From: Shinella sp. CPCC 101442
GTDB taxonomy: Bacteria; Pseudomonadota; Alphaproteobacteria; Rhizobiales; Rhizobiaceae
Direction: 5' to 3'
Assembly (NCBI RefSeq): GCF_024704725.1
Contig: NZ_JALIQS010000002.1
Coordinates: 620,001-684,000 of the forward strand
Length of the DNA stretch: 64,000 nucleotides
Part shown: positions 1 to 64,000 of the stretch, one piece after another
Layout of the letters: each line of letters opens with the position of its first letter
Numbering within the stretch: the first letter of the stretch is position 1
Translations under genes and position numbers: made by a program
The notes under the pieces: model-generated
Seen by the model: only the letters and a program-made list of their open reading frames with translations
The model's database searches: none
What the model was told of the DNA's origin: nothing

Positions 1-58
1 TGCACAAACGGCCCCGCTCGGCCTCGAAACGGTCGGCCCAAAACTTTTTTTCGCTCAT
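1..58 (-). CDS. ECF sigma factor, N-terminus only (likely ECF41 group)
   Basis: The first 19 codons of a minus-strand gene that runs off the left edge. It starts at the ATG at 58-56 and is preceded by AAGGAG eight bases upstream. The peptide MSEKKFWADRFEAERGRLC has the look of the sigma-70 region 2 entry of ECF41/SigJ-type sigma factors, where an FEAERGRL-like stretch precedes the core-binding helices. The divergent neighbour encodes a carboxymuconolactone decarboxylase-like protein, which is the standard genomic partner of ECF41 sigma factors. The assignment rests on 19 residues plus that context. Confidence 0.5.
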   Translation of the reverse strand, partial: MSEKKFWADRFEAERGRLC

Positions 59-60
59 CG

Positions 61-86
61 GTCACACTCCTTCGCTCCGTGGCGTC
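61..86 (+). promoter_or_regulatory. Candidate ECF41-type promoter
   Basis: GTCACA (61-66) is followed by exactly 16 bases and then CGTC (83-86). As I recall it, the ECF41 target is TGTCACA-N16-CGTC, so this lacks only the first T. It points at the decarboxylase-like gene starting at 166 and overlaps the translation start region of the divergent sigma gene. A second box, TGTGACA at 115-121, has CGTC only 11 bases on and fits less well. Confidence 0.45.
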
Positions 87-165
87 AAGGCCATGACGAA
101 CGAAGCCGCACCGGTGTGACAGGGCTCGCAGCCGTCGACGCGAAATCACTGCAAGGAGATCAGAA

Positions 166-624
166 ATGCAATCCCGTATGACCAATATCGTTACCGTCCT
201 CCCGGACGTCATGAAGGCCATGCAGGCGCTTCAGGGCGCCGCACAAAAAACCGGCCTGCCGGAAAAGACCGCCCACCTCGTGCATCTGCGCGCCAGCCAG
301 ATCAATGGCTGCGGCTTCTGCGTCGATCTGCACCCGCGCATGATGAAGAAGGCCGGCGAGAGCGACCGGCGCATCCTCTCCGTCGCCGCCTGGCGCGAGG
401 CGCCGTTCTATACGGATGACGAGCGCGCGGCGCTGGCGCTGACCGAGGCCCTGACCCGCATCGCCGACCGCGAGGAGCCGGTTCCGGACACGATCTGGAA
501 CGAGGCCGCCCGCCACTTCGACGAAAAGACGCTTGCCGCGCTCGTCGTGGAGATCGCGGCGATCAATGTGTGGAACCGGTTCAACGTGGCGACGCGGCAG
601 GTTGCCGGCGAGTGGAACCCGTAA
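166..624 (+). CDS. Carboxymuconolactone decarboxylase/AhpD-family protein
   Basis: A 152-residue protein of the AhpD-like alkylhydroperoxidase fold. The redox motif CGFC is at residues 49-52, followed by His56, matching the CXXC-XXXH signature of peroxidase-active members. Such proteins reduce peroxides through the cysteine pair or act on unknown small substrates in the cytoplasm. The start at 166 has AAGGAG at 153-158; a second in-frame ATG lies at 178. It is divergent from an ECF sigma factor with a candidate ECF41 promoter between them, so it is probably the dedicated target of that sigma factor. The physiological substrate is unknown. Confidence 0.85.
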   Translation: MQSRMTNIVTVLPDVMKAMQALQGAAQKTGLPEKTAHLVHLRASQINGCGFCVDLHPRMMKKAGESDRRILSVAAWREAPFYTDDERAALALTEALTRIADREEPVPDTIWNEAARHFDEKTLAALVVEIAAINVWNRFNVATRQVAGEWNP

Positions 625-751
625 GCCCTCCCTCACCCGCCTGACGGTCCCTTCCCTGCCGGAGAAGGGGCCGGTGCACGCCGCCGCTGCGATTGCCGTT
701 TCCGCAACGCCGTGCTTTCATATCCGGAACTCTTTCGAAGGCGGGCACCGC

Positions 752-1078
752 ATGGCCGAGCAGGGTTCTCAGTCCAGAGCAGCAATCACTCTTGCGGTCG
801 TTTCCGGCTTCTTGATCTTCCGCTGCCTCTGGCGCGTGTTTACCCCGGGCACGGAATACGCCCTGCCGCCATGGCCTCTCGTCTCCGTCATCTCCGACAT
901 TCTGATGATGGTCGCGCTTTTCATCATAAAGCCGATGGTGCCGACAGCCACGGCGGAATCTCCTGCCCTTGTCCGGCACGCCACGGCACTGTTCATCGGC
1001 GGGATCGTCGCAACCGCGATCATGGTGTTGATCAGGGTGTCCAGCGATCGTGGCTGGTGGACCGGGCATCTGATGTAA
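752..1078 (+). CDS. Small integral membrane protein, unknown function
   Basis: A 108-residue protein with three hydrophobic segments at about residues 11-30, 41-62 and 75-94 and few charged residues outside them. I chose the ATG at 752, which has a GAAGGCGGG purine tract upstream. Longer in-frame extensions would run back into the end of the preceding gene. I do not recognise the family. The gene is same-strand with both neighbours but separated from the upstream one by about 130 bp, so it may have its own promoter. Confidence 0.6.
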   Translation: MAEQGSQSRAAITLAVVSGFLIFRCLWRVFTPGTEYALPPWPLVSVISDILMMVALFIIKPMVPTATAESPALVRHATALFIGGIVATAIMVLIRVSSDRGWWTGHLM

Positions 1079-1231
1079 GGCGCGAAGCTCTGCTTGCGCT
1101 CTCGCGGGCGGCTTATCGCGGGCATCGGCCATGCCCGTCATTCGACCACCCCTTCACAATCAAAAGTCACGGCTTGAACTGCCGCGTGCACCATGCGAGG
1201 TCTTCGGCCTCGAATTCGCAAGGCCCCATCC

Positions 1232-2668
1232 ATGTCCGAAAGCGTCATCCCCTCCAAAGAGGCCGCCCCGCGGCTTTCCAGCCTGTTTTGTCGCGACTAT
1301 CTGTTCGGGACGCTCATGCTCGGCGGCGGCATCATGCTGCATGCGGTGGAGACCTATATCACCGCGACGCTGATGCCCTCGATCGTGCGCGATATCGGCG
1401 GCCTGGAACTCTTTGCCTGGGCAACGACGATCTATGTCGCGGCCTCCGTGCTCGGCTCGACCTTCGTCGCCGTCCGGCCGCAAAGCGTGACACTCAACCG
1501 CTGCTACGTCTTCGGGGCGGTGCTGTTCGGCATCGGCAGCCTCGTCTGCACCATCGCGCCGACCATGGAGATCGTGCTGGCAGGACGCGCGGTTCAGGGG
1601 CTTGGCGCGGGTTTTCTCGTCGCGCTCGGCTATGCCTTCATCCGCCATGTCTATCCTGAACCGCTGTGGAGCACGGCGTCCACGCTCTATGCCGCCGTCT
1701 GGGGCATCGCGACCTTCCTGGGGCCGACGATCGGCGGCATCTTCGCGGCCGGCAGCGCGTGGCGCGAGGCCTTTGCACTGCTCGTGCCGCTTTCGGTGAT
1801 CATGGCCTTCACCGCGCCAAAACTGCTGCCTTCGGGCGAAGGCGAGCGGGTGACGACGAAGACGCCCTTCGTGCAGATCGTGCTTCTGGTGACTGCCGTC
1901 CTGCTCCTGTCCTTCGCAAGCTCGGTGGACGCGCCGGCGCTGCGGGGCATTCTTGCCGGCGCGGCGGTTCTTGGCGTCGTCGCGGCCATCACCGTCGAGC
2001 GCCACGCGCAGGCGCGGCTTCTGCCGGCCGGCACGATCCGTCTTTCCTCGTCACTCGCCCGCGTCTATCTCATCATGCTGATGCTGCTGGTGACGATCTG
2101 CTCGGACGTCTACATTCCCTATTTCCTGCAGGTGCTGCATGGCGTGACGCCGCTTGTCTCAGGCTATCTCGTGGCGCTCCTGGCGCTCGGCTGGACGGCG
2201 GCGGCCTTTCTCACCGCAAGCCTCAGCGGCCGGCGCGCCAACCGGGTCATTCTCATCGGTGCGGTGCTGGAAGCACTGGCGACGGCGGCGCTCGTCTTCA
2301 CGCTCGCCCGGCACAATCCCGAGAGCGGCCTTCTCCTGCTTGCGCTCTCGACGGTCTTCACCTTTCTCATGGGCTTCGGCATCGGCATGGGCTGGGCGCA
2401 TCTCGTCACCCATGTCATGCGTCTTGCACCCTCCGGCGAGACGGACAAGGCGTCGGCGGCGATCACCACGATGCAGGCGCTGGGCGCCGCCTTCGGGGCA
2501 GCCCTTGCCGGCATCATCGTCAACTCCACCGGGCTGTTGCAACCGGGTGGCGTCGAGGGTGCGGTGACGGCGGCGCGTTGGCTCTATGCCCTCCTGGCGC
2601 TTCCGGCGGCGCTCTCGATCTTCCTTGCCATCGGCCTTCCGCACGAGCGCACCGACCGGGCCGGTTGA
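1232..2668 (+). CDS. MFS transporter, drug:H+ antiporter type
   Basis: A 478-residue protein with 12-14 predicted membrane helices, made of two hydrophobic halves joined near residues 190-215. Glycine-rich helices such as GRAVQGLGAGFLVALGYAF (about residues 110-130) match motif C-like regions of DHA antiporters, and Gly/Arg-rich loops follow the early helices. It probably exports toxic small molecules across the inner membrane. An upstream in-frame ATG at 1193 would add 13 basic residues; the ATG at 1232 follows an AAGG tract and gives a normal MFS N-terminus. The substrate cannot be told from sequence. No regulator is adjacent. Confidence 0.8.
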   Translation: MSESVIPSKEAAPRLSSLFCRDYLFGTLMLGGGIMLHAVETYITATLMPSIVRDIGGLELFAWATTIYVAASVLGSTFVAVRPQSVTLNRCYVFGAVLFGIGSLVCTIAPTMEIVLAGRAVQGLGAGFLVALGYAFIRHVYPEPLWSTASTLYAAVWGIATFLGPTIGGIFAAGSAWREAFALLVPLSVIMAFTAPKLLPSGEGERVTTKTPFVQIVLLVTAVLLLSFASSVDAPALRGILAGAAVLGVVAAITVERHAQARLLPAGTIRLSSSLARVYLIMLMLLVTICSDVYIPYFLQVLHGVTPLVSGYLVALLALGWTAAAFLTASLSGRRANRVILIGAVLEALATAALVFTLARHNPESGLLLLALSTVFTFLMGFGIGMGWAHLVTHVMRLAPSGETDKASAAITTMQALGAAFGAALAGIIVNSTGLLQPGGVEGAVTAARWLYALLALPAALSIFLAIGLPHERTDRAG

Positions 2669-2781
2669 GGATTTGTTAACGTCGTCAGGCGGTCGCGATT
2701 GCGACACCGCCGCCTTCTGCCACAAAGGGCACCTATCGTCGGCGCGACGCCCGATGATTCTGTCCCAGGAAGGAAGAGCGG

Positions 2782-3756
2782 TTGCGGCGGAGCGAAGGAC
2801 ATGGCTGGCTGGACGAAAGCGGCATGGCGCAGATCGATACGATCCTGCCGCTCGCCCTTCTCCGCGACCGTGCGACGACCGACCTCATCCTGTCGGGCCT
2901 CGATGCCTCCGGTGTCGCCTTCGCGCTGTTTTCGCCGGAGGACGAGCTCACCTACGGCTCCAGCGCCTTCCGCCTGCTTTTCGACGTGCAGCCCGGCGCG
3001 CTGACTTTTACCGACATCATGCACAACTGCCATGACAAGTGTGTCGGCCCGAAGATCGGCACGCCGGTCGAGGCGTTTATCGACATGGCCTGCAGGAAGC
3101 GGCGCAGCAGCCCGCAGCGCACCTTCGAAATCGACATCAGCGACGGCCGATGGTTCCTTGCCAACGAGACATTGTTGCCCGGCGGCTGGCTGTGGCATGT
3201 CTTCACCGACATCACCATGCTCAAATCCAACGAGCGCGTGCTGCAGCTTGCCCGCGACGCCGCCCAGCGCGCCGCTGACATGGACCCGCTGACGGGCCTC
3301 TTCAACCGCCGTGCGTCCACGGAGCGACTGGAAGCAGCGATGCAGGCGGCCCAGAGCGACGGCATCCCGCTCGCGCTCGTCCTGATCGACCTCGACAATT
3401 TCAAGTCGATCAACGATCGCTTCGGCCATGCCAACGGCGACCGGGTGCTGAAGCATTTTGCCGCCGCCGGCCGGCAGGAACTGCGCGGCGTCGATATTTT
3501 CGCGCGCATCGGTGGGGAGGAATTCCTCGTGCTGATGCCAGCCACCGACATGCGACAGGCGACCGATGCCATCGAGCGGCTGCGCGGCCATATGGCGCGA
3601 GCGGAGAATTGCGCCGATATCTGCTGCGCCTACACAATGTCGGCCGGTATTGCGGAATTCCGCGGCACGGCCGCCGAAGACCTCTTCGAACGCGCCGACC
3701 GTGCGCTCTACCGCGCAAAACATCTCGGCCGCGACCGCATCGTCTGCGCGGAGTAA
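2782..3756 (+). CDS. PAS-GGDEF diguanylate cyclase
   Basis: About 324 residues. The N-terminal part (residues about 30-150) reads like a PAS sensor domain. A linker helix is followed by a GGDEF domain with GGEEF at 244-248, and an RxxD inhibitory site (RGVD, 235-238) lies exactly five residues before it. This predicts an active, product-inhibited synthase of cyclic di-GMP. No membrane segment is seen, so the sensor is cytoplasmic. A strong AGGAAGG box at 2768-2774 favours the TTG start at 2782; the first ATG is at 2824 and would remove 14 residues. The signal sensed is unknown. Confidence 0.85.
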   Translation: MRRSEGHGWLDESGMAQIDTILPLALLRDRATTDLILSGLDASGVAFALFSPEDELTYGSSAFRLLFDVQPGALTFTDIMHNCHDKCVGPKIGTPVEAFIDMACRKRRSSPQRTFEIDISDGRWFLANETLLPGGWLWHVFTDITMLKSNERVLQLARDAAQRAADMDPLTGLFNRRASTERLEAAMQAAQSDGIPLALVLIDLDNFKSINDRFGHANGDRVLKHFAAAGRQELRGVDIFARIGGEEFLVLMPATDMRQATDAIERLRGHMARAENCADICCAYTMSAGIAEFRGTAAEDLFERADRALYRAKHLGRDRIVCAE

Positions 3757-3762
3757 ACCTAT

Positions 3763-4764
3763 CTACTCGAAGGTCAGCACGATTTTGCCGATATGGTCGC
3801 CATGCTCCATCATGCGATGGCCGGCGGCGGCGTCGCCGTAGGGCATGACGGCGTGGATGACCGGGGCGATGCGCCCCTCCTCCAGAAGCGGCCAGACCCG
3901 CTCCAGCAGCGCATCGCGGATCTCCTGCTTTTCCGCCGCCGTGCGCGGGCGCATGGCAGACCCCATCAGGCGCAGACGCTTTTGCAGGATGGGCGCGAGG
4001 CTGACCTTTTCGGCAAAGGTGCCGCCGAGGAAGGCGATGATCGACAGGCGGCCGTCGCGGGCGAGCGACTTCAGGTTCCGCTCGAAATAGGCCGCACCGA
4101 TCATGTCCAGGATGACGTCGACGCCGGCCTTGCCCGTCTCCTCCGCGATGACGGTGCAGAAATCCTCACTGCGATAGTTGATGGCGCGACTGGCGCCGAG
4201 ATCGAGGCACGCCTCGCATTTGTCCGCCGTCCCGGCGGTGGTGAAGACGCGCGAGCCGAGGGCGGCGGCGAGCTGGATCGCCGTCGTGCCGATACCGCTC
4301 GATCCGCCATGGATGAGCACGCTTTCGCCGGGTTTCAGCTCCGCCATCATGAAGAGGTTTGCCCAGACGGTGAAGAAGGTCTCCGGCAGGGCCGCAGCCT
4401 TTACCGCATCGTAGTCTTTCGGGAAGGGCAGCGCCTGGGTTGCCGGCACGACGCAATATTGCGCATAGCCGCCGCCATTCGCCAGCGCGCAGACCTTGTC
4501 GCCGATGGCGTAGCCGGTGACATCCTCGCCGATCGCCACCACCTCGCCGGCAATCTCCAGTCCGAGGATCGGGCTTGCATCCGGCGGCGGCGGATAGTCG
4601 CCCTTGCGCTGCAGTACGTCCGGCCGGTTGATGCCCGCCGCCTCGGTTCGAACCAGAAGCTCGCCGCTGCGCGGCAAGGGCGTGCGGCCTTCCATCACGG
4701 CAAGCACATCAGGGCCGCCATGTTCGCTGAGGCCGATATAGGACATGGTTGATGGAACCGACAT
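3763..4764 (-). CDS. NAD(P)H:quinone oxidoreductase, zinc-free MDR family (QOR/PIG3 type)
   Basis: A 333-residue medium-chain reductase. The GroES-like N-terminal half (to about residue 120) has the motifs [17 protein letters not shown] and [15 protein letters not shown]. The Rossmann half begins near residue 140 with the nucleotide loop [16 protein letters not shown]. The zinc ligands of true alcohol dehydrogenases are absent, as in quinone reductases. It probably reduces quinones or other electrophiles with NADPH. The ATG at 4764 has GGAGGG seven bases upstream; an internal ATG at 4746 is possible. It is convergent with the diguanylate cyclase gene, six bases apart. Confidence 0.85.
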
Positions 4765-5087
4765 GGACAGACCCTCCCCGCGCTTTCTCGATGCGCATCG
4801 TCTTTGGTGATTCTAGCCCAAAGCGCGAATCTTTTGAATCGTTTGAGCGGGATTGCTGCGATATCACCTATCCCTTGAGAACCGCCAAGTTTCAGCCGCA
4901 AACCCTTGTGATTCCGGCGGTTTCGCGATGGCGAAAATTAAATCTTGTTAATTTGAAAACGGATTTTTCCGGGCCTAGCTTTTGTTGCGAAGCCGGGGAG
5001 CGCCGGCAGCCCTTCCCTTAAAGGCTGCGACGCGACGCCTCTCGGACGGCTTCTCAGCCCCATCAGGGGCCTATCAGGACGACACAT
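4765..5087. other. Intergenic stretch, no gene seen
   Basis: 323 bases between the divergent quinone reductase and DUF1344 genes. An AT-rich patch at about 4936-4975 could hold promoter elements. I see no convincing ORF, RNA gene or repeat. Confidence 0.5.
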
Positions 5088-5345
5088 ATGCGTGTTCTTC
5101 TTTCCAACCTCGCCATCGTTTCCATTCTCGCCACCCCCGGTCTTGCCCTCGCCGCCAAGTCGGCGACCGGTACGGTCAAGGAATACGACAAGGCGTCGAT
5201 GTCGCTGACGCTCGCCGATGGCACCGTCTACAGCCTTCCCAAGGGATTTCATGATCCCGGACTGAAGGCTGGCGAGAAGGTGGCCATCTCCTTCGACATG
5301 TCCGGCAAGAACCACGAAGCGAAGACCGTAAAGATCCTTCGCTGA
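5088..5345 (+). CDS. DUF1344 family periplasmic protein
   Basis: An 85-residue protein with an N-terminal signal peptide (residues 1-22, hydrophobic core NLAIVSILATPGLALA, cleavage after ALA). A small beta-rich domain follows, with the pattern ATGTVKEYDKASMSLTLADGTVYSLPKGF and then GEKVAISFD. This is the typical DUF1344 layout, a family common in Rhizobiales and of unknown function. CAGGA lies just before the ATG. It ends 34 bp before the stop of the convergent EAL protein. Confidence 0.8.
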   Translation: MRVLLSNLAIVSILATPGLALAAKSATGTVKEYDKASMSLTLADGTVYSLPKGFHDPGLKAGEKVAISFDMSGKNHEAKTVKILR

Positions 5346-5354
5346 CGTGGCGCG

Positions 5355-5379
5355 GGGCGGGTTCCCAACGGACCCGCCC
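5355..5379. terminator. Hairpin between convergent genes
   Basis: GGGCGGGT (5355-5362) pairs perfectly with ACCCGCCC (5372-5379), separated by nine bases. It sits between the stops of the DUF1344 and EAL-domain genes and could end transcription from both sides, although there is no U-tract. Confidence 0.4.
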
Positions 5380-7205
5380 TATGAATACCGAAGGGCGGCC
5401 GACGCAGGCTGCCTCTCGCCGGGTGCCGAGGAGAGCACGAGCCCCCCGTCGCTCGCCTTGGCATCCGCCTTCAGGGCCGCGATGCGGCTGCTGATCTGCC
5501 CCGCCTCCCCGATGACCTCCCCTTCCGGCACGACCAGCACGACCGCCGAGCAGCGCATCAGGGGGAAACTCATCTGGTTGCCCGACCGGTCACGACCGCG
5601 GATCTCGCCGGCCAGCTGATCTTCCGGCGAATAGAGCGAACGCACCTCGCGGACGAAATCGGCAAGCAGCCGTTCGAGAATGGCCTGTACCGTCTCGACA
5701 GAGCGGCCGGAAACACCGGCAAAAAAATCATCCCCGCCGACATGACCGACAAAGACGTCCTCTCCAACGAATTCGCGACGCATCAGCGAGGCGAAGAGCG
5801 ACAGCGCAAGATCACCCTTGTGGAAGCCGTAATGGTCGTTGAACGGCTTGAAATTGTCGAAGTCGAAATAGCACAGGCAGCGCAGCTGGTCGCCGTCGAG
5901 CGCCTTGTCCTGCAGGTAGTCGCGGATCGAGCGGTTGCCGGGAAGGCCGGTCAGCGGGTTCTGGTCCTCCGCCGTCTTCAGGCGCTTCTCGTTGATGATC
6001 TTGAGCAGCGACGAGGCCGAGAGGATGCCGGCATAACGCAGGTTCTCCGTCAGGATCACACATTCATTGCCGCCCATGCCGGTAAACACGTCAAGCAATT
6101 GCTCGGCCGGGGTATCGAGATCGGCGATCGGCGCCATCGTCACGAAGTGCGACAGGCTTTTCTGGTAGAGCTTGTTCTTCAGGAGATCGCGACCGAAGGG
6201 ATGATAGCTCAGCTCCTTCACATGGTATTCGTGCAGGATGCCGCGCGGCTCGTCATTGGCGTTGAGCACCGGGAAGAAGGTGCGTTTCGGGTCACGGCGA
6301 AAGAATTCGAAGACCGATTCCAGGCTCTCGTTTTCGCGTAGCACCGCAACCTGCTCGATCTCGCGGCGGATCAGGATGCTGTCGAGCGTACGCGAGGAGC
6401 GGCGCGTGCCGCCGGCCCGCGCCACCTGGGCATAGACGGGACTCAGCGCCGAAAAATCCGTGACGGGGCGCGAGACGAACCAGCCCTGCACGAGATCGCA
6501 GCCCGCTTCGCGGCAGGCGATGAACTCCGCCTCCGTCTCGACGCCCTCGGCGATGACCCGGATGCCGAGCACGTGGGCGGCGTTGACGGTGTTGCGCACG
6601 AGATGGCGTTTGCGCGCATCCGCCTCCATGCCGGAGATGAAATGGCGGTCGATCTTGAGATAGTCCACCGGATGGTCGCAAAGCAGCTTCAGGCCGTTGT
6701 GCCCGACGCCGAAATCGTCGATGGCGAGCTTGAAGCCGGCCAACCGCAGTTTGCGCACCAGTACGGCGAAGTCCGGCAACTGGTCATTGTTGAAGCGCTC
6801 GGAAATCTCGAAGCAGATCGAGGAGGCCGGAATGCCGGCGCGGCCGAGATGCCCGGCAAGGCGCTCGACGAGATCGGCGCCATCGGCCACCAGACGGGAA
6901 TCGAGGTTGATGAACAGCGTGCGCGAGCGGAAATCCGGCAGCGCGGAAAAGGCCGCGATCGCCCGGCTGTTGACCATGTGCTCCAGCGCCAGAAGCTGAC
7001 CCGCCTCGTGTGCCCGGTCGATGAGATCGAGCGGCGAGCGGAAACCGAGCCGGTCGAAACCGCGCATCAGCGACTCGTAGCCGAAGACAGCACCGGTCGC
7101 AGCCTCCACGATCGGCTGGAAGGCCGTTTCGATGACCAGCTTGGCGAGCGTAACGATCTCGCCATCGCCGAAGCGACGAAGGGCTAGCAGTTCGGCGGCG
7201 GACAT
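5379..7205 (-). CDS. EAL-CBS-GGDEF c-di-GMP signalling protein
   Basis: About 608 residues. An N-terminal EAL domain (about 15-250) has ESL in place of EAL, then NLD, the ExxxR-region ISERFNND, DDFGVG, KID and AEGVE, so most metal and catalytic residues of the phosphodiesterase are kept. Two CBS-like segments follow (about 260-390), which may bind nucleotides. The C-terminal GGDEF-like domain carries GGDDF near residue 490 without the RxxD inhibitory site, so cyclase activity is doubtful. I chose the ATG at 7205 because GGAG lies eight bases upstream. A TTG start at 7298 would add 31 residues but has no clear ribosome site. Net activity is most likely c-di-GMP breakdown. Confidence 0.8.
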   Translation of the reverse strand: MSAAELLALRRFGDGEIVTLAKLVIETAFQPIVEAATGAVFGYESLMRGFDRLGFRSPLDLIDRAHEAGQLLALEHMVNSRAIAAFSALPDFRSRTLFINLDSRLVADGADLVERLAGHLGRAGIPASSICFEISERFNNDQLPDFAVLVRKLRLAGFKLAIDDFGVGHNGLKLLCDHPVDYLKIDRHFISGMEADARKRHLVRNTVNAAHVLGIRVIAEGVETEAEFIACREAGCDLVQGWFVSRPVTDFSALSPVYAQVARAGGTRRSSRTLDSILIRREIEQVAVLRENESLESVFEFFRRDPKRTFFPVLNANDEPRGILHEYHVKELSYHPFGRDLLKNKLYQKSLSHFVTMAPIADLDTPAEQLLDVFTGMGGNECVILTENLRYAGILSASSLLKIINEKRLKTAEDQNPLTGLPGNRSIRDYLQDKALDGDQLRCLCYFDFDNFKPFNDHYGFHKGDLALSLFASLMRREFVGEDVFVGHVGGDDFFAGVSGRSVETVQAILERLLADFVREVRSLYSPEDQLAGEIRGRDRSGNQMSFPLMRCSAVVLVVPEGEVIGEAGQISSRIAALKADAKASDGGLVLSSAPGERQPASAALRYS

Positions 7206-7327
7206 GAGGGGCTCCGGAGCTTTTACGATGCTGCGAAGTCTCTCTTCCGATCCCTGAAAAATCCGTTTCCGAAGTGTGACAATTCGATGAAACTTCAACG
7301 ACTACAAGGAGTTGAAAAAGAAACACC

Positions 7328-7765
7328 TCATATGGGCAAAGCAAGCAGCAGCGCGCCCCCGCCGATCATCGCGACAGCGACCCAGTGCGTGGTGGAAAGC
7401 TGCTCGCCGAGGAAGAGAACGGCGAAGATGGCGACGAGCACGACGGAGAGCTTGTCGACGGGCGCGACCTGCGCCGCCTTGCCGATCTGGAGCGCGCGGA
7501 AGTAGCAGAGCCAGGACGCGCCGGTCGCCAGACCCGAGAGAACGAGGAAAATCCAGCTCTTTGCCGGCACCGTTCCGGGCGCCTGCCAATTGCCGGCGAG
7601 GGTCAGCATGAAGGCGATGGCGAGAAGGATAACCACGGTGCGTATGAAGGTGGCGAAGTCGGAATTGACCTCGCTGATGCCGATCTTGGCGAAGATCGCC
7701 GTCAGCGCCGCAAAGACCGCCGAGCCGAGCGCCCAGACCTGCCAGGAGGTCAGCAAAGCCTTCAC
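7328..7765 (-). CDS. Half-size EamA-family membrane protein
   Basis: A 145-residue protein with about five hydrophobic segments and a single EamA (DMT) domain, half the size of usual ten-helix DMT exporters. Such four- or five-helix forms are thought to work as dimers. The GTG start at 7765 overlaps the crcB stop (GTGA) and is preceded by AGGAGG inside the crcB 3' end. It is therefore translationally coupled to crcB and should share control by the fluoride riboswitch. The substrate is unknown. The coupling suggests a role in fluoride or general ion stress, which is inference. Confidence 0.75.
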   Translation of the reverse strand: MKALLTSWQVWALGSAVFAALTAIFAKIGISEVNSDFATFIRTVVILLAIAFMLTLAGNWQAPGTVPAKSWIFLVLSGLATGASWLCYFRALQIGKAAQVAPVDKLSVVLVAIFAVLFLGEQLSTTHWVAVAMIGGGALLLALPI

Positions 7766-8151
7766 ACTACACCTCCTGCGAGCATCACCCGCGTCAATGC
7801 CAGTCCTGCCGCGACGGCAAGCAGCGAAACAAAAACCGACGCGCCGACATAAAGTGCTGCCAAACCCATCTCGCCCCGCTCCCACAGCATCGCCGCATCG
7901 AGCGAAAAGGCCGAAAAAGTGGTGAACCCGCCAAGGATGCCCGTGGTCAGGAACAGCCGGGCCTCCTGCGGCAGGTTCACCCGAAAGGCGAAGGCCCCGG
8001 CGATCAGCCCCATCAGCAGGCAGCCGAGCACATTGATGACCAGCGTGCCCACGGGAAAATGCGTCCCGAACAGCCGCGCCGCCAGCACATTCACCCCATG
8101 CCGGCCGGCACCGCCGATGCCCGCGCCGAGAAAGACGATCAGATAGGTCAT
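7762..8151 (-). CDS. crcB: Fluoride channel/exporter CrcB (Fluc)
   Basis: A 129-residue four-helix protein. It carries the Fluc hallmarks GAGIGGAGRHGVN near residue 10 (normally GGxxGAxxRy), GTLVINVLGCLLMG (about 35-48, with the conserved pore Asn), and GILGGFTTFSAFSLD (about 71-85, with the Phe-box and the Na+-binding GxxGxxTTFSTF region). Dual-topology dimers export fluoride through the inner membrane. Upstream on the same strand are a fluoride riboswitch and an intrinsic terminator, so fluoride should switch the gene on. Confidence 0.95.
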   Translation of the reverse strand: MTYLIVFLGAGIGGAGRHGVNVLAARLFGTHFPVGTLVINVLGCLLMGLIAGAFAFRVNLPQEARLFLTTGILGGFTTFSAFSLDAAMLWERGEMGLAALYVGASVFVSLLAVAAGLALTRVMLAGGVV

Positions 8152-8191
8152 GCCGTTGCCTCACAGTCCGTTGTTGCGACATCCGGACAAC

Positions 8192-8213
8192 AAAAAACCG
8201 CCCACGGGCGGTC
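8192..8213 (-). terminator. Riboswitch-controlled intrinsic terminator before crcB
   Basis: Read on the minus strand, ACCGCCCGTGGGCGGT forms a GC-rich hairpin followed directly by six Ts (8197-8192). It lies between the fluoride aptamer and crcB, the expected position for an expression platform that stops transcription without fluoride. Confidence 0.85.
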
Positions 8214-8255
8214 GCAGAACATGCTCCCGCCATCGGCGGCCATTGCTGGCCGGTC

Positions 8256-8308
8256 TGGCAGGAGCTATCAGCCGGTAAACGGCGGTTGTCGGGGAGCTCC
8301 ATCCCCAT
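8256..8308 (-). promoter_or_regulatory. Fluoride (crcB) riboswitch aptamer
   Basis: The minus strand reads GGGGATGGAGCTCCCC, then AACCGCC, a short variable loop, GGCTGAT and GCTCCTGCC. This matches the fluoride aptamer consensus: GG-GAUGG with a self-complementary first stem, the AACCGCC/GGCUGAU segment, and a 3' tail (AGCTCC) that pairs back to the first loop as the pseudoknot. A terminator and crcB follow at 8192 and 8151. Confidence 0.9.
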
Positions 8309-8354
8309 CCCACAAGGGAATTTCTAGGCCCTGTTGCGGGTGCTGTCAAACGTC

Positions 8355-9521
8355 TCACTGCCGCCGTTCGAGGATGGAAACATAGTTCGCGACGGCAGCG
8401 CCACCCATGTTGAAGAGGCCGCCGAGCGTCGCACCTGCGACCTGGATGCCGCCGGCCTCTCCCGCGAGCTGCATGGCGGTCAGCACATGCATGGAGACGC
8501 CGGTGGCGCCGATCGGGTGACCCTTGGATTTGAGGCCGCCGGAGGGGTTGACGGGCAGGCGCCCGTCTTTTGACGTCTCGCCCGACAGCGCCAACCGGCC
8601 ACCCTCACCGGGCTTCGCGAGGCCCATCGCCTCGTATTCGATCAGCTCGGCGATGGTGAAACAGTCGTGCGTTTCGACGAAGGAGAGGTCCACAAGCGTC
8701 GCACCGGCCTGCGCCAGCGCCTGTCGCCAGGCCTCGGTGCAGCCTTCGAATTTCAGGATATCGCGCTTCGACATCGGCAGGAAATCCTGCACATGGGCGG
8801 CGGCGCGGAAGGCGATGGCACGTGGGGCACTGGCGGCGGCATCGGCAGAGGCCAGCACCAGCGCGGCAGCACCGTCTGACACCAGCGAGCAATCCGTACG
8901 CTTCAGCGGACCCGCGACGAAGGGGTTCCTCTCGCTTTCGGTGCGGCAGAAATCGAAGCCGAGGTCCTTCTGCATCTGGGCATAGGGATTGGCCACGCCG
9001 TTCCTGTGGTTCTTGGCGGCGATGGCGGCGAGCGCATCGGACTGATCGCCGTGGCGCTGGAAATAGGCGGACGCGATGCGGCCGAAGACGCCGGCAAAGC
9101 CGGCCGGCGTATCGCCATCCTCCGGCAGGTAGGAGGCTTTCAAGAGATTCGCGCCGATCTCGGCGGCGGGCGTCTTCGTCATCTGCTCGACACCCACGAC
9201 CAGCACATGGCGGGCGGCACCGGCCCTGATGGCGCGAACGCCCTGATGGACTGCCGCCGAGCCCGTTGCGCAGGCATTTTCCACCCGCGTGGCCGGCTTG
9301 AAGCGCAGCGCGTCATCGGCCTGCAGCACAAGGCTTGCGGTAAAATCCTGCGGCGAGAAGCCGGCGTTGAAATGGCCGAGCACGATCTCGTCGATATCCC
9401 CGGCGACAAGCCCCGCATGGGCGATCGCCTCGCGCGCGACGGTGACGATGAGGCTCTCGACCGTCTCGCCTTCGAGCTTGCCGAACCGCGTATGCGCCCA
9501 GCCGATGATGGAAACGTCCAT
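8355..9521 (-). CDS. Thiolase-family protein (acetyl-CoA acetyltransferase-like)
   Basis: A 388-residue thiolase. The nucleophilic cysteine is Cys84 in ENACATGSAA. CFTIAELIEYEAMGL and the C-terminal SGGLKSKGHPIGATG supply the conserved His region. The overall pattern is closer to the SCP2-thiolase/acetyl-CoA acetyltransferase subgroup than to biosynthetic PhbA. It would condense or cleave acyl-CoA. The ATG at 9521 has GGGAGG seven bases upstream; a start at 9542 would add seven residues ahead of that site. The genes around it give no pathway, so the substrate is open. Confidence 0.8.
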   Translation of the reverse strand: MDVSIIGWAHTRFGKLEGETVESLIVTVAREAIAHAGLVAGDIDEIVLGHFNAGFSPQDFTASLVLQADDALRFKPATRVENACATGSAAVHQGVRAIRAGAARHVLVVGVEQMTKTPAAEIGANLLKASYLPEDGDTPAGFAGVFGRIASAYFQRHGDQSDALAAIAAKNHRNGVANPYAQMQKDLGFDFCRTESERNPFVAGPLKRTDCSLVSDGAAALVLASADAAASAPRAIAFRAAAHVQDFLPMSKRDILKFEGCTEAWRQALAQAGATLVDLSFVETHDCFTIAELIEYEAMGLAKPGEGGRLALSGETSKDGRLPVNPSGGLKSKGHPIGATGVSMHVLTAMQLAGEAGGIQVAGATLGGLFNMGGAAVANYVSILERRQ

Positions 9522-9578
9522 GAACAATCCTCCCGCCGGCATGATGGGCCCGTGGCGGCGGGAGGTAAAGAGGGCCGT

Positions 9579-10127
9579 CTACTTGCGCAGCGCGAGGCCG
9601 AAGCCGATGAGCGCCCAGCCCTGCATGGCAAGATCGAAGGCGAGGAAGAGGCCCAGCAGCCACAGGCTGTTGACCGGCCAGCCGAGCAGGAAGACGAGGC
9701 CCGCCAGCACGGTCACGACACCGCCCGCCATCAGCCAGCCCCACCCCTTGTCCGGCCGCACGCGCCAGGCGGCAAAGATGCGGAAGACACCCGCAACAAG
9801 CAGGGCTGCAGCCATCAGCAGGGTCAGGACGGCGGAGGTAAGCACCGGATTGACGAAGGCAAGAATGCCGGCCGCCAGATAGAGCAACGCGCTCAGTGCC
9901 CAGGCGATCGTCTCCCGCCAGGCCTTCACCTGGAAGGCATGGGCGAGATGCACCGCCCCGCCGACGATCATCAGCATGCCGACATAATAGACCGACGCAA
10001 CGGTGGCGATGAACAGATTTGCCGCGGCAATGCCGCCAAAGACCAGCAGGACGACGCCAAGCGCGACGAACCAGCCCCATTTGGCGCGAACATCGGAAAG
10101 CGGATTCATTCCGGGGGAGAGGACCAT
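9579..10127 (-). CDS. HdeD family acid-resistance membrane protein
   Basis: A 182-residue protein with six hydrophobic helices arranged as three repeated hairpins (DUF308 repeats), ending in a short basic tail. HdeD-like proteins are inner-membrane proteins linked to acid stress with unknown biochemistry. GAGG lies six bases before the ATG at 10127; an internal ATG at 10109 is an alternative. It lies 57 bp upstream of the thiolase on the same strand and is divergent from betI, with the betI operator between them. Confidence 0.8.
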   Translation of the reverse strand: MVLSPGMNPLSDVRAKWGWFVALGVVLLVFGGIAAANLFIATVASVYYVGMLMIVGGAVHLAHAFQVKAWRETIAWALSALLYLAAGILAFVNPVLTSAVLTLLMAAALLVAGVFRIFAAWRVRPDKGWGWLMAGGVVTVLAGLVFLLGWPVNSLWLLGLFLAFDLAMQGWALIGFGLALRK

Positions 10128-10226
10128 GATGCACCTCGAAAATTGAATGAAAACAAAGTCAGGCTAACACGAAACAGAACGCCATTGCGACATCCGATTG
10201 AACCATTCCAACGGGAAAGATTTTTA

Positions 10227-10244
10227 TTGATTGATCGATCAATT
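10227..10244. promoter_or_regulatory. Candidate BetI operator
   Basis: ATTGATCGATCAAT (10230-10243) is a perfect 14-bp palindrome inside an AT-rich stretch 34 bp before betI. TTGATT-type repeats extend it to the left. BetI proteins bind similar AT-rich palindromes in bet promoters and release them when choline is present. The exact promoter was not resolved. Confidence 0.6.
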
Positions 10245-10277
10245 AAAAATACGCTTGACGAAAATCAGGGGAACCGC

Positions 10278-10913
10278 ATGCCGAAGGTTGGAATGGAGCC
10301 GGTGCGCCGCAAGGCGCTGGTGGACGCGACGCTGAGGGCGGTCGGCGACCATGGCTCGCTGACCGTGACCATGTCGGAAATCGCCCGCCATGCCGGCGTG
10401 TCGCCCGCCCTTGCACACCATTATTTCGGCTCCAAGGAACAGCTGGTCATCGAGACGATCCGCAGCCTGCTGCGCCAGTTGCGTGCCGATGCCGTGGCGG
10501 CGCTCAAGGATGCCGCGACGCCGCGTGAGAAGCTTTCGGCTGTCATCCGCGTCAATTTCCAGGCGCACCAGTTCGCCCCGGAGACGGTTGCCGCCTGGCT
10601 TGCCTTCTATTCCGAGGCGCAACGGTCCGAAGCCGTGCGGCGTCTGCTCGTCGTCTATGCGCGGCGGCTGAATTCCAACCTCCTGTCCAGCCTCAAGCTG
10701 CTCTGCCCGGCCGGGAAGGCCGCCGACATTGCCGATGGCGCGGCGGCGATGATCGACGGGCTCTATCTGCGGCAGGGGCTGCGCTCCGCGCCGGTCAGCA
10801 TCGCCACCTCCATCGCCCTGACCGAGAGCTATGTGGATGCGCAGCTCGCCGCTGTCGCGCGCGACGCTTCCACCGCCGCGGGCCGGCGAGTGCCCGTCAC
10901 AGAGAACCGCTAA
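10278..10913 (+). CDS. betI: Choline-responsive TetR-type repressor BetI
   Basis: A 211-residue TetR-family repressor. The N-terminal helix-turn-helix (about residues 25-50) reads TMSEIARHAGVSPALAHHYFGSKEQL, close to known BetI proteins, and the C-terminal ligand domain is of normal length. It is the first gene of betICBA, with the betC start 31 bp after its stop. It should repress the operon until choline is present. The ATG at 10278 has a GGGGAA stretch upstream and gives the standard BetI start (MPKVGMEPVRR). Confidence 0.92.
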   Translation: MPKVGMEPVRRKALVDATLRAVGDHGSLTVTMSEIARHAGVSPALAHHYFGSKEQLVIETIRSLLRQLRADAVAALKDAATPREKLSAVIRVNFQAHQFAPETVAAWLAFYSEAQRSEAVRRLLVVYARRLNSNLLSSLKLLCPAGKAADIADGAAAMIDGLYLRQGLRSAPVSIATSIALTESYVDAQLAAVARDASTAAGRRVPVTENR

Positions 10914-10944
10914 ATTCGATTGTCTATCTTTCAAGGATCTGTCC

Positions 10945-12474
10945 GTGACCGCCAGCAAGCCGAACATCCTGATCATCATGGTCGACCAACTCAACGGGAC
11001 CTTCTTTCCGGATGGGCCGGCGGACTGGCTGCATGCGCCGCATATGAAGGCGCTTGCGGCGCGCTCCGCGCGCTTCCGCAACAACTACACGTCCTCGCCG
11101 CTCTGCGCGCCCGCCCGCGCCTCCTTCATGGCCGGCCAGCTGCCGAGCCGCACGCAGGTCTACGACAACGCGGCGGAATATGTTTCCTCCGTCCCGACCT
11201 TCGCGCATCACCTGCGGCGCGCCGGCTACTACACCGCGTTGTCGGGAAAAATGCACTTCGTCGGGCCGGACCAGCTGCACGGTTTCGAGGAGCGGCTGAC
11301 GACCGATATCTACCCGGCCGATTTCGGCTGGACGCCGGATTATCGAAAGCCCGGCGAGCGCATCGACTGGTGGTATCACAATATGGGCTCGGTGACGGGC
11401 GCGGGTGTCGCCGAGATCACCAACCAGATGGAATATGACGACGAGGTCGCCTTCCTCGCCAATCAAAAACTCTACCAGCTCTCCCGCGAGAACGACGATG
11501 AGTATCGCCGCCCCTGGTGCGTGACCGTCTCCTTCACCCACCCGCATGATCCCTATGTGGCCCGCAGGAAATTCTGGGACCTCTATGAGGATTGCGAGCA
11601 TCTGCTGCCCGAAGTCGGTATGCTCGAAGAGCAGGATCCGCATTCGGCCCGCATCCTGCACGCCTGCGACTACGCCAAATTCGCCATCAGCGGCGAGGAC
11701 GTGCGTCGCTCCCGCCAGGCCTATTTCGCCAACATCTCCTATCTCGACGAGAAGGTCGGCGAACTCCTGGATACGCTGACGCGTACCCGCATGCTGGACG
11801 AGACGCTGATCTTCTTCTGTTCCGACCATGGCGACATGCTCGGCGAGCGCGGTCTGTGGTTCAAGATGAACTTCTTCGAAGGGTCTGCCCGCGTGCCGCT
11901 GATGATATCCGGGCCCGGCGTTGCCGCCGGCCTGCATCTTGCCCCCTCTTCCAATCTCGACGTGACGCCGACGCTCTGCGATCTCGCGGGCATTTCCATG
12001 GACGAGGTGATGCCGTGGACGGACGGCGAAAGCCTGCTGCCGATCATCAACGGCGCCGACCGCGTCTCGCCCGTGCTGATGGAATATGCGGCGGAGGCCT
12101 CCTATGCGCCGATCGTCGGCATCCGCGAGGGCAAGTGGAAATACATCCACTGCGAACTGGACCCGGAACAGCTTTTCGACCTCGAGGCCGATCCGCAGGA
12201 GCTTACCAATCTCGCGACCTCGGACAATCCGGTCGTTCAGGCGACGCTGGAAGCCTTCCGGCAGATGCGCGAGGCGCGCTGGGACATGGCTCAGTTCGAC
12301 AGCGCCGTGCGCGAAAGCCAGGCGCGACGCTGGGTGGTCTATGAGGCGCTGAGGAACGGCGCCTACTATCCGTGGGACCACCAGCCGCTGCAAAAGGCGT
12401 CCGAACGCTACATGCGCAACCACATGAACCTCGACAATCTCGAGGAATCCAAACGTTACCCGCGGGGAGAATAA
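10945..12474 (+). CDS. betC: Choline sulfatase
   Basis: A 509-residue type I sulfatase. The formylglycine signature CAPAR is at residues 54-58 (Cys54 is converted to formylglycine) after SPL. Asp14-Gln15 begin the metal site, and [16 protein letters not shown] supplies the second metal-binding pair. It hydrolyses choline-O-sulfate to choline and sulfate in the cytoplasm, feeding BetA and BetB. The GTG start at 10945 follows AAGGAT at 10933 and fits the usual N-terminus. The gene ends one base before betB. The sulfate released could support growth independently of the cys genes nearby. Confidence 0.93.
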
Positions 12475-12475
12475 G

Positions 12476-13939
12476 ATGAGAGCCCAACCGAAAGCCTCCC
12501 ATTTCATCGATGGCGAATATGTCGAGGACGTCGCCGGCACGCCCTTCGAAAGCATCTACCCCGCCACCGGCGAGGTGATCGCCAGGCTGCATGCCGCAAC
12601 GCCCGCCATCGTCGAGAAGGCCATCGCATCGGCCAAGCGCGCGCAAAAGGAGTGGGCGGCGATGAGCCCGACCGCGCGTGGCCGCATCCTGAAGCGCGCG
12701 GCCGAGATCATGCGCGAGCGCAACCGCGAGCTTTCGGAACTGGAAACGCTCGACACCGGCAAGCCGATCCAGGAAACCATCGTCGCCGACCCGACCTCAG
12801 GCGCCGACGCCTTCGAGTTCTTCGGCGGCGTCGCTGCGGCAGGGTTGAACGGAAGCTACATTCCGCTGGGGCAGGATTTCGCCTTCACAAAGCGCGTGCC
12901 GCTCGGTGTCTGCGTCGGCATCGGCGCCTGGAACTATCCGCAGCAGATCGCCTGCTGGAAGGGCGCGCCTGCCCTCGTCTGCGGCAATGCCATGGTCTTC
13001 AAGCCCTCGGAAAACACACCGCTCGGCGCATTGAAGATCGCGGAAATCCTGATCGAGGCCGGCCTGCCGAAGGGCCTCTACAACGTCATCCAGGGCGACC
13101 GCTCGACAGGGCCGCTCCTCGTCAACCACAAGGACGTCGCCAAGGTCTCGCTGACCGGCTCCGTACCGACGGGCAAGAAGGTGGCGGGGGCAGCGGCCTC
13201 CGACCTCAAGCATGTGACGATGGAACTCGGTGGCAAGTCGCCGCTCATCGTCTTCGACGACGCGGACCTCGAAAGCGCCATCGGCGGCGCGATGCTCGGC
13301 AATTTCTATTCGACCGGGCAGGTCTGCTCCAACGGCACCCGCGTCTTCGTCCAGAAGGGCATCAAGGACAGGTTCCTGTCGCGCCTGAAGGAGCGGACCG
13401 AGAAGATCGTCATCGGCGACCCGATGGAAGAGGCGACGCAACTCGGTCCGATGGTCTCGAAGGCACAGCGTGACAAGGTTCTGGACTATATCGAGAAGGG
13501 CAAGGCCGAAGGTGCGACGCTCCTGACCGGCGGCGGCATTCCGAACGACGTATCGGGTGAAGGCACCTATATCCAGCCGACCGTCTTTGCCGACGTCACC
13601 GACGACATGACGATCGCCCGCGAAGAGATCTTCGGGCCGGTCATGTGCGTGCTCGATTTCGACAGCGAAGAAGAGGTCATCGAACGCGGCAACGCGACCG
13701 AATTCGGCCTTTCCGGCGGCGTCTTCACCGCCGACATCACCCGCGCCCACCGCGTCGTCGACCAGCTCGAGGCCGGCACGCTCTGGATCAACACCTACAA
13801 CCTCTGCCCCGTGGAAATCCCCTTTGGCGGCTCCAAGCAATCCGGCTTCGGCCGCGAAAATTCGCTGGCAGCGCTGGAGCACTATTCGGAGCTGAAGACG
13901 GTGTACGTGTCGATGGGCAAGGTGGACGCGCCCTATTGA
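12476..13939 (+). CDS. betB: Betaine aldehyde dehydrogenase
   Basis: A 487-residue ALDH, the standard BetB length. Catalytic Glu250 lies in MELGGKS and nucleophile Cys284 in [13 protein letters not shown], and the C-terminal [19 protein letters not shown] is typical of BetB. It oxidises betaine aldehyde to glycine betaine with NAD(P)+. The ATG starts one base after the betC stop, so the two are coupled. The last step of the pathway gives the osmoprotectant betaine. Confidence 0.95.
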
Positions 13940-13987
13940 GGTTTCGCCCCTGTCGGGCGCTTGAAGGAAGATTGGCTGGGGACCGCC

Positions 13988-15640
13988 ATGCAGAACGCAG
14001 ACTACATCATCATCGGCTCCGGCTCGGCCGGCTCGGCCATTGCCTATCGCCTCTCGGAGGACGGCAAACATACGGTCATGGTGCTGGAATATGGCGGCTC
14101 GGATATCGGGCCGTTCATCCAGATGCCGGCGGCCCTTGCCTGGCCGATGAGCATGAAGCGCTATAACTGGGGCTATCTTTCCGAGCCCGAGCCGAACCTC
14201 AACAACCGGCGCATCACCGCACCACGCGGCAAGGTTATCGGCGGGTCATCCTCGATCAACGGCCTCGTCTACGTGCGCGGGCACGCGGAGGACTTCAACC
14301 GCTGGGAGGCGCTTGGCGCGCAAGGCTGGGCCTATGCGGATGTGCTGCCCTACTACAAGCGCCTCGAAACGTCTCTTGGCGGCGAGACCGGCTGGCGTGG
14401 CACCAACGGGCCTCTGCACGTGCGGCGTGGCCCGGTCACGAACCCGCTGTTCCACGCCTTCATCCAGGCAGGCCAGCAGGCCGGTTTCGAACTGACGGAC
14501 GACTATAACGGCTCCAAGCAGGAAGGTTTCGGCCTGATGGAGCAGACGATCTACAACGGCCGCCGCTGGTCGGCGGCGAACGCCTATCTCCGCCCCGCCA
14601 TGAAGCGGCCGAACGTGTCGCTGGTGCGCTGCTTTGCACGGAAAATCGTCATCGAGAACGGCCGTGCCGTCGGCGTCGAGATCGAGCGCAACGGCAAGAT
14701 CGAGGTGGTGAGGGCCAACCGTGAGGTTGTGGTCTCGGCCTCCTCCTTCAACTCGCCGAAGCTCCTGATGCTTTCGGGCATCGGCCCGGCGCAGCATCTG
14801 AAGGACATGGGGATCGAGGTGAAGGTGGACCGGCCGGGTGTCGGCGCCAATCTTCAGGACCATATGGAGTTCTATTTCCAGCAGGTCTCCACCAAGCCGG
14901 TCTCGCTTTACTCCTGGTTGCCGTGGTTCTGGCAGGGGGTGGCGGGCGCGCAGTGGCTGCTCTCCAAGGGCGGGCTTGGCGCCTCCAACCAGTTCGAAGC
15001 CTGCGCCTTCCTGCGTTCGGCGCCGGGGTTGAAGCAGCCGGACATTCAGTATCACTTCCTGCCGGTCGCCATTTCCTATGACGGCAAGGCCGCGGCCAGG
15101 AGCCATGGCTTCCAGGTGCATGTCGGCTACAATCTGTCGAAGTCGCGCGGCAACGTCACGCTGCGTTCTTCCGATCCGATAGCCGACCCGGTCATCAAGT
15201 TCAACTATATGAGCCACGAGGAAGACTGGATCAAATTCCGCCACTGCGTGCGCCTCACCCGCGAAATCTTCGGCCAGAAGGCCTTCGACGAATTCCGCGG
15301 GCCGGAAATCCAGCCGGGTGCGAACGTCGAGAGCGACGACCAGATCGACGCGTTCCTGCGCGAGCATCTGGAAAGCGCCTATCATCCCTCCGGCACCTGC
15401 CGCATGGGGGCTGCGACCGATCCGATGGCGGTGGTCGATCCGCAAACCCGCGTCATCGGCGTCGACGGTCTGCGCGTGGCGGACAGCTCGATCTTCCCGC
15501 ATGTGACCTATGGCAACCTCAACGCCCCCTCGATCATGACGGGTGAAAAGGCGGCCGATCACATCCTGGGCAGGCAGCCGCTCGCCCGCTCCAACCAGGA
15601 GCCGTGGGTCAACCCGCGCGCCGCCGTGAGCGACCGCTAA
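13988..15640 (+). CDS. betA: Choline dehydrogenase
   Basis: A 550-residue GMC oxidoreductase. The FAD loop [15 protein letters not shown] starts near residue 7, and [21 protein letters not shown] (about 79-99) is the GMC signature 1. The C-terminal HPSGTCRMG and GNLNAPSIM regions hold the active-site His residues. It oxidises choline to betaine aldehyde at the inner membrane, passing electrons to the respiratory chain. I chose the ATG at 13988, 48 bp after betB, as in known BetA proteins. A TTG at 13961 would add nine residues. Confidence 0.94.
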
Positions 15641-15698
15641 AGATTTGGAACGATTGAGGATGGCGTGGGTTTAGCTCGGCATTGCCGGAGGAAGCCCA

Positions 15699-15975
15699 TG
15701 GCCACCTACCACATGATCTCGCAGAGCAGCATCCGCAAGGACACGGATCGCGCTCACGCTGATCGACAGCGTCGCGCGTCCCTGCGCCTTCATCACAGAC
15801 CCCGCCCAGACGCACGGCACGCCGCCCATACCAGTCGCGAAGGCATTTGCCGCTGCTGAACAGATGGTCGCGTCTGCCGTCCATCCGCGCGCCCTCGTCA
15901 TCATCGATGACGACAGTTCTGGCACAGACGCTGGGGAAAACTCATTCCTCACCCCGATCGCACCGGTCAATGACA
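15699..15975 (+). pseudogene. Frameshifted small gene, unknown family
   Basis: GGAGGAAG at 15688-15695 precedes the ATG at 15699, which opens MATYHMISQSSIRKDTD in one frame. From about 15751 the good codon pattern moves to the +1 frame, which reads IALTLIDSVARPCAF and, further on, VHPRALVIIDDDSSGTDAG, and then runs into the terminator of the convergent gene. The second part has the high GC at codon position 3 of real genes here. I read this as one gene broken by a frameshift near 15745. I do not recognise the family. Two separate small ORFs or chance are alternatives. Confidence 0.35.
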
Positions 15976-15977
15976 AC

Positions 15978-16002
15978 AAAAAAGCCGGGCTTGCGCCCGG
16001 CT
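15978..16002 (-). terminator. Intrinsic terminator of the HasA-like/RTX gene
   Basis: On the minus strand AGCCGGGC-GCAA-GCCCGGCT forms an eight-pair stem followed by six Ts, 29 bp after the stop of the secreted RTX gene. Confidence 0.92.
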
Positions 16003-16030
16003 CTCTGAAGCACCCGGAGGTCTGGGCGCC

Positions 16031-17149
16031 TTATGCGAAGAGGAAATCGCTCGTGTGAAGGTCGGCCTTCGCGACACCATCAAGCGTGATGGTGTTGGCA
16101 CCGTACTTGATGACCAGATCGCCTTCGCGCGTTTCCGAAGCGTGGCTGAGCACATCGGCAAAGTTCTTCAGGACGGCCTTGTCGAGGCGGATCACGTCGA
16201 GGCCGGAGTTGCCAGCTTCGAAGTCGGTGATGCGGTCATTGCCCTGACCCGACTTGATGTAGAAAGTGTCGGCGCCGGCGCCGCCGGACAGGATGTCGTT
16301 GCCCGTGCCGCCGTCGAGCGAGTCATTGCCCAGGCCACCTTCAAGCCGGTCGTTGCCGGCATTGCCGAGCAGCTTGTCGTTGCCGGCATAGCCGAAGAGG
16401 AAGTCATCGCCGTTGCCACCGTTCAGCGTATCTGCACCAGCGCCGCCGTTCAGCGTGTCGTTGCCCTCGCCGCCCGAGAGCGTGTCGTCACCGGCGCCGC
16501 CATAGAGCTTGTCGTTGCCGGCGTCGCCGTAGAGCTTGTCCTTGCCGGCGTCGCCGTACAGCGTGTCGTTGCCGTTGCCGCCGCGCAGCGTGTCGTCGCC
16601 GCCATTGCCGTAGAGCTTGTCATTACCGTTGCCGCCCGAAAGCGAATCGCCCTTGGCATAACCCGAGAAGACGTCCGAGCCGGTGCTGCCTTTGAAGACG
16701 ATCGAATTGGCGTTCAGGACCTTCAGGAGGCCTGCGGTCGCACCCTCCGTCGTCGACTTGCCACCGATAATGGCCATGACGAGCTCGGTGCTTTCAGTCG
16801 CGTCCGTGATGCCGAGACCGGTGATCTTCACGTCGGACACTAGATTGTAGGTCTTGGCCGCCTCGTTGAGGGTAACCGAATTGCCGAACTCGACCGTGTT
16901 CAGCGAACCGCCGATCGTGTGCTTCTGCATGTTGTAGGTCAAAGCTGTCTTGCCGGCGCTCAACACCACGCCGTACTTCGTGGCATCGGCGGTGCCGTAC
17001 TGCGTGCCGCTCATCCCCGAGGGATCCGTGCCGTTGAAGCCGCCGCGGCCTGCCGCTACGAAGGTCTTGCTGAAGTTCGACAGATAGCCGGAAAAGTCGA
17101 TACCCTTGCCGTCCTTGTTGGCGTCGTTGACAGTAATGGTGATAGCCAT
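16031..17149 (-). CDS. Secreted RTX protein with HasA-like heme-binding domain
   Basis: 372 residues. Residues about 1-130 resemble the hemophore HasA: a GGFNGTDPSGMSGTQYGT segment (37-53), LTYNMQKHT with Tyr72 and His77 at the place of the heme ligand Tyr and its partner His, and VSDVKITGLGI after it. The loop that carries the second heme ligand His32 in classic HasA has no His here. Residues about 172-297 are 14 RTX nonapeptides (GGxGxDxLx) by my count, which bind calcium outside the cell. The C-terminus ends DFLFA, an acidic residue plus hydrophobic residues as in PrtD-type substrates. There is no N-terminal signal peptide. The likely exporter is encoded at 20919-23982 on the same strand, beyond cysHDN. 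Confidence 0.75.
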   Translation of the reverse strand: MAITITVNDANKDGKGIDFSGYLSNFSKTFVAAGRGGFNGTDPSGMSGTQYGTADATKYGVVLSAGKTALTYNMQKHTIGGSLNTVEFGNSVTLNEAAKTYNLVSDVKITGLGITDATESTELVMAIIGGKSTTEGATAGLLKVLNANSIVFKGSTGSDVFSGYAKGDSLSGGNGNDKLYGNGGDDTLRGGNGNDTLYGDAGKDKLYGDAGNDKLYGGAGDDTLSGGEGNDTLNGGAGADTLNGGNGDDFLFGYAGNDKLLGNAGNDRLEGGLGNDSLDGGTGNDILSGGAGADTFYIKSGQGNDRITDFEAGNSGLDVIRLDKAVLKNFADVLSHASETREGDLVIKYGANTITLDGVAKADLHTSDFLFA

Positions 17150-17414
17150 GGTGCCCAGTCCTTCCCTGCGGGCCCCACGCCCGCTATAAACTTGAATACG
17201 AAACTCAGCTATTAAATCTGAATTTTTCTGTCAAGTTTTTTCGTCCACTTTTTCGGGAAGTTTTCGGGAGCAGCCGAGGCGACAGGATTTCTGCGGCAAG
17301 CGCCGGATGGAGAGATATTTGCTCCTGCGCTGAAACTTTGGAAATCCGTTTTGCTGTCTTCCGGCAGACGGGGCTGCGATAATCCGGCAACTTCTCGCAA
17401 AGGCATGGAATAGA

Positions 17415-18161
17415 ATGACTGCTCTCACCGGAAACGGGACCGCGCAGGCCCTCAATGACAAGCTTGCTAATCTCGACCTCGCGACCCGTCTTTCGCTCGT
17501 GGCCGAGCTTGGCGGGCGTTCTGTGTTCACCACCAGCCTCGGCATCGAGGACCAGGTCATCACGGCCGCCATCGGCACCGAGCGCATCGCGATCGACGTC
17601 GTGACGCTGGAGACCGGCCGCCTCTTCCAGGAAACCGTCGATCTCATCGACGAGACCGAAAGCCAGTACGGCATCACCATCGCCCGTTATGTGCCAGCCC
17701 AGGACGACATCGACATCTATGCCGCGCAGTATGGCCTCAACGGCTTCTACGACAGCGTGGAAGCGCGCCACGCCTGTTGCGGCGTGCGCAAGCTGAAGCC
17801 GCTTGCGCGCGCACTCGAAGGGGCATCCTTCTGGATCACCGGCCTGCGCCGCGGCCAGTCCGGCAACCGTGCCGACACGCCGTTCGCGGAGTTCGACGCC
17901 GACCGCAACCTGATCAAGATCAATCCGCTGGCGGATTGGGACATCGACCGGATCAAGGCTTATGTGGCCGACAACGCGGTCCCGGTGAACCCGATGCATG
18001 CGCGCGGCTATCCCTCGATCGGCTGCGAGCCCTGTACGCGCGCCATCAAGCCGGGCGAGCCCGAACGGGCCGGCCGCTGGTGGTGGGAGAACGACGAAAA
18101 ACGCGAATGCGGCCTGCACGTTGCCGAAGCCACCCCCATCCCGGCCCCGAGCGCGGCCTGA
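17415..18161 (+). CDS. cysH: Assimilatory adenylyl-sulfate (APS) reductase
   Basis: A 248-residue reductase. It has Cys121-Cys122 (ACCGVRK) and Cys204-xx-Cys207 (GCEPC), the four ligands of the [4Fe-4S] cluster that mark APS-reducing rather than PAPS-reducing CysH, and the catalytic Cys232 in the C-terminal ECGLH motif. It reduces APS to sulfite and AMP. First gene of cysH-cysD-cysN; cysD starts 46 bp downstream. The type fits with no cysC kinase in the operon. The 265-bp upstream region should hold its promoter, but I could not pick one. Confidence 0.93.
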
Positions 18162-18207
18162 CCAGAACAAGCCCTCCCAAGGCGATCCATCCGGAGTAAC
18201 AGTTTAC

Positions 18208-19161
18208 ATGTCCGATACCCGTCACGAAGCGGAAGCGAAGCAGAACGCACCGCACAAGCCGCCGCTCGATCCGCATCTGAAGGCGCTGGAAAACGAAGCG
18301 ATCCACATTTTCCGTGAAGTGGCCGCCGAGTTCGAACGTCCCGTCATGCTCTATTCCGTCGGCAAGGATAGTTCCGTCCTGCTGCACCTCGCACGCAAGG
18401 CCTTCTATCCGGGCCGCGTCCCCTTCCCGCTGCTGCATGTCAACACGGGCTGGAAGTTCCGCGAAATGATCGCCTTCCGCGACAAGATCGTCGCGGACTA
18501 CGATCTCGACCTGATCGAGCACGTCAATCCGCGCGGTGCGGCCGAGAACGTCACGCCGTTCACCCATGGCTCCTCGCGCTACACCGACATCATGAAGACC
18601 GAGGCGCTGCGCCAGGCGCTCGACGCCGGCAAGTATGACGCGGCCTTCGGCGGCGCGCGGCGCGACGAAGAGGCTTCGCGCGCGAAGGAGCGCATCTACT
18701 CCTTCCGCACGCCGGACCACCGCTGGGATCCGCGCAACCAGCGCCCGGAACTTTGGAACGTCTATAACGGCATGATCCAGCAGGGCGAAAGCGTGCGCGC
18801 CTTCCCGCTCTCCAACTGGACTGAGGTCGATATCTGGCGCTACATCCAGGCGGAAGACATTCCGATCGTGCCGCTCTACTTCGCGGAAAAGCGTCCCTAT
18901 GTGGAGCGCGACGGCATGATGATCCTTGCCGAGGACCCGCGCCTCGAACTGCTGCCCGGTGAAGTGAAGCAGGAAGGCGTCATCCGTTTCCGCACGCTCG
19001 GCTGCTTCCCGCTGACCGGCGCCATCCGCTCCACCGCCACGACGCTCGACGATGTCATCGCCGAGCTGGAGACGGCCACCGTCTCGGAACGCCAGGGCCG
19101 CGCGATCGACCGCGACCAGTCCGGCTCCATGGAAAAGAAGAAACGCGAAGGGTATTTCTGA
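18208..19161 (+). CDS. cysD: Sulfate adenylyltransferase subunit 2
   Basis: A 317-residue PP-loop ATP pyrophosphatase. The [20 protein letters not shown] motif holds the PP-loop, and [20 protein letters not shown] and [13 protein letters not shown] are typical of CysD. It forms ATP sulfurylase with CysN, making APS from sulfate and ATP. The ATG at 18208 follows GGAG at 18192; its stop TGA ends one base before the cysN ATG, so the two are translationally coupled. Confidence 0.95.
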
Positions 19162-19162
19162 G

Positions 19163-20653
19163 ATGACCGTTTCCGCCACCGCAACCGCCGAGGTTTTCAC
19201 CGTGGAAGAACCGGCCCTCGAAACGGCTAAGGCAATCCGTGACTCCCGCCCGCTTCGCCTCATCACCTGCGGCTCGGTCGACGACGGCAAGTCGACGCTG
19301 ATCGGCCGCCTGCTCTGGGACACCAAGGCCGTCAAGGAAGACCAGGCCGCGACGCTCCAGCGCGACAGTTCCGGCAAGCAGAACGATCTGGGCCTGCCCG
19401 ACTTCGCCCTGCTGCTCGACGGCCTGCAGGCCGAACGCGAACAGGGCATCACCATTGACGTCGCCTATCGCTACTTCGCGACGGACCGCCGTTCGTTCAT
19501 CGTCGCCGATACGCCCGGCCACGAACAATATACCCGCAACATGGCGACCGGCGCCTCCACGGCCGATCTCGCCGTGCTCCTGATCGATGCCCGCGCCGGC
19601 ATTCTCGAACAGACCCGCCGCCACGCCACCATCGCCGCGCTGATGGGCATCCGCCAGTTCGTGCTGGCCATCAACAAGATCGACCTGACGAACTACGACC
19701 GCGCCGGCTTCGAGCAGATCACGCACGACTTCAAGGAATTCGCGCTGACGCTCGGCGTCAAGCAGATCACCGCCATCCCGATGTCGGCGCTGAAGGGCGA
19801 AAACGTCGTCTATGACGGCCGCGCCGCCATGCCCTGGTATGACGGCCCGACGCTGGTCGAAACGCTGGAAAAGGCGACCACCCGTTCCAACCAGACGGTC
19901 GGCTTCCGCCTGCCGGTGCAGCGCGTCTCCCGCCCCGGCGAAAGTTTTCGCGGCTATCAGGGCACGGTTGCCGGCGGTTCGGTGAAGCCGGGCGATTCGG
20001 TCGTCATCCTGCCCTCCGGCATGGTCGCCAATGTCACCAAGATCGTCACCTTCGACCTCGTGCGCAACGCGGCCGTCGCCGGTGATGCGATCACGCTCGT
20101 GCTCGACCGCCAGGTGGATGTATCGCGCGGCGACATGATCGTCGCCATCGACAGCCAGCCGATGACCGGCCGCGGCTTCGACGCCCAGCTCGTGGCGCTC
20201 CAGCCCGAAGGCATCGAGCCCGGCAAGCGCTACTGGCTGAAGAGCGGCTCGCGCCGCCAGCGCGTCAGCATCGAGCCGATCAGCCAGCTGGATCTCAAGA
20301 CCTCGAAGTGGAATGCGGCCGAACGGCTGGACATGAACGGTATCGGAAAGGTGCGCCTCACCTTCGACGAGCAGGCGATCTTCGACACCTACGAGCAGAA
20401 CCGCACGACCGGCGCCTTCATCCTGATCGATCCCGACACCAACAACACGGTGGCCGGTGGCATGATCTCGGGCCGCCGCTCGGAAATCGGCGGCATCCAC
20501 AAGGACGACCAGCGCGTGCTGCTGTCGCTGCCGGCCGACCTCGCCGAGAAGATCATGGCGACCGAACTCTTCGCCAATCGCCGCCAGGATGTGGACGTGC
20601 GCCATACCAGCGTCGGACGGGCTGCGGAAATCCTCGCGGATCTCGACGAGTAA
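19163..20653 (+). CDS. cysN: Sulfate adenylyltransferase subunit 1 (GTPase)
   Basis: A 496-residue EF-Tu-like GTPase. G1 is GSVDDGKSTLIGRLL, G3 is DTPGHEQYTRNMATGAS and G4 is NKID, followed by two beta-barrel domains. GTP hydrolysis drives APS formation by CysD. Unlike the CysNC/NodQ fusions found in some rhizobia, it ends without an APS-kinase domain. That matches the APS-type CysH upstream. A strong terminator follows at 20673. Confidence 0.95.
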   Translation: MTVSATATAEVFTVEEPALETAKAIRDSRPLRLITCGSVDDGKSTLIGRLLWDTKAVKEDQAATLQRDSSGKQNDLGLPDFALLLDGLQAEREQGITIDVAYRYFATDRRSFIVADTPGHEQYTRNMATGASTADLAVLLIDARAGILEQTRRHATIAALMGIRQFVLAINKIDLTNYDRAGFEQITHDFKEFALTLGVKQITAIPMSALKGENVVYDGRAAMPWYDGPTLVETLEKATTRSNQTVGFRLPVQRVSRPGESFRGYQGTVAGGSVKPGDSVVILPSGMVANVTKIVTFDLVRNAAVAGDAITLVLDRQVDVSRGDMIVAIDSQPMTGRGFDAQLVALQPEGIEPGKRYWLKSGSRRQRVSIEPISQLDLKTSKWNAAERLDMNGIGKVRLTFDEQAIFDTYEQNRTTGAFILIDPDTNNTVAGGMISGRRSEIGGIHKDDQRVLLSLPADLAEKIMATELFANRRQDVDVRHTSVGRAAEILADLDE

Positions 20654-20672
20654 GTCCGCCAGCAAAAACAGA

Positions 20673-20698
20673 AAAAGGGGCCGAAGGGCCCCTTTTTA
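20673..20698 (+). terminator. Intrinsic terminator of cysHDN
   Basis: AGGGGCC-GAA-GGGCCCCT flanked by an A-run before and TTTTTATT after, 20 bp past the cysN stop. The flanking A/T runs may let it act in both directions. Confidence 0.93.
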
Positions 20699-20713
20699 TT
20701 TGCTGCATCCGGC

Positions 20714-20791
20714 TCAGAAGAAGAAATACCAGAGCAGCAGAACGACGAAGAGCGGAACGCCCATCAACCAGAGAATCAAAGCCCGAGCCAT
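20714..20791 (-). CDS. 25-residue hydrophobic small membrane protein
   Basis: The minus strand has AAGGAAAC six bases before an ATG at 20791, which opens a 25-codon frame ending at 20714. The peptide begins MARALILWLMGVPLFVVLLL and ends in Trp-Tyr-Phe-Phe-Phe, which is essentially one membrane helix. The clean ribosome site and isolation between two terminators argue that it is real. Function is unknown. Confidence 0.6.
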   Translation of the reverse strand: MARALILWLMGVPLFVVLLLWYFFF

Positions 20792-20866
20792 TGAAGTTTC
20801 CTTTCCGTTTATCTGTCGGAAAAGGAATGGCTGAAGGGCGAATTTGTTCCATGAGGACGTTATGAT

Positions 20867-20888
20867 AAAGGGCGCCGCAGCGCCCTTT
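20867..20888 (-). terminator. Terminator hairpin after the type I secretion genes
   Basis: AAAGGGCGC-CGCA-GCGCCCTTT, a perfect nine-pair stem, lies 31 bp beyond the stop of the adaptor gene. Its A/T ends may work in either direction; the U-tract is short. Confidence 0.6.
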
Positions 20889-20918
20889 GATCGTTGACAG
20901 CGTGTCTTGCCGGAAGGT

Positions 20919-22235
20919 TTACCGCTCGCGGAAAGCCTTGGAAAAGTAGTCGGCGAGCGGCTTGACCAGATATTCGAGCGGCGAACGTTCCGCGGTCTGG
21001 ATGAAGGTTTCCACCGGCATGCCGGGCATCACGTGCTTGTCGCTGAGCTTTGCCATCTCGCCGGCATCCGGCGTGATTTCGGCCTTGTAGAACGTGGCAC
21101 CCGTGCGCTGGTCGGACAACACGTCGGCGGCGACCTTCGTCACATGGCCGAAGATTTCCGGCGTCGAGCGATGGTCGAAGGCGCCGAAGCGGATATGGGC
21201 CATCTGGCCGACATGGATCTGGTCGATCTGGGTCGGCGAAATCTGCGTGGAAATGACGAGGTTCTGTTCCTGCGGGATGATGTAGAGCAGCGGATCGGCC
21301 GGTCGGATGACCGAACGCAGCGCATGGACCTGCATGCCGAGCACAACGCCGGACATCGGCGCGGTGATGTCCATGCGGCTCAGCGTCTCGTGCTTGGCGT
21401 TGCGCCGCTCCTTCAGCTCGGCGATCTTCGCCTCGATCTCGCGCAGCGACGTCGTCGCCTCCTCGCGCACCGTGGAATGGATGTTGAGGATGGCGATCTC
21501 GATTTCGGCGACGCGACCGGTGTTTTCTGCGATGTTGGAGCGCGCCTGGCTGATCGTGCCGCGGATTTCCGCCTCTTCGCGCTGGAGCGCCAGCACGCGG
21601 CTGGCATTGGTCAGCGACTGGGCAAGCAGCTTGTTTTGCGCCTCCAGCTCCTTGCCGATCAGGCTCATCTGCGTTTGCAGCGCCTGGATGCGGCTCTCGA
21701 GGCCTTCGTTCTGCTTGGCGATCTGCGCCTTCTTTTCCTGCAACTGCGCGGCCTGCTTGTCGCGGGTTTCCGCCCGCGCCGCCATCAGCCGCTTCTGGCC
21801 GGTGACGATTTCGGCGGCCTCCGGATCGGTGGCGGCCGCCTTCAGAAGATCGGGATCGAAGGTGATCTCGGTCTTGTCGTCCTGTTCGGCCTTAAGCCTG
21901 GCGGCCGTGCCGAGCAGGCTGAACAGCTGCCCTTCGATGACGGTGAGCTCCGAGCGGTCGAACGTATCGTCGAGGCGCATCAAGACATCGCCGGCCTTGA
22001 CGGTATCGCCTTCCTTGACGCGGATTTCCCCCACCACGCCGCCGGTCAGGTGCTGCACGACCTGGCGGTTGCTGGCGACCTCGATGACGCCGGCTGCGAC
22101 GACCGCGCCGTTGATACGCGTCAGCGCCGCCCAGGCGCCCATGCCGCCGAGCAGCACGAAAACCGTCGTATAACCGGCGATCGCGTAGCGACGACCGCTC
22201 CACTTCCTGTCCCTGGAACTCGTTTCCCGAACCAT
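20919..22235 (-). CDS. Type I secretion membrane-fusion protein (HlyD/PrtE family)
   Basis: 438 residues. A short cytoplasmic N-terminus is followed by one membrane helix (about residues 20-42), then a biotinyl-lipoyl-like half (GVIEVASNRQVVQHLTGGVVGEIRVKEGDTVKAGDVL). A long coiled-coil hairpin (about 110-270) reaches across the periplasm, and a beta-barrel/C-terminal half begins MDITAPMSGVVLGMQVH. It connects the ABC exporter with an outer-membrane TolC, which is not encoded in this window. It starts ten bases after the exporter stop, so the two form an operon. Confidence 0.9.
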   Translation of the reverse strand: MVRETSSRDRKWSGRRYAIAGYTTVFVLLGGMGAWAALTRINGAVVAAGVIEVASNRQVVQHLTGGVVGEIRVKEGDTVKAGDVLMRLDDTFDRSELTVIEGQLFSLLGTAARLKAEQDDKTEITFDPDLLKAAATDPEAAEIVTGQKRLMAARAETRDKQAAQLQEKKAQIAKQNEGLESRIQALQTQMSLIGKELEAQNKLLAQSLTNASRVLALQREEAEIRGTISQARSNIAENTGRVAEIEIAILNIHSTVREEATTSLREIEAKIAELKERRNAKHETLSRMDITAPMSGVVLGMQVHALRSVIRPADPLLYIIPQEQNLVISTQISPTQIDQIHVGQMAHIRFGAFDHRSTPEIFGHVTKVAADVLSDQRTGATFYKAEITPDAGEMAKLSDKHVMPGMPVETFIQTAERSPLEYLVKPLADYFSKAFRER

Positions 22236-22245
22236 GGCCTTGTCC

Positions 22246-23982
22246 TTACTTGTTGCTGCCGCCGGTGCCGGTGCCGCCTACGACCTGCGTATGGTTGCGC
22301 AGATGCGCACGCAAAACGTCGTCACGCGGGCCGAAGGCGAGGCGCTGGCCGTTTTCCATGATGAGGATGAGCTCGCATTCCTCGATGGCGGCCGGGCGGT
22401 GCGCCATGATGACGATGGACTTGCCATCGGCCTTCATGTTGCGGATGGCGAGGTTGAGCGCCATGGAGCCTTCTGCGTCGAGATTGGAGTTCGGCTCGTC
22501 GAGCACCAGCAGCACCGGATCGCCATAGAGCGCGCGGGCAAGGCCGACACGCTGCTTCTGGCCGCCCGAGAGACGGCCGCCCATGGCCGGCAGCTTCGTG
22601 TCGTAGCCGTCGGGCAGGCGCAGGATCATGTCGTGCGCGCCGGCCTTCCTGGCCGCTTCCACCACCTTCACCGGATCGGGATCGAGCGTCATGCGGGCGA
22701 TGTTTTCGGCAATCGTGCCCTCGAAGAGCACCACATCCTGCGGCAGATAGCCGACATGGTCGGCCAGGCCGTCCGTGCCGTACTGCTCCAGCGCCGCGCC
22801 ATCGAGGCGCACCTTGCCGCCGGCGGGCGGCCAGATGCCGGTCAGCACGCGCGCCAGCGTCGACTTGCCGGACGCGCTCTGGCCGATGACGCCGAGCGCC
22901 TGGCCGGGACGGAGCTCGAGGCTCAGCATGCGCACCGTCGCGACCTTTTCGCCGGGCGGCACGACCGTGACCTGCTCGACGTCGAGGATGGCACGCGGCT
23001 TCGGCAGCGCCGTGCGCGGGTCTTCTTCCGGCACGCGGGACAGCAGCTCGGAAAGCTGGCGCCAGCCCTGCATGGCGCGCTGGATCAGCGCCCAATGGCC
23101 GATGGCGCCCTCGATGGGCGCAAGCGCACGGCCGATGATGATGGAGCTTGCGATCATCGCGCCGGCGGTGATCTCGTTCTGCAGCACCAGATAGGCACCA
23201 AGCGCCAGGATCGCCGACTGCAGGAAGACGCGGAAGGTTTTCGACGTAATCGAATAGAAGCCGTTGCTGTCGGAATAGTGGATATTGGCTTCCAGCGCCT
23301 TGTCGCGCAGGAGCTGCCAGCGGCTGGCGACGGCACGGCGCATGCCGAGCGCGCGAACTGTGTCGCTTTCCTTCTGCAGCGTCTGCGTCATCTCGTCGGA
23401 CTGGCGCCCGGCGATCATCGCCCGCTCCTGGTCTTCCTTCGTGCCATTCTGGTTGAGCCAGGTGAGCGCCACGAGAATGAGGCCGCCGACGACGCCGAGC
23501 AGGCCCATCCAGGGATGGAAGGTGAAGATGACGAAGATGAAGAGCGGCGTCCACGGAATGTCGAACACCGTGAAGACGGCGGGCGAGGACAGCACCTTCT
23601 GGATGGCGTCAAGATCGCGCATGCCGGTGACGGTGGAAACACCCTGCGCGTGCAGGGCCGTGCGGTCGAGCACGGCGTTGAAGACGCGTTTGTCGAAACG
23701 GGCCTGGAAGCGGGCGCCGATACGCGCGGCGATACGGCTGCGCAGGTGATCGAGCACACCCATGATGAGGTAGAGCCCGACGATGAGGCCGGTCAGCGCC
23801 ACCAGCGTCGCCTCCGAACGGGAGGCGAGCACCCGATCGTAGATCTGCAGCATGAAGAGCGGCCCGGTCAGAACGAGCAGGTTCACGAAGAAGCTGAAAA
23901 GGCCGATGGCAAGGAAGCCCGCGGCGCTGGCCTTCAGCACGGCTCTGAGTTCGTCCACACCGGACTGGCCCGATGATCGCAT
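22246..23982 (-). CDS. Type I secretion ABC permease/ATPase (PrtD/HasD family)
   Basis: 578 residues. A six-helix membrane domain (about 20-310) with the PrtD-type start FFVNLLVLTGPLFMLQIYDRV is followed by an ATPase domain with Walker A GQSASGKST, signature LSGGQKQRVGLARAL and Walker B LLVLDEPNSNLD. There is no N-terminal C39 peptidase-like domain, so it belongs with PrtD/HasD exporters, which move RTX proteases, lipases and HasA. The HasA-like/RTX protein at 16031-17149 is the obvious substrate. Confidence 0.92.
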   Translation of the reverse strand: MRSSGQSGVDELRAVLKASAAGFLAIGLFSFFVNLLVLTGPLFMLQIYDRVLASRSEATLVALTGLIVGLYLIMGVLDHLRSRIAARIGARFQARFDKRVFNAVLDRTALHAQGVSTVTGMRDLDAIQKVLSSPAVFTVFDIPWTPLFIFVIFTFHPWMGLLGVVGGLILVALTWLNQNGTKEDQERAMIAGRQSDEMTQTLQKESDTVRALGMRRAVASRWQLLRDKALEANIHYSDSNGFYSITSKTFRVFLQSAILALGAYLVLQNEITAGAMIASSIIIGRALAPIEGAIGHWALIQRAMQGWRQLSELLSRVPEEDPRTALPKPRAILDVEQVTVVPPGEKVATVRMLSLELRPGQALGVIGQSASGKSTLARVLTGIWPPAGGKVRLDGAALEQYGTDGLADHVGYLPQDVVLFEGTIAENIARMTLDPDPVKVVEAARKAGAHDMILRLPDGYDTKLPAMGGRLSGGQKQRVGLARALYGDPVLLVLDEPNSNLDAEGSMALNLAIRNMKADGKSIVIMAHRPAAIEECELILIMENGQRLAFGPRDDVLRAHLRNHTQVVGGTGTGGSNK

Positions 23983-24086
23983 GGCACTGTCTCTTTAAAG
24001 ATCGACGCCGGAGGTTCGACCGGGCGGGCCGTCGTCCGAGCGGCGAAGGGCCCCCCGACCGCTCCGCCGTCATCGGGCGGGTGCGG

Positions 24087-24115
24087 AGCCGCGCGCACGT
24101 CTAGCGCGCGGCTTT
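24087..24115. other. Strong hairpin in the exporter leader region
   Basis: AGCCGCGCGC (24087-24096) pairs perfectly with GCGCGCGGCT (24104-24113), about 105 bp upstream of the exporter start. It lies inside the expected 5' leader of the exporter mRNA. It could be an attenuator or stability element. No known RNA family was recognised. Confidence 0.4.
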
Positions 24116-24153
24116 GATGAGAGACGGTATAGGGCGCGATTTATTCGTAAAGC

Positions 24154-24181
24154 AATATAAATTCGATTTCCCGTCGTGCAA
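24154..24181 (-). promoter_or_regulatory. Candidate promoter of the type I secretion operon
   Basis: On the minus strand TTGCAC (24181-24176), a 16-base spacer and TATATT (24159-24154) resemble a sigma-70 promoter in an AT-rich stretch. It points at the exporter gene. Confidence 0.35.
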
Positions 24182-24192
24182 ACATGATGGGC

Positions 24193-24696
24193 CTAATCAT
24201 GTTCATCTATCCCGGTTTGCTCGCGATCAGCTTTCGAAAACCTGATTTTACCGAGAATGAACAACACGATGAAGCAGGCGAGCGTGGCAAAAACCGCAAC
24301 GAACCAGTAACCGAGCCCCACCGAGAGCCCGACGGCCCCCGCAAGCCACATGCCGGCTCCCGTCGTCAATCCCTTCACTTCGCCGCGCGAGAAAACGATC
24401 ATGCCGGCGGCGAGAAACGCCACGCCCGACGTGACCGCTTCGATGACGCGCAGCGGATCGATGCGCACCTGTTCGTCGGCAAAGCCTTCCATATGAACGC
24501 TCTCGATGGAGAGCAGCGCGAAGACGCAGGCCGCGAGCGCGACGAGAACATGCGTGCGCAGGCCCGCCGCCTGGTCTCGATACTCCCGTTCCGCGCCGAT
24601 CACGGCGCCGAGGACGATGGCGCCCGTCATGCGCGCAAGCATGACAGGATAGGGAATTTCGGTCTTCGCGAAGAGGTCGGCGACGATCTGTTCCAT
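24193..24696 (-). CDS. MgtC/SapB family inner-membrane protein
   Basis: A 167-residue protein with four to five hydrophobic helices. The MgtC-family core reads RMTGAIVLGAVIGAEREYRDQAAGLRTHVLVALAAC (about residues 22-57), followed by GVAFLAAGMIVF and a TTGAGMWLAGAVGL helix. It is the short form without the C-terminal ACT domain of virulence MgtC. Such proteins are linked to Mg2+ limitation and ATP synthase control in some bacteria. The ATG at 24696 fits the family; upstream extension would run into tRNA-Pro. Confidence 0.85.
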   Translation of the reverse strand: MEQIVADLFAKTEIPYPVMLARMTGAIVLGAVIGAEREYRDQAAGLRTHVLVALAACVFALLSIESVHMEGFADEQVRIDPLRVIEAVTSGVAFLAAGMIVFSRGEVKGLTTGAGMWLAGAVGLSVGLGYWFVAVFATLACFIVLFILGKIRFSKADREQTGIDEHD

Positions 24697-24845
24697 GGGC
24701 TGCCAAACGGCAAAGCGGCAAAGCGGTTCCGGCCGAAAAGAAAAATTTCCCGGCGCACCGGCACTTTGCCCAAGATCGTGGATTTTTTTGATATTTTGCG
24801 CTTGTCGAACCCAAAACCCTGGTCTATAGGAAGCGCCGCTGGTCA

Positions 24846-24922
24846 CGGAGTGTAGCGCAGTCTGGTAGCGCACCACGTTCGGGACGTGGGGGTCGAGTGT
24901 TCGAATCACTCCACTCCGACCA
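24846..24922 (+). tRNA. tRNA-Pro (anticodon CGG)
   Basis: 77 bases including an encoded CCA. The acceptor CGGAGTG pairs with CACTCCG, the D-arm is GCGCAGTCTGGTAGCGC, the anticodon stem is CCACG/CGTGG with loop TTCGGGA (CGG at positions 34-36), the T-arm is GAGTG-TTCGAAT-CACTC and the discriminator is A. Confidence 0.97.
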
Positions 24923-24927
24923 GCGGA

Positions 24928-24950
24928 AAAGCCTCAGTTTTTAAGGCTTT
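24928..24950 (+). terminator. Possible terminator after tRNA-Pro
   Basis: AAAGCCT (24928-24934) pairs with AGGCTTT (24944-24950) around a T-rich loop, six bases past the tRNA. Confidence 0.45.
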
Positions 24951-25324
24951 GCCACCTTCCCGAAAACTCTCGAAAACCAAGATCAAAGAAAACGGACCGA
25001 TTGCGGGCCGTTTGAAAATGCGCTTGCCGCTGCCTGCCGAAAATCAGGGCTTGCATGGGCGCATGTGCGTTCGGATTCTTCAAACACAAACCAAGCGACG
25101 ATGCCGCCCGGTGAGCTTCCGCCCTGATTGTGCGCAATGCCTTGTGCGGCTCTACGGATCGCCTCGCCCGGAAGGGGCGAGACGAAGCGGAGCGTGACGT
25201 GGTTTCCGGCGATGCCGCTCGATGCATCGCAGTGCTTCCCGTGGCCGGGAATCCGGGCGGCGCTAACCGTCGTTGTCCAAGTTCATACCTTGAAGCAGCG
25301 TTTCGCCCGGCCGGCGAAGGGCAT
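24951..25324. other. Intergenic stretch, no gene seen
   Basis: 374 bases between tRNA-Pro and the end of the SDR gene. Short frames exist on both strands, but none has a ribosome site and codon pattern that I would trust. No attachment-site duplicate of the tRNA 3' end was seen here. Confidence 0.5.
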
Positions 25325-26131
25325 TTATAGAGCTGCCGCAGCTTGAGGCAGGCTGTCATAGGCGCCCCAGATCGCCTGGTCGAAATTGATGATCGCGCCG
25401 GTCATCAGGCCGGATTCGTCTGATGCAAGGAATGCGATTGCCCGGGCAACTTCATCGGGATCGATCAGGCGGCCATTGGGTTGTGCGACGACGGCCTTGG
25501 CGAGCCAGTCGGCCGGCTGGCCATCCAGTTCGCGCTGCGTCCTGTCCTCGCCTTCCGACGCCATCCAGCCGATATTGAGGCTGTTGACACGGATACGGTT
25601 CCGCAGAGCGGCGTAGGCGGTGTTACGAGTCAGCGTATCCAGCGCACCCTTGGAGGCGCTGTAGGCGGCCAGGAACGGCTGTCCGCCCATCGAGGACATG
25701 GTCGAGATGTTGACGATCGTTCCGGCAACGCCGTCGCGCTTGAAAAGCTCGATCGCGCCTTGCATGAGGAAGAACGGCGCCCGGGTGTTGACCGCGAACA
25801 GCTGGTCGAAGAGCTCTGGGCTTGTGTTGAGGATCGTGCCGCGGTTCGTCATGCCGGCCGCATTGACCAGGCTGTCGAGCCGGCCGAATGTCCTGTCGGC
25901 GGCGGCGATGACGGACTTGCAGTCGTCCACATCAGACAGATCGGCTTTGATGAAGACGGTTTTCGCGCCCAGGGCTTCAAGTTGGGCCGCCTGCGCCGCG
26001 CCCTTTTCTTCAGATCGCCCGCAAATGACCAGCCCCTTCGCGCCGCGTTCGGCAAGAAGCTTTGCGGTTGCAGCACCAAGGCCCTGCGTGCCGCCGGTCA
26101 CGACGACGATCTTGTTTTCGAACTGTGCCAT
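25325..26131 (-). CDS. Short-chain dehydrogenase/reductase
   Basis: A 268-residue classical SDR. The NAD-binding TGGTQGLG lies near residue 12, an NxAG-type motif (NAAG) near 93, and the active site is YSASKGALD (YxxxK). The substrate is probably a sugar or cyclitol, by context: it is the last gene of the minus-strand run that begins at 31603 and holds two Gfo/Idh enzymes, IolD and an isomerase. The ATG at 26131 follows an AGGAAAT site. It is 59 bp from the preceding gene. Confidence 0.8.
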   Translation of the reverse strand: MAQFENKIVVVTGGTQGLGAATAKLLAERGAKGLVICGRSEEKGAAQAAQLEALGAKTVFIKADLSDVDDCKSVIAAADRTFGRLDSLVNAAGMTNRGTILNTSPELFDQLFAVNTRAPFFLMQGAIELFKRDGVAGTIVNISTMSSMGGQPFLAAYSASKGALDTLTRNTAYAALRNRIRVNSLNIGWMASEGEDRTQRELDGQPADWLAKAVVAQPNGRLIDPDEVARAIAFLASDESGLMTGAIINFDQAIWGAYDSLPQAAAAL

Positions 26132-26190
26132 TTGGATTTCCTCTCGTGCGTCTGCGCGTTGTTCTTGCAGTCCGATTCGTCCCGTGCGCC

Positions 26191-27366
26191 CTAAGCGAAC
26201 TGCAACGACAGCCATCCGCCATTGTGCTTCTCATGGCTGTCGACCACGGCGTCGACGAAGGCCACGCCTTTGAGCCCGTCATAGGAGGACGGAATCCCCT
26301 CCCCGAACGGCCCGGCCGAGGCTCCGCTTTCCTTCGCCCGGATGACGGCGGCGAAGCCGGAATAGAGGTTCGTGAAGGCTTCGATATAGCCTTCGGGATG
26401 GCCGGGCGGTGTGCGGGTTCGAACGCGCGCACCATCGCTAAGATCGTCGCGGCCGCGCTTGATCGTTTCCGGGGCGCCGAAGAGCCCCGTGAAGATCAGT
26501 TCATTCGGTTGTTCCTGATGCCAGGCGAGACTGCCCTTTTCACCGAAGACCCGTAGCCGCAAGCCGTTCGACTGGCCAATCGCGACCTGGGAGGACCATA
26601 GAAGGCCACGCGCGCTGCCTTTGTAGCGGATCATCACATGGGCATTATCATCCAGCGCACGGCCCTCGACGAATGTCGCGAGATCGGCGGCGACGGCTTC
26701 AGCCTTCAATCCGGTTACGAAGCCCGCGAGATGATAGGCATGCGTGCCGATGTCGCCGATGGAGCCGCCGCGCCCGTTCTTTTTCGGATCGGTGCGCCAG
26801 GCTGCCTGCTGATTGCCTTGCAGTTCGATCCCCGTGGCCATCCACTCCAATGGATACTCGACCTGCACCACACGGATCTTGCCGAGGTCTCCGCGCGCAA
26901 CCATGGCCCGCGCTTCATGAACCATCGGATAGCCGCTGTAGGTGTAGGTCACGCCAAGGAAACGTCCCGTCGCCTGCGCGAGGTCATGGAGCGCAATCGC
27001 ATCCTCGACGGTCGTGGTCATGGGCTTTTCGCAAATGACGTCGAACCCCGCTTCGAGAAACGCCTTGGCGATGGGAAAATGCGTGTGGTTGGGCGTGCAG
27101 ATCGCCACCACATCGATCCGGTTGTCGCGTGCGCGCTCTCCCGCCACCATGGCGAGATAGTCGCCATAGGAGCGATCGCGATCGATGAAATTCTTGGCGG
27201 CGAAGCTGTGGCCCCGTTCGGCATCGACATCGAAAGCGCCTGCCACAAGGTCATAGTGGTTGTCGAGACGGGCAGCGAAGCGGTGGATGCCGCCGATATA
27301 GGCGCCCTCGCCGCCACCGACCATGCCGAGGCGAAGACGACGGTTGGACAGGTTTGTGTTCGACAC
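26191..27366 (-). CDS. Gfo/Idh/MocA-family dehydrogenase (long form)
   Basis: A 391-residue oxidoreductase. The Rossmann start is RLGMVGGGEGAYIGGIHR, the signature is CEKPMTTT near residue 120, and the C-terminal sheet domain has GDIGTHAYHLAGFV, where the His region is catalytic. It would oxidise a ring hydroxyl of a sugar or inositol with NAD(P)+. It is a clear paralogue of the protein at 30410-31603 in length and N-terminus. The GTG at 27366 has AAGGA eight bases upstream and is preferred to TTG at 27372, which sits too close to that site. It starts 11 bp after the isomerase stop. Confidence 0.85.
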   Translation of the reverse strand: MSNTNLSNRRLRLGMVGGGEGAYIGGIHRFAARLDNHYDLVAGAFDVDAERGHSFAAKNFIDRDRSYGDYLAMVAGERARDNRIDVVAICTPNHTHFPIAKAFLEAGFDVICEKPMTTTVEDAIALHDLAQATGRFLGVTYTYSGYPMVHEARAMVARGDLGKIRVVQVEYPLEWMATGIELQGNQQAAWRTDPKKNGRGGSIGDIGTHAYHLAGFVTGLKAEAVAADLATFVEGRALDDNAHVMIRYKGSARGLLWSSQVAIGQSNGLRLRVFGEKGSLAWHQEQPNELIFTGLFGAPETIKRGRDDLSDGARVRTRTPPGHPEGYIEAFTNLYSGFAAVIRAKESGASAGPFGEGIPSSYDGLKGVAFVDAVVDSHEKHNGGWLSLQFA

Positions 27367-27377
27367 GGCCAAGGTCC

Positions 27378-28430
27378 TTAGATCCCGAGGATTTCATTGT
27401 TGACGGATCGGTCCGCACCGGACTTCACGAAGTCATCGAAAGCGCGATCCGAGACCTTGATGATGTGGTCGCGGATGAAGCGCGCACCCTCGGCCGCGCC
27501 ATCTTCCGAATTCTTTAGGCAGCATTCCCATTCGAGAACGGCCCATCCGTCAAAACCGTAGCCCGTGAGTTTCGAGAAGATGGCACCGAAATCGACCTGC
27601 CCGTCGCCGGGCGAACGGAAGCGGCCGGCACGGCTGACCCACGGCTGATACCCGCCATAAGCGCCGGTCTTGCCCGTTGGCCGGAACTCCGCGTCCTTGA
27701 CGTGGAAGGTTTTGATGCGCTGGTGGTAATGATCGATGTAGGCGAGGTAGTCGATCGACTGAAGCACCAGATGGCTCGGGTCGTACATGATGTTGCAGCG
27801 CGCATGGTTGTCGACGCGCTCCAGGAACATCTCGAAGGTCAGGCCGTCATGCAGGTCTTCGGTCGGGTGAATTTCGTAGCAGACGTCGACGCCCTCGTGG
27901 TCGAAAGCATCGAGGATCGGGCGCCAGCGGCGCGCCAGTTCATCGAAACCGTCGGAAATCAGCCCGTCCGGCCATTGCGGATAGGGGTAGAAATAGGGCC
28001 ACAGAAGCGTCCCGCTGAAGGTCGTGTGGCGATCGAGACCAAAGCGGCGCGAGGCCTTGGCTGCGCAGAGCAACTGGTTGACAGCCCATTCCTGCCGGGC
28101 CGCTGGATCACGGTGGACCTTGGCCGGCGCGAAGGAATCGGCCGGCAGGTTGAAGGACGGGTGGAGAGCGACGAGCTGCCCCTGCAGATGGCTGGCGAGA
28201 TCCGTCACGACGAGGCCATGCTCGCCCAGCGTCCCCTTGATCTCGTCGACATAATCCTGGCTGTCCGCCGCGCGTTCGAGATCGATCACGCGGCTGTCCC
28301 ACGTGGGAATCTGAACACCCTTGAACCCCTTGTCGGCGGCCCAGCCGGCCAGTCCCTTCAGCGAGTTGAACGGGGCATCATCGCCGGCAAATTGCGCGAG
28401 AAACACGCCGGGACCCTTGATGGTTCTCAT
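27378..28430 (-). CDS. Sugar phosphate isomerase/epimerase-like TIM barrel
   Basis: A 350-residue xylose-isomerase-like (AP endonuclease 2) barrel. Likely metal ligands are in YEIHPTEDLHDG, YDPSHLVLQ, FHVKDAEF and the late VLEWE strand. Members isomerise or epimerise keto-sugars or dehydrate inososes. It lies between iolD (45 bp upstream) and a Gfo/Idh gene (11 bp downstream), so it probably acts on the ketone made by one of the dehydrogenases. It is not IolE itself, which is at 42070; an IolI-like role is possible. Confidence 0.78.
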   Translation of the reverse strand: MRTIKGPGVFLAQFAGDDAPFNSLKGLAGWAADKGFKGVQIPTWDSRVIDLERAADSQDYVDEIKGTLGEHGLVVTDLASHLQGQLVALHPSFNLPADSFAPAKVHRDPAARQEWAVNQLLCAAKASRRFGLDRHTTFSGTLLWPYFYPYPQWPDGLISDGFDELARRWRPILDAFDHEGVDVCYEIHPTEDLHDGLTFEMFLERVDNHARCNIMYDPSHLVLQSIDYLAYIDHYHQRIKTFHVKDAEFRPTGKTGAYGGYQPWVSRAGRFRSPGDGQVDFGAIFSKLTGYGFDGWAVLEWECCLKNSEDGAAEGARFIRDHIIKVSDRAFDDFVKSGADRSVNNEILGI

Positions 28431-28475
28431 GCTTGTCGTCCTTCAGATGAGTATGGTGCCGAGGTCGTGGCGCGA

Positions 28476-30317
28476 TCAGACGCCGACGCGCTGGTTCTTG
28501 CGGCCTTCCTGCTGGTCTTTCGCCGCGGCATTGACTTCCGCCCGCTCGCTGACCTGCGGCACGCCAACATCCCACCAGGCATCGCCGGGCGTCCAGGTGA
28601 AGGCGTCGGAGACGATGGTGAGCACGGTCGTGCGGTCCGTCGTCTGCGCCCATTCGACCGCATCGCCGAGATCGGCAAGGCTTTCGACATGGCGGGTAAG
28701 CGCACCCATCGACTCGGCATGTTTGCCGAAGTCGACCGCGAAGGGCTCCTTGACGCGGCAATCCTTGATGAGATTGTTGAACGAGGCGCCACCCTTGGCA
28801 TTCTGCAGGCGGTTGATGACGGCGTAGCCGCCGTTGTCGCAGACGATGAGGATCATCTTGTGGCCGGAGAGAACCGTCGAATAGATGTCCGAATTCATCA
28901 TCATGTAGGTGCCGTCGCCGATCATGACGATCGGCGTGCGGGTGGGATCGGCCATGGCAGCACCCCAGCCGGCGGCGATTTCGTAGCCCATGCAGGAGAA
29001 GCCGAATTCGCAGTCGAAGGTGTTCGGCGCCTTGACGCGCCAGTTCTTCATCACCTCGCCCGGCAGGCCGCCGGCGGCGGTGATGATCAGGTCACGGTCC
29101 TTCGCCTTGGAATTGACGATGCCGACCACCTGCGCATAGGTCGGAACAGGCGCGTTCGTCGGCTTCTGATAGCCGTCGAGCGCATCGTTCCACTTGGCGA
29201 ATTCCAGCCTGCCCTTTTCCGTCCAGCCGGCGTCGGCCTTGTAGTCGCCGATGGCGGCCTCAACCTCACCGACCGTTTCCAACGCATCGCCCACCACGGC
29301 GACGGCGCGATGCTTGTTGGCATCCCAGCGCGCCGCATTGATCGAGACGAACCGGGCGTCGGGCGAGAAGGCCGTCCAGGAGCCCGTCGTGAAGTCCATG
29401 AGGCGTGTGCCGACCGCCAGAATCACATCAGCCTCGCCGGCAAGCGCATTGGCCGAGGTGGAGCCGACAATGCCGATCGGGCCGACATGGGCCGGATGGT
29501 CGTGGGTGACGGTGCCCTTGCCGGCAATGGTCTCGCAAAGCGGGATGCCGTGCTTTTCCGCAAAATCGGCCAGCGCCGTTTCCGCACCGGAATAGCGCAC
29601 GCCCCCGCCGGAGATGATCAGCGGGCGCTTGGCTGCCTTCAGCACGCGGATCGCTTCCGCGAGGCTGTCGCGATCGGGCCGCGGGCGCGGCACCTTGTGC
29701 ACGGTCGGCGTGAAGAAGCTTTCCGGATAGTCCCAGGCGATCTCCTGTACATCCTGCGGCAAGCCGAGGAACGCCGGGCCGCAATCGGCTGGGTCCAGCA
29801 AGACGGCGACGGCCTGCGGCAGCGAGGAGAGGATCTGTTCGGGATGGGTGATGCGATCCCAGTAGCGCGTCACGGACTTGAAGGCGTCGTTGACGGTGAT
29901 CGTCGGATTGCCGAAATGCTCGACCTGCTGCATCACCGGATCGGGGCGGCGGTTGACGAAGCTGTCACCGGCGAGAAGCAGGATGGGAAGGCGATTGGTG
30001 TGCGCCACGCCCGCAGCCGTCACCATGTTGAGCGCACCCGGACCGATCGAGCTGCACGCCACCATGATCTGGCGTCGGCGCGTCGCCTTGGCAAAACCGA
30101 TCGCGGCAAGCGCCATAGACTGCTCGTTCTGGCCACGCCAGGTCGGCAGCGTATCCTGGACCGCCTCCAGCGCCTCCGACAGGCAGGTGACGTTGCCATG
30201 ACCGAAAATAGCGAAGACGCCCGGGAAAAGCGGCTCGCGTCGGCCGTCGATTTCAGTAAACTGGTTGCAGAGATAGCGGACCAGGGCCTGCGCCATGGTG
30301 AGACGAACGGTACCCAT
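28476..30317 (-). CDS. iolD: Trihydroxycyclohexane-1,2-dione acylhydrolase (inositol catabolism)
   Basis: A 613-residue ThDP-dependent enzyme with the full three-domain layout and normal IolD length. The N-terminal domain contains FAIFGHGNVTCLSEAL, and the C-terminal ThDP motif is GDGTYMMMNSDIYSTVL followed by CDN. The MGYEIAAGWGAAM helix is typical of the family. It hydrolyses the ring of the diketo-deoxy-inositol made by IolE to give 5-deoxy-glucuronate. GGGAGG lies before the ATG. A GCAA-N6-TTGC palindrome lies 74 bp upstream. iolB and iolC, which act next, are not in the window. Confidence 0.92.
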   Translation of the reverse strand: MGTVRLTMAQALVRYLCNQFTEIDGRREPLFPGVFAIFGHGNVTCLSEALEAVQDTLPTWRGQNEQSMALAAIGFAKATRRRQIMVACSSIGPGALNMVTAAGVAHTNRLPILLLAGDSFVNRRPDPVMQQVEHFGNPTITVNDAFKSVTRYWDRITHPEQILSSLPQAVAVLLDPADCGPAFLGLPQDVQEIAWDYPESFFTPTVHKVPRPRPDRDSLAEAIRVLKAAKRPLIISGGGVRYSGAETALADFAEKHGIPLCETIAGKGTVTHDHPAHVGPIGIVGSTSANALAGEADVILAVGTRLMDFTTGSWTAFSPDARFVSINAARWDANKHRAVAVVGDALETVGEVEAAIGDYKADAGWTEKGRLEFAKWNDALDGYQKPTNAPVPTYAQVVGIVNSKAKDRDLIITAAGGLPGEVMKNWRVKAPNTFDCEFGFSCMGYEIAAGWGAAMADPTRTPIVMIGDGTYMMMNSDIYSTVLSGHKMILIVCDNGGYAVINRLQNAKGGASFNNLIKDCRVKEPFAVDFGKHAESMGALTRHVESLADLGDAVEWAQTTDRTTVLTIVSDAFTWTPGDAWWDVGVPQVSERAEVNAAAKDQQEGRKNQRVGV

Positions 30318-30390
30318 TTAAAAACCTCCCTGAGCCGGCATTGCCGCGCCAGCCCTCTTCGTAGAACTTATTATTTCATAAATTTTGATA

Positions 30391-30408
30391 TTGCAATACT
30401 TATTGCAA
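30391..30408. promoter_or_regulatory. GCAA-N6-TTGC operator upstream of iolD (site 1)
   Basis: TTGCAATACTTATTGCAA is a perfect 7-4-7 inverted repeat. It sits between the end of the Gfo/Idh gene and iolD, in an AT-rich patch suitable for an internal promoter. It is the best copy of the motif repeated in six other promoter regions of this cluster. Confidence 0.7.
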
Positions 30409-30409
30409 A

Positions 30410-31603
30410 TCACATCGACAGCGTGCAATCCGTCCATTGCCCGCCCGACTGGCTCGATGCGAGCGCCGCCTCGATGAACTTCACACCAAGCGCACCGTCC
30501 ACCACCGTCGGATATTCCAGCAGCCCTGCGGGCAAGGTCCTGCCAAGACGGCGTGCCTCGACGGCAATCGCAAATTCCTCATAGAGATTGCCCCAGGCAT
30601 CGCTCAGCGCCTCCGGGTGGCCACGCGGCATGTGCACGAAGCGCGCCGCATGCACGCCGATGCCAGCGCCTTCGCCGCGCGTCAGCACGCGGGCCGGTTC
30701 GTTGAAGCGACGAAAATGCAGGAGTTCCGGCTCTTCCTGGTTCCATTCCAGGCTTGCCTTGTCACCGAAGACCCGGATGCGCAGCCCGCAATGGGCGCCG
30801 GGCGCGACCTGCGAGATCATGATGGTGCCGGGAATGTCGCCTTCGTAGCGCACATGCATGAAGGCCGTGTCCTCCAGCGCCTTCGGCGGGCCTAGTGTGT
30901 GGAACTCTGCCCGAACCGCCGTGACGGGGCGACCGCAGACGAAGGCGCCGAGATGGTGGCAATGGGTGCCGATGTCGCCAGTGGTGAAGGTGGGACCGAC
31001 GATCGACGGATCGACACGCCATTGCGCGCCGGCACCGGCATCGCTCAGGGGCGTCAGCGCCCATTCCTGAAAATACTCGACATGCACCTGCTGCAGCTTT
31101 CCAAGCACGCCCTCGCGGATCATCGCCCGGGCTTGCCGCACCATGGCGGAGGCGGCATAGGCATAGGTCACGCCGAAGACGAGGCCCGTCTCCTTCTGCC
31201 GGCGCACGAGATCGAGCGCATCGGCAAGCGTCGTCGTCAGCGGCTTGTCGCTGATGACGTCGATGCCCTTTTCCATGAAGGCGCAGGCGATGGCATGGTG
31301 GGAATTGTTCGGCGTGGTGATCGCCACGGCATCGATGCCATCCGGCCGCGCTGCCTCGCGCTCGGCCATCACCCGGTAATCCGTGTAGATGCGGTCCTCG
31401 GCGAGCAGCCAGGCACGCCCGGATTCCAGCGCCACCTGCGGCCGGGACGACAGTGCGCCCGCAACGAGATCCCAGCGATTGGAGAGGCGGGCACCGCGCG
31501 CGTGCACCTTGCCGATAAAACTGCCCTGCCCTCCGCCGACGATGCCGAGCCGCAAACGACGCTCGGCCAGCGGAAATTCTTGGCTGCCTGAAACCTCTGG
31601 CAT
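30410..31603 (-). CDS. Gfo/Idh/MocA-family dehydrogenase (long form)
   Basis: 397 residues. The Rossmann loop is RLGIVGGGQGSFIGKVHARG, the Lys motif SDKPLTTT lies near residue 115, and GDIGTHCHHLGAFVCG is near residue 200. It is a paralogue of the protein at 26191-27366 and of the same long subfamily. The substrate is probably an inositol or a derivative. The ATG at 31603 has GGGAGGGG six bases upstream. It is the first gene of the minus-strand group and is divergent from the iolG-like gene, with operator site 2 between them. Confidence 0.85.
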   Translation of the reverse strand: MPEVSGSQEFPLAERRLRLGIVGGGQGSFIGKVHARGARLSNRWDLVAGALSSRPQVALESGRAWLLAEDRIYTDYRVMAEREAARPDGIDAVAITTPNNSHHAIACAFMEKGIDVISDKPLTTTLADALDLVRRQKETGLVFGVTYAYAASAMVRQARAMIREGVLGKLQQVHVEYFQEWALTPLSDAGAGAQWRVDPSIVGPTFTTGDIGTHCHHLGAFVCGRPVTAVRAEFHTLGPPKALEDTAFMHVRYEGDIPGTIMISQVAPGAHCGLRIRVFGDKASLEWNQEEPELLHFRRFNEPARVLTRGEGAGIGVHAARFVHMPRGHPEALSDAWGNLYEEFAIAVEARRLGRTLPAGLLEYPTVVDGALGVKFIEAALASSQSGGQWTDCTLSM

Positions 31604-31675
31604 GATCCCCTCCCTCAAAATCCACGCTTGCCCGAAAACAGGCTTGCAGAATTAATATTGACGGAATATCAAATG

Positions 31676-31691
31676 CGCAACTTTTTTTGCA
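31676..31691. promoter_or_regulatory. GCAA-N6-TTGC operator between divergent dehydrogenase genes (site 2)
   Basis: GCAA (31677-31680), six bases, TTGC (31687-31690). It lies 21 bp before the iolG-like start and 73 bp from the opposite gene, so it could control both directions. Confidence 0.6.
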
Positions 31692-31711
31692 TCACCATCA
31701 GGAGGAAGTTG

Positions 31712-32713
31712 ATGATCAGGATTGCGTTGCTCGGCTGCGGGCGCATCGGGAAGATGCATGCTGCCACGATTGTGCGTTCAAGCAAAGCTGAACTCGCAGC
31801 CGTGTACGATCCGGTTTCCGCAGCCGCCGACGAAGTCGGTCGCCAGTTCGGATGCCTGGTTGCCGGCAGTGCCGAAGAGGCGATCGCACAGGCCGATGCA
31901 GTGCTGATCGCGACGTCCACGCCGACGCATGCGGACCTCATCGAGGCATCCGCAAAAGCCGGCAAGGCGATCTTCTGCGAAAAGCCCATCGACCTGTCGC
32001 TTGCCCGGGTCAAGGCCTGCCGCGCGGCACTACTGGGCTTCGACAGGCCGATCCAGATCGGCTTCAACCGCCGTTACGATCCGGGCCACCGGGCCGCGCG
32101 CGATGCCGCCCGTTCCGGCGAGATCGGCGAGATCCGCCAGGTGATCATCACGTCGCGCGACCCCGGCCTCGCCTCGCGCGAATACCTCAAGGCATCCGGC
32201 GGCATCTTCAAGGACATGACCATCCACGATTTCGACCTCGCCCGCTTCATGCTGGGCGAAGAGCCCGTCGAAGTCTTCGCCACCGGCAGCGCGCTCATCG
32301 ACCCGACGCTGGCCGAGCTGAACGATATCGACTCCACCATGGTCGTTCTGCGCACGGAAAGCGGCAAGCTCTGCCACATCAACAACTCCCGCGCCGCCAT
32401 CTACGGCCATGACCAGCGCGTCGAGATCCTGGGTTCGAACGGCATGCTCATTTCCGGAAACCGCCGCGCGCATGGTCTCGAACGGTTCGGACCGACCGCG
32501 ACGGGCGCCGGCGAGCCCTTCCTCAATTTCTTCATCGAGCGCTATGCGGAAGCCTATGCGCTGGGGCTGGAATCGTTCATCGACTGCGTCGAAACCAACG
32601 CCACGCCGGATGCCACCTTTGAAGACGGCGAAAAGTCCCTGGCGCTCGCCGAAGCCGCAAATCTCTCGCGCGCCGAGCGGCGGTTCGTCAACATCCGCGA
32701 AATCGTCGGCTGA
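31712..32713 (+). CDS. iolG: Inositol 2-dehydrogenase-like (Gfo/Idh/MocA)
   Basis: 333 residues, the length of rhizobial IolG/IdhA. GCGRIGKMHA begins the Rossmann fold, FCEKPIDLS (about residues 90-98) holds the catalytic Lys, and TSRDPGLASREYLKASGGIFKDMTIHDFDLARF (about 143-175) holds the Asp and His of the catalytic triad. These long blocks match known myo-inositol dehydrogenases best of the five Gfo/Idh proteins here. It makes scyllo-inosose from myo-inositol with NAD+. GGAGGAAG lies before the ATG at 31712. A preference for scyllo- or chiro-inositol cannot be excluded. Confidence 0.8.
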   Translation: MIRIALLGCGRIGKMHAATIVRSSKAELAAVYDPVSAAADEVGRQFGCLVAGSAEEAIAQADAVLIATSTPTHADLIEASAKAGKAIFCEKPIDLSLARVKACRAALLGFDRPIQIGFNRRYDPGHRAARDAARSGEIGEIRQVIITSRDPGLASREYLKASGGIFKDMTIHDFDLARFMLGEEPVEVFATGSALIDPTLAELNDIDSTMVVLRTESGKLCHINNSRAAIYGHDQRVEILGSNGMLISGNRRAHGLERFGPTATGAGEPFLNFFIERYAEAYALGLESFIDCVETNATPDATFEDGEKSLALAEAANLSRAERRFVNIREIVG

Positions 32714-32718
32714 GACCC

Positions 32719-32752
32719 CTGCCCGCCGTGCCCAGACGGGTGTGGCGGGCAT
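32719..32752. terminator. Hairpin between convergent iolG-like and rpiR genes
   Basis: TGCCCGCC (32720-32727) pairs with GGCGGGCA (32744-32751), with an inner helix between. It separates two convergent genes, and its downstream bases are pyrimidine-rich. Confidence 0.5.
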
Positions 32753-32758
32753 TCCTTC

Positions 32759-33670
32759 TCAGGGTTTGCGGCGCTGGTTTCCCGTCACCGTCGGAATTTG
32801 CGGCGAGTCCTTCTTGTCCTCCTGGAGCAGCGCTGCAACGGCGACCGCGATCGCCTGGGTCAGGCACATGGGTGCCGCAAGCGAGCGCGAGAACGAATAT
32901 TCATCCTCCGGGATCGTGAACAGAACGCTGGCATTCTTCGCAAGCGGTGACAGCTGGCTGTCCGTGATGGCAACCATCGGCGTGCCATTGTGTGCCGCAA
33001 CGTCGGCGATCGTCACGACTTCCTTGGCATAGTGACGGAAGGCGATTGCGACCAGCACGTCTTTCTTGCCCATGACCTGCGCCATTTCAGGCGCAAGTCC
33101 GCCCGCCGGGTCGAGCAGAATGACCCGAAGCTGAAGCATGGAGAGCACGTAGCGGAGGAATTTCGCGATCGGCTCGGAGCGCAGCTGCCCGGCGATAAAG
33201 ATCGTATTCGCGCTCTTTATGACCTTGGCCGCCTTGGACAGGCTTTCCTCAGGCGTCGAGCTCAGCAGTTCCTGCAGCGTTGCAATATCGCGAACGACCA
33301 GATCGTGCAGGAAGCCAAGGTTGCCCTTCCGCTTGTTCTTCTCCAGATCGACGTCCAGCGCGCTGATCCGCTCGCGATAGCCTGGGGCCGCCGTCGAGAG
33401 CCGGGTCTGGAAAACGGCCTGGAGCTGCTTGAAACCGGAAAACCCGAAATTCTGGGCGAAGCGCACGAGGATGGAGGGATGGGCGCCGCATTCCTCGGCA
33501 ATCGCGTTGATCGATTTCATCGCGACAACGTTCGGGTTCTGCGTGATGAAGCGGGCAACCTGCTGGAAACGGTCGCTCAAGTCCGGATAGGCTTCCGTAA
33601 CGAGATTGACGAATGTTTCGTAGTTGGCTGTGCGCGGTGGCGGCTGATCGGACTGTTTTACCCGTGGCAT
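32759..33670 (-). CDS. RpiR-family transcription regulator (IolR candidate)
   Basis: 303 residues. An N-terminal HTH_6 domain (about 20-95) contains NAIAEECGAHPSILVRFAQNFGFSGFKQLQ, and a C-terminal SIS domain (about 140-280) starting near ANTIFIAGQLRSEP should bind a phosphosugar or inositol derivative. It lies between the iolG-like gene and ABC importer A. RpiR-type IolR proteins of rhizobia are reported to bind GGAA-N6-TTCC; here the cluster carries GCAA-N6-TTGC, the same 4-6-4 design. I infer that this protein is the regulator. The ATG at 33670 has AGGAG ten bases upstream. Confidence 0.85.
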   Translation of the reverse strand: MPRVKQSDQPPPRTANYETFVNLVTEAYPDLSDRFQQVARFITQNPNVVAMKSINAIAEECGAHPSILVRFAQNFGFSGFKQLQAVFQTRLSTAAPGYRERISALDVDLEKNKRKGNLGFLHDLVVRDIATLQELLSSTPEESLSKAAKVIKSANTIFIAGQLRSEPIAKFLRYVLSMLQLRVILLDPAGGLAPEMAQVMGKKDVLVAIAFRHYAKEVVTIADVAAHNGTPMVAITDSQLSPLAKNASVLFTIPEDEYSFSRSLAAPMCLTQAIAVAVAALLQEDKKDSPQIPTVTGNQRRKP

Positions 33671-33832
33671 GCAGCGCAACTCCTGAAGCGTGATGTGCAA
33701 GAGGCCGCGGCATTCCATGCTTGTCTTGCGCGCGGTCCAATCGCCTGATCAGTGCAGTATTGCAAAAATAGACAATCCGCAACGCTTGTCGCGGCGGACC
33801 TGTCCGGCCGCCCTTCCAGGGACGACTATACG

Positions 33833-33856
33833 GGGTGCGCCCTGACGAGCGCACCC
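33833..33856. terminator. Hairpin after the importer A operon
   Basis: GGGTGCGC (33833-33840) pairs with GCGCACCC (33849-33856), ten bases past the substrate-binding protein stop. There is no U-tract, so it may protect mRNA ends rather than terminate. Confidence 0.4.
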
Positions 33857-33865
33857 TGTCATTCC

Positions 33866-34813
33866 TCAATAGGGGGCGTCGGGGAAGTAGTATTCCGCCG
33901 CATTGTCCTTGGTGATCAGCGGGCTGCCAAGCACGTAGCGACCGTTGATCGGCGCCTGCGTGGCGAACTTCATGGTGACGAGTTCGATCGCGGGGATGAT
34001 CAGCGTCGGCGGGTAGAAGATGTCGGCATCGACCATGTCGTGGCCGTCCATCACCAGCTTGATCACCTTGTTCATGCCGGAACCGCCCAGCACCGTCACG
34101 TTCTTGCGCTCCGCCTGCTTGATCGCCTCGATGGCGCCGAGTGCGGCATCGTCGTCGCCAGCCCACACACCGTCGATCTCAGGGAACCGCTGGAGATAGT
34201 CCTGCATCACCTCGAAACCCTTGTCCGGGTTCCAGTTGGCGTACTGCATGTCGAGCACTTCGATCTTGGTATCCTTCAGCGCCGCGTTGAAGGCGTCGAT
34301 GCGGATGTTGTCGATCGCCGTCGGGATGCCGCGCATCACGACGATCTTGCCGCCATCGGGAAACTTCTTCTTGAAGTATTCGGCGGCCGCCTTGCCGTAT
34401 TGCGGGTTGTCGCCGCCGACATAGAGGTCTTCGATGCCTTCCTCGGCAAGACCCCGGTCGACGGTCGCGATGAACACACCCTTCGCCTTGGCGGCCTTGA
34501 CCGGCTCGGTCAGCGGGTCGGATTCGAAGGGCAGGACGACGAGCGCATTGATGTTGCGCGCCATCAGGTCCTCGATATCGTTGACCTGCTGTGTGGCGCT
34601 CGACGAGGTCGCCAGCACGAAGTCGATGTTCGGGAAGGCTTCCTTCATCCGGTCGATGGTGCGCTTGGTATGGTAGTTGAGGCCGCCCGTCCAGCCGTGC
34701 GTGGCGGCCGGGATCGAGACGCCGATGACGGCGTCGGCGGCGAGCGCCGGCGTTGCCAGCGCCGCAACGAGGACCGCGCCTGCGGCAAGGATGGATTTCA
34801 GTTTGTGGATCAT
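33866..34813 (-). CDS. ABC importer A substrate-binding protein (sugar/cyclitol, CUT2 type)
   Basis: A 315-residue periplasmic protein with signal peptide 1-25 (cut after TPALA). The mature part has the RbsB-like fold: VIGVSIPAATHGWTGGLNYH at the first ligand loop, VVLPFESDPLTEPVKAAKAKGV, and DDDAALGAIEAIKQ near the hinge. It captures the ligand for permease 34847-35863 and ATPase 35860-37368. Last gene of the minus-strand operon that begins with the ALDH at 40620. AGGGAGA precedes the ATG. The ligand is likely a sugar or inositol related to the nearby enzymes. Confidence 0.88.
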   Translation of the reverse strand: MIHKLKSILAAGAVLVAALATPALAADAVIGVSIPAATHGWTGGLNYHTKRTIDRMKEAFPNIDFVLATSSSATQQVNDIEDLMARNINALVVLPFESDPLTEPVKAAKAKGVFIATVDRGLAEEGIEDLYVGGDNPQYGKAAAEYFKKKFPDGGKIVVMRGIPTAIDNIRIDAFNAALKDTKIEVLDMQYANWNPDKGFEVMQDYLQRFPEIDGVWAGDDDAALGAIEAIKQAERKNVTVLGGSGMNKVIKLVMDGHDMVDADIFYPPTLIIPAIELVTMKFATQAPINGRYVLGSPLITKDNAAEYYFPDAPY

Positions 34814-34846
34814 TCACTTGTCTCCCTGTTGAAGTGAAAAGAAGGG

Positions 34847-35863
34847 TCAGCCCTGCGAGCGGTCGCGTTGCAGGAGGACGGCGATGATGATGATCGCCCC
34901 CTGGAATGCGCCGTTGAGATAGGGGCTGATGAAGCCGGTGAGGTTGAGGATGTTGCTGATGAAGCCGAGGATCAGCACGCCGACGATGGTGCCCCAGATG
35001 CGCCCGAAACCGCCGCTGAGCGCCGTGCCGCCGATGATAACGGCGGCAATCGCCTCCAGTTCCCACATCAGCCCGGTCGAAGGGGTCGCTGCACCAAGGC
35101 GCGGCACGTAAATCACCGTCGCGACGGCGACACAGAGGCCCTGGATGACGTAGGTCAGGATGCGCACGCGGTTGACCGGGATCGCCGAATAGAAGGCGAC
35201 GTGCCGATTCGAGCCGATGGCCGCCACATGCCGGCCGAAGCGCATGCGCCGCAGCACCAGTTCACCGACAATGGCGATGACGCCGAGCACGAGGATCGGC
35301 ACGGCGATACCGAGGACCTGGCCGTAGTAGATCGGGCGCGCGGCATCGCGCAGCGAGAAATCGAGCGAGATCGAGCCGCCATCCGCAAGCCAGGTGATGA
35401 CCGAGCGGAAGATGCCCATGGCGCCGAGCGTTACGATGAAGGCTTCCACCCGCCCCTTGACGATCATGACACCGTTGAGGAGGCCGGCCGCGGCACCGAC
35501 GACAAGAGAGCAGACGATGCCGGCGGCGACGAGTTGCCAACCCGGCCCGAGCACCTCGGCGGCCGAATTCATGAACATGATCGTCACACCTGCGACCAGC
35601 GCCGAGAGCGAGCCGACGGAAAGGTCAAGCCCGCCCGCCGTGATGACGAAGGTCGCGCCGACCGCGATGATGCCGATGATGGCGCTACGCGTGAAAACGT
35701 TCGAGAGGTTTTCCGCGCCGAGAAAGCTGTCGCTCATCAGGGAACCGATGAGCATCAGCAGGATGAGAGCAATCAGCGGGCCGGCAGCCTCGAAAATGCC
35801 CGCAAGGGTGCGGCCCGGCGACGCTGTGGCGTTGCCGGCGGATGTCGCGGTAATGTCGGTCAA
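34847..35863 (-). CDS. ABC importer A permease (CUT2 family)
   Basis: A 338-residue inner-membrane protein with eight to ten helices. It has the BPD_transp_2 core GLDLSVGSLSALVAGVTIMF (the loop touching the ATPase) and AVIIGGTALSGGFGRIWGTIVG, as in RbsC. Its start overlaps the ATPase stop by four bases (ATGA), so the two are coupled. It works as a homodimer with the double ATPase. Confidence 0.9.
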   Translation of the reverse strand: MTDITATSAGNATASPGRTLAGIFEAAGPLIALILLMLIGSLMSDSFLGAENLSNVFTRSAIIGIIAVGATFVITAGGLDLSVGSLSALVAGVTIMFMNSAAEVLGPGWQLVAAGIVCSLVVGAAAGLLNGVMIVKGRVEAFIVTLGAMGIFRSVITWLADGGSISLDFSLRDAARPIYYGQVLGIAVPILVLGVIAIVGELVLRRMRFGRHVAAIGSNRHVAFYSAIPVNRVRILTYVIQGLCVAVATVIYVPRLGAATPSTGLMWELEAIAAVIIGGTALSGGFGRIWGTIVGVLILGFISNILNLTGFISPYLNGAFQGAIIIIAVLLQRDRSQG

Positions 35864-37368
35864 TGGCTTGCCTCCTCCTGCGGGGCCTTGTCTTCCAGGC
35901 CCATGGCAAATCGAATGATGTCGGTCTCGCTGATCGCGTCGCCGGAAAGCTCGCCGGCAATGCGGCCGCGCCGCATGACCAACACGCGATCGGACAGCCC
36001 GACGATCTCCTGCATCTCGGACGAGATGACGACGATCGCCTTGCCCTCTGCGGCGAGCGTGGCGATGATCTCGTAGATCTGCTGCTTGGCGCCGATATCG
36101 ACGCCGCGCGTCGGCTCGTCGAAGACGATCAGGTCGGGCTCGACGGCAAGTGTCTTGGCGATCAGCACCTTCTGCTGGTTGCCGCCGCTGAGCGCGCCGG
36201 CCGTGACGTCGAGGCGGCCGGCGCGGATGTCGTAGCGTCCGACGGCGGCTTCGAGATCACGCCGCTCCGCCCGCCGGTCGATCCACCTCGCGCCGTTGAT
36301 CGCGCCCTTGGTGAGCGCCACGTTCTGGTCGAGCGACTTGCCGAGCAGCAGGCCCTTGCCCTTGCGGTCCTCCGTCAGGTAGGCGAGTTTCAGCCCCCAG
36401 GCCTCACGCGCCGCCGGCAGCTTGCGCGCCTCACCACGCAGCACGAAGGACCCGCATCGCGCCGGCCGCAGCCCGAAGAGCGCTTCGAAAAGTTCCGTGC
36501 GGCCGGAGCCGACGAGCCCGGAAATGCCGAGCACTTCGCCTTCACGAATATCGAGTGTCGCCTCCTCGACGGCGCCCGGCGACGTCAGGCCGGCGACGCT
36601 GAGCAATGCCTTACGGTCCGCCGCACCGCGCCGGGGTGGATAGATTTCCGACAGAGGCCGCCCGACCATCGCCTCGGCCATCGCATCCTCGGAAATATCG
36701 CTGGTGTTCTCGACGCGCACGATCTGGCCGTCGCGCAGGACCGCGACGCGATCGGCGATATCCTTCACCTCCTCAAGGCGATGCGACGTGAAGATCACCG
36801 AACCGCCCGCCTCGCGGAACGCGCGGATACGGGCAAACAGGTTGCCCGCCTCCGTCGCCGACAGCACTGCGGTCGGCTCGTCCATCAGGATGAGCTTCGG
36901 TTGCCGGGCGAAAGCCTTGGCGAGCTCGATCATCTGCCAGTCGGAGACGGGCAAGTCGCGCAGCCGCGTCCGGACGGGAGCGATTGACCCGAGTTCGGCC
37001 AGCAGGTCTCGTGCGCGTGCCTCCATCGCCTTGCGATCGGTGAAGAGGCCGCGTGTGATTTCCCGGCCGAGAAAGACGTTTTCCGCCACCGTCAAATGGG
37101 GCGCCAGGCAGAATTCCTGGTGTACCATGACGATGCCCGCGCGTTCGGCGGCATGCAGCGTTGCCGGCGCCGGCGCGCCGTCCAGCAGCATCGTGCCCGA
37201 AGACGGCGGTGCCAGCCCGGCGGCAATGCGCATGAGGGTCGATTTGCCCGCGCCGTTTTCACCAACGAGCGCCAGCACCTCGCCCGGTTTCACCACGAGA
37301 TCGATGCCCTTCAGCACCGGCACGATGCCATAGGATTTGGCGATGTCGCGAAATACCAGGAGCGCCAT
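35860..37368 (-). CDS. ABC importer A double ATPase (RbsA type)
   Basis: 502 residues with two tandem ATPase domains. The first has Walker A GENGAGKST and Walker B LILMDEPTAVLS. The second has the degenerate Walker A GLVGSGRTE that is normal in this family, a full signature LSGGNQQKVLIAK, and LIVFDEPTRGVD. It powers importer A. It starts two bases after the upstream dehydrogenase gene stops, within one operon. Confidence 0.92.
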   Translation of the reverse strand: MALLVFRDIAKSYGIVPVLKGIDLVVKPGEVLALVGENGAGKSTLMRIAAGLAPPSSGTMLLDGAPAPATLHAAERAGIVMVHQEFCLAPHLTVAENVFLGREITRGLFTDRKAMEARARDLLAELGSIAPVRTRLRDLPVSDWQMIELAKAFARQPKLILMDEPTAVLSATEAGNLFARIRAFREAGGSVIFTSHRLEEVKDIADRVAVLRDGQIVRVENTSDISEDAMAEAMVGRPLSEIYPPRRGAADRKALLSVAGLTSPGAVEEATLDIREGEVLGISGLVGSGRTELFEALFGLRPARCGSFVLRGEARKLPAAREAWGLKLAYLTEDRKGKGLLLGKSLDQNVALTKGAINGARWIDRRAERRDLEAAVGRYDIRAGRLDVTAGALSGGNQQKVLIAKTLAVEPDLIVFDEPTRGVDIGAKQQIYEIIATLAAEGKAIVVISSEMQEIVGLSDRVLVMRRGRIAGELSGDAISETDIIRFAMGLEDKAPQEEASH

Positions 37369-37370
37369 GA

Positions 37371-38357
37371 TCAGCCGCCGACCGGAGAAAGACGCGGAGC
37401 AATCTCGGCGCGGTTGACGACGAGTGCCGGGTCGAGCGTGCCACTGAAGAAATCGAGGATGTTTGCCGCCGCCGAGATGGCCATGCGCCGCGCGCAGGCT
37501 TCGGTGAGCCCGGCATTGTGCGGGGAAAGCACCACCCGGTCGCAGGCGAGCATGGGGTCGTCATGTGCCGGCGGTTCGGCATCGAGCACGTCGAGGCCGG
37601 CCGCGGCAAGCCGCCCCTCATTGAGCGCCGCCAGCAACGCCCCTTCATCGATCAGGCCGCCGCGCGCCGTGTTGACGAGAATGGCCGAACGTTTCATCAC
37701 GGCCAGCTCCGCAGCACCGATCAAAGGCTCGGCGCCGGATTTGGGCACATGCAGCGACACGACGTCGGCGCGCGAAAGGCCATCGAGCAAGTCATCCACA
37801 GGCGTTGCGCCAGCCGCCGCGATCTGGTCCGCGGCCTGGAACTTGTCGTAGGCAAGCACCGTCATGCCGAGCGCCGTCGCGATCTGCGCCAGCCGCCTGC
37901 CGATGCGGCCGAAGCCGACCACCAGCAGCGTGCCCCCATCGAGCTCGTCGGCATCGAGACTGTTCCGGTAATTCCAGTCGCCTTGCCGCATCTTGCGATC
38001 AAAGAGGACGGTGCGGCGCGCGGCCGAGAGCATCAGCATGACGGCGTGCTCGGCCACGGCGCGGGAATTCACATCCCCCACGACGGCAAGCGGGATGCCG
38101 CGGCCGTTCAGGGCTGCAACGTCAACCGAATCGTAGCCGACGCCGTGGCGCGAAACGATCTTGAGATTGGGCGCATCGGCAATGAACGCCGCCGACAGCG
38201 GCTGGGTGCGGATGAGCAGCGCATCGGCGGTCGCGAGGAACGGCGCATAGCTTGCCGCGGAGACCTCCTCGACATAGTCGATCGTCACGCCGGGCGCGGA
38301 GTTAAGAACGGCTAGGCCGTCCGCGTGGATCTTGCCTGCCACCAGGATCCTGGGCAT
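37371..38357 (-). CDS. D-2-hydroxyacid dehydrogenase
   Basis: 328 residues. The NAD loop is VGFGRIGRRLAQIATALGM (about 146-164), and catalytic Arg, Glu and His are in VNTARGGLID, GLDVLDAEP and LSPHNAGLT. The family includes phosphoglycerate dehydrogenase and glyoxylate/hydroxypyruvate reductases. Between an aldolase and an importer it may reduce or oxidise a C2-C3 hydroxyacid from the aldol cleavage. The start is one base after the aldolase gene stop. A strict substrate cannot be named. Confidence 0.82.
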   Translation of the reverse strand: MPRILVAGKIHADGLAVLNSAPGVTIDYVEEVSAASYAPFLATADALLIRTQPLSAAFIADAPNLKIVSRHGVGYDSVDVAALNGRGIPLAVVGDVNSRAVAEHAVMLMLSAARRTVLFDRKMRQGDWNYRNSLDADELDGGTLLVVGFGRIGRRLAQIATALGMTVLAYDKFQAADQIAAAGATPVDDLLDGLSRADVVSLHVPKSGAEPLIGAAELAVMKRSAILVNTARGGLIDEGALLAALNEGRLAAAGLDVLDAEPPAHDDPMLACDRVVLSPHNAGLTEACARRMAISAAANILDFFSGTLDPALVVNRAEIAPRLSPVGG

Positions 38358-39173
38358 TCAATATCCTCCCGTGTCGATCGTGTTGGCGGGAGAAAACTCC
38401 TGCACGAGATCACGGAATTTCCGCACGCTCGCCTCGGCAGCACCTGCAAGAAGGCGGACATCGTTGGTGACCGTCACGAAATCGAAGCCCCAGCCCACCG
38501 CTTCCGCCGCGTAGTCGGGCGTGCCGTTGTGCAGTGCCGCCCGCTTGCCGGCCCTGTGGGCCGCATGGAGGATCGACTTGATCGCCTCGATCATCTCCGG
38601 CTCGCGGCGGTCGAAGCCGGGCGCGTAGCGCTTGCCCTGGAGCCCCAGCGTCAGGTCGGCGGGGCCGATATAGACGCCATCGAGGCCGGGGGTCGCGAGG
38701 ATATCTTCGAGGTTCTCGTAGGCCTGCGCGGTCTCGATCATGGCAAGGCAGATCATTTCGTCGTCGGCTTCCGCGGCATATCCGGCACCGGCTGAAAACA
38801 GTGCGCGGCTGGGACCGAAGCTGCGGACGCCGTTGGGCGGATAGCGCACATAGGAGACGAGCCGCTCGGCCTCGGCGCGCGTATTGATCATCGGGCAGAT
38901 GACGCCATAGGCGCCGGCGTCCAGCGCCTTCATGATGTCGGCGGGATCGAGCCACGGCACGCGCACCAGCGGCGTCACCCCGCTTGCTCGCATGGCCTGC
39001 AGCATCGGCACCGCCCCGTCGTAACCGACAATGCCGTGCTGCATGTCGATGGTGAGCGAATCGTAGCCCTGCGCCGCCATGATTTCCGCACTGAAGGAAT
39101 TGGCGATGGAGAGCCAGCCATTGAGGACGGGCTTGCCTTCGGCCCAGCGCTGTTTGACACCGTTCTTGATCAT
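38358..39173 (-). CDS. HpcH/HpaI-family aldolase
   Basis: A 271-residue class II pyruvate aldolase. SLTIDMQHGIVGYDGAV (about 41-57) holds the catalytic His, PLVRVPWLDPADIMKALDAGAYGVICPMINT is the central barrel, and YIGPADLTLGLQG binds the metal region. It cleaves 2-keto-3-deoxy or 4-hydroxy-2-oxo acids into pyruvate and an aldehyde. The ALDH upstream would oxidise that aldehyde. GAGGAGG lies before the ATG at 39173, ten bases after the ALDH stop. Confidence 0.85.
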   Translation of the reverse strand: MIKNGVKQRWAEGKPVLNGWLSIANSFSAEIMAAQGYDSLTIDMQHGIVGYDGAVPMLQAMRASGVTPLVRVPWLDPADIMKALDAGAYGVICPMINTRAEAERLVSYVRYPPNGVRSFGPSRALFSAGAGYAAEADDEMICLAMIETAQAYENLEDILATPGLDGVYIGPADLTLGLQGKRYAPGFDRREPEMIEAIKSILHAAHRAGKRAALHNGTPDYAAEAVGWGFDFVTVTNDVRLLAGAAEASVRKFRDLVQEFSPANTIDTGGY

Positions 39174-39183
39174 GGCTGCCTCC

Positions 39184-40620
39184 TCAGACCAGCATTTGCG
39201 CGAGCTTGACGTTGGAATAGTCGAGGATGCCCTCGGTGCCGCCTTCGCGACCCATGCCACTCGCCTTGATGCCGCCGAACGGCGCCTCGGCGGCGGCGAG
39301 CGCAAAACTGTTGACCCCGACCATGCCCGCCTCCAGCCGCGCCGCCGCCTCGCGTGCCCGGCCGGCATCACGGGTGAAGACGTAAGCGGAGAGGCCCATT
39401 TCGGAGGCATTCGCCCGCTCGAAAACCTCATCTGTGCTGGAGAACGGCGTGATGGCGGCGATCGGGCCGAAGTTCTCCTCGGCGATTGCCTTGGCATCGT
39501 CCGGCAGGCCGGTGATGACGGTCGGCTCGAAGAAGAACCCGGCGTTCATATCCGCCGGGCGCCGCCCGCCCGTAAGAATCTTGCCGCCGCGGTCGCTGGC
39601 ATCGGCAACGATCTCTTCGATTGCAGCGATGCGCCGCTCGTTGATCAGCGGCCCCATCTGCGTCGCCTCGTCGAGGCCATGGCCGAGTTTTAGCGCGCGG
39701 GCGCGGGCAGCAAAGCCTTCGGCGAAGCGATCATGCAGCGCTTCGTGTACGTAGAAGCGGTCCGGCGTGACGCAGACCTGACCGGCATTGGCGTATTTGG
39801 TCGGCACCGCGAGATCGAGCGCCTTGTCGAGATCGGCGTCGTCGAAGACGATCATCGGCGCATTGCCGCCGAGTTCCATGCTGATGCGCTTCACCGTCTC
39901 GGCGCTGTCGCGGATCATCTGCTGGCCGACGCGCGTCGATCCCGTCAGCGAAACCTTTCGCACGACCGGCGATGTCATGATCGGCTTGTAGGTGTTGCCG
40001 GTCGGGCCGATCAGGAGATTGGCGACACCCGCCGGAAGGCCGGCTTCGCGCAGGCAATCGAAAAGGACCATTGCCACGCCCGGCACCTCGACGGAAGGAC
40101 GGACGATGACGGCGCAGCCGGCGGCAAGTGCGGGCGCGACCTTGCGGGCAATCAACGCCGCTGGAAAATTCCACGCGGTGAAGGCCGCGACGACACCGAC
40201 GGGCTCGTGCGTGACCTCCAGGCGGCCGCCCGGCACACGGCTTTCGACGATGCGGCCGTAGATGCGGCGGGCTTCCTCCGCGTACCAGCGGAACTGGTCG
40301 ACGGCGAGCGCCCATTCGCGACCCGCCTGCACCAGCGGCTTTCCGGTTTCGAGCGTGATCTGGCGTGCAGCCTCGGCCGTGCGCGCCGCCATCACATCGG
40401 CCGCCTTGTGCAAGTGGTCCGCGCGTGTCCAGGCCGGCATTCTCTTCCACGCGTGGAAAGCCTTGTCCGCAACGCTGATCGCCCTGTTGGTGTCATCGAC
40501 GCTCGCCACGGGAACGACGCCCAAGACGTCGCCATTGCCCGGATCCGTGATTTCAGTCGATGCGCCAGTCGCGGGACCTGACCAGGCACCATCGATGAAC
40601 AAGCCGTGGGACGCGTACAT
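39184..40620 (-). CDS. NAD(P)-dependent aldehyde dehydrogenase
   Basis: A 478-residue ALDH. The catalytic Glu lies in SMELGGNAPMIVFDDAD and the Cys in KYANAGQVCVTPDRFYV; the C-terminal NSFALAAAEAPFGGIKASG is near the succinate-semialdehyde/glycolaldehyde dehydrogenase groups. First gene of a six-gene operon with aldolase, hydroxyacid dehydrogenase and importer A. The ATG at 40620 has GAGGAGGAA six bases upstream. Two GCAA-N6-TTGC operators lie 64 and 180 bp upstream. It probably oxidises the aldehyde released by the aldolase. Confidence 0.87.
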   Translation of the reverse strand: MYASHGLFIDGAWSGPATGASTEITDPGNGDVLGVVPVASVDDTNRAISVADKAFHAWKRMPAWTRADHLHKAADVMAARTAEAARQITLETGKPLVQAGREWALAVDQFRWYAEEARRIYGRIVESRVPGGRLEVTHEPVGVVAAFTAWNFPAALIARKVAPALAAGCAVIVRPSVEVPGVAMVLFDCLREAGLPAGVANLLIGPTGNTYKPIMTSPVVRKVSLTGSTRVGQQMIRDSAETVKRISMELGGNAPMIVFDDADLDKALDLAVPTKYANAGQVCVTPDRFYVHEALHDRFAEGFAARARALKLGHGLDEATQMGPLINERRIAAIEEIVADASDRGGKILTGGRRPADMNAGFFFEPTVITGLPDDAKAIAEENFGPIAAITPFSSTDEVFERANASEMGLSAYVFTRDAGRAREAAARLEAGMVGVNSFALAAAEAPFGGIKASGMGREGGTEGILDYSNVKLAQMLV

Positions 40621-40683
40621 GTTTCCTCCTCGGATTGCTGATGGAGACCCGATCAGCAACATTCATTTTCATTATTACAAAGA

Positions 40684-40699
40684 CGCAATTTTAATTGCA
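40684..40699. promoter_or_regulatory. GCAA-N6-TTGC operator upstream of the ALDH operon (site 3)
   Basis: CGCAATTTTAATTGCA has GCAA at 40685-40688 and TTGC at 40695-40698. It lies 64 bp before the ALDH start, likely at the promoter. A degenerate half-copy occurs at 40656-40669. Confidence 0.65.
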
Positions 40700-40799
40700 C
40701 GTCAAGCGTAATCGGCACGATGGACAGCTTGTTGGGGGTGAATGGAGCGTCGGACGCGGTGCCGGCGAGCGCGGCGCGAATTGCCGGAAAAACTCCATG

Positions 40800-40815
40800 T
40801 GCAATTATTATTGCG
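40800..40815. promoter_or_regulatory. GCAA-N6-TTGC operator, distal (site 4)
   Basis: TGCAATTATTATTGCG, 101 bp further upstream than site 3 (centre to centre about 116 bp, eleven helical turns). It is close to the end of the dehydrogenase gene at 40833. The pair could allow looping. Confidence 0.6.
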
Positions 40816-40832
40816 CCACCATCGTCCTGCGG

Positions 40833-41954
40833 TCAATCACCATTCACATCAAGCCATGCGCCGGCGCGCGACGATTGCTGGATCGTCTCCACCAGCGTCT
40901 GGATGCGCAGGCCAGCGCGGAAATTGAACGGCTCCGGACGCAAGCCGGCAATCGCCTCCAGATAGCCGGCGACCTCGATGGTCTTCAGATCGTTGAAGCC
41001 AAGCTGGTGGCCGGGGGCGACGCAGAAACGGCCATAGGGCGCGTGGTCGGGACCGGCTTCGATACGCCGAAAACCCTGCCGCCCCTTCGCATCGGCCGTC
41101 GAATAGAAATGAAGCTCGTTAAAGCGCTCCTGCGAAAAGGCAAGCGCGCCCTTCGTGCCGTAGACTTCGAAATCGTGCTGCATCTTGCGGCCGGTTGCGA
41201 TCCAGTTGCCCTCGATGGAGCCGGTCGCGCCATTGGCAAAGCGCAGGAAGGCGCGGCCGACATCGTCCGTCTCGACCGGCCGCACACCGCCCCTGCCATC
41301 GGGGCGGCTCGCGATCATCGTGACGCAGTCGCCCATGACCTTCGTGATCGGTCCCATCAGGAACTCCGCCGTTGCCAGCGCGTGGCTGCCGATATCGGCC
41401 AAGGCACCGCCACCGGCAGGATCGTGCCGGAAGGTGAACGGGCCGCTTGCATCGGCCATATAGTCCTCCGCATGGAGGCCACGGTAACCGCGGATGTCGC
41501 CAAGTTCCCCGCCGGCGATCATCTCCCGGGCGAGGCTGAGCATCGGGTTGCAAAGGTAGTTAAAGCCGACCTGCGTCTTGATGCCGGCCTTCTCCGCCGC
41601 TTCGGCCATCTCGCGCGCGTCGCGCGCAAGCGGGGCAAGCGGTTTTTCGCAGTAGACGTGTTTGCCGGCGGCGATGGCCGATAGCGCCATCTCCTTGTGC
41701 AGCGCATTCGGTGCCGTGATGTCGATGACATCGATATCGGGATCCGCCACCAGGCTGCGCCAGTCATCCGTGGCACGCTCGAAGCCAAAGGCCCCGCGCG
41801 CGGCTTCCGCTTGCGCCATGGTCACATCGGCGATCGTGGCAAGTTCCACGTCATAGGGCAGGTCGAACACCCGTTCGGCGGCGGCGAAGCCGAAGACATG
41901 CGTCTTGCCCATGAAACCCGACCCGATGAGGCCAAGACGGAGCTTCTTTTTCAT
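40833..41954 (-). CDS. Gfo/Idh/MocA-family dehydrogenase
   Basis: 373 residues. The Rossmann loop is LGLIGSGFMGKTHVFGFA, EKPLAPLARDAREM (about 95-108) carries the catalytic Lys, and GGALADIGSHALATAEFLMG holds the second motif. It is different from the two long paralogues and from the iolG-like protein, and so is probably for another cyclitol or sugar substrate. The ATG at 41954 has GGGAAC about ten bases upstream. It is divergent from iolE with operator site 5 between them. Confidence 0.85.
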   Translation of the reverse strand: MKKKLRLGLIGSGFMGKTHVFGFAAAERVFDLPYDVELATIADVTMAQAEAARGAFGFERATDDWRSLVADPDIDVIDITAPNALHKEMALSAIAAGKHVYCEKPLAPLARDAREMAEAAEKAGIKTQVGFNYLCNPMLSLAREMIAGGELGDIRGYRGLHAEDYMADASGPFTFRHDPAGGGALADIGSHALATAEFLMGPITKVMGDCVTMIASRPDGRGGVRPVETDDVGRAFLRFANGATGSIEGNWIATGRKMQHDFEVYGTKGALAFSQERFNELHFYSTADAKGRQGFRRIEAGPDHAPYGRFCVAPGHQLGFNDLKTIEVAGYLEAIAGLRPEPFNFRAGLRIQTLVETIQQSSRAGAWLDVNGD

Positions 41955-41990
41955 TTTCTCTGTTCCCTGGATGATGCGCATTTTGTTTAA

Positions 41991-42006
41991 TGCAATTATC
42001 ATTGCA
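41991..42006. promoter_or_regulatory. GCAA-N6-TTGC operator between a dehydrogenase gene and iolE (site 5)
   Basis: TGCAATTATCATTGCA, with GCAA at 41992-41995 and TTGC at 42002-42005. It is 37 bp from the dehydrogenase start and 64 bp from iolE and could control both. Confidence 0.7.
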
Positions 42007-42069
42007 AAAATATTCAAGTGTCAATATTTGTTTTTCAGACACCCGAAACCCCTTACCCGGAGCCCGACC

Positions 42070-42969
42070 ATGAAAGCCAAACTCGGCATTGCCCCCATCG
42101 CCTGGTGGAACGACGACCTGCCGGAAATCAGCAGCGACATTTCGCTGGAAGGATGCCTTGCCGAGGCCGCGCAAGCCGGCTTTACCGGCATGGAGACCGG
42201 CCGCCGGTTCCCGATGGACGCGAAGATCCTGCGCCCCATTCTCGACAAGCACGGCATCCAGGTTTGCGGCGGCTGGTTCTCCGGCCTTCTGCTCGATGGC
42301 GACATCGAGGCGGAGAAGGACCGGATCGCCGAGCAGATGGCGCTGTTCAAGGCGGTCGATGCTCCCTGCATCGTCTACGGCGAGACGGCCGGCACCATCC
42401 AGGGCGACCGCACCGCGCCGCTTGCCACCAAGCGCAAGCTCTCCGAGGACGAGATCAAGGCCTACGGTCGCAAGATGACGGCCTTCGGCGAATGGTGTTC
42501 CGACCAGGGCATGCCGATCTCCTATCACCATCACATGGCGGCGCCGATCGAGACCGAGGAAGAACTCGATCTCCTGATGAAACATTCCGGCGAAGGCTTG
42601 CCGCTGCTCTTCGATGCCGGCCACATGGCCTTTGCCGGCGGCGACGTCCTGCACGTCATCGACAAACATCACAGCCGCATCACCCATGTGCACACCAAGG
42701 ACGTCCGCCTGCCGGTGATCGACGCGCTCGACCGCACGAAGGAGAGCTTCCTCGACGCCGTCATCAAGGGCGCCTTCACAGTGCCCGGCGACGGCAGCCT
42801 CGATTTCGAGGCCATCGTCAAGCGCCTCGCCTCCCACGGCTACGAGGGCTGGTTCGTCGTCGAGGCGGAGCAGGATCCCACCCACAATCCGCCGCTCGAC
42901 ATGGCAAAGATCGGCCATAAGGAACTCCTCCGCGTCATGGCCGCCGCCGGTTACGAGGTGGTTCGTTGA
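42070..42969 (+). CDS. iolE: myo-Inosose-2 dehydratase
   Basis: A 299-residue TIM barrel of exact IolE length. The start AKLGIAPIAWWNDDLPEIS, the block FTGMETGRRFP, CGGWFSGLLLDGD, CIVYGETAGTIQGDR and YHHHMAAPIETEEELDLLM are all IolE hallmarks. Metal ligands are in LFDAGHMAFAGGD and HVHTKDVR. It dehydrates scyllo-inosose to the diketone used by IolD. The ATG at 42070 follows GGAG. It stands alone on this strand and ends at a strong bidirectional terminator. Confidence 0.94.
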   Translation: MKAKLGIAPIAWWNDDLPEISSDISLEGCLAEAAQAGFTGMETGRRFPMDAKILRPILDKHGIQVCGGWFSGLLLDGDIEAEKDRIAEQMALFKAVDAPCIVYGETAGTIQGDRTAPLATKRKLSEDEIKAYGRKMTAFGEWCSDQGMPISYHHHMAAPIETEEELDLLMKHSGEGLPLLFDAGHMAFAGGDVLHVIDKHHSRITHVHTKDVRLPVIDALDRTKESFLDAVIKGAFTVPGDGSLDFEAIVKRLASHGYEGWFVVEAEQDPTHNPPLDMAKIGHKELLRVMAAAGYEVVR

Positions 42970-42979
42970 TAGAGCGACG

Positions 42980-43007
42980 GGACGTGCCGGCTTGAGCCGG
43001 CACGTCC
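42980..43007. terminator. Bidirectional terminator between iolE and importer B
   Basis: GGACGTGCCGGC-TTGA-GCCGGCACGTCC, a perfect twelve-pair stem, starts 11 bp after the iolE stop and four bases before the end of the convergent ATPase gene. Confidence 0.75.
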
Positions 43008-43010
43008 GTT

Positions 43011-43787
43011 TCAGATCGTCCCGCCGAGCGAGGATTCCAGCAGCGCCAGTTCCTGCCCGCCGGCCATCATGTCCTGCAAGGCTGCCGCATCCACCGTGCC
43101 GCGTTCGGCGGTACCGAGCGTCTGGCCGCGGTTCAGCACCGTGAAGCGATCACCGACAGCGAGAGCGTGACGGACGTTGTGGGTGATGAAGACGACGCCG
43201 ATGCCCTGTTTGCGCACCCGATCGATCGTGCTCAGCACGTTCGCCGTCTGGCGCACGCCGAGCGCGGAGGTCGGTTCGTCGAGGATCAGCACCTTGGCGC
43301 CGAAATAGACCGCTCGCGCAATCGCCACCGTCTGGCGCTCGCCGCCGGAGAGCGTGCCGACCGCCTGGTCCGGACCACGCAGGCTGATGCCCATCTTGCG
43401 CATTTCCTTGACGGTGATGTCATCGGCCTTGTCCGTATCGAACGTCTTGAACGGCCAGACGCCACGCTCCGGCTCCCGCCCCATCCAGAAATTGCGGCTG
43501 ACGCTCATCAACGGGATCATCGCAAGGTCCTGATAGACCGTGGCAATGCCCGCCGTCATGGCGTCGCGCGGGCTCTGGAACAGGGTCGCCGTGCCTTCCA
43601 CCAGCACCTCCCCGCCACTCGGCTTGTAGACGCCGGACATGATCTTGATGAAGGTGGATTTTCCCGCACCGTTGTCGCCGAGCAGGCAGTGGCATTCGCC
43701 GGCCTTGACGTCGAAGGAGACACCGGCCAGCGCGATGACATGGCCGAAATGCTTCGTGATGTTTCTCATCTCCACGATGGCGGACAT
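43011..43787 (-). CDS. ABC importer B ATPase (single domain)
   Basis: 258 residues. Walker A is [11 protein letters not shown], the signature [15 protein letters not shown] and Walker [13 protein letters not shown]. It has one ATPase domain, as in the fructose (FrcA) and inositol-type importers of rhizobia, so it acts as a homodimer. Its ATG shares one base with the permease stop (TGATG), so it is coupled. Last gene of the dioxygenase-SBP-permease-ATPase operon. Confidence 0.92.
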
Positions 43788-44908
43788 CAGCGTTCTCCCG
43801 TGATGATGCGGCGGATGTAGGTGTTCATGATGACGGCCGTCAGCAGGATCACGCCGAGGAACACCCGGAAGAGCGAGCTTTCCGCATTGGCAAAGAACAG
43901 GCCCTGCTGCACCACGCCGAAGATGATGGCGCCAAGTGCCGCCCCAATGACGGAGCCATAGCCGCCGGTGAGCAGCGCGCCGCCGATGACCACGCAGATG
44001 ATCGCCTCGAACTCCTTGAGCAGGCCACGGTCGGCCGCCGCCGAGCCGAACTCCATCACCTGGCAGGTGGCGAAGACGACGGCGCAGAAGGCGGAGAACA
44101 TGAACATCAGGATTTTTACGCGATTGACCGGCACGCCGACGTAGCGCGCGGCAAGCGCATCACCGCCCGCTGCAAAAATCCAGTTGCCGAACTTGGTGCG
44201 GGTCAGCAGCCAATGGCCGAAGACGACAAGCACGATCGCCCAGACGACGAGCATGGGAATGCCGTCGATGACCGGCTGCCCGGCGCGATTACCGCGGGTG
44301 AAGGTGGCGATCCAGCCCGCCTCCCCCATCCAGGTGAAGAGCCAGCCTAAAACCTTGCCGCCGAAGACCGGCGCGAGCCAGTCGGTTGCCGCTTTTTCGG
44401 CAACGCCGCCGATGATCGTCTGACGGGTAAAATAGATCGAGCCCCAGATGGTCAGGCCGCGCAGGATATAGAGGAAGGCGAGTGTCACGATGAAGGACGG
44501 CAGGCCGGTGCGGATGACCAGCCAGCCGTTCACGCCGCCAAGCAGGACGCAGAAGACGAAGGTCGCGATGATGGCGAGCCAGAGCGGCACCCCGAGATGG
44601 ACCGACAGAATGGCCATCATGACACCGGAAAAGCCGATCATCGAGCCGGTGGAAAGATCGAACTCGCCGGCAATCATCAGAAGACAGGCGCCCGCCGCGA
44701 TGACCATGAACTGGGCCGAAACCACCGTCCAGTTCATCACGCCCTCGGCGGCGAACATGCCGCTGTCGCCGGCAATTACCGCAAACAGCAGGAAGACCAG
44801 GATGGTGCCGCAGATGCCGCCGAGCTCGGGCCGGATCAGCGCGCGCCTGAGCGGCGAGACGGGTTTGATGCGCTCGTCCTTCAGCGCGTCCGGAATGACG
44901 TCCGTCAT
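43787..44908 (-). CDS. ABC importer B permease (CUT2 family)
   Basis: 373 residues with about ten helices. It has the BPD_transp_2 core [19 protein letters not shown] and [23 protein letters not shown], plus an extra loop (about residues 175-225) that is longer than in RbsC. It forms the channel for importer B. It lies 76 bp after the substrate-binding protein gene, with a strong hairpin between that may reduce its expression relative to the binding protein. Confidence 0.9.
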
Positions 44909-44936
44909 GAATGCATTTCCTCCCTCAGAAGCATTT

Positions 44937-44973
44937 TTTGGCGCGCACGGGCAACGAGCCGGTGCGCGCCAAA
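44937..44973 (-). other. Hairpin between binding-protein and permease genes of importer B
   Basis: TTTGGCGCGCAC (44937-44948) pairs with GTGCGCGCCAAA (44962-44973). In the mRNA it follows the binding-protein stop. Such hairpins often stabilise the upstream part and give more binding protein than permease. Confidence 0.6.
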
Positions 44974-44984
44974 AGTTCGTCAGA

Positions 44985-45929
44985 TCAGCGGTACTGGCCT
45001 GCCAGAGACTCGACGAGCGCGATGTTGTCCTTCGTCACGAAGCCCGGGCCGGTGAAGATGGAGTTCGACGGCGTCACACCGTAGCGGACGAAGTTCGTCA
45101 GCACCTGGATCGGGATCGAGCCCTGCAGGAACGGCTGCTGGTCGATCGCGAAGTTGATCGTGCCGTCCTTGATGGCCGCGGAGATTTCTGCGGAGAGGTC
45201 GAAGGTGCCGAAATACAGGTCGCCATCGAGGCCCATCTCCTTGACCGCCCGGATCGACGGTTCGGCCGAGTTAGGGCCGAGCGTCAGGATCGCACCGGTA
45301 TCGGGATTGGCGGTGAGATAGGCCTTCACCTTGTTCTGCACTTCCGACGGATCGATACCGGAATCGACCATCTGGTTGCCGAGTTCCACGCCGATGCCTT
45401 CGGCAAAGCCGCGGCACCGTTCAACGGAAGCAGGGTTGGTGATGTAGTGGTTGACGCAGAGGAAGCTCTTGATGCCCGCCTCCTTCGCGCGCTTGCCGGC
45501 ACCGAGACCCGCTTCATATTCCGGCTGGCCGACATGCATCAGTGCGCCGAGCTTCTGGCTTTCTTCCACCGTGCCGGAATTGACGGTGACCACCGGAATG
45601 CCCTTGGCAACGGCATCCTTTATCGGTCCTTCCAGCACGTTGAAATCGGCGATCGTGACGATGATGCCGTCGACGCCGGCCGCCGAGCTCTGCTGCACGA
45701 GGCGCGCCATGTCGGCAAGGTCGCCGCTCGGCGGGTTACGATATTCGGTCGTAACGCCCATCTGCTCGTTCGTGACCTTGATCGCGTTCTTGATGACGTT
45801 GAACCAGCTGTCGCTATCCGGGCCATGGCTGATCCAGACGAATTTCTCGCCGTCCGCATTGGCGATACCGGCAAACGCCGTCGTGGCAAGCAGCGCGCCG
45901 AGGGCGAGCGATTGCAGAATTTTCTTCAT
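44985..45929 (-). CDS. ABC importer B substrate-binding protein
   Basis: 314 residues with signal peptide 1-25 (cut after IANA). It is a periplasmic-binding protein type 1 fold: FVWISHGPDSDSWFNVIKNAI at the ligand loop, GVDGIIVTIADFNVLEGPIKDAVAKGIPVVTVNSG, and TLGPNSAEPSIRAVKEMGLDGD. It captures a sugar or cyclitol for permease 43787-44908. The ATG at 45929 has GGGAGGAAA upstream. It follows the dioxygenase gene by 64 bp in one operon. Confidence 0.88.
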   Translation of the reverse strand: MKKILQSLALGALLATTAFAGIANADGEKFVWISHGPDSDSWFNVIKNAIKVTNEQMGVTTEYRNPPSGDLADMARLVQQSSAAGVDGIIVTIADFNVLEGPIKDAVAKGIPVVTVNSGTVEESQKLGALMHVGQPEYEAGLGAGKRAKEAGIKSFLCVNHYITNPASVERCRGFAEGIGVELGNQMVDSGIDPSEVQNKVKAYLTANPDTGAILTLGPNSAEPSIRAVKEMGLDGDLYFGTFDLSAEISAAIKDGTINFAIDQQPFLQGSIPIQVLTNFVRYGVTPSNSIFTGPGFVTKDNIALVESLAGQYR

Positions 45930-45993
45930 GAACGATTTCCTCCCGAAATTGGCTTCCTGTTTCCTCCCCGCCCGAAGCCATTGCGGGTAATTT

Positions 45994-47103
45994 TTAAGCG
46001 GCGCGCTTGGCACCCTGTGCGGAAAGCGCTGCGTCGAGCTGCGCCTCATCCCAACCTTCCACGACGGCCCGGGCAAGCAGCTCCTGCTGGCTTTCCGGTG
46101 CGAGACCGCCAAGCGGCGGGTCGGTGTCGAGATTGGTCGGAAACGGATAACCGTCCGCGGTCGCGGCAATCACCGCCCGCCGTCCTTCAGGCGACAGTGC
46201 CGCCAGATGTGGATAGACGGCGCGGGCCATGGCCGTGCGGTCGAGATTTTCCATGTGGCGGGCGAAGGCGGATGCCGTCTGGATAAGATTGACCATGCGC
46301 ACGACATCCGCCGTCCGGTTCTCACCGGCGGCATGGAACAGCGCCGGGCTGAAGAAGATGGCATCGCCCTTTTCCAGGGGAAGCTGGACGCAATGTTCTT
46401 CGAAATAGGCCTGGAATTCCGGCCGCGTGGCGGCGACATAACCCGGCAGGTAGCGCTGCGAATGCGGCAGCAGCTTCGTCGTTCCGCTCTCGACGGGCAT
46501 GTCGCAATGGGCGACGCCGCCCTGCAGGATGAGGGTCGGGCCGGTGGCGTGGATGTGCGTCGGATATTCCGCCATCTGCTCCGGCTTCATGAAGCCGAGG
46601 TGGTAATCGCGATGTGGCGCCTGCGCCTTGCCGCCGGGGCGCACCTGATTGACCTGCGTGGCGATCTGGTAACCCGGGCCGAGCCAGGCGCGGCAGGCAA
46701 TGTCGATCACCGGATTGGCCATGTAGCGGGCGTAGACGGCGGGATTGCGCAGGCACAGCTTCTGCAGGCTGTTCCAGATACGGTCATTGGCACCGGCCTT
46801 GGCAAAGTGATCACCCGCGGCCGTGCCTGCCGCGCGCTCGTCGGCGATGATCTGGCGAAACACGTCACTGGCCGCATCGATGGCGCCAGGATCGGTGAAA
46901 GCGCGCTTCACCACGAAAACACCCGGCCCCTCGCCGATGACCGAGGCCCATTCCGGGCCGATGGCATCGTTGACGGACGCGCCGTCATAGATCGGGATGT
47001 TCTTCTCGATGGCAATGGCCGTCGGGCACATCGCCTTCGTGGTTTCGGTTTCGACCTCGCGCCGGAACTGCGCAAGATCGATCACCGCTGCAATGTCACT
47101 CAT
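45994..47103 (-). CDS. Phytanoyl-CoA dioxygenase (PhyH)-family enzyme
   Basis: 369 residues. The Fe(II) site is HRD in QAPHRDYHLGF (HxD) with a distal His in FSPALFHAAGENRT, whose Arg would bind 2-oxoglutarate. It belongs to non-heme dioxygenases that hydroxylate or demethylate small molecules with 2-oxoglutarate and O2. First gene of importer B operon, with operator site 6 122 bp upstream. By context it may act on the imported ligand, for example by removing an O-methyl group from a methyl-inositol; this is inference. The ATG at 47103 has GGGAGGAGG upstream. Confidence 0.8.
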   Translation of the reverse strand: MSDIAAVIDLAQFRREVETETTKAMCPTAIAIEKNIPIYDGASVNDAIGPEWASVIGEGPGVFVVKRAFTDPGAIDAASDVFRQIIADERAAGTAAGDHFAKAGANDRIWNSLQKLCLRNPAVYARYMANPVIDIACRAWLGPGYQIATQVNQVRPGGKAQAPHRDYHLGFMKPEQMAEYPTHIHATGPTLILQGGVAHCDMPVESGTTKLLPHSQRYLPGYVAATRPEFQAYFEEHCVQLPLEKGDAIFFSPALFHAAGENRTADVVRMVNLIQTASAFARHMENLDRTAMARAVYPHLAALSPEGRRAVIAATADGYPFPTNLDTDPPLGGLAPESQQELLARAVVEGWDEAQLDAALSAQGAKRAA

Positions 47104-47224
47104 GAAATCCTCCTCCCGATCTGTATTGAATCCCGCACAAGACAGCACTCGACGCTCTCGCAACAACGCCGTTTGCGCGTTGCAAGTCATTGCCGGGATT
47201 AAGTAATTGCATTTATCCTCGATG

Positions 47225-47240
47225 AGCAACATTAATTGCA
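47225..47240. promoter_or_regulatory. GCAA-N6-TTGC operator upstream of the dioxygenase/importer B operon (site 6)
   Basis: AGCAACATTAATTGCA, with GCAA at 47226-47229 and TTGC at 47236-47239. A looser GCAA-N4-TTGC occurs at about 47182-47193. Confidence 0.6.
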
Positions 47241-47307
47241 GATGTTGGAATGTCAACACACTTCGCGCCTATGGCGCAGGAGAGAGAAACAACCCTTCGG
47301 AAAGACC

Positions 47308-47339
47308 AAAAAAAATCGGCGCCGGTGTGCGGCGCCGAT
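47308..47339 (-). terminator. Intrinsic terminator of the importer C operon
   Basis: On the minus strand ATCGGCGCC-(7 bases)-GGCGCCGAT is followed by eight Ts, 30 bp after the stop of the last permease gene. Confidence 0.93.
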
Positions 47340-47368
47340 GCGGTCAGACAGGGTGAGAGAAGGTGCCG

Positions 47369-48343
47369 CTACTTGCGGATCGCCCAATTCCGGAGCGATT
47401 TGTCACCATAGGCCGCCCCGACGACGATGAGGCCGAGAATGAGGATGAACCATTGCGGCTGAACGCCGGTGACGACCAGGTAGGACTGGATGGAGGACAG
47501 GACGAAGGCGCCCATCAGGGCTCCGATCAGCGAGATCCGCCCGCCAGCCAGCAGGCAACCACCCAGAACACAGGAGGCAATGGCCTGCAACTCCATCAGT
47601 CGCCCCATGGATCCATCGGCAAATCCGAGCTTTCCAGCCTCCAGCGCGCCGGCAAAGGCGGCGAGCATGCCGCAGATGACGAATGCGGATAGCTTGATGC
47701 GATCGACACGCACACCGCGCGAATGCGCGCTGTCCGCCGAGCCACCGACGGCCAGCAGCCGGTTGCCGAATGGCATCGCCTTCAGAACAACGATGAGAAC
47801 CGCAAAGACCGCGATCAACCAGAACAGGGCGGTGTTGAAGCCGAGAAAATCACCGCCACCGAGAAGGGAGTACGTCCAACCATTGCGCTCGGCATAGGGA
47901 ATGGAAAACGAAAAGCCGTCCGTCAACGCGATCGCTATGCCACGAAAGATCATCAATGTGCCAAGGGTGATGATCAGCGAGGGTGTCTTCGTCCTGGTGA
48001 TGAGCCAGCCGTTCACATAACCGATAGCCGCGCCAACGGCGATGGCAGCCAAAGCGGCAAATACGGGATCGATACGGGCGGCAAGCCAGAGATGGGCGAG
48101 CGCACCCATGCCGAAGGTCGAGCCGACCGAAATGTCGATCTCACCGGTCCCGATCACGATGGCGACACCCAGACTCATCAGCCCGAGTGTTGCCGTGACC
48201 TGCATGATCGTGCCGATATTATAGAGGTTGGCCCAACGCCCGTCCGAGGTCGATGCGAAAATGACGATCAGGATGGCGCCGATCAGGAAGATGCCGATTT
48301 CCGTGTGGCGGCGAATGAGGGGCTTTGCTGCGGAGAGCGCCAT
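47369..48343 (-). CDS. ABC importer C permease 2 (CUT2 family)
   Basis: 324 residues with nine to ten helices. Core motifs are GTGEIDISVGSTFGMGALAHLW and ASCVLGGCLLAGGRISLIGALMG. Its ATG shares one base with the ATPase stop (TGATG). Together with the second permease at 49131 it would make a heterodimeric channel, as in autoinducer-2/rhamnose-type importers, unlike importers A and B with one permease each. Confidence 0.9.
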   Translation of the reverse strand: MALSAAKPLIRRHTEIGIFLIGAILIVIFASTSDGRWANLYNIGTIMQVTATLGLMSLGVAIVIGTGEIDISVGSTFGMGALAHLWLAARIDPVFAALAAIAVGAAIGYVNGWLITRTKTPSLIITLGTLMIFRGIAIALTDGFSFSIPYAERNGWTYSLLGGGDFLGFNTALFWLIAVFAVLIVVLKAMPFGNRLLAVGGSADSAHSRGVRVDRIKLSAFVICGMLAAFAGALEAGKLGFADGSMGRLMELQAIASCVLGGCLLAGGRISLIGALMGAFVLSSIQSYLVVTGVQPQWFILILGLIVVGAAYGDKSLRNWAIRK

Positions 48344-49113
48344 CAGACCGCCTCCTTCTCGACGACCCGACCGCCCTGGCGGATGACGTCTTCAAGCGCT
48401 TCCGCCGACATGCTGTCCGTCGACGCATCGGCAACCTTCTCACCGTTTTCCATGATGACGATGCGATCGGCGAGCTTGTGTACCTGGAAGATGTCATGCG
48501 TGATGTAGATGACGAGCAGGCCCTGCTCCTTCAGCTGCACCGCCAGTTCGTTGACATGCTCGCGTTCGCGCACCGACAGGTGGTTGGTCGGCTCATCCAT
48601 GATGACGACGCGGTTCTTGAACTCAACGGCCCGGCCGATCTTGACCGATTGGCGCTCACCGCCCGACAGCCGCTCCACCTCGTCATCGGCCGAGACGTTC
48701 TCGCGAAGACCGAACTGGCGGATGACACGGCTGGATTTCTCACGCATCTTGGCGAAATCGAGAAACGGTATACCGAAGATGCGTTTGACCGGCTCCCGGC
48801 CGAGATAAAAGTTGCGTGCGATCGACAGGTTGTCGCACAGGCCGACGGACTGCTGGATGGTCTCGATGCCCTGGTCGATGGCGAGCTTCGGGTGAAACTT
48901 CTCGACCTTCTTGCCGTCGAAGAAGACCTCGCCTTTCGACGGGGCGTGGATGCCGCACAGAACACGGATCAGCGTGGTCTTGCCGGCACCATTGTCGCCG
49001 ACCAGACCGATCAGTTCGCCAGCATTGAAATCGACCGAAACGTTCTTCAGAGCGTGAAAGGCACCGAAATAGAGGTCGAGGTTTTTCACCTGGATCAGGG
49101 GTTGTTGGGTCAT
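48343..49113 (-). CDS. ABC importer C ATPase (single domain)
   Basis: 256 residues. Walker A is GDNGAGKTTLI, the signature LSGGERQSVKIGRAV and Walker B VVIMDEPTNHLS. It is a single domain, so a homodimer with two permeases. The ATG at 49113 has GGGAGGA seven bases upstream and starts 17 bp after the permease 1 stop. Confidence 0.92.
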   Translation of the reverse strand: MTQQPLIQVKNLDLYFGAFHALKNVSVDFNAGELIGLVGDNGAGKTTLIRVLCGIHAPSKGEVFFDGKKVEKFHPKLAIDQGIETIQQSVGLCDNLSIARNFYLGREPVKRIFGIPFLDFAKMREKSSRVIRQFGLRENVSADDEVERLSGGERQSVKIGRAVEFKNRVVIMDEPTNHLSVREREHVNELAVQLKEQGLLVIYITHDIFQVHKLADRIVIMENGEKVADASTDSMSAEALEDVIRQGGRVVEKEAV

Positions 49114-49130
49114 TTGAGCGTCCTCCCGCG

Positions 49131-50087
49131 TCAAACGCTGTGCCCGAGAAAGCGGGCAAGCTTCTGATTGAAAATAACCGCCACGATGAGAACGGCGCCG
49201 ACGAATGTGATGTACCAGGACGATGGTGCGCCGAGCGCGATCAGCTCGTAGCGGAAGCTGACGACGACCAAGGCGCCGAGGATGACCCCGAGGATCGACC
49301 CTCGCCCGCCGGTCAGCAGGCACCCGCCGATCACCGCCGCCGAGATGGCTTCAAGCTCCATGTTCTCGCCGAGCGTCACATGGGTCTGCGGCTGGTTGCA
49401 CAGCGTCAGGATGCCGGCGAAGCCTGCGAGCAAAGAGCAGAGGACGAAGGCCGCCGTCTTGACGCGGTCGGTGCGAACGCCACGCGATTCAGCGCTTTCC
49501 CGACTGCCGCCGGTCGCCAAAAGACGGTTTCCGAAACGGGTGCCCCAGAGCATGATTGCCAGCAGGACGGAAATGATACCGACCCAATAGATGGCCGCGG
49601 AAATTCCGAAAAGCTCGCCGCCCAGGACGCGGGTCAGGGCGTGGGTGCGGGCATCCGGGGAGAAATTATGAACGGATCCACCCGTCCAGACGTAGATGAT
49701 GCCGCGCGCCGCAAACAGGCCGCCAAGCGTGACGATCATCGATGGAAGCTCGCCTTTCACGACGGCGGTTCCCTGGATAAAGCCGGCCGCCGCCGCGATG
49801 AGCAGAGCCACGACCAGAGAGCCGGGCACGCCGAGAGAGGGCTCCAGCGTTATGAAGGCCACGCCGGTCAGCCCGTAGATCGACCCGACGGACAGATCGA
49901 TCTCCTTCGTCATAATCACGAGGGCCTGACCCAACGCCACCAGGGCGAGGATGGCTGTGAACTGCGTGACGTTGGACAGGGTCTGTACCGTCCACCATCC
50001 GGAAAAATCGATTACGGTGAAAACGGCCAGCATGGCGATGACGCCGACGGTCGCGCCAAAACCCTGGCTGCGGACAAGGTATTGCAT
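49131..50087 (-). CDS. ABC importer C permease 1 (CUT2 family)
   Basis: 318 residues with about ten helices. Core motifs are TKEIDLSVGSIYGLTGVAFITL and AAVIGGCLLTGGRGSILGVILG. It is paralogous to permease 2 at 47369. The ATG at 50087 follows AGGACCAAGA; longer in-frame starts would run into the binding-protein gene. A hairpin at 50133 separates it from that gene. Confidence 0.9.
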   Translation of the reverse strand: MQYLVRSQGFGATVGVIAMLAVFTVIDFSGWWTVQTLSNVTQFTAILALVALGQALVIMTKEIDLSVGSIYGLTGVAFITLEPSLGVPGSLVVALLIAAAAGFIQGTAVVKGELPSMIVTLGGLFAARGIIYVWTGGSVHNFSPDARTHALTRVLGGELFGISAAIYWVGIISVLLAIMLWGTRFGNRLLATGGSRESAESRGVRTDRVKTAAFVLCSLLAGFAGILTLCNQPQTHVTLGENMELEAISAAVIGGCLLTGGRGSILGVILGALVVVSFRYELIALGAPSSWYITFVGAVLIVAVIFNQKLARFLGHSV

Positions 50088-50132
50088 GGTTCTTGGTCCT
50101 GCTCGTTGATATGCGCCGCGGGATGCGCAAAG

Positions 50133-50168
50133 GAGGGCAGCCAGCCTGTCGAAAGGCCAGCCGCCCTC
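50133..50168 (-). other. Hairpin between binding-protein and permease genes of importer C
   Basis: GAGGGCAGCCAGCCT (from 50133) pairs with AGGCCAGCCGCCCTC (to 50168) apart from one mismatched pair, giving a long stem in the mRNA just past the binding-protein stop. It may tune expression as the similar element in operon B does. Confidence 0.6.
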
Positions 50169-50185
50169 GCCCGGGAGGGTACCGG

Positions 50186-51214
50186 TTACCAGGTGTTCTG
50201 TTCGTCGTAGGCCTTGTCGCCGAACACGCCGCGGACCTGCGTGGCCCACTGATCCGCATTATCCTTGTTGATCACGAGCGGGCCCGTGAGGATGCTCTGC
50301 TGGGGCGCGTATCCGAACTTCTTGTTCCAATACAGCCACTCCATGGGCGCGTAGCCCTGCAGCCAGAAACCCTGGCTGTTCGTCGCGAGAATATGCCCCG
50401 CGCGCACGCCTTCGATCGATACCGGGCCTTCATCGACGGTCAGGACGGTGACGCCCTTGTCGTCGACGTCGGGATCGAGCTTCATCTCGTTCGCCACACC
50501 CCAGGCCCAAGGGGACGACCAGCCGGCGACCGTGAAGATATAGTTGGTGTCCGGATTGGCCTGCAGGAACGACTGCAGCGTGTTGCGCGCCGTTGCCGGC
50601 TCCGCGCCGATGAAGAGTTCGTCGAACTTGGCGCCCGCCTTCTCCATCACTTCTTTCATGCCGGCGCAGCGGGCCTTGAGGCCCTGATGCGCCGAGTCAT
50701 GGCTTGCGCAGACCACATGTGTCGGCTTCGGGATTTCGCCGGCCTCGACCTTCGTCAGCGCATATTCCCCGAGCTTCTTGCCCGTCAGGAACTCGTCGCC
50801 GCCGACATAGGTGAGATAGGGAATGCGCTCGCCATCCGGACGGCCGTCCGGGATGTTGAAGGCGACGACCGGGATGCCCGCCTCGATTGCCTTGCGCAGC
50901 GGGCCTTCGAAGGCGTCGGAACTGACGATCGGTACGGCAATGCCGTCCGGCTGCGTCGCGATCGCCTGTTCGAGCAGGCGTACATGCTCCTGAACGGAGT
51001 AGTTGTTCGTGGAAATATATTCGGTCTTCACGTCCGGATATTTTGCTTCGAACTCCTTCAGGGACGTCGTCAGCCAGTTCATGTTCGGGTCGTTGGAGCC
51101 GATATGCGACACCATGACGAAACGATACTGCTTTTCGGCATCCTGCGCATGGGCGACCCCAAGTGCGGCAGACGCCAAAAGCGCGGAATACAGGATGCTT
51201 TTTCCAATGTTCAT
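50186..51214 (-). CDS. ABC importer C substrate-binding protein
   Basis: 342 residues with signal peptide 1-23 (cut after AHA). It is a periplasmic-binding type 1 fold: FVMVSHIGSNDPNMNWLTTSL at the ligand loop, and VVAFNIPDGRPDGERIPYLTYVGGDE and TVAGWSSPWAWGVANEM near the hinge. It is longer than the other two binding proteins and shares little beyond the fold, so it probably has a different ligand. First gene of its operon. GGAGGAGGAA precedes the ATG, and operator site 7 lies 114 bp upstream. Confidence 0.88.
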   Translation of the reverse strand: MNIGKSILYSALLASAALGVAHAQDAEKQYRFVMVSHIGSNDPNMNWLTTSLKEFEAKYPDVKTEYISTNNYSVQEHVRLLEQAIATQPDGIAVPIVSSDAFEGPLRKAIEAGIPVVAFNIPDGRPDGERIPYLTYVGGDEFLTGKKLGEYALTKVEAGEIPKPTHVVCASHDSAHQGLKARCAGMKEVMEKAGAKFDELFIGAEPATARNTLQSFLQANPDTNYIFTVAGWSSPWAWGVANEMKLDPDVDDKGVTVLTVDEGPVSIEGVRAGHILATNSQGFWLQGYAPMEWLYWNKKFGYAPQQSILTGPLVINKDNADQWATQVRGVFGDKAYDEQNTW

Positions 51215-51327
51215 AAGGTTCCTCCTCCTTGACTGGAAACAAACGGAGTTTTCGATGCGAGCGGATTGCTCAGTCGTTTTCAGACGGCATCACAGGCAAC
51301 CTCCACGCTGCCTGCCGAACTCCTCGA

Positions 51328-51343
51328 TGCAACATTTATTGCA
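51328..51343. promoter_or_regulatory. GCAA-N6-TTGC operator upstream of importer C (site 7)
   Basis: TGCAACATTTATTGCA, with GCAA at 51329-51332 and TTGC at 51339-51342. Confidence 0.65.
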
Positions 51344-51727
51344 TTAATTTAAGATGGTCAACATTTATTCCAGAACGGGAACGAGATCGACACTGCTGTC
51401 AGCGTTTGTGACTCTCTCGAGCGACCTGATCACGAGGCCGCTGGGACGTATTTTCATTGATGAGGATGATGGTTCACAAGGTTTTCATGGGGCGAATTCC
51501 GATTTCTTCTCCATCAAATGAGAGCATCGGATGGCAGCTAGCCAAGTCACTGAAATAATTTTATCTATTCGAAAGACGAAGCAAGAATGATGTAAATTGC
51601 ATCGCAAATTTGCGGCTTTTGAAGTGCGAATGCCGCATCCCAGGCGAAATGGCCGGATATGGCGACCATCGCCGGTGGACAGCTATGTCATTTCGGTCGA
51701 CACCAAAGGCATGCGCTCCGAGCGCCC
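51344..51727. other. Intergenic stretch, no gene seen
   Basis: 384 bases upstream of the importer C operon and past the lacI-type gene, AT-richer than the genes. Apart from operator site 7 at its edge I see no convincing ORF, terminator or RNA. Confidence 0.5.
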
Positions 51728-52753
51728 CTACAGGCCGCAATTGTATCGCGTGTGAACGAGAACCTGGGAATAGCCCGGCTCGCTGGTCACGCCATTCAGA
51801 TTGCTCTTGATCCAACGGGCCGCCGCGGTGAGTTCGGCGGCGAAATCATGCGAAATGACATAGTCCATCACCCCGGACTCCAGCAGCGCGCGGGAATGGA
51901 CGGACAGTTCATGGCCGACAAACACCGTTTCACCCGCCTTGCCGGCATTTTCCAGCGCCTTGGCGATCCCGCGATTGGCGCCGGCCACATTGTAGATTGC
52001 TGCAGGATGCCCATTCGCCTCGAAATATCGCGTCAACTGTTCGCATGTGCTCTCCGGTCTTTCATCCGAGATCATGCGCTCCTCGATCTTCAGATACGGG
52101 AAATCGGACCGCAGAACCCGCCGAAAGCCCATCTCGCGCTCCTGCTGGCAGCGAAACGGCACGCTCATGACAAGCAGGATGCTGCTGTTTTCCTTCGGCA
52201 GGGCATTGCCGATCAACAGGGCCGCAACGCTTCCGGCGGCGTACTGGTCGTTGCCGACATAGGTGCTTCGTCGCGAACTCGGCAGGTCCGTCGTCAGGCA
52301 GACCACCGGCCGGCCGATGGTCCGGAGCTTTCGAATGGCCCGGTTGGTTGCCGGATGCTCCCGGCCGATGACGACGACGCCATCCGCCTCCCCGCCCTCC
52401 TGCTCGATCCGCCGCGCAAAGGCGAGCGGTTCGGCATCGCTTGTCGTCACATACACCCCTTGTATGTCGATGCCGGCCTGCGTGCGATTTACCTCCGACA
52501 CGGCCGCCGCCATGGCCGCGTTGAATGTCTCGCCGGACTCACAGAACAATCGGATGAGGACGGGGACGTCGCTGTCGGCGCTCTCATGGCGAAGTTTTTC
52601 AAGCGCCGCGAGAACCCGTGCCCGGGTCTTCTCCCGCACACCACTGCGGTTGTTGAGCACCCGGTCGACCGTCGCGGAGCCCACAGCAGCGATCTTGGCG
52701 ATCGCATGAACCGACGGCCCCTTCCATGTTCCAGGCTTCACGGGTTTTGGCAT
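51728..52753 (-). CDS. LacI-family transcription regulator
   Basis: 341 residues. The N-terminal helix-turn-helix and hinge helix (about 13-62) read VHAIAKIAAVGSATVDRVLNNRSGVREKTRARVLAALEKL, followed by a sugar-binding domain of the periplasmic-binding type with a long ligand region. It resembles regulators with a VDRVLN helix found next to CUT2 importers. It may control importer C or the divergent dehydrogenase gene at 53106. The ATG at 52753 has GGGGAAA just upstream. Confidence 0.87.
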   Translation of the reverse strand: MPKPVKPGTWKGPSVHAIAKIAAVGSATVDRVLNNRSGVREKTRARVLAALEKLRHESADSDVPVLIRLFCESGETFNAAMAAAVSEVNRTQAGIDIQGVYVTTSDAEPLAFARRIEQEGGEADGVVVIGREHPATNRAIRKLRTIGRPVVCLTTDLPSSRRSTYVGNDQYAAGSVAALLIGNALPKENSSILLVMSVPFRCQQEREMGFRRVLRSDFPYLKIEERMISDERPESTCEQLTRYFEANGHPAAIYNVAGANRGIAKALENAGKAGETVFVGHELSVHSRALLESGVMDYVISHDFAAELTAAARWIKSNLNGVTSEPGYSQVLVHTRYNCGL

Positions 52754-53105
52754 TTTCCCCTCACGGTCTGATGCAATTCAAATCAGTGAATCGAATGGAC
52801 GCATGCTCGACGCCCAGCGTATTAAGACCTTGCCATGGATTTGTGCGCTGCGAAATATTTGATGCAAAAAACATCGAATTCCGCCCGTCACTGCCGTTGA
52901 ATGATGGCATTTCAATCCAGATAATCCAACCGGTCAGCTGCAGAAAGCTCTTCACGTTCGACGCCGGCATGGCTTCTCAGCGACGCGTGGGCTGCTCAAG
53001 TCCGGGCCCAATCAGCAAGGCTCTCAACGTGCACCGTCTGGCGGAAACGCGCCCATGGCGTCCCCCGCCGCTGCGCTTACACGCTTCGAAAACAAGGAAC
53101 TTGGA
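52754..53105. other. Regulatory interval between lacI-type and dehydrogenase genes
   Basis: 352 bases between divergent genes. It holds two inverted repeats: CTGAT-N9-ATCAG (52768-52786) right before the lacI-type start, and TTTGATG-N7-CATCGAA near 52857-52877 with one mismatch. Either could be a LacI-type operator. No ORF is convincing. Confidence 0.35.
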
Positions 53106-54119
53106 ATGTCCGTCAGAATTGCAATCATCGGCGCAGGTATCATGGGTGCCGACCACGCACGGATCGTCTCGGAGGATTTGCCCGGAGCCGTGCTGCAGGT
53201 CGTCTGCGATGCCTCCGAAGCGCGCGCCCGTGCAATCGCGGAAGATTGCGGTGCAGCCGATATCTCCACCGACCCGCTCCGGACAATCCGGCGCGACGAC
53301 ATCGACGCAGTGATCATCGCCAGTCCGGACGACACCCATGCGCCCCTCTCGCTTGCCGCGATCGAGGTGGGAAAGCCGGTGCTGTGCGAAAAGCCTCTAT
53401 CGCAGAACTCCCGCGAATGCCTTGCGGTTATCGACGCGGAAGTGGCGCGCGGTCGTCGCTTCGTTCAGCTCGGCTTCATGCGCCGCTTCGACCCGTCCTA
53501 TCGCGACATGAAGGCAGCCCTTGCAGACGGCTCGCTCGGTCGGGCGATCATGATGCACAACACGCACAGGAATGTCGAAGCGCCGGCGAACTTTACCGGG
53601 CAGATGGCGATTACCAACTCGGCCCCGCATGAATTCGATGTCGCCCGCTTCATGCTCGATGCCGACTATACCGCGATATCCGTCTTTCAGCCGACAGGCG
53701 TCGACGCCTCGAAAACCGGCGCTCCCGTCTTCATGGTTCTCGAAACCGACCGGGGCCAACTCGTCAACATCGAGGTCAACAACAACGCCGCCTATGGCTA
53801 CGACGTACGTGGCGAATTGGTGGGTGAGCAGGGGTCGATCCAGCTCAGTGCCCCGGTCCACACGCGCCGCAACGGCCATCTCATGGCGTTCGAACACTAT
53901 CCGCCTGACTGGCGCCCACGCTTTGCGGAAGCCTACCGCCTGCAGAACAAGGCCTTTCTGAATTTCGTACGAACCGGCGCGTTCCCCGCGATCGCTTCCG
54001 ACAGCTGGGACGGCTACTGCGCCACCCTCGTCGCCGAAGCCGGCGTCGAGGCGTTGCGAACGGGCAAGCGCGTCAGCCTCGACACGATGGTCAGGCCCTC
54101 CCTCTACAACGCTCGATAA
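53106..54119 (+). CDS. Inositol dehydrogenase-like Gfo/Idh/MocA protein
   Basis: 337 residues. IAIIGAGIMGADHARIV begins the Rossmann fold, CEKPLSQNSRECL (about 97-109) has the catalytic Lys, GFMRRFDPSYRDM follows, and NSAPHEFDVARFML has the Asp/His region. The size and blocks are those of inositol 2-dehydrogenase relatives. It lies 12 bp before a TIM-barrel isomerase and a truncated RpiR gene, a second small catabolic operon. AAGGAAC lies before the ATG at 53106. Confidence 0.82.
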   Translation: MSVRIAIIGAGIMGADHARIVSEDLPGAVLQVVCDASEARARAIAEDCGAADISTDPLRTIRRDDIDAVIIASPDDTHAPLSLAAIEVGKPVLCEKPLSQNSRECLAVIDAEVARGRRFVQLGFMRRFDPSYRDMKAALADGSLGRAIMMHNTHRNVEAPANFTGQMAITNSAPHEFDVARFMLDADYTAISVFQPTGVDASKTGAPVFMVLETDRGQLVNIEVNNNAAYGYDVRGELVGEQGSIQLSAPVHTRRNGHLMAFEHYPPDWRPRFAEAYRLQNKAFLNFVRTGAFPAIASDSWDGYCATLVAEAGVEALRTGKRVSLDTMVRPSLYNAR

Positions 54120-54131
54120 GGAACTTCCCCA

Positions 54132-55091
54132 ATGAAACTCGGTTTCGTTTCCGACAGCCTTGGCGGCCTGTCTTTCGATGCCCTCCTCGACAATGCCGCG
54201 CGGCTTGGCGTTTCAGGCGTCGAGGTGAACACGGGCGGCTGGTCCACGGCCCCACATTTCGATCTCGAAGCGATGAAGCACAGCGCGGATGCGCGCCGGC
54301 ACTTCACCGGAGCCTTCCAGGACCGCGGCCTTGAGATCATCGCGCTCAACGCCAATGGCAATCCGCTACACCCGACCCAGCCAGAGCAGGCTGAATGCCT
54401 GAAGGATACGATCCGCCTCGCCGGAGACCTCGGCATCAAGACCGTCTGCACCATGTCCGGCCTGCCGGCTGGCAGCGCGGGCGACCTCATGCCGAACTGG
54501 GTCGTCTCGTCCTGGCCGCCGGAGACGCAGGAAATCCTGCGCTACCAGTGGGAGGAAAAGCTCCTTCCGTTCTGGACGGAGATCGCCGCTCTCGCAAAAG
54601 AATGCGGCGTGGAGCGCATCGCGCTTGAGCTGCACGGCAATCAATGCGTCTACAATGTCCCTTCGCTCCTGAGGCTGCGTTCTGTCATCGGCCCTGTCAT
54701 TGGCGCCAATCTCGACCCTTCCCATCTGTTCTGGATGGGGGCCGATCCATTGGTCGCCGCCGAGGCGCTCGGCGAGGCCATCTTTCATGTGCACGCCAAG
54801 GACACGATGCTGAATGCCCCGGTCCAGGCGACGACCTCGCTTCTGGAAAACGGCTCGCTGATGAACATTCCCGGCCGAAGCTGGTCCTATGTGACGCTCG
54901 GTTTCGGCCATGGCGAAGCCTGGTGGCGGCAGTTCTGCTATCGTTTGACGATGGCAGGCTATGACGGCTGGCTTTCGATTGAGCACGAGGACGTGCTGCT
55001 CAACAGCCTCGAGGGACTGGAAAAGTCGGTCGCACTCCTGAAGACGGTCATGCCGGTCGCGGCAAGCGATTTCAAACTGCAGGCGATTTGA
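54132..55091 (+). CDS. Sugar phosphate isomerase/epimerase-like TIM barrel
   Basis: 319 residues of the AP endonuclease 2 fold. Likely metal ligands are in LELHGNQCVYN, NLDPSHLFWMGADP, HVHAKDTML and SIEHEDVLL. The start MKLGFVSDSLGGLSFD is typical. It lies directly after the dehydrogenase and so may isomerise or dehydrate its keto product. The reaction is not predictable from sequence. The ATG follows GGAACT. Confidence 0.8.
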   Translation: MKLGFVSDSLGGLSFDALLDNAARLGVSGVEVNTGGWSTAPHFDLEAMKHSADARRHFTGAFQDRGLEIIALNANGNPLHPTQPEQAECLKDTIRLAGDLGIKTVCTMSGLPAGSAGDLMPNWVVSSWPPETQEILRYQWEEKLLPFWTEIAALAKECGVERIALELHGNQCVYNVPSLLRLRSVIGPVIGANLDPSHLFWMGADPLVAAEALGEAIFHVHAKDTMLNAPVQATTSLLENGSLMNIPGRSWSYVTLGFGHGEAWWRQFCYRLTMAGYDGWLSIEHEDVLLNSLEGLEKSVALLKTVMPVAASDFKLQAI

Positions 55092-55096
55092 CGGTC

Positions 55097-55495
55097 ATGC
55101 CGTCGAAAACCGCGGCTCCGCAAAAGGTGCGCCCGAGACAAAAGGCACCGCCGGAGAACCTCTCGGAGTTGAAGGAGCGAATCGTCTACGGACAGCTGGC
55201 GCTCTCCGAGGATTCACAACGTCTCCTCGGGGTCGCACTTGAGGATCCCGCTCTCATTGCCTTTGGAACCGTGGCCTCCGTCGCCCATGCGTGTTCGGTC
55301 TCGATGGCGACGGTGGCGAGAACGGGTCGTGCTTTCGGATTTGGAGGGTTCCGAGACTTACGCGCCATTTTCAGGACCTACATTCGTCACCTTGGTGGCG
55401 GCGCGCCCGACTTTTCCCTCCCCACCGATACTGTTGCAAATCCGCAAGGTTTTCGGCGCTTCGACGGGGACAATCACAAAGTTCTTCGCGAGTGA
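55097..55495 (+). pseudogene. Truncated RpiR-family regulator (HTH domain only)
   Basis: 132 residues. Residues about 20-100 are an RpiR HTH_6 domain with TVASVAHACSVSMATVARTGRAFGFGGFRDLRAIFRTYIRH. The frame then ends within 30 residues, before any SIS ligand domain; the family is usually about 280 residues. The following 90 bp lead straight into a lipoprotein gene, so the sensor half has been deleted rather than frameshifted. It could still bind DNA without a ligand response. The start is five bases after the isomerase gene; a TTG at 55088 would overlap it by four bases. Confidence 0.65.
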
Positions 55496-55589
55496 TTCCC
55501 CTTTGACGCGGGCTGCGCTATGGCGAATCGAGGCTCGCTTTCGAGTCGCCCTCCACACGGCCGCACCGAAGTCCAAGGATATGGCACAC

Positions 55590-55925
55590 ATGAACTCCCG
55601 CATTGCAATTCTGGCAGGCGTCGCGCTTGCTCTCGCCGGATGCACCACCGCTACCATCGCGTCCAACCCGCTGCAGGCCCGCTGGAACGGCAAGACCGCT
55701 GGCAGCTTCTTTGCGGCCTATGGCCCGCCGCAGTCCGATACCGCGGGCTCGGGTGGTTCGACGCTCTACAAGTGGCGTGGCGGCTTTGCCAAGGGCAAGT
55801 CCTGCACGGTCGAGCTCACCGTGAGCGAGAGCTACAAGATCATCAACATCCGCGCCGTCGCCGATCGTCCCGATCCGAAGGGCGGCCCCTCGCACTGCGA
55901 AAAGGTTCTCGACGCCGCCAAGTGA
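55590..55925 (+). CDS. Small lipoprotein, unknown function
   Basis: 111 residues. Signal peptide with lipobox LAGC (Cys18 in VALALAGCTT), then a small domain with RWNGKTAGSFFAAYGPP and LYKWRGGFAKG. The spacing of two later Cys residues (CTVELT, HCEKVL) suggests a disulfide in the periplasm. AAGGA lies ten bases before the ATG at 55590; an ATG at 55581 is too close to that site. It belongs to no family I recognise, though the first motif resembles small outer-membrane lipoproteins of rhizobia. Confidence 0.75.
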   Translation: MNSRIAILAGVALALAGCTTATIASNPLQARWNGKTAGSFFAAYGPPQSDTAGSGGSTLYKWRGGFAKGKSCTVELTVSESYKIINIRAVADRPDPKGGPSHCEKVLDAAK

Positions 55926-55994
55926 ACACGGCGCATCGATCGATCCTTTGATGGCCGTGCGGAGACGCGCGGCCTTTTCATTTGGAGGACTGAG

Positions 55995-56735
55995 ATGGAA
56001 GACGACCGCCTTTACCACGACCCCGATCTCGCCGATTTCTACGATCTGGAAAACGGCTGGGCGCGGGCGCCCGACTTCGATTACTGCCAGGCTCTCGCCA
56101 GGGATGCGAAAAGCGTGCTCGACCTTGGCTGCGGCACCGGCGAGCTGGCCGCGGCGCTGGCGGAGGGCCGCATGGTCGTCGGCGTCGATCCGGCGCCCGC
56201 CATGCTGGACATCGCCCGGGCAAAACCCGGCGCGGCGGAGTTCATCGAGGGCGACGCCCGTACGCTGCGGCTCGACCGCCGTTTCGACCTCGTGCTGCTC
56301 ACCGGCCATGCCTTCCAGGTCTTTCTGACGCCGGAAGACCGCCGCGCGGCGCTCGCCACCATCGCCGCCCACCTTGCTCCCTCCGGCCGCTTCATCTTCG
56401 ATAGCCGCAACCCAGCCTGCCGCGAATGGGAGGAGTGGGGGCCTGAAGAATCCCTCCGTCTCGTCGAACATCCGCGCCTCGGCACCGTCTCCGCCTGGAA
56501 CGACATCGCCCACGACCCCGCCACCGGCATCGTGACCTACGGCACCCACTACGAAATTCAGGCCACCGGAAAACGCCTCTCGGCAGCATCGCGCATCGCG
56601 TTTCCGGACAAGGCCGAACTGGAGACGTTGATCGGCGAGGCAGGCCTGAAGGTGGACCGCTGGCTTGGCGACTGGGAGGGGAATGCGTGGCACGAGGGGG
56701 CGAAGGAGCTTATTCCGCTCGGGCGCATCGCTTAG
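55995..56735 (+). CDS. Class I SAM-dependent methyltransferase
   Basis: 246 residues. Motif I is VLDLGCGTGELAAAL (about 38-52), the acidic loop is VVGVDPAPAMLDIARAK, and motif IV FDLVLLTGHAFQVF follows. A C-terminal sheet region is typical of small-molecule methyltransferases. GGAGG precedes the ATG at 55995. The substrate is unknown and the gene stands alone. Confidence 0.85.
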   Translation: MEDDRLYHDPDLADFYDLENGWARAPDFDYCQALARDAKSVLDLGCGTGELAAALAEGRMVVGVDPAPAMLDIARAKPGAAEFIEGDARTLRLDRRFDLVLLTGHAFQVFLTPEDRRAALATIAAHLAPSGRFIFDSRNPACREWEEWGPEESLRLVEHPRLGTVSAWNDIAHDPATGIVTYGTHYEIQATGKRLSAASRIAFPDKAELETLIGEAGLKVDRWLGDWEGNAWHEGAKELIPLGRIA

Positions 56736-56931
56736 AAGAGCGGGGCGGCGGGGCGTCTTGAACACGCCCCGTTCACCCTTCCGCGCCACGGTCCGGCTGC
56801 GCGTGTTGAACTGCATGCAAGAGATTTCCGCATCCCTGACCGAGTAGGGGGCGGCGAGGCCGTCGCGGTTTGGGTCTGACAACCCGACAGCGCCCGCCCA
56901 GCGACGGCGAGCACCAGCCGTTGTGTTTCAT
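56735..56931 (-). pseudogene. Decayed small lipoprotein gene
   Basis: From the ATG at 56931 the minus strand reads MKHN and then loses sense. The adjoining frame reads TQRLVLAVAGRALSGCQTQT, which resembles a lipoprotein signal with lipobox LSGC. Past about 56845 the third frame reads YSVRDAEISCMQFNTRSR, with good codon pattern. Two frameshifts would restore one small lipoprotein. I rate this as a likely remnant; chance is possible. Confidence 0.3.
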
Positions 56932-57105
56932 GAGATTCTTTATGTGCGGAATTACTGACGCGCAAACCGTGGTTGGGCCGACCGCACATTGCAAGAGGCA
57001 TCTCACTCGCCACCTCGCCAGCCGGACGATTCGCCGGCATGCCCTTGCCTTCTTTTCTTAGCTGGTCTTCATTTCGATGAAATTCCACCATGGATGGTTT
57101 GTTTG

Positions 57106-57336
57106 ATGGATACATTCCGTGCCATGGCCGCATTCGCAGTCAGTTTCACAATAGGGCTACCCTTGGCGGTCTGGCTGGTGTTCGAGGGCAGCGCGGCGTT
57201 TGGCATCGGGGACGGCGGTTTTGGCGATCTCGTCTGGCTTCTTCCTGCGTCCCTAATCGGAGCGATTGTATTCGCTCTGATCGGGACAGGCCTGATCGAG
57301 AAATTTTGGAGCCCGTCAAAGGACGAATCCGAATAA
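57106..57336 (+). CDS. Small membrane protein, unknown function
   Basis: 76 residues with two hydrophobic helices (about 5-27 and 40-63) and a short acidic C-terminus. The start at 57106 lacks a clear ribosome site; the in-frame ATG at 57094 is an alternative. I do not recognise the family. It is the last gene before base composition falls at the island. Confidence 0.5.
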   Translation: MDTFRAMAAFAVSFTIGLPLAVWLVFEGSAAFGIGDGGFGDLVWLLPASLIGAIVFALIGTGLIEKFWSPSKDESE

Positions 57337-57838
57337 CTAGATTGGCCTAGGCACTATTTCGGTTTGACACCAACGGCGGACCAGATAGCGCTGCGGGCCG
57401 TTAATGTAGAGGTCCAGATCGTTCCCGCAGTCCTGCCGTGATGAGAGATGGTGCACTTTGATGCAGTGCGGAAAAGCCCATGTCGGGCATTCACGCGACG
57501 GCAATACCAAGCTTTTCCAGCTACTTCTGAGAAATTGATCTTATTGAGAAATAAAACCGTGGCTGGGGCGCCAGGATTCCCAGCTAGGGATTTCGCCCTT
57601 TTTCAAGCCATTGAGAAGGTTAACAAATCCTGATCACCTAAAATGCTTGTACGACACTCTTGTACGACATTCCGGAGCGGCAGTCCGGAGGAATCTTCAC
57701 ACACGGAAATTATTTCCGCTTTGGGTCCAATTGCGGACTGCAGATGAAATCAGAGGAAGGCGGCTTGGAAGGGCAGGATAGAGTTGGATAGCTCGACCCT
57801 TCAGTGACTGATTGGACCAATCTTTCCGGTTAGTTGCA
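57337..57838. other. Intergenic island-edge region
   Basis: 502 bases without a convincing gene and with lower GC than the region to the left. Near the middle is a tRNA 3'-end look-alike (57560-57579). An 11-bp direct repeat CTTGTACGACA at 57646-57656 and 57659-57669 (13-bp period) follows. These are the sort of marks left by site-specific integration. No integrase is visible. Confidence 0.5.
57560..57579 (-). repeat. tRNA 3'-end fragment, possible attachment site
   Basis: The minus strand reads GAATCCTGGCGCCCCAGCCA. This fits the last 20 bases of a tRNA: the end of the T-loop (GAAT), a T-stem half (CCTGG), acceptor half (CGCCCCA), discriminator G and CCA. A U1-A72 pair and G73 are typical of tRNA-Gln. 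The rest of a tRNA is missing upstream, so it may be an att copy made when an island integrated at such a gene. Confidence 0.4.
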
Positions 57839-59764
57839 TCAAGAAAAGAAAGTTCGCCTGTCCTCAAACACCGGCCAAGCCCTGCCATAGTCGGACAGTT
57901 GTGGTGCCGAGCATACGACGGTTAGAAAGCTGCCTTTACCGTCTTCATCTCGTTTGAGTCGTGTAATGGCGGCATAGGCCGCGGCCATGTCCTCCGGGCT
58001 CATCGCGTGGCCGAGATGCAGCACCAGCACTCTGGCTTCCCAACCTTTAAAGCTGTGCAGAGTCGTAGCCTTTACGCGGGGCCGCCCAAGAAAGAATGCC
58101 ATCTTGCGACGATTTTGTTCTCCTTTGCTTTCCGCGAAGGTGTGGGCGCTGGAAATGCCCCAAGGTTCCCCATTAAGCCTGTCCACGACCTGCCTGCCGA
58201 TCTCGTGTGAGCTGCATAAGAAGGTTATATCAGTGTTCGACAGTCCATGATTAGGTCCCGTGAGCTTCATTATGCTCAAGACCGCATTCAAACAGGCGTT
58301 GACGACCTCTTGATCATCACATTGAATCCATTTCAGTGCGCAGGGGGATATTCCCAACTCCCGCTGTTCGGGCTGCGGAATGATACGGGTATCAGGTGGC
58401 AGAAACAGCTCCGCGAAATTTTGGCTGAGCGACAGGAGTTCCGTAGGCAGGCGGTAACTTACATCGAGCTTGGCCCAAGCGCCCGAAAAGCCCGCGCGTG
58501 TCATTGCCGCCTCTGTCCAGCTTTTGGCCGTGCCGTATAGGTCCTGCGACGTATCCGCTACGAGAACCATTTCTCCGCCCTCGCGCAGCGCCCGTCTGAG
58601 CGCGTTCCACCACAAAGGCAAATAGTCTTGCCCCTCGTCTACAAGGATCGCATCGTACTTTTGGTCTTCCGGGGCACCCGCAGCCGCCCGCAACGCGAGT
58701 TCCGGTACCTTTTGATTCAGGATCGGCGGCAGAATAGGGCGCAGCCGTCGCGCCTCTTCCCGTGGCTGAAGATTCTGGTTCTTGATCTTGGTGATCGGAC
58801 GCATGATTTCCACATACTCGTTGGCGAAGCCTGAGTTCCAACAGACATTGCCGCACCATTCGTGGAAATGGGTGAATGTCAGCCGCCCGGGAGTCTTTCC
58901 CCTTTTTCGTTCTCGGACGACAAGGTCACGAAGGTAGTGCCAAAGTGTCATGTTGTAAGTGACGATCAGGACATCCTTGCCCTCGTCGATAAGCCTGGCG
59001 GCGCGGGCGGCCAAGACGAGCGACTTCCCCGATCCTGCAGGGCCGCGAATCCGTCGGTACCCGCTACTGGTGCGTGTCTCGGCAAGATTGCGTTGTGCCG
59101 CGTCCAACTGTAGCGGTCGACGCTGCTCCCTTGCGAAGTCGGGCTCAACCAGCCACCCTCTCAAGTCGTCGGCCAGCTCGGGCCGCATGTATCCCTTGCC
59201 TTTGCGTTCGAGCAAGGGCGCTGCCGTATTCACCATCTCGCGCGCCAGTTCTTCACGCCCGACGATGGGCCAGAACTCCGCCCGCCGTTCCTTCTCATTG
59301 TCCTTCAAGAAGTGGGCCTGGAGTTCCCGTACCAGGTCGGAATCGGCCATGGGGAAAATCAGCCCAGCGTTGATCGCGCCAAAGCCTGCCTTTTGTTCTA
59401 GGCGCGGGCAGTAGACGTTAAAAATTGCCTCCTTGTAGCGACGTATCTTGTCGAAGGGGTTTTCGACTTTGAAACTTCGGCCATCGCGCGGCGTCGCCCA
59501 TAGTTCCTTGTAGCCCTTGTGGTATTCCCTGACCTCGTAGCGCATCGCGTCGAGGTTCCAGTCCTTGACCTCGTAGATGCCGATCCCAATGTCCGGGTTG
59601 AGGAGCACGAAATCCGGGCGCAGACCGTTGAAATGCGGCTGGGTGTAGATTTCCCACTCGGGCGGCAAAAGCTTATCGAAAAAGTCCAGGGCAATTTTCT
59701 CGCCTGCCGTCAAGGGCTGACGCAGATGGCCGTGCTCGTGCCGGGGTGGCTCAATCCTTCTCAT
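57839..59764 (-). CDS. NERD-nuclease/UvrD-like helicase
   Basis: 641 residues. The N-terminal NERD domain (about 10-135) has the nuclease pattern PDF (Asp51) and EVK (Glu65, Lys67). A superfamily 1 helicase follows with Walker A GPAGSGKS (241-248), motif II DEGQD (376-380), VSYRLP and TTLHSFKGWEARVLVLHL near the end. It should cut and unwind DNA or RNA. The ATG at 59764 has AGAGGA upstream. Last gene of the four-gene operon starting at 60948. NERD-helicase proteins turn up in phage-defence contexts, but a repair role is possible. Confidence 0.85.
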   Translation of the reverse strand: MRRIEPPRHEHGHLRQPLTAGEKIALDFFDKLLPPEWEIYTQPHFNGLRPDFVLLNPDIGIGIYEVKDWNLDAMRYEVREYHKGYKELWATPRDGRSFKVENPFDKIRRYKEAIFNVYCPRLEQKAGFGAINAGLIFPMADSDLVRELQAHFLKDNEKERRAEFWPIVGREELAREMVNTAAPLLERKGKGYMRPELADDLRGWLVEPDFAREQRRPLQLDAAQRNLAETRTSSGYRRIRGPAGSGKSLVLAARAARLIDEGKDVLIVTYNMTLWHYLRDLVVRERKRGKTPGRLTFTHFHEWCGNVCWNSGFANEYVEIMRPITKIKNQNLQPREEARRLRPILPPILNQKVPELALRAAAGAPEDQKYDAILVDEGQDYLPLWWNALRRALREGGEMVLVADTSQDLYGTAKSWTEAAMTRAGFSGAWAKLDVSYRLPTELLSLSQNFAELFLPPDTRIIPQPEQRELGISPCALKWIQCDDQEVVNACLNAVLSIMKLTGPNHGLSNTDITFLCSSHEIGRQVVDRLNGEPWGISSAHTFAESKGEQNRRKMAFFLGRPRVKATTLHSFKGWEARVLVLHLGHAMSPEDMAAAYAAITRLKRDEDGKGSFLTVVCSAPQLSDYGRAWPVFEDRRTFFS

Positions 59765-59804
59765 CAGTCCTCTTTCCCCAATAAACCTAGTAGCGCATTG
59801 AGAT

Positions 59805-60182
59805 TTATTCTTCTTGAGAAAACATCTTGTTACGAAGCTTCTCGTGGAAGCCATCCTCTACCTCAAGCACCCCACCTTTCTGCAAGATTGCCAATGCCGA
59901 CCCAGGCTGCAGCATCTGGCTCTGCTTCAGAGCCCTCTCTGTTGCATCCATGATCGCATCAACATGTGCGACGGAAGAGGCTGCATAGGCTGCCAACCTC
60001 GACGACAGCTCCTCAGCAACCACCGCTGAGGCTGTCTTGCCGGAGAGAACCGCAATAAGTTCGAGCATCACTGCTACCTTCTCGCCCGGACGCACATTGA
60101 CCATGGTGTAGTCTTCCGCGCGAATTTCGGCCTGTGCCTCTCCGATGTCCTCGATCACCTTTGAAAGGATACCCCTGCTCAT
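59805..60182 (-). CDS. Unknown protein of the helicase operon
   Basis: 125 residues, mostly helical, acidic in the first third (VIEDIGEAQAEIRAEDYT). A middle segment VRPGEKVAVMLELIAVLSGKTASAVVAEELSSRLAAYAASS suggests a helical dimer or coiled coil, and the C-terminus is amphipathic. I do not recognise the family. The start overlaps the stop of the upstream gene by four bases (ATGA), so synthesis is coupled. The helicase start is 40 bp downstream. Confidence 0.65.
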   Translation of the reverse strand: MSRGILSKVIEDIGEAQAEIRAEDYTMVNVRPGEKVAVMLELIAVLSGKTASAVVAEELSSRLAAYAASSVAHVDAIMDATERALKQSQMLQPGSALAILQKGGVLEVEDGFHEKLRNKMFSQEE

Positions 60183-60688
60183 TTCTTCAATCCTTTCAGC
60201 TTGCTTTTGAGGCCAATGAACGTCTCGCTGTTGAATGCGTTTTCCGGGGCGTCAGGCTCCGGCATGCGTTCGTGCGGAGAATTGAATTCCAAGATGCTGC
60301 GTAGCAGATGGCGGCAATCTGAACCGATCGCATCGTAGACCCAAGGCTGCGCCAAGGCGTCGTAACTGGCTTGCTCATCCGCGGTCAGGGCCAGAAGTGC
60401 CCGGGCATCATCGTCCTGAACGCTCATCAATTCGTCCCGCAAGAAGTCATGCAAAAGCACATTGATCAGCGTTGACCTGGTCACGTCCTGCTGATCGGCA
60501 AGCGCATCTAGCAAGAGGATGTCATGCTGCCTGATCCGAATGTTGAACTTTCGGTCGCTCTTGATCTTCTTGGGAGGTGTCTTATCCACAAGTTCTGAAA
60601 GGGATTCCGGCTTTATGCGGATGGTAAACTCTCCATCCAGAACCGTGCCCTGGCGGACAGGAAAAGTTCTCGAACGCTGCTCGGTCAC
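60179..60688 (-). CDS. Ribbon-helix-helix-like protein of the helicase operon
   Basis: 169 residues. Residues about 48-87 (KFNIRIRQHDILLLDALADQQDVTRSTLINVLLHDFLRDEL) have the beta-strand, helix, turn and helix pattern of ribbon-helix-helix DNA-binding proteins, similar to MetJ/CopG-type antitoxins. The rest is unfamiliar and partly acidic. It could be an operon regulator or an antitoxin for the DUF4258 protein upstream, whose stop overlaps its start by four bases. Function is inferred from fold pattern only. Confidence 0.6.
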   Translation of the reverse strand: MTEQRSRTFPVRQGTVLDGEFTIRIKPESLSELVDKTPPKKIKSDRKFNIRIRQHDILLLDALADQQDVTRSTLINVLLHDFLRDELMSVQDDDARALLALTADEQASYDALAQPWVYDAIGSDCRHLLRSILEFNSPHERMPEPDAPENAFNSETFIGLKSKLKGLKK

Positions 60689-60948
60689 GACCGCATCCTC
60701 CTCGTATTCGGGTAGACAGTGATCAGGGTCTCGCCCTCCATGACAACCGATGCCCCCCCTCGCCTTGCCAGCCGCTCCAGAAGTTTCAGTTCGTTACGCT
60801 TCTGCTGGAGCAACGACCCAAGAACCTTTTGGGGAAGCTCCAAGCGGTTCCCCCTGCCATTCCATTCCCCCAGCTCGAGAATCGTTCCAACGACATCCTT
60901 GGAAAGGCCACGTTGACGCATTCGATCTTCAGCATGTTTTGTCAGCAT
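60685..60948 (-). CDS. DUF4258 family protein
   Basis: 87 residues. HAEDRMRQRGLSKDVVGTILELGEW (about 5-29) and the C-terminal strand GETLITVYPN match DUF4258, a RelE/BECR-like fold often found in toxin or nuclease-like contexts. First gene of the operon with the ribbon-helix-helix, unknown and NERD-helicase proteins. The ATG at 60948 is the third of four ATGs made by a 13-bp repeat. The only good ribosome site (AAGGA at 60986-60982) sits seven bases before the first one at 60974, which opens a 10-codon leader in another frame. Confidence 0.75.
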   Translation of the reverse strand: MLTKHAEDRMRQRGLSKDVVGTILELGEWNGRGNRLELPQKVLGSLLQQKRNELKLLERLARRGGASVVMEGETLITVYPNTRRMRS

Positions 60949-60976
60949 GTTTTGTCAGCATGTTTTGTCAGCATGT
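60931..60976 (-). repeat. 13-bp tandem repeat across a start codon
   Basis: Three exact copies of ATGCTGACAAAAC on the minus strand (starting at 60974, 60961 and 60948) are followed by ATGCTG at 60935. Each copy carries an ATG, and the 13-base period puts successive ATGs in different frames. The first gives a leader that stops at 60942, and only the third reads the DUF4258 gene. Gain or loss of copies would change which frame follows the ribosome site. Confidence 0.9.
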
Positions 60977-60987
60977 TGATTTCCTTT

Positions 60988-61637
60988 TGCAAATCCTGGC
61001 CTTAATTTATATGAAATCTTGGCTATGTCAATAGCCATTTTATGGCTATTTTTCACTTGTCATAAATGGAGAGGCTATGCTGGTCCCCGCGGACACGAAA
61101 CGACCAAAGCTTGTTCTGCCGGCTTTGAGTCGGGGATAAGAACAAACACCGCGGACTCAACTTCATCGCCGGCCTCATCTCGACGGGCGACGCAAGGCTC
61201 CGACTCGCTGTTTGCTCCAACTGAAGAAATGGCTGATTTGCCCACACAGTGATTGCTACCGCGCGAGCAGGAACCACGTCACGCGCGCCGCAAGGTCTCG
61301 CAAGGGGTGCTGTCCTCGCTCTATGGCTAATCTCAGTTAGGTGCGATACCGCGCGCATACCAATCCGCGCGACCGCCGCGATCCTCGCCGCACAACGGAT
61401 GTAATCCTGCCGCCACTGCATCCATTTCAGGTGAGTTCGGGCCGAAAGGGGGATCGCCCGCATGTCAGAAACATGGCTATTGTCGGATGCAAGGATGGGC
61501 TAGCGTACTCGCCGTTGATCAAGCCAAGAAAGCACTTAGGTAGATGGAACGTCCAACACCGGGAAACTCGTAGACCTCGACGCCGCGGTTCCCGCTTAGT
61601 CTTTGCTCCAAGAGTTTGTGTCCGAGACCCAAGCCCC
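60988..61637. other. Stretch without a confident gene
   Basis: 650 bases between divergent genes. It is AT-rich near 61000-61060, which probably holds the promoter of the DUF4258 operon. GGAGAGG before an ATG at 61077 opens only 20 codons. Patches at about 61150-61210 and 61370-61410 have gene-like codon pattern in short frames and may be remnants. No named element was recognised. Confidence 0.45.
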
Positions 61638-62516
61638 ATGAGAGGAATGATGAACCAAGAATGGGATGCGGCGACCGGCGGCACTCGTGCAGCTGTCATC
61701 GGCATAGACGCTGCGTGGACTTTGACACAACCGAGTGGCGTCGCGCTCGCCGTCCTAATTGGCGATGAATGGCAGCTTCGAGCAGTAGCTCCGTCGTATC
61801 AACGCTTTCAGGCTTTGGCTGACGAAAGTCTTGTTTGCGAACCCAAGCCTCTCGGAAGAGCTCCGGATGTCAGTGCACTTCTCCAAGCTGGGAGGAAATT
61901 GGCTGCAGCGCCGATCGACATCGTCGCCGTAGACATGCCCCTGTCAAATTCTCCGATTGTCGGCCGGCGCCGGTCGGATGATGCGGTATCACGAGCCTAT
62001 GGCAGTCGGAAATGCAGCACGCACTCACCGAGTGACATTCGCCCGGGCATCATCAGCGACACATTGCGCGCGCAGGCCGAAGGTGAGGGCTACGCCTTGG
62101 CCACCGAGGCAATTTTTCCACGAGCTCTGATTGAGGTTTACCCTCACCCCGCCTTGGTTGAGCTCGCTTGTGCGGTAGAGCGGTTGCCCTACAAGGCGCA
62201 GAAGGCTCGGAAATATTGGCCGAGCATCAATGCCCAACAACGGCGAGAAAATCTTCTCTTTCAATGGCACGAAATTGTTAGTCTGCTCGAAGCCAACTTC
62301 TCCGGCGTTGGGCGAATGTTGCCGCCGATCGAGCCGAAGGCGAGTGCGGTGGAGCTAAAGGCCTTTGAAGACATGCTGGATGCAATCGTCTGCTGTTGGG
62401 TTGCCATCTGCGCACTTCAGGGACGCGCGATCCCATTTGGAGACGACACCTCGGCAATCTGGATTCCGACACCACTTGCCTCGATGAAAAACGCAACCCC
62501 TGTTTTGGGGAAATAA
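61638..62516 (+). CDS. DUF429 family protein
   Basis: 292 residues. AAVIGIDAAWTLTQPSGVALAVL (about 17-39) holds the first Asp of an RNase H-like fold, and VAVDMPLSN (about 98-106) a second. EVYPHPALVELA and DAIVCCWVAI complete the DUF429 pattern, a predicted nuclease-like family with unknown role. Start choice is uncertain between ATGs at 61638, 61647 and 61650; GAGGA lies close to the last two. It has low GC for this genome and lies on the presumed island. Confidence 0.75.
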   Translation: MRGMMNQEWDAATGGTRAAVIGIDAAWTLTQPSGVALAVLIGDEWQLRAVAPSYQRFQALADESLVCEPKPLGRAPDVSALLQAGRKLAAAPIDIVAVDMPLSNSPIVGRRRSDDAVSRAYGSRKCSTHSPSDIRPGIISDTLRAQAEGEGYALATEAIFPRALIEVYPHPALVELACAVERLPYKAQKARKYWPSINAQQRRENLLFQWHEIVSLLEANFSGVGRMLPPIEPKASAVELKAFEDMLDAIVCCWVAICALQGRAIPFGDDTSAIWIPTPLASMKNATPVLGK

Positions 62517-62615
62517 TTTCCGCATGCCGCGTCCTATCTGGACACGCTGCCTACCTGTGCGCCATCTTTGGTTACATTCAAATCGATCATCTAACGGAAA
62601 GGTGGAAAGGCGAGC

Positions 62616-63794
62616 GTGACGGGCCACAATCACTATAGCGACTGCACCTGCGGCTGGTGCGTGAATTACGGCCGGTCAAGAGCGGCGCTTGCGGACTACA
62701 CGCAGAGCTTTCGCGAGCGTGATGCTCGGCTTCTTCTAAAGCAGCACGGAGCAAATTCGTTATCGGGATGCTACGTCAACCCCAACGCACGTTGCCCTCG
62801 CTGCGGCGAGCCCGTTTTCTTCTACGCGAACGCTGCGGGGAGCCGCGTCTATTTCGATGATCTCGGCCCCCCTTGGCCAAAACACCCGTGCACGGATACC
62901 TCCCGCGCGTCGGTCTCGGTGGCCACCGGGCCAGTAAACCGGCTAACGCGGCGCAACAAAGGAGAAGTAAAGGAATTACTCAGCGCGTCCAGCACCGCGG
63001 GCCTCTCCAAGTTCCGGACGTTCGGCCGGCGGTACGAAGGCGAGTGGACACTTGTTGTCGTCCTAGCGGTCGACCGACGGGGCCACGAAAATAAAGTTGA
63101 GGGCGAGTTCCTGGACTCCGAGACGAATGAAGCATTCAGGTTCACCTGCCACTCGGAAATGCCGCTGTTCGAGGTCGGCGAGTTTATCAGTGTCAATGGC
63201 GATCGAATCTCGTTTGTAGAGCGAGAGACGTTGCTGCCTGTGGTGTTCACCGCGGACACATGGGTTACTCCTGCGCCGGCACGGTCAACGGTAGAGCGGC
63301 CCGCGACCATACCGCGCCCAGTCTCCCAGCCAGCTAGTAGGTCGAACCAACCGCAACTGATCCGGAAGAAGCAAAAGCCAAATAGCGCTAACGGTTCGAA
63401 GTATGACATGACCAAGGCGGAGATGGTGCATTTCAATAACAAGAAGGTCAAACTTGCTGATTTATTCGGCAAGCTGGAGTCAGTCGTAAGGACGTACGCC
63501 AGAGAAGGAACGAGAAAGCCGAGAGATGTGGCCGTCCGCCTCAACGCACAAGGCTACAGAACAGCGTCAGGCTCAAATTGGACGCCCCGTCTCGTCTATT
63601 TCTTGTTGGGCTTAATGTTCAATGACAAGCCGACAGCACCCACAGACAACGAACCGCATGGCAAGACCCGGCAACCTGCGAAACCGAGGCCAGACGCCAC
63701 TCCGATGGCAGCGTCCGGAGAGATGTCTGTAGATGAAATCGCGAGCCGTCTTTCCCGCATTGGAAGGGTTGTGAGAAGCGAATCCGCCGAGTGA
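62616..63794 (+). CDS. Zinc-ribbon protein with recombinase-like C-terminal segment
   Basis: 392 residues. The N-terminus has CTCGWC (about residues 10-15) and then a zinc ribbon CPRCGEPVFFY (about 60) with a matching PKHPC. A middle beta-rich part (about 135-210) follows, then a basic linker. The segment about 300-335 (REGTRKPRDVAVRLNAQGY, then ASGSNWTPRLVYFLLG) resembles the Recombinase domain that serine recombinases use for DNA contact, but there is no catalytic domain. GTG start with GGAAAGG upstream. Perhaps a DNA-binding accessory protein; I do not know the family. Confidence 0.65.
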   Translation: MTGHNHYSDCTCGWCVNYGRSRAALADYTQSFRERDARLLLKQHGANSLSGCYVNPNARCPRCGEPVFFYANAAGSRVYFDDLGPPWPKHPCTDTSRASVSVATGPVNRLTRRNKGEVKELLSASSTAGLSKFRTFGRRYEGEWTLVVVLAVDRRGHENKVEGEFLDSETNEAFRFTCHSEMPLFEVGEFISVNGDRISFVERETLLPVVFTADTWVTPAPARSTVERPATIPRPVSQPASRSNQPQLIRKKQKPNSANGSKYDMTKAEMVHFNNKKVKLADLFGKLESVVRTYAREGTRKPRDVAVRLNAQGYRTASGSNWTPRLVYFLLGLMFNDKPTAPTDNEPHGKTRQPAKPRPDATPMAASGEMSVDEIASRLSRIGRVVRSESAE

Positions 63795-63837
63795 ACGACG
63801 AGACCATTACCATAATCAAATACAGCCTTCGGCTGAT

Positions 63838-64000
63838 TCACCTTCGGATGTGAACCCTGTACTGATAGGGTGCGCCTTCTTCGACCAGTACACGATCCCC
63901 GGGCCCAGCAGCGTTATGGCGGAAGAACGATCCTATCCAGCCCCTCGCTCGGAAAAACTTCTTCGATCCATCCAGATCGGTGACAACCAACGGACCGCCA
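63838..64000 (-). CDS. Unknown protein, C-terminal part only
   Basis: A minus-strand frame enters from the right edge and ends with TGA at 63838. The last 53 residues include LDGSKKFFRARGWIGSFFR and PGDRVLVEEGAP followed by a terminal YQYRVHIRR, which reads like a small beta-rich DNA- or RNA-binding domain at a C-terminus. It is convergent with the zinc-ribbon gene, 43 bp apart. The family is not identified. Confidence 0.5.
   Translation of the reverse strand, partial: GGPLVVTDLDGSKKFFRARGWIGSFFRHNAAGPGDRVLVEEGAPYQYRVHIRR

Follow-up and report, generated by a model that had tools for sequence, protein, structure and literature searches.

A second RpiR-type regulator and its predicted GCAA-N6-TTGC operators in an inositol gene cluster of Shinella

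Seven GCAA-N6-TTGC palindromes precede inositol genes and sugar importers in a stretch of 64,000 nucleotides from Shinella sp. CPCC 101442 (the window), and we predict with high confidence that they are the operators of RpiR-2, a protein encoded at 32759-33670 and distinct from the canonical IolR. A second inositol gene set is very probably read, via a slightly altered DNA address, by a regulator of its own. The motif is enriched at loci that carry the RpiR-2 gene, its presence depends on that gene, and it sets these loci apart from those of the canonical paralogue.

The gene cluster and its palindromes

The genes of the cluster are as follows.

25325-28430, minus strand: SDR, Gfo/Idh and xylose-isomerase-like genes (Pfam), downstream of iolD on the same strand and probably part of its operon
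28476-30317, minus: iolD (TIGR04377, over cut-off)
30410-31603, minus: Gfo/Idh-type dehydrogenase, divergent from iolG (NCBIfam matches below cut-off)
31712-32713, plus: iolG (TIGR04380, over cut-off)
32759-33670, minus: RpiR-2, proposed regulator, 303 aa (RpiR-type HTH PF01418 and SIS PF01380, over cut-off)
33866-37368, minus: importer A (ATP-binding protein, permease, binding protein; NCBIfam sugar-ABC matches below cut-offs)
37371-38357, minus: D-2-hydroxyacid dehydrogenase (PF02826, PF00389)
38358-39173, minus: HpcH/HpaI-type aldolase (PF03328)
39184-40620, minus: aldehyde dehydrogenase (ALDH), SSADH-like (PF00171; TIGR01780 below cut-off)
40833-41957, minus: Gfo/Idh-type dehydrogenase (Pfam)
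42070-42969, plus: iolE (TIGR04379, over cut-off)
43011-47103, minus: PhyH-type dioxygenase and importer B (binding protein, permease, ATP-binding protein; Pfam)
47369-51214, minus: importer C (binding protein, two permeases, ATP-binding protein; Pfam)
51728-52753, minus: LacI-family protein (LacI HTH and sugar-binding domains), adjoining importer C

The importer A genes lie downstream of the ALDH genes on the same strand, and the importer B binding protein resembles the rhizopine SBP NF052284, below cut-off. A window scan for the 14-bp word locates the predicted operators (no strand assigned), given here with scores from a matrix trained on 70 non-Shinella loci.

30393-30406: predicted operator 1, 76 bp upstream of iolD; 29.6 bits
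31677-31690: predicted operator 2, between iolG and the divergent Gfo/Idh gene (30410-31603); 19.9 bits
40685-40698: predicted operator 3, 65 bp upstream of the ALDH operon; 21.6 bits
40801-40814: predicted operator 4, 181 bp upstream of the ALDH operon; 23.3 bits
41992-42005: predicted operator 5, between iolE and the divergent Gfo/Idh gene (40833-41957); 31.0 bits
47226-47239: predicted operator 6, 123 bp upstream of the dioxygenase/importer B operon; 24.4 bits
51329-51342: predicted operator 7, 115 bp upstream of importer C; 24.7 bits

An earlier note on this DNA had listed the same seven copies, and each is present one or two bases from the start quoted there, inside the gap preceding the unit that it named. 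Its total of seven and its expectation of less than one copy per 64 kb have to be corrected: the window holds ten exact copies and the chance expectation is 1.6, although none of 100 shuffles of the window reached at least ten. The extra copies (782, 26052 and 58618) score 8.4, 12.0 and 8.2 bits, compared with 19.9-31.0 for the seven. With the iolG ATG at 31712, the site at 31677 ends 21 bp upstream of the start codon; simple gene calling puts it within iolG because an upstream start is chosen. No good site was found by the matrix upstream of the RpiR gene in the window, the best scoring 2.3 bits.

The motif at related loci

An unbiased palindrome scan of intergenic DNA at 21 RpiR-2 loci, with the window excluded, ranks GCAA-N6-TTGC first among 2,816 palindrome-spacer combinations (40 copies versus 2.5 expected). 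It is also the top palindrome at 16 gammaproteobacterial RpiR-2 loci (45 versus 2.2) and at 70 non-Shinella RpiR-2 loci (138 versus 8.8), two of these three sets being overlapping. A second enriched palindrome, ACCA-N12-TGGT, was rejected as an artefact of the start margin, being mostly the iolD coding start.

Of 84 testable loci that carry RpiR-2, 64 have the exact site upstream of iolD and 20 do not, versus none of 13 genomes that have the same iolD type and no RpiR-2 (Fisher P 1.2e-7, although the genomes are related and P values are guides only). Where draft assemblies place iolD and RpiR on separate contigs, the site before iolD is still present (3/3). The RpiR gene itself is preceded by a site at 51 of 96 testable loci. 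An exact intergenic copy is missing at 14 of 80 named loci; several of these carry one-mismatch forms upstream of iolD, iolC or ALDH, and at some nothing convincing was found. Five named loci duplicate G loci; they are left out of the 84- and 96-locus site counts and still counted in the 80 named, 70 non-Shinella and 101-locus figures, and after their removal 62 of 75 named loci have an intergenic site. Paired sites less than 260 bp apart are spaced by 12-252 bp, with clusters of spacings common to related genomes; DNA looping from such pairs was dropped as an idea, there being no clear phasing within this range.

RpiR-2 as the predicted reader of the motif, as the earlier note had proposed, is well supported by the rank of the palindrome at orthologous loci and by its distribution before iolD. 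The further proposal of control over all units, transporters included, is supported for the iol and ALDH units, and is weaker for importers B and C, where it draws mainly on the window matrix scores (24.4 and 24.7). At the other loci, transporter genes account for only 10 of the 220 assignments of sites to targets.

RpiR-2 and its canonical paralogue

RpiR-2 belongs to the RpiR/MurR family, with PF01418 (HTH, N-terminal) and PF01380 (SIS, C-terminal) both over the Pfam cut-off, and its fold agrees with the structures of RccR and NanR. In a tree, 22 RpiR-2 proteins group as a single clade (support 1.0) outside the canonical IolR clade; in the same tree, the canonical and other IolR-like proteins form no clade that excludes RpiR-2. 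Residue 64 of the recognition helix is His in 22/22 and 80/80 RpiR-2 proteins and Gln in 11/11 canonical IolR proteins, and residue 81 is Lys in RpiR-2 and Ser or Thr in canonical IolR.

The canonical IolR of the same genome is encoded at C2:448891-449679, about 200 kb from the RpiR-2 cluster. That this protein, or another unlinked regulator, controls the seven sites is improbable, even though it shares the RpiR family and the 4-6-4 layout and the genome also carries canonical iol genes. For comparison we chose, among the matches listed, 10 loci of the canonical paralogue and another 27 that are IolR-like. Eleven canonical IolR loci, all in RpiR-2-carrying genomes, have no intergenic GCAA copy and seven GGAA copies, and 22 further Gln64 loci have none and 12; the 33 Gln64 loci taken together thus show GGAA and no intergenic GCAA, whereas 22 RpiR-2 loci have 47 intergenic GCAA copies and one GGAA copy. 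Moreover, the iolD sites are gone in the 13 genomes without RpiR-2, 10 of which, among the matches listed, have an RpiR match of the 31-39% group.

Slightly less probable still is binding of the palindromes by the LacI-family protein (51728-52753, minus), whose gene adjoins site 7 and which carries the LacI HTH and sugar-binding domains. No relative of at least 40% identity occurs in the flanks of 101 RpiR-2 loci, although these flanks reach only about 10 kb and the LacI-RpiR distance in the window is 18 kb. Among 40 carrier genomes (19 named loci, including six from Shinella, and 21 G genomes), only nine have a relative of at least 43% identity (at least 70% in five, 43-46% in four), and 31 have one of at most 38% or none. 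Three Shinella loci (L132, L133, L137) whose best LacI match is 30-34% nevertheless carry intergenic sites, 4, 4 and 3 in number, and a search of the palindromes near the LacI gene gave no clear LacI-type operator.

Under the preferred reading, an RpiR-2 dimer most likely sits on each palindrome. It would keep iolD, iolG and iolE, the operon that runs from ALDH through aldolase and dehydrogenase to importer A, and both importers B and C repressed as long as no inositol-derived intermediate occupies its SIS domain. The predicted half-site has its third base changed (TGGAA to TGCAA) and the centre is more A/T-rich, and the changed base may keep RpiR-2 off the GGAA-N6-TTCC sites of canonical IolR; one cell could thus run two separate inositol regulons. 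His64 and Lys81 are candidate determinants of this insulation. A natural pair of related RpiR proteins in one cell, with a single base-pair change in each half of their predicted sites and DNA-binding domains that differ at a few fixed residues, would open the little-known DNA code of the family to single-substitution tests. A residue-to-base code for position 64 is only a lead. As a general rule it was set aside: TGAAA-N6-TTTCA occurs at only two of four Pro64 loci (L114, L115), and NanR, with Ser, has a different half-site. A report on the NanR-DNA structure invokes indirect readout and predicts that Arg56 would clash with pyrimidines at position 4 (PMC12713135); a C there, as in the RpiR-2 half-site, does not simply fit this.

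Specificity across the genome

The bare word GCAA-N6-TTGC is found at 131 places in the 6.1-Mb genome versus 120 for a reversed control; this is background, hence non-specific, and the bare word was dropped as a regulon marker. Specificity comes from the word together with its A/T-rich centre. Many equal copies genome-wide, which the earlier note took as counting against its proposal, are found for the bare word and not for the word with this centre. Candidates were gathered by degenerate patterns that approximate a full matrix scan. The pattern GCAAYWHTHWTTGC, fitted to the seven, occurs at eight genome places, seven of them within the window; the looser GCAAHDHDHDTTGC, likewise built on these seven, occurs at 17 (10 for the control), again with seven in the window. 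By the matrix, the seven rank first in the window, the next copy scoring 12.0 bits, and the 10 non-window places of the looser pattern reach at most 16.7 bits, all below the seven. An intergenic site at C5:289168 has the same 14 bp as the iolG site and scores 16.6 bits. That the seven are chance or compositional matches, as the background level of the bare word might suggest, is extremely improbable in view of the out-of-sample matrix, the enrichment at loci of other classes and the presence/absence test.

A possible kinase-free route

Neither iolB nor iolC was found in the cluster, their canonical copies being elsewhere in the genome. At identity thresholds of our own choice, iolB is present at 0 and iolC at 8 of 101 RpiR-2 loci; with the five repeats removed, 96 loci remain, with iolD at 84, iolC at seven and all three module genes at 58. 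Nine of 41 carrier genomes (20 of the 80 named loci and 21 G genomes) have neither iolB nor iolC above cut-off; Halomonas salipaludis is one example of a carrier that lacks both. Their lack in the cluster and in these nine carriers hints at a kinase-free route.

It is conceivable, although we hold it only tentatively, that RpiR-2 controls an entire kinase-free route for inositol, one that replaces IolB, IolC and the phosphate-dependent aldolase. IolG, IolE and IolD would yield 5-deoxyglucuronate, which ALDH would oxidise to 5-deoxyglucarate; the 2-hydroxyacid dehydrogenase would then form a 2-oxo acid, to be cleaved by the HpaI-type aldolase to malonate semialdehyde and hydroxypyruvate. Were this so, the effector of RpiR-2 would have to be an unphosphorylated intermediate, and His64 in place of Gln64, reading C for G, would insulate RpiR-2 from the phosphorylating pathway that the same cell runs. 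In the accessible portion of the open-licence PMC literature, nothing on 5-deoxyglucarate was found beyond Salmonella IolR work. Bradyrhizobium japonicum is described, in the available part of one study, as having no IolR and missing several iol genes, its inositol use being left open (PMC2597717); two other Bradyrhizobium species (L153, L197) have RpiR-2 clusters without iolB or iolC above cut-off.

Comparison with known systems

The published systems are taken from the available parts of the cited papers. No mention of GCAA-N6-TTGC was found within the open-licence PMC literature, which does not establish its absence from print. The cluster shares the canonical iol pathway in part, with iolG, iolE and iolD over NCBIfam cut-offs, and departs from it in having ALDH, the HpaI-type aldolase and the 2-hydroxyacid dehydrogenase in the predicted RpiR-2 regulon and no iolB or iolC.

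The IolR proteins of Caulobacter crescentus, where it is a repressor, and of its relatives belong to the RpiR family and have the motif GGAA-N6-TTCC; Caulobacter IolR resembles RpiR-2 in its HTH and SIS domains and in having a 4-6-4 palindrome ahead of inositol and sugar-importer genes (PMC2597717). Canonical IolR differs in its TGGAA half-site, as opposed to TGCAA, in Gln64 and Ser/Thr81 instead of His64 and Lys81 with a separate clade, and in the iolC and iolB that lie beside its gene, whereas RpiR-2 loci lack iolB and mostly iolC.

Pseudomonas RccR and HexR are likewise RpiR-family proteins, and their palindromic sites have TGT-type half-sites (PMC5489143). RccR has the half-site TGTAGT, other spacers, the ligand KDPG and central carbon targets (PMC5489143), and has Ser where RpiR-2 has His64. 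NanR of Streptococcus pneumoniae is an RpiR-family activator with an 18-bp near-palindrome as its site (PMC12713135); it shares the fold family with RpiR-2 and differs in its half-site and in Ser50 and Arg67, which take the place of His64 and Lys81.

Seven predicted operators and their genes

All seven GCAA-N6-TTGC palindromes claimed in the earlier note are present, each within two bases of its reported place and each before the unit named. iolD, iolG and iolE all score over the NCBIfam cut-offs; the window also encodes more Gfo/Idh dehydrogenases, an ALDH, an HpaI-type aldolase, a 2-hydroxyacid dehydrogenase and three sugar-type ABC importers. The main features are:

25325-40620, inositol cluster, without iolB and iolC
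30393, site before iolD
31677, site before iolG
32759-33670 (-), RpiR-type protein, the candidate regulator
40685 and 40801, sites before the ALDH operon
41992, site before iolE
45994-47103 (-), PhyH-type dioxygenase
47226, site 6, before the dioxygenase and importer B
51329, site 7, before importer C
51728-52753 (-), LacI-family gene beyond importer C
55088-55951 (+), third RpiR-type HTH (PF01418), 135-aa ORF
57839-59854 (-), gene with NERD and UvrD-helicase domains

The dioxygenase lies under site 6 together with one of two window binding proteins that resemble the rhizopine family NF052284, with scores below its cut-off; of the 74 RpiR-2 loci that span 15 kb or more, 5 have this dioxygenase, which might act on a methylated inositol. 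The third RpiR-type HTH adjoins a Gfo/Idh gene and a xylose-isomerase-like gene; a search for a SIS domain in the ORFs after it found none, and it appears to be an RpiR gene that is truncated or split.

The palindrome had been estimated at fewer than about one copy per 64 kb; the window expectation is in fact 1.6, and the window has three further exact copies, at 782, 26052 and 58618. Genome-wide (6.1 Mb), the bare word occurs 131 times versus 120 for the reversed control, and the word alone therefore marks nothing. The seven sites share an A/T-rich core (88% across N6), and GCAAYWHTHWTTGC, a pattern fitted to the seven sites themselves, occurs at 8 genome places, 7 of them in the window; the looser GCAAHDHDHDTTGC occurs at 17 (10 for its control), again with 7 in the window. 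A matrix trained on 70 loci, with the window and ten Shinella-like loci left out, ranks the seven first (19.9-31.0 bits; next 12.0), and the best score in the reversed window is 9.5. The check for equally good copies across the genome went against the bare word; the seven sites score highest among the 17 looser-pattern places, followed by 16.7 (intragenic), 16.6 and 15.7 bits (both intergenic). The 16.6-bit copy (own genome, C5:289168; L071:9169) shares 14 identical bp with the iolG site, lies 95 bp before a large gene and is a possible extra target.

The sites follow RpiR-2

The nearest named relatives of the RpiR protein come from Shinella, the closest of them at 90-99% identity, which makes Shinella the probable host. 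Among the matches listed from 397 genomes of the order, identities fall into groups of 61-69%, 49-54% and 31-39%; the label RpiR-2 covers the first two, and the third includes canonical IolR. The 22 RpiR-2 proteins group as a single clade (support 1.0) in a 65-protein tree, where the other IolR-like proteins form no clade that excludes RpiR-2.

Intergenic DNA, delimited by genes called with a simple script, was scanned for all 4-mer palindromes with halves separated by 2-12 bases. Across 21 RpiR-2 loci, the window left out, GCAA-N6-TTGC tops the 2,816 combinations, with 40 copies against 2.5 expected. Enrichment extends to 70 non-Shinella loci (138 versus 8.8 expected) and to 16 gammaproteobacterial loci (45 versus 2.2). 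Among 80 named loci, the best 80 of 245 found in alpha-, beta- and gammaproteobacteria and one acidobacterial MAG, 66 carry an intergenic copy, or 62 of 75 without five loci duplicated in the 21-locus set.

Window-type iolD orthologues (identity at least 64%) are found in genomes with and without RpiR-2, and all 13 of the latter were taken in (L219-L231). Among testable loci with RpiR-2, 64 of 84 have an exact site in the 350 bp before iolD; none of the 13 loci lacking RpiR-2 does (Fisher P 1.2e-7, a guide only because the genomes are related). The 13 loci hold two intergenic GCAA copies elsewhere, about chance level, and the palindrome scan of these loci found no enriched palindrome resembling GCAA-N6-TTGC. 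In three draft genomes with iolD and RpiR-2 on separate contigs, the site before iolD is kept in all three.

Canonical IolR loci tell a different story. GGAA-N6-TTCC is the IolR motif as published, in agreement with the earlier note (excerpt of PMC2597717). Eleven such loci, from the genome of the window and ten others picked by the analyst, all of them genomes that also carry RpiR-2, hold seven intergenic GGAA-N6-TTCC sites and no GCAA copies; 22 further loci encoding IolR-like proteins with Gln64 hold 12 and none.

The LacI-family protein near importer C is an unlikely rival as regulator of the seven sites. The flanks of 101 RpiR-2 loci encode no LacI relative of at least 40% identity; as these flanks reach only about 10 kb, 40 carrier genomes were searched, with a relative at 70% or more in 5, at 43-46% in 4, and at 38% or less or none in 31. 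Three Shinella genomes without a LacI relative nevertheless keep GCAA-N6-TTGC sites. Judged from these comparisons of sequence, the RpiR protein very probably controls the seven sites, as had been proposed.

Possible basis of operator specificity

His64 is found in all RpiR-2 proteins (22/22 and 80/80) and Gln64 in all 11 canonical IolR proteins; 27 other IolR-like proteins have Gln (22), Pro (4) or Asn (1). Lys81 is likewise conserved in RpiR-2 (22/22 and 79/80, with one Arg), the others having Ser, Thr or Asn. Further positions also differ consistently, so that residues 64 and 81 are candidates rather than the sole ones.

A predicted RpiR-2 model (mean pLDDT 80, pTM 0.59) puts residue 64 immediately ahead of the recognition helix and residue 81 where the next helix begins. 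Their counterparts in S. pneumoniae NanR, by profile alignment, are Ser50 and Arg67. According to an excerpt of PMC12713135, Ser50 contacts the backbone at position 4 in the 18-bp site, and Arg67 inserts into the minor groove at the centre of the site. GCAA and GGAA differ at position 4, counting from the centre. The four central bases are 84% A/T in 133 RpiR-2 sites versus 63% in 19 IolR sites (P 0.002); across all six spacer bases the values are 77% and 68% (P 0.10, not significant). These data fit, but do not prove, a selection of C by His64 and of an A/T-rich centre by Lys81, since the same excerpt describes indirect readout and predicts that pyrimidines at position 4 would clash with Arg56. 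TGAAA-N6-TTTCA palindromes, with yet another base at the same half-site place, adjoin Pro64 RpiR proteins in two of four such loci (L114:6058, 7305 and 7334; L115:7720).

Regulon content and pathway

The 101 RpiR-2 loci encode iolD (88), iolE (75), iolG (62), ALDH (66), HpaI (65) and 2-hydroxyacid dehydrogenase (69), but iolB in none and iolC in 8. None of the eight iolC loci has ALDH, HpaI or the dehydrogenase; of the loci without iolC, 61 encode the full set of three, 10 one or two of them and 22 not one, these last including some short contigs. Among 41 carrier genomes, iolB is missing and iolC below its cut-off in nine, and iolC is missing in ten; all 41 contain weaker matches to the iolC kinase family. 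Of the nine genomes, five have the ALDH, aldolase and dehydrogenase genes all linked, one has the aldolase alone, and three have none of these genes within the flanks. This content fits a possible kinase-free route from 5-deoxyglucuronate, its proposed steps inferred from enzyme families. In the S. meliloti IolR model, as told in an excerpt of PMC8877191, the effector is DKGP; in genomes without iolC, it cannot be DKGP made by IolC. In a 117-genome sample of the genus of G352, presumably Bradyrhizobium, RpiR-2 occurs in 8 and iolB in 2, both among the 8, which suggests sporadic transfer.

Relation to known inositol regulons

A canonical iol locus (IolR, iolC, iolD, iolE and iolB) lies about 200 kb away in the same genome. 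The system described here is very probably an inositol-gene RpiR regulon with an altered predicted operator, beside a canonical IolR regulon in one cell. RpiR regulons for inositol genes are of an already known kind, of which this one is a new variation through its operator; more novel is the apparent control by RpiR-2 of a pathway that lacks iolB and iolC.
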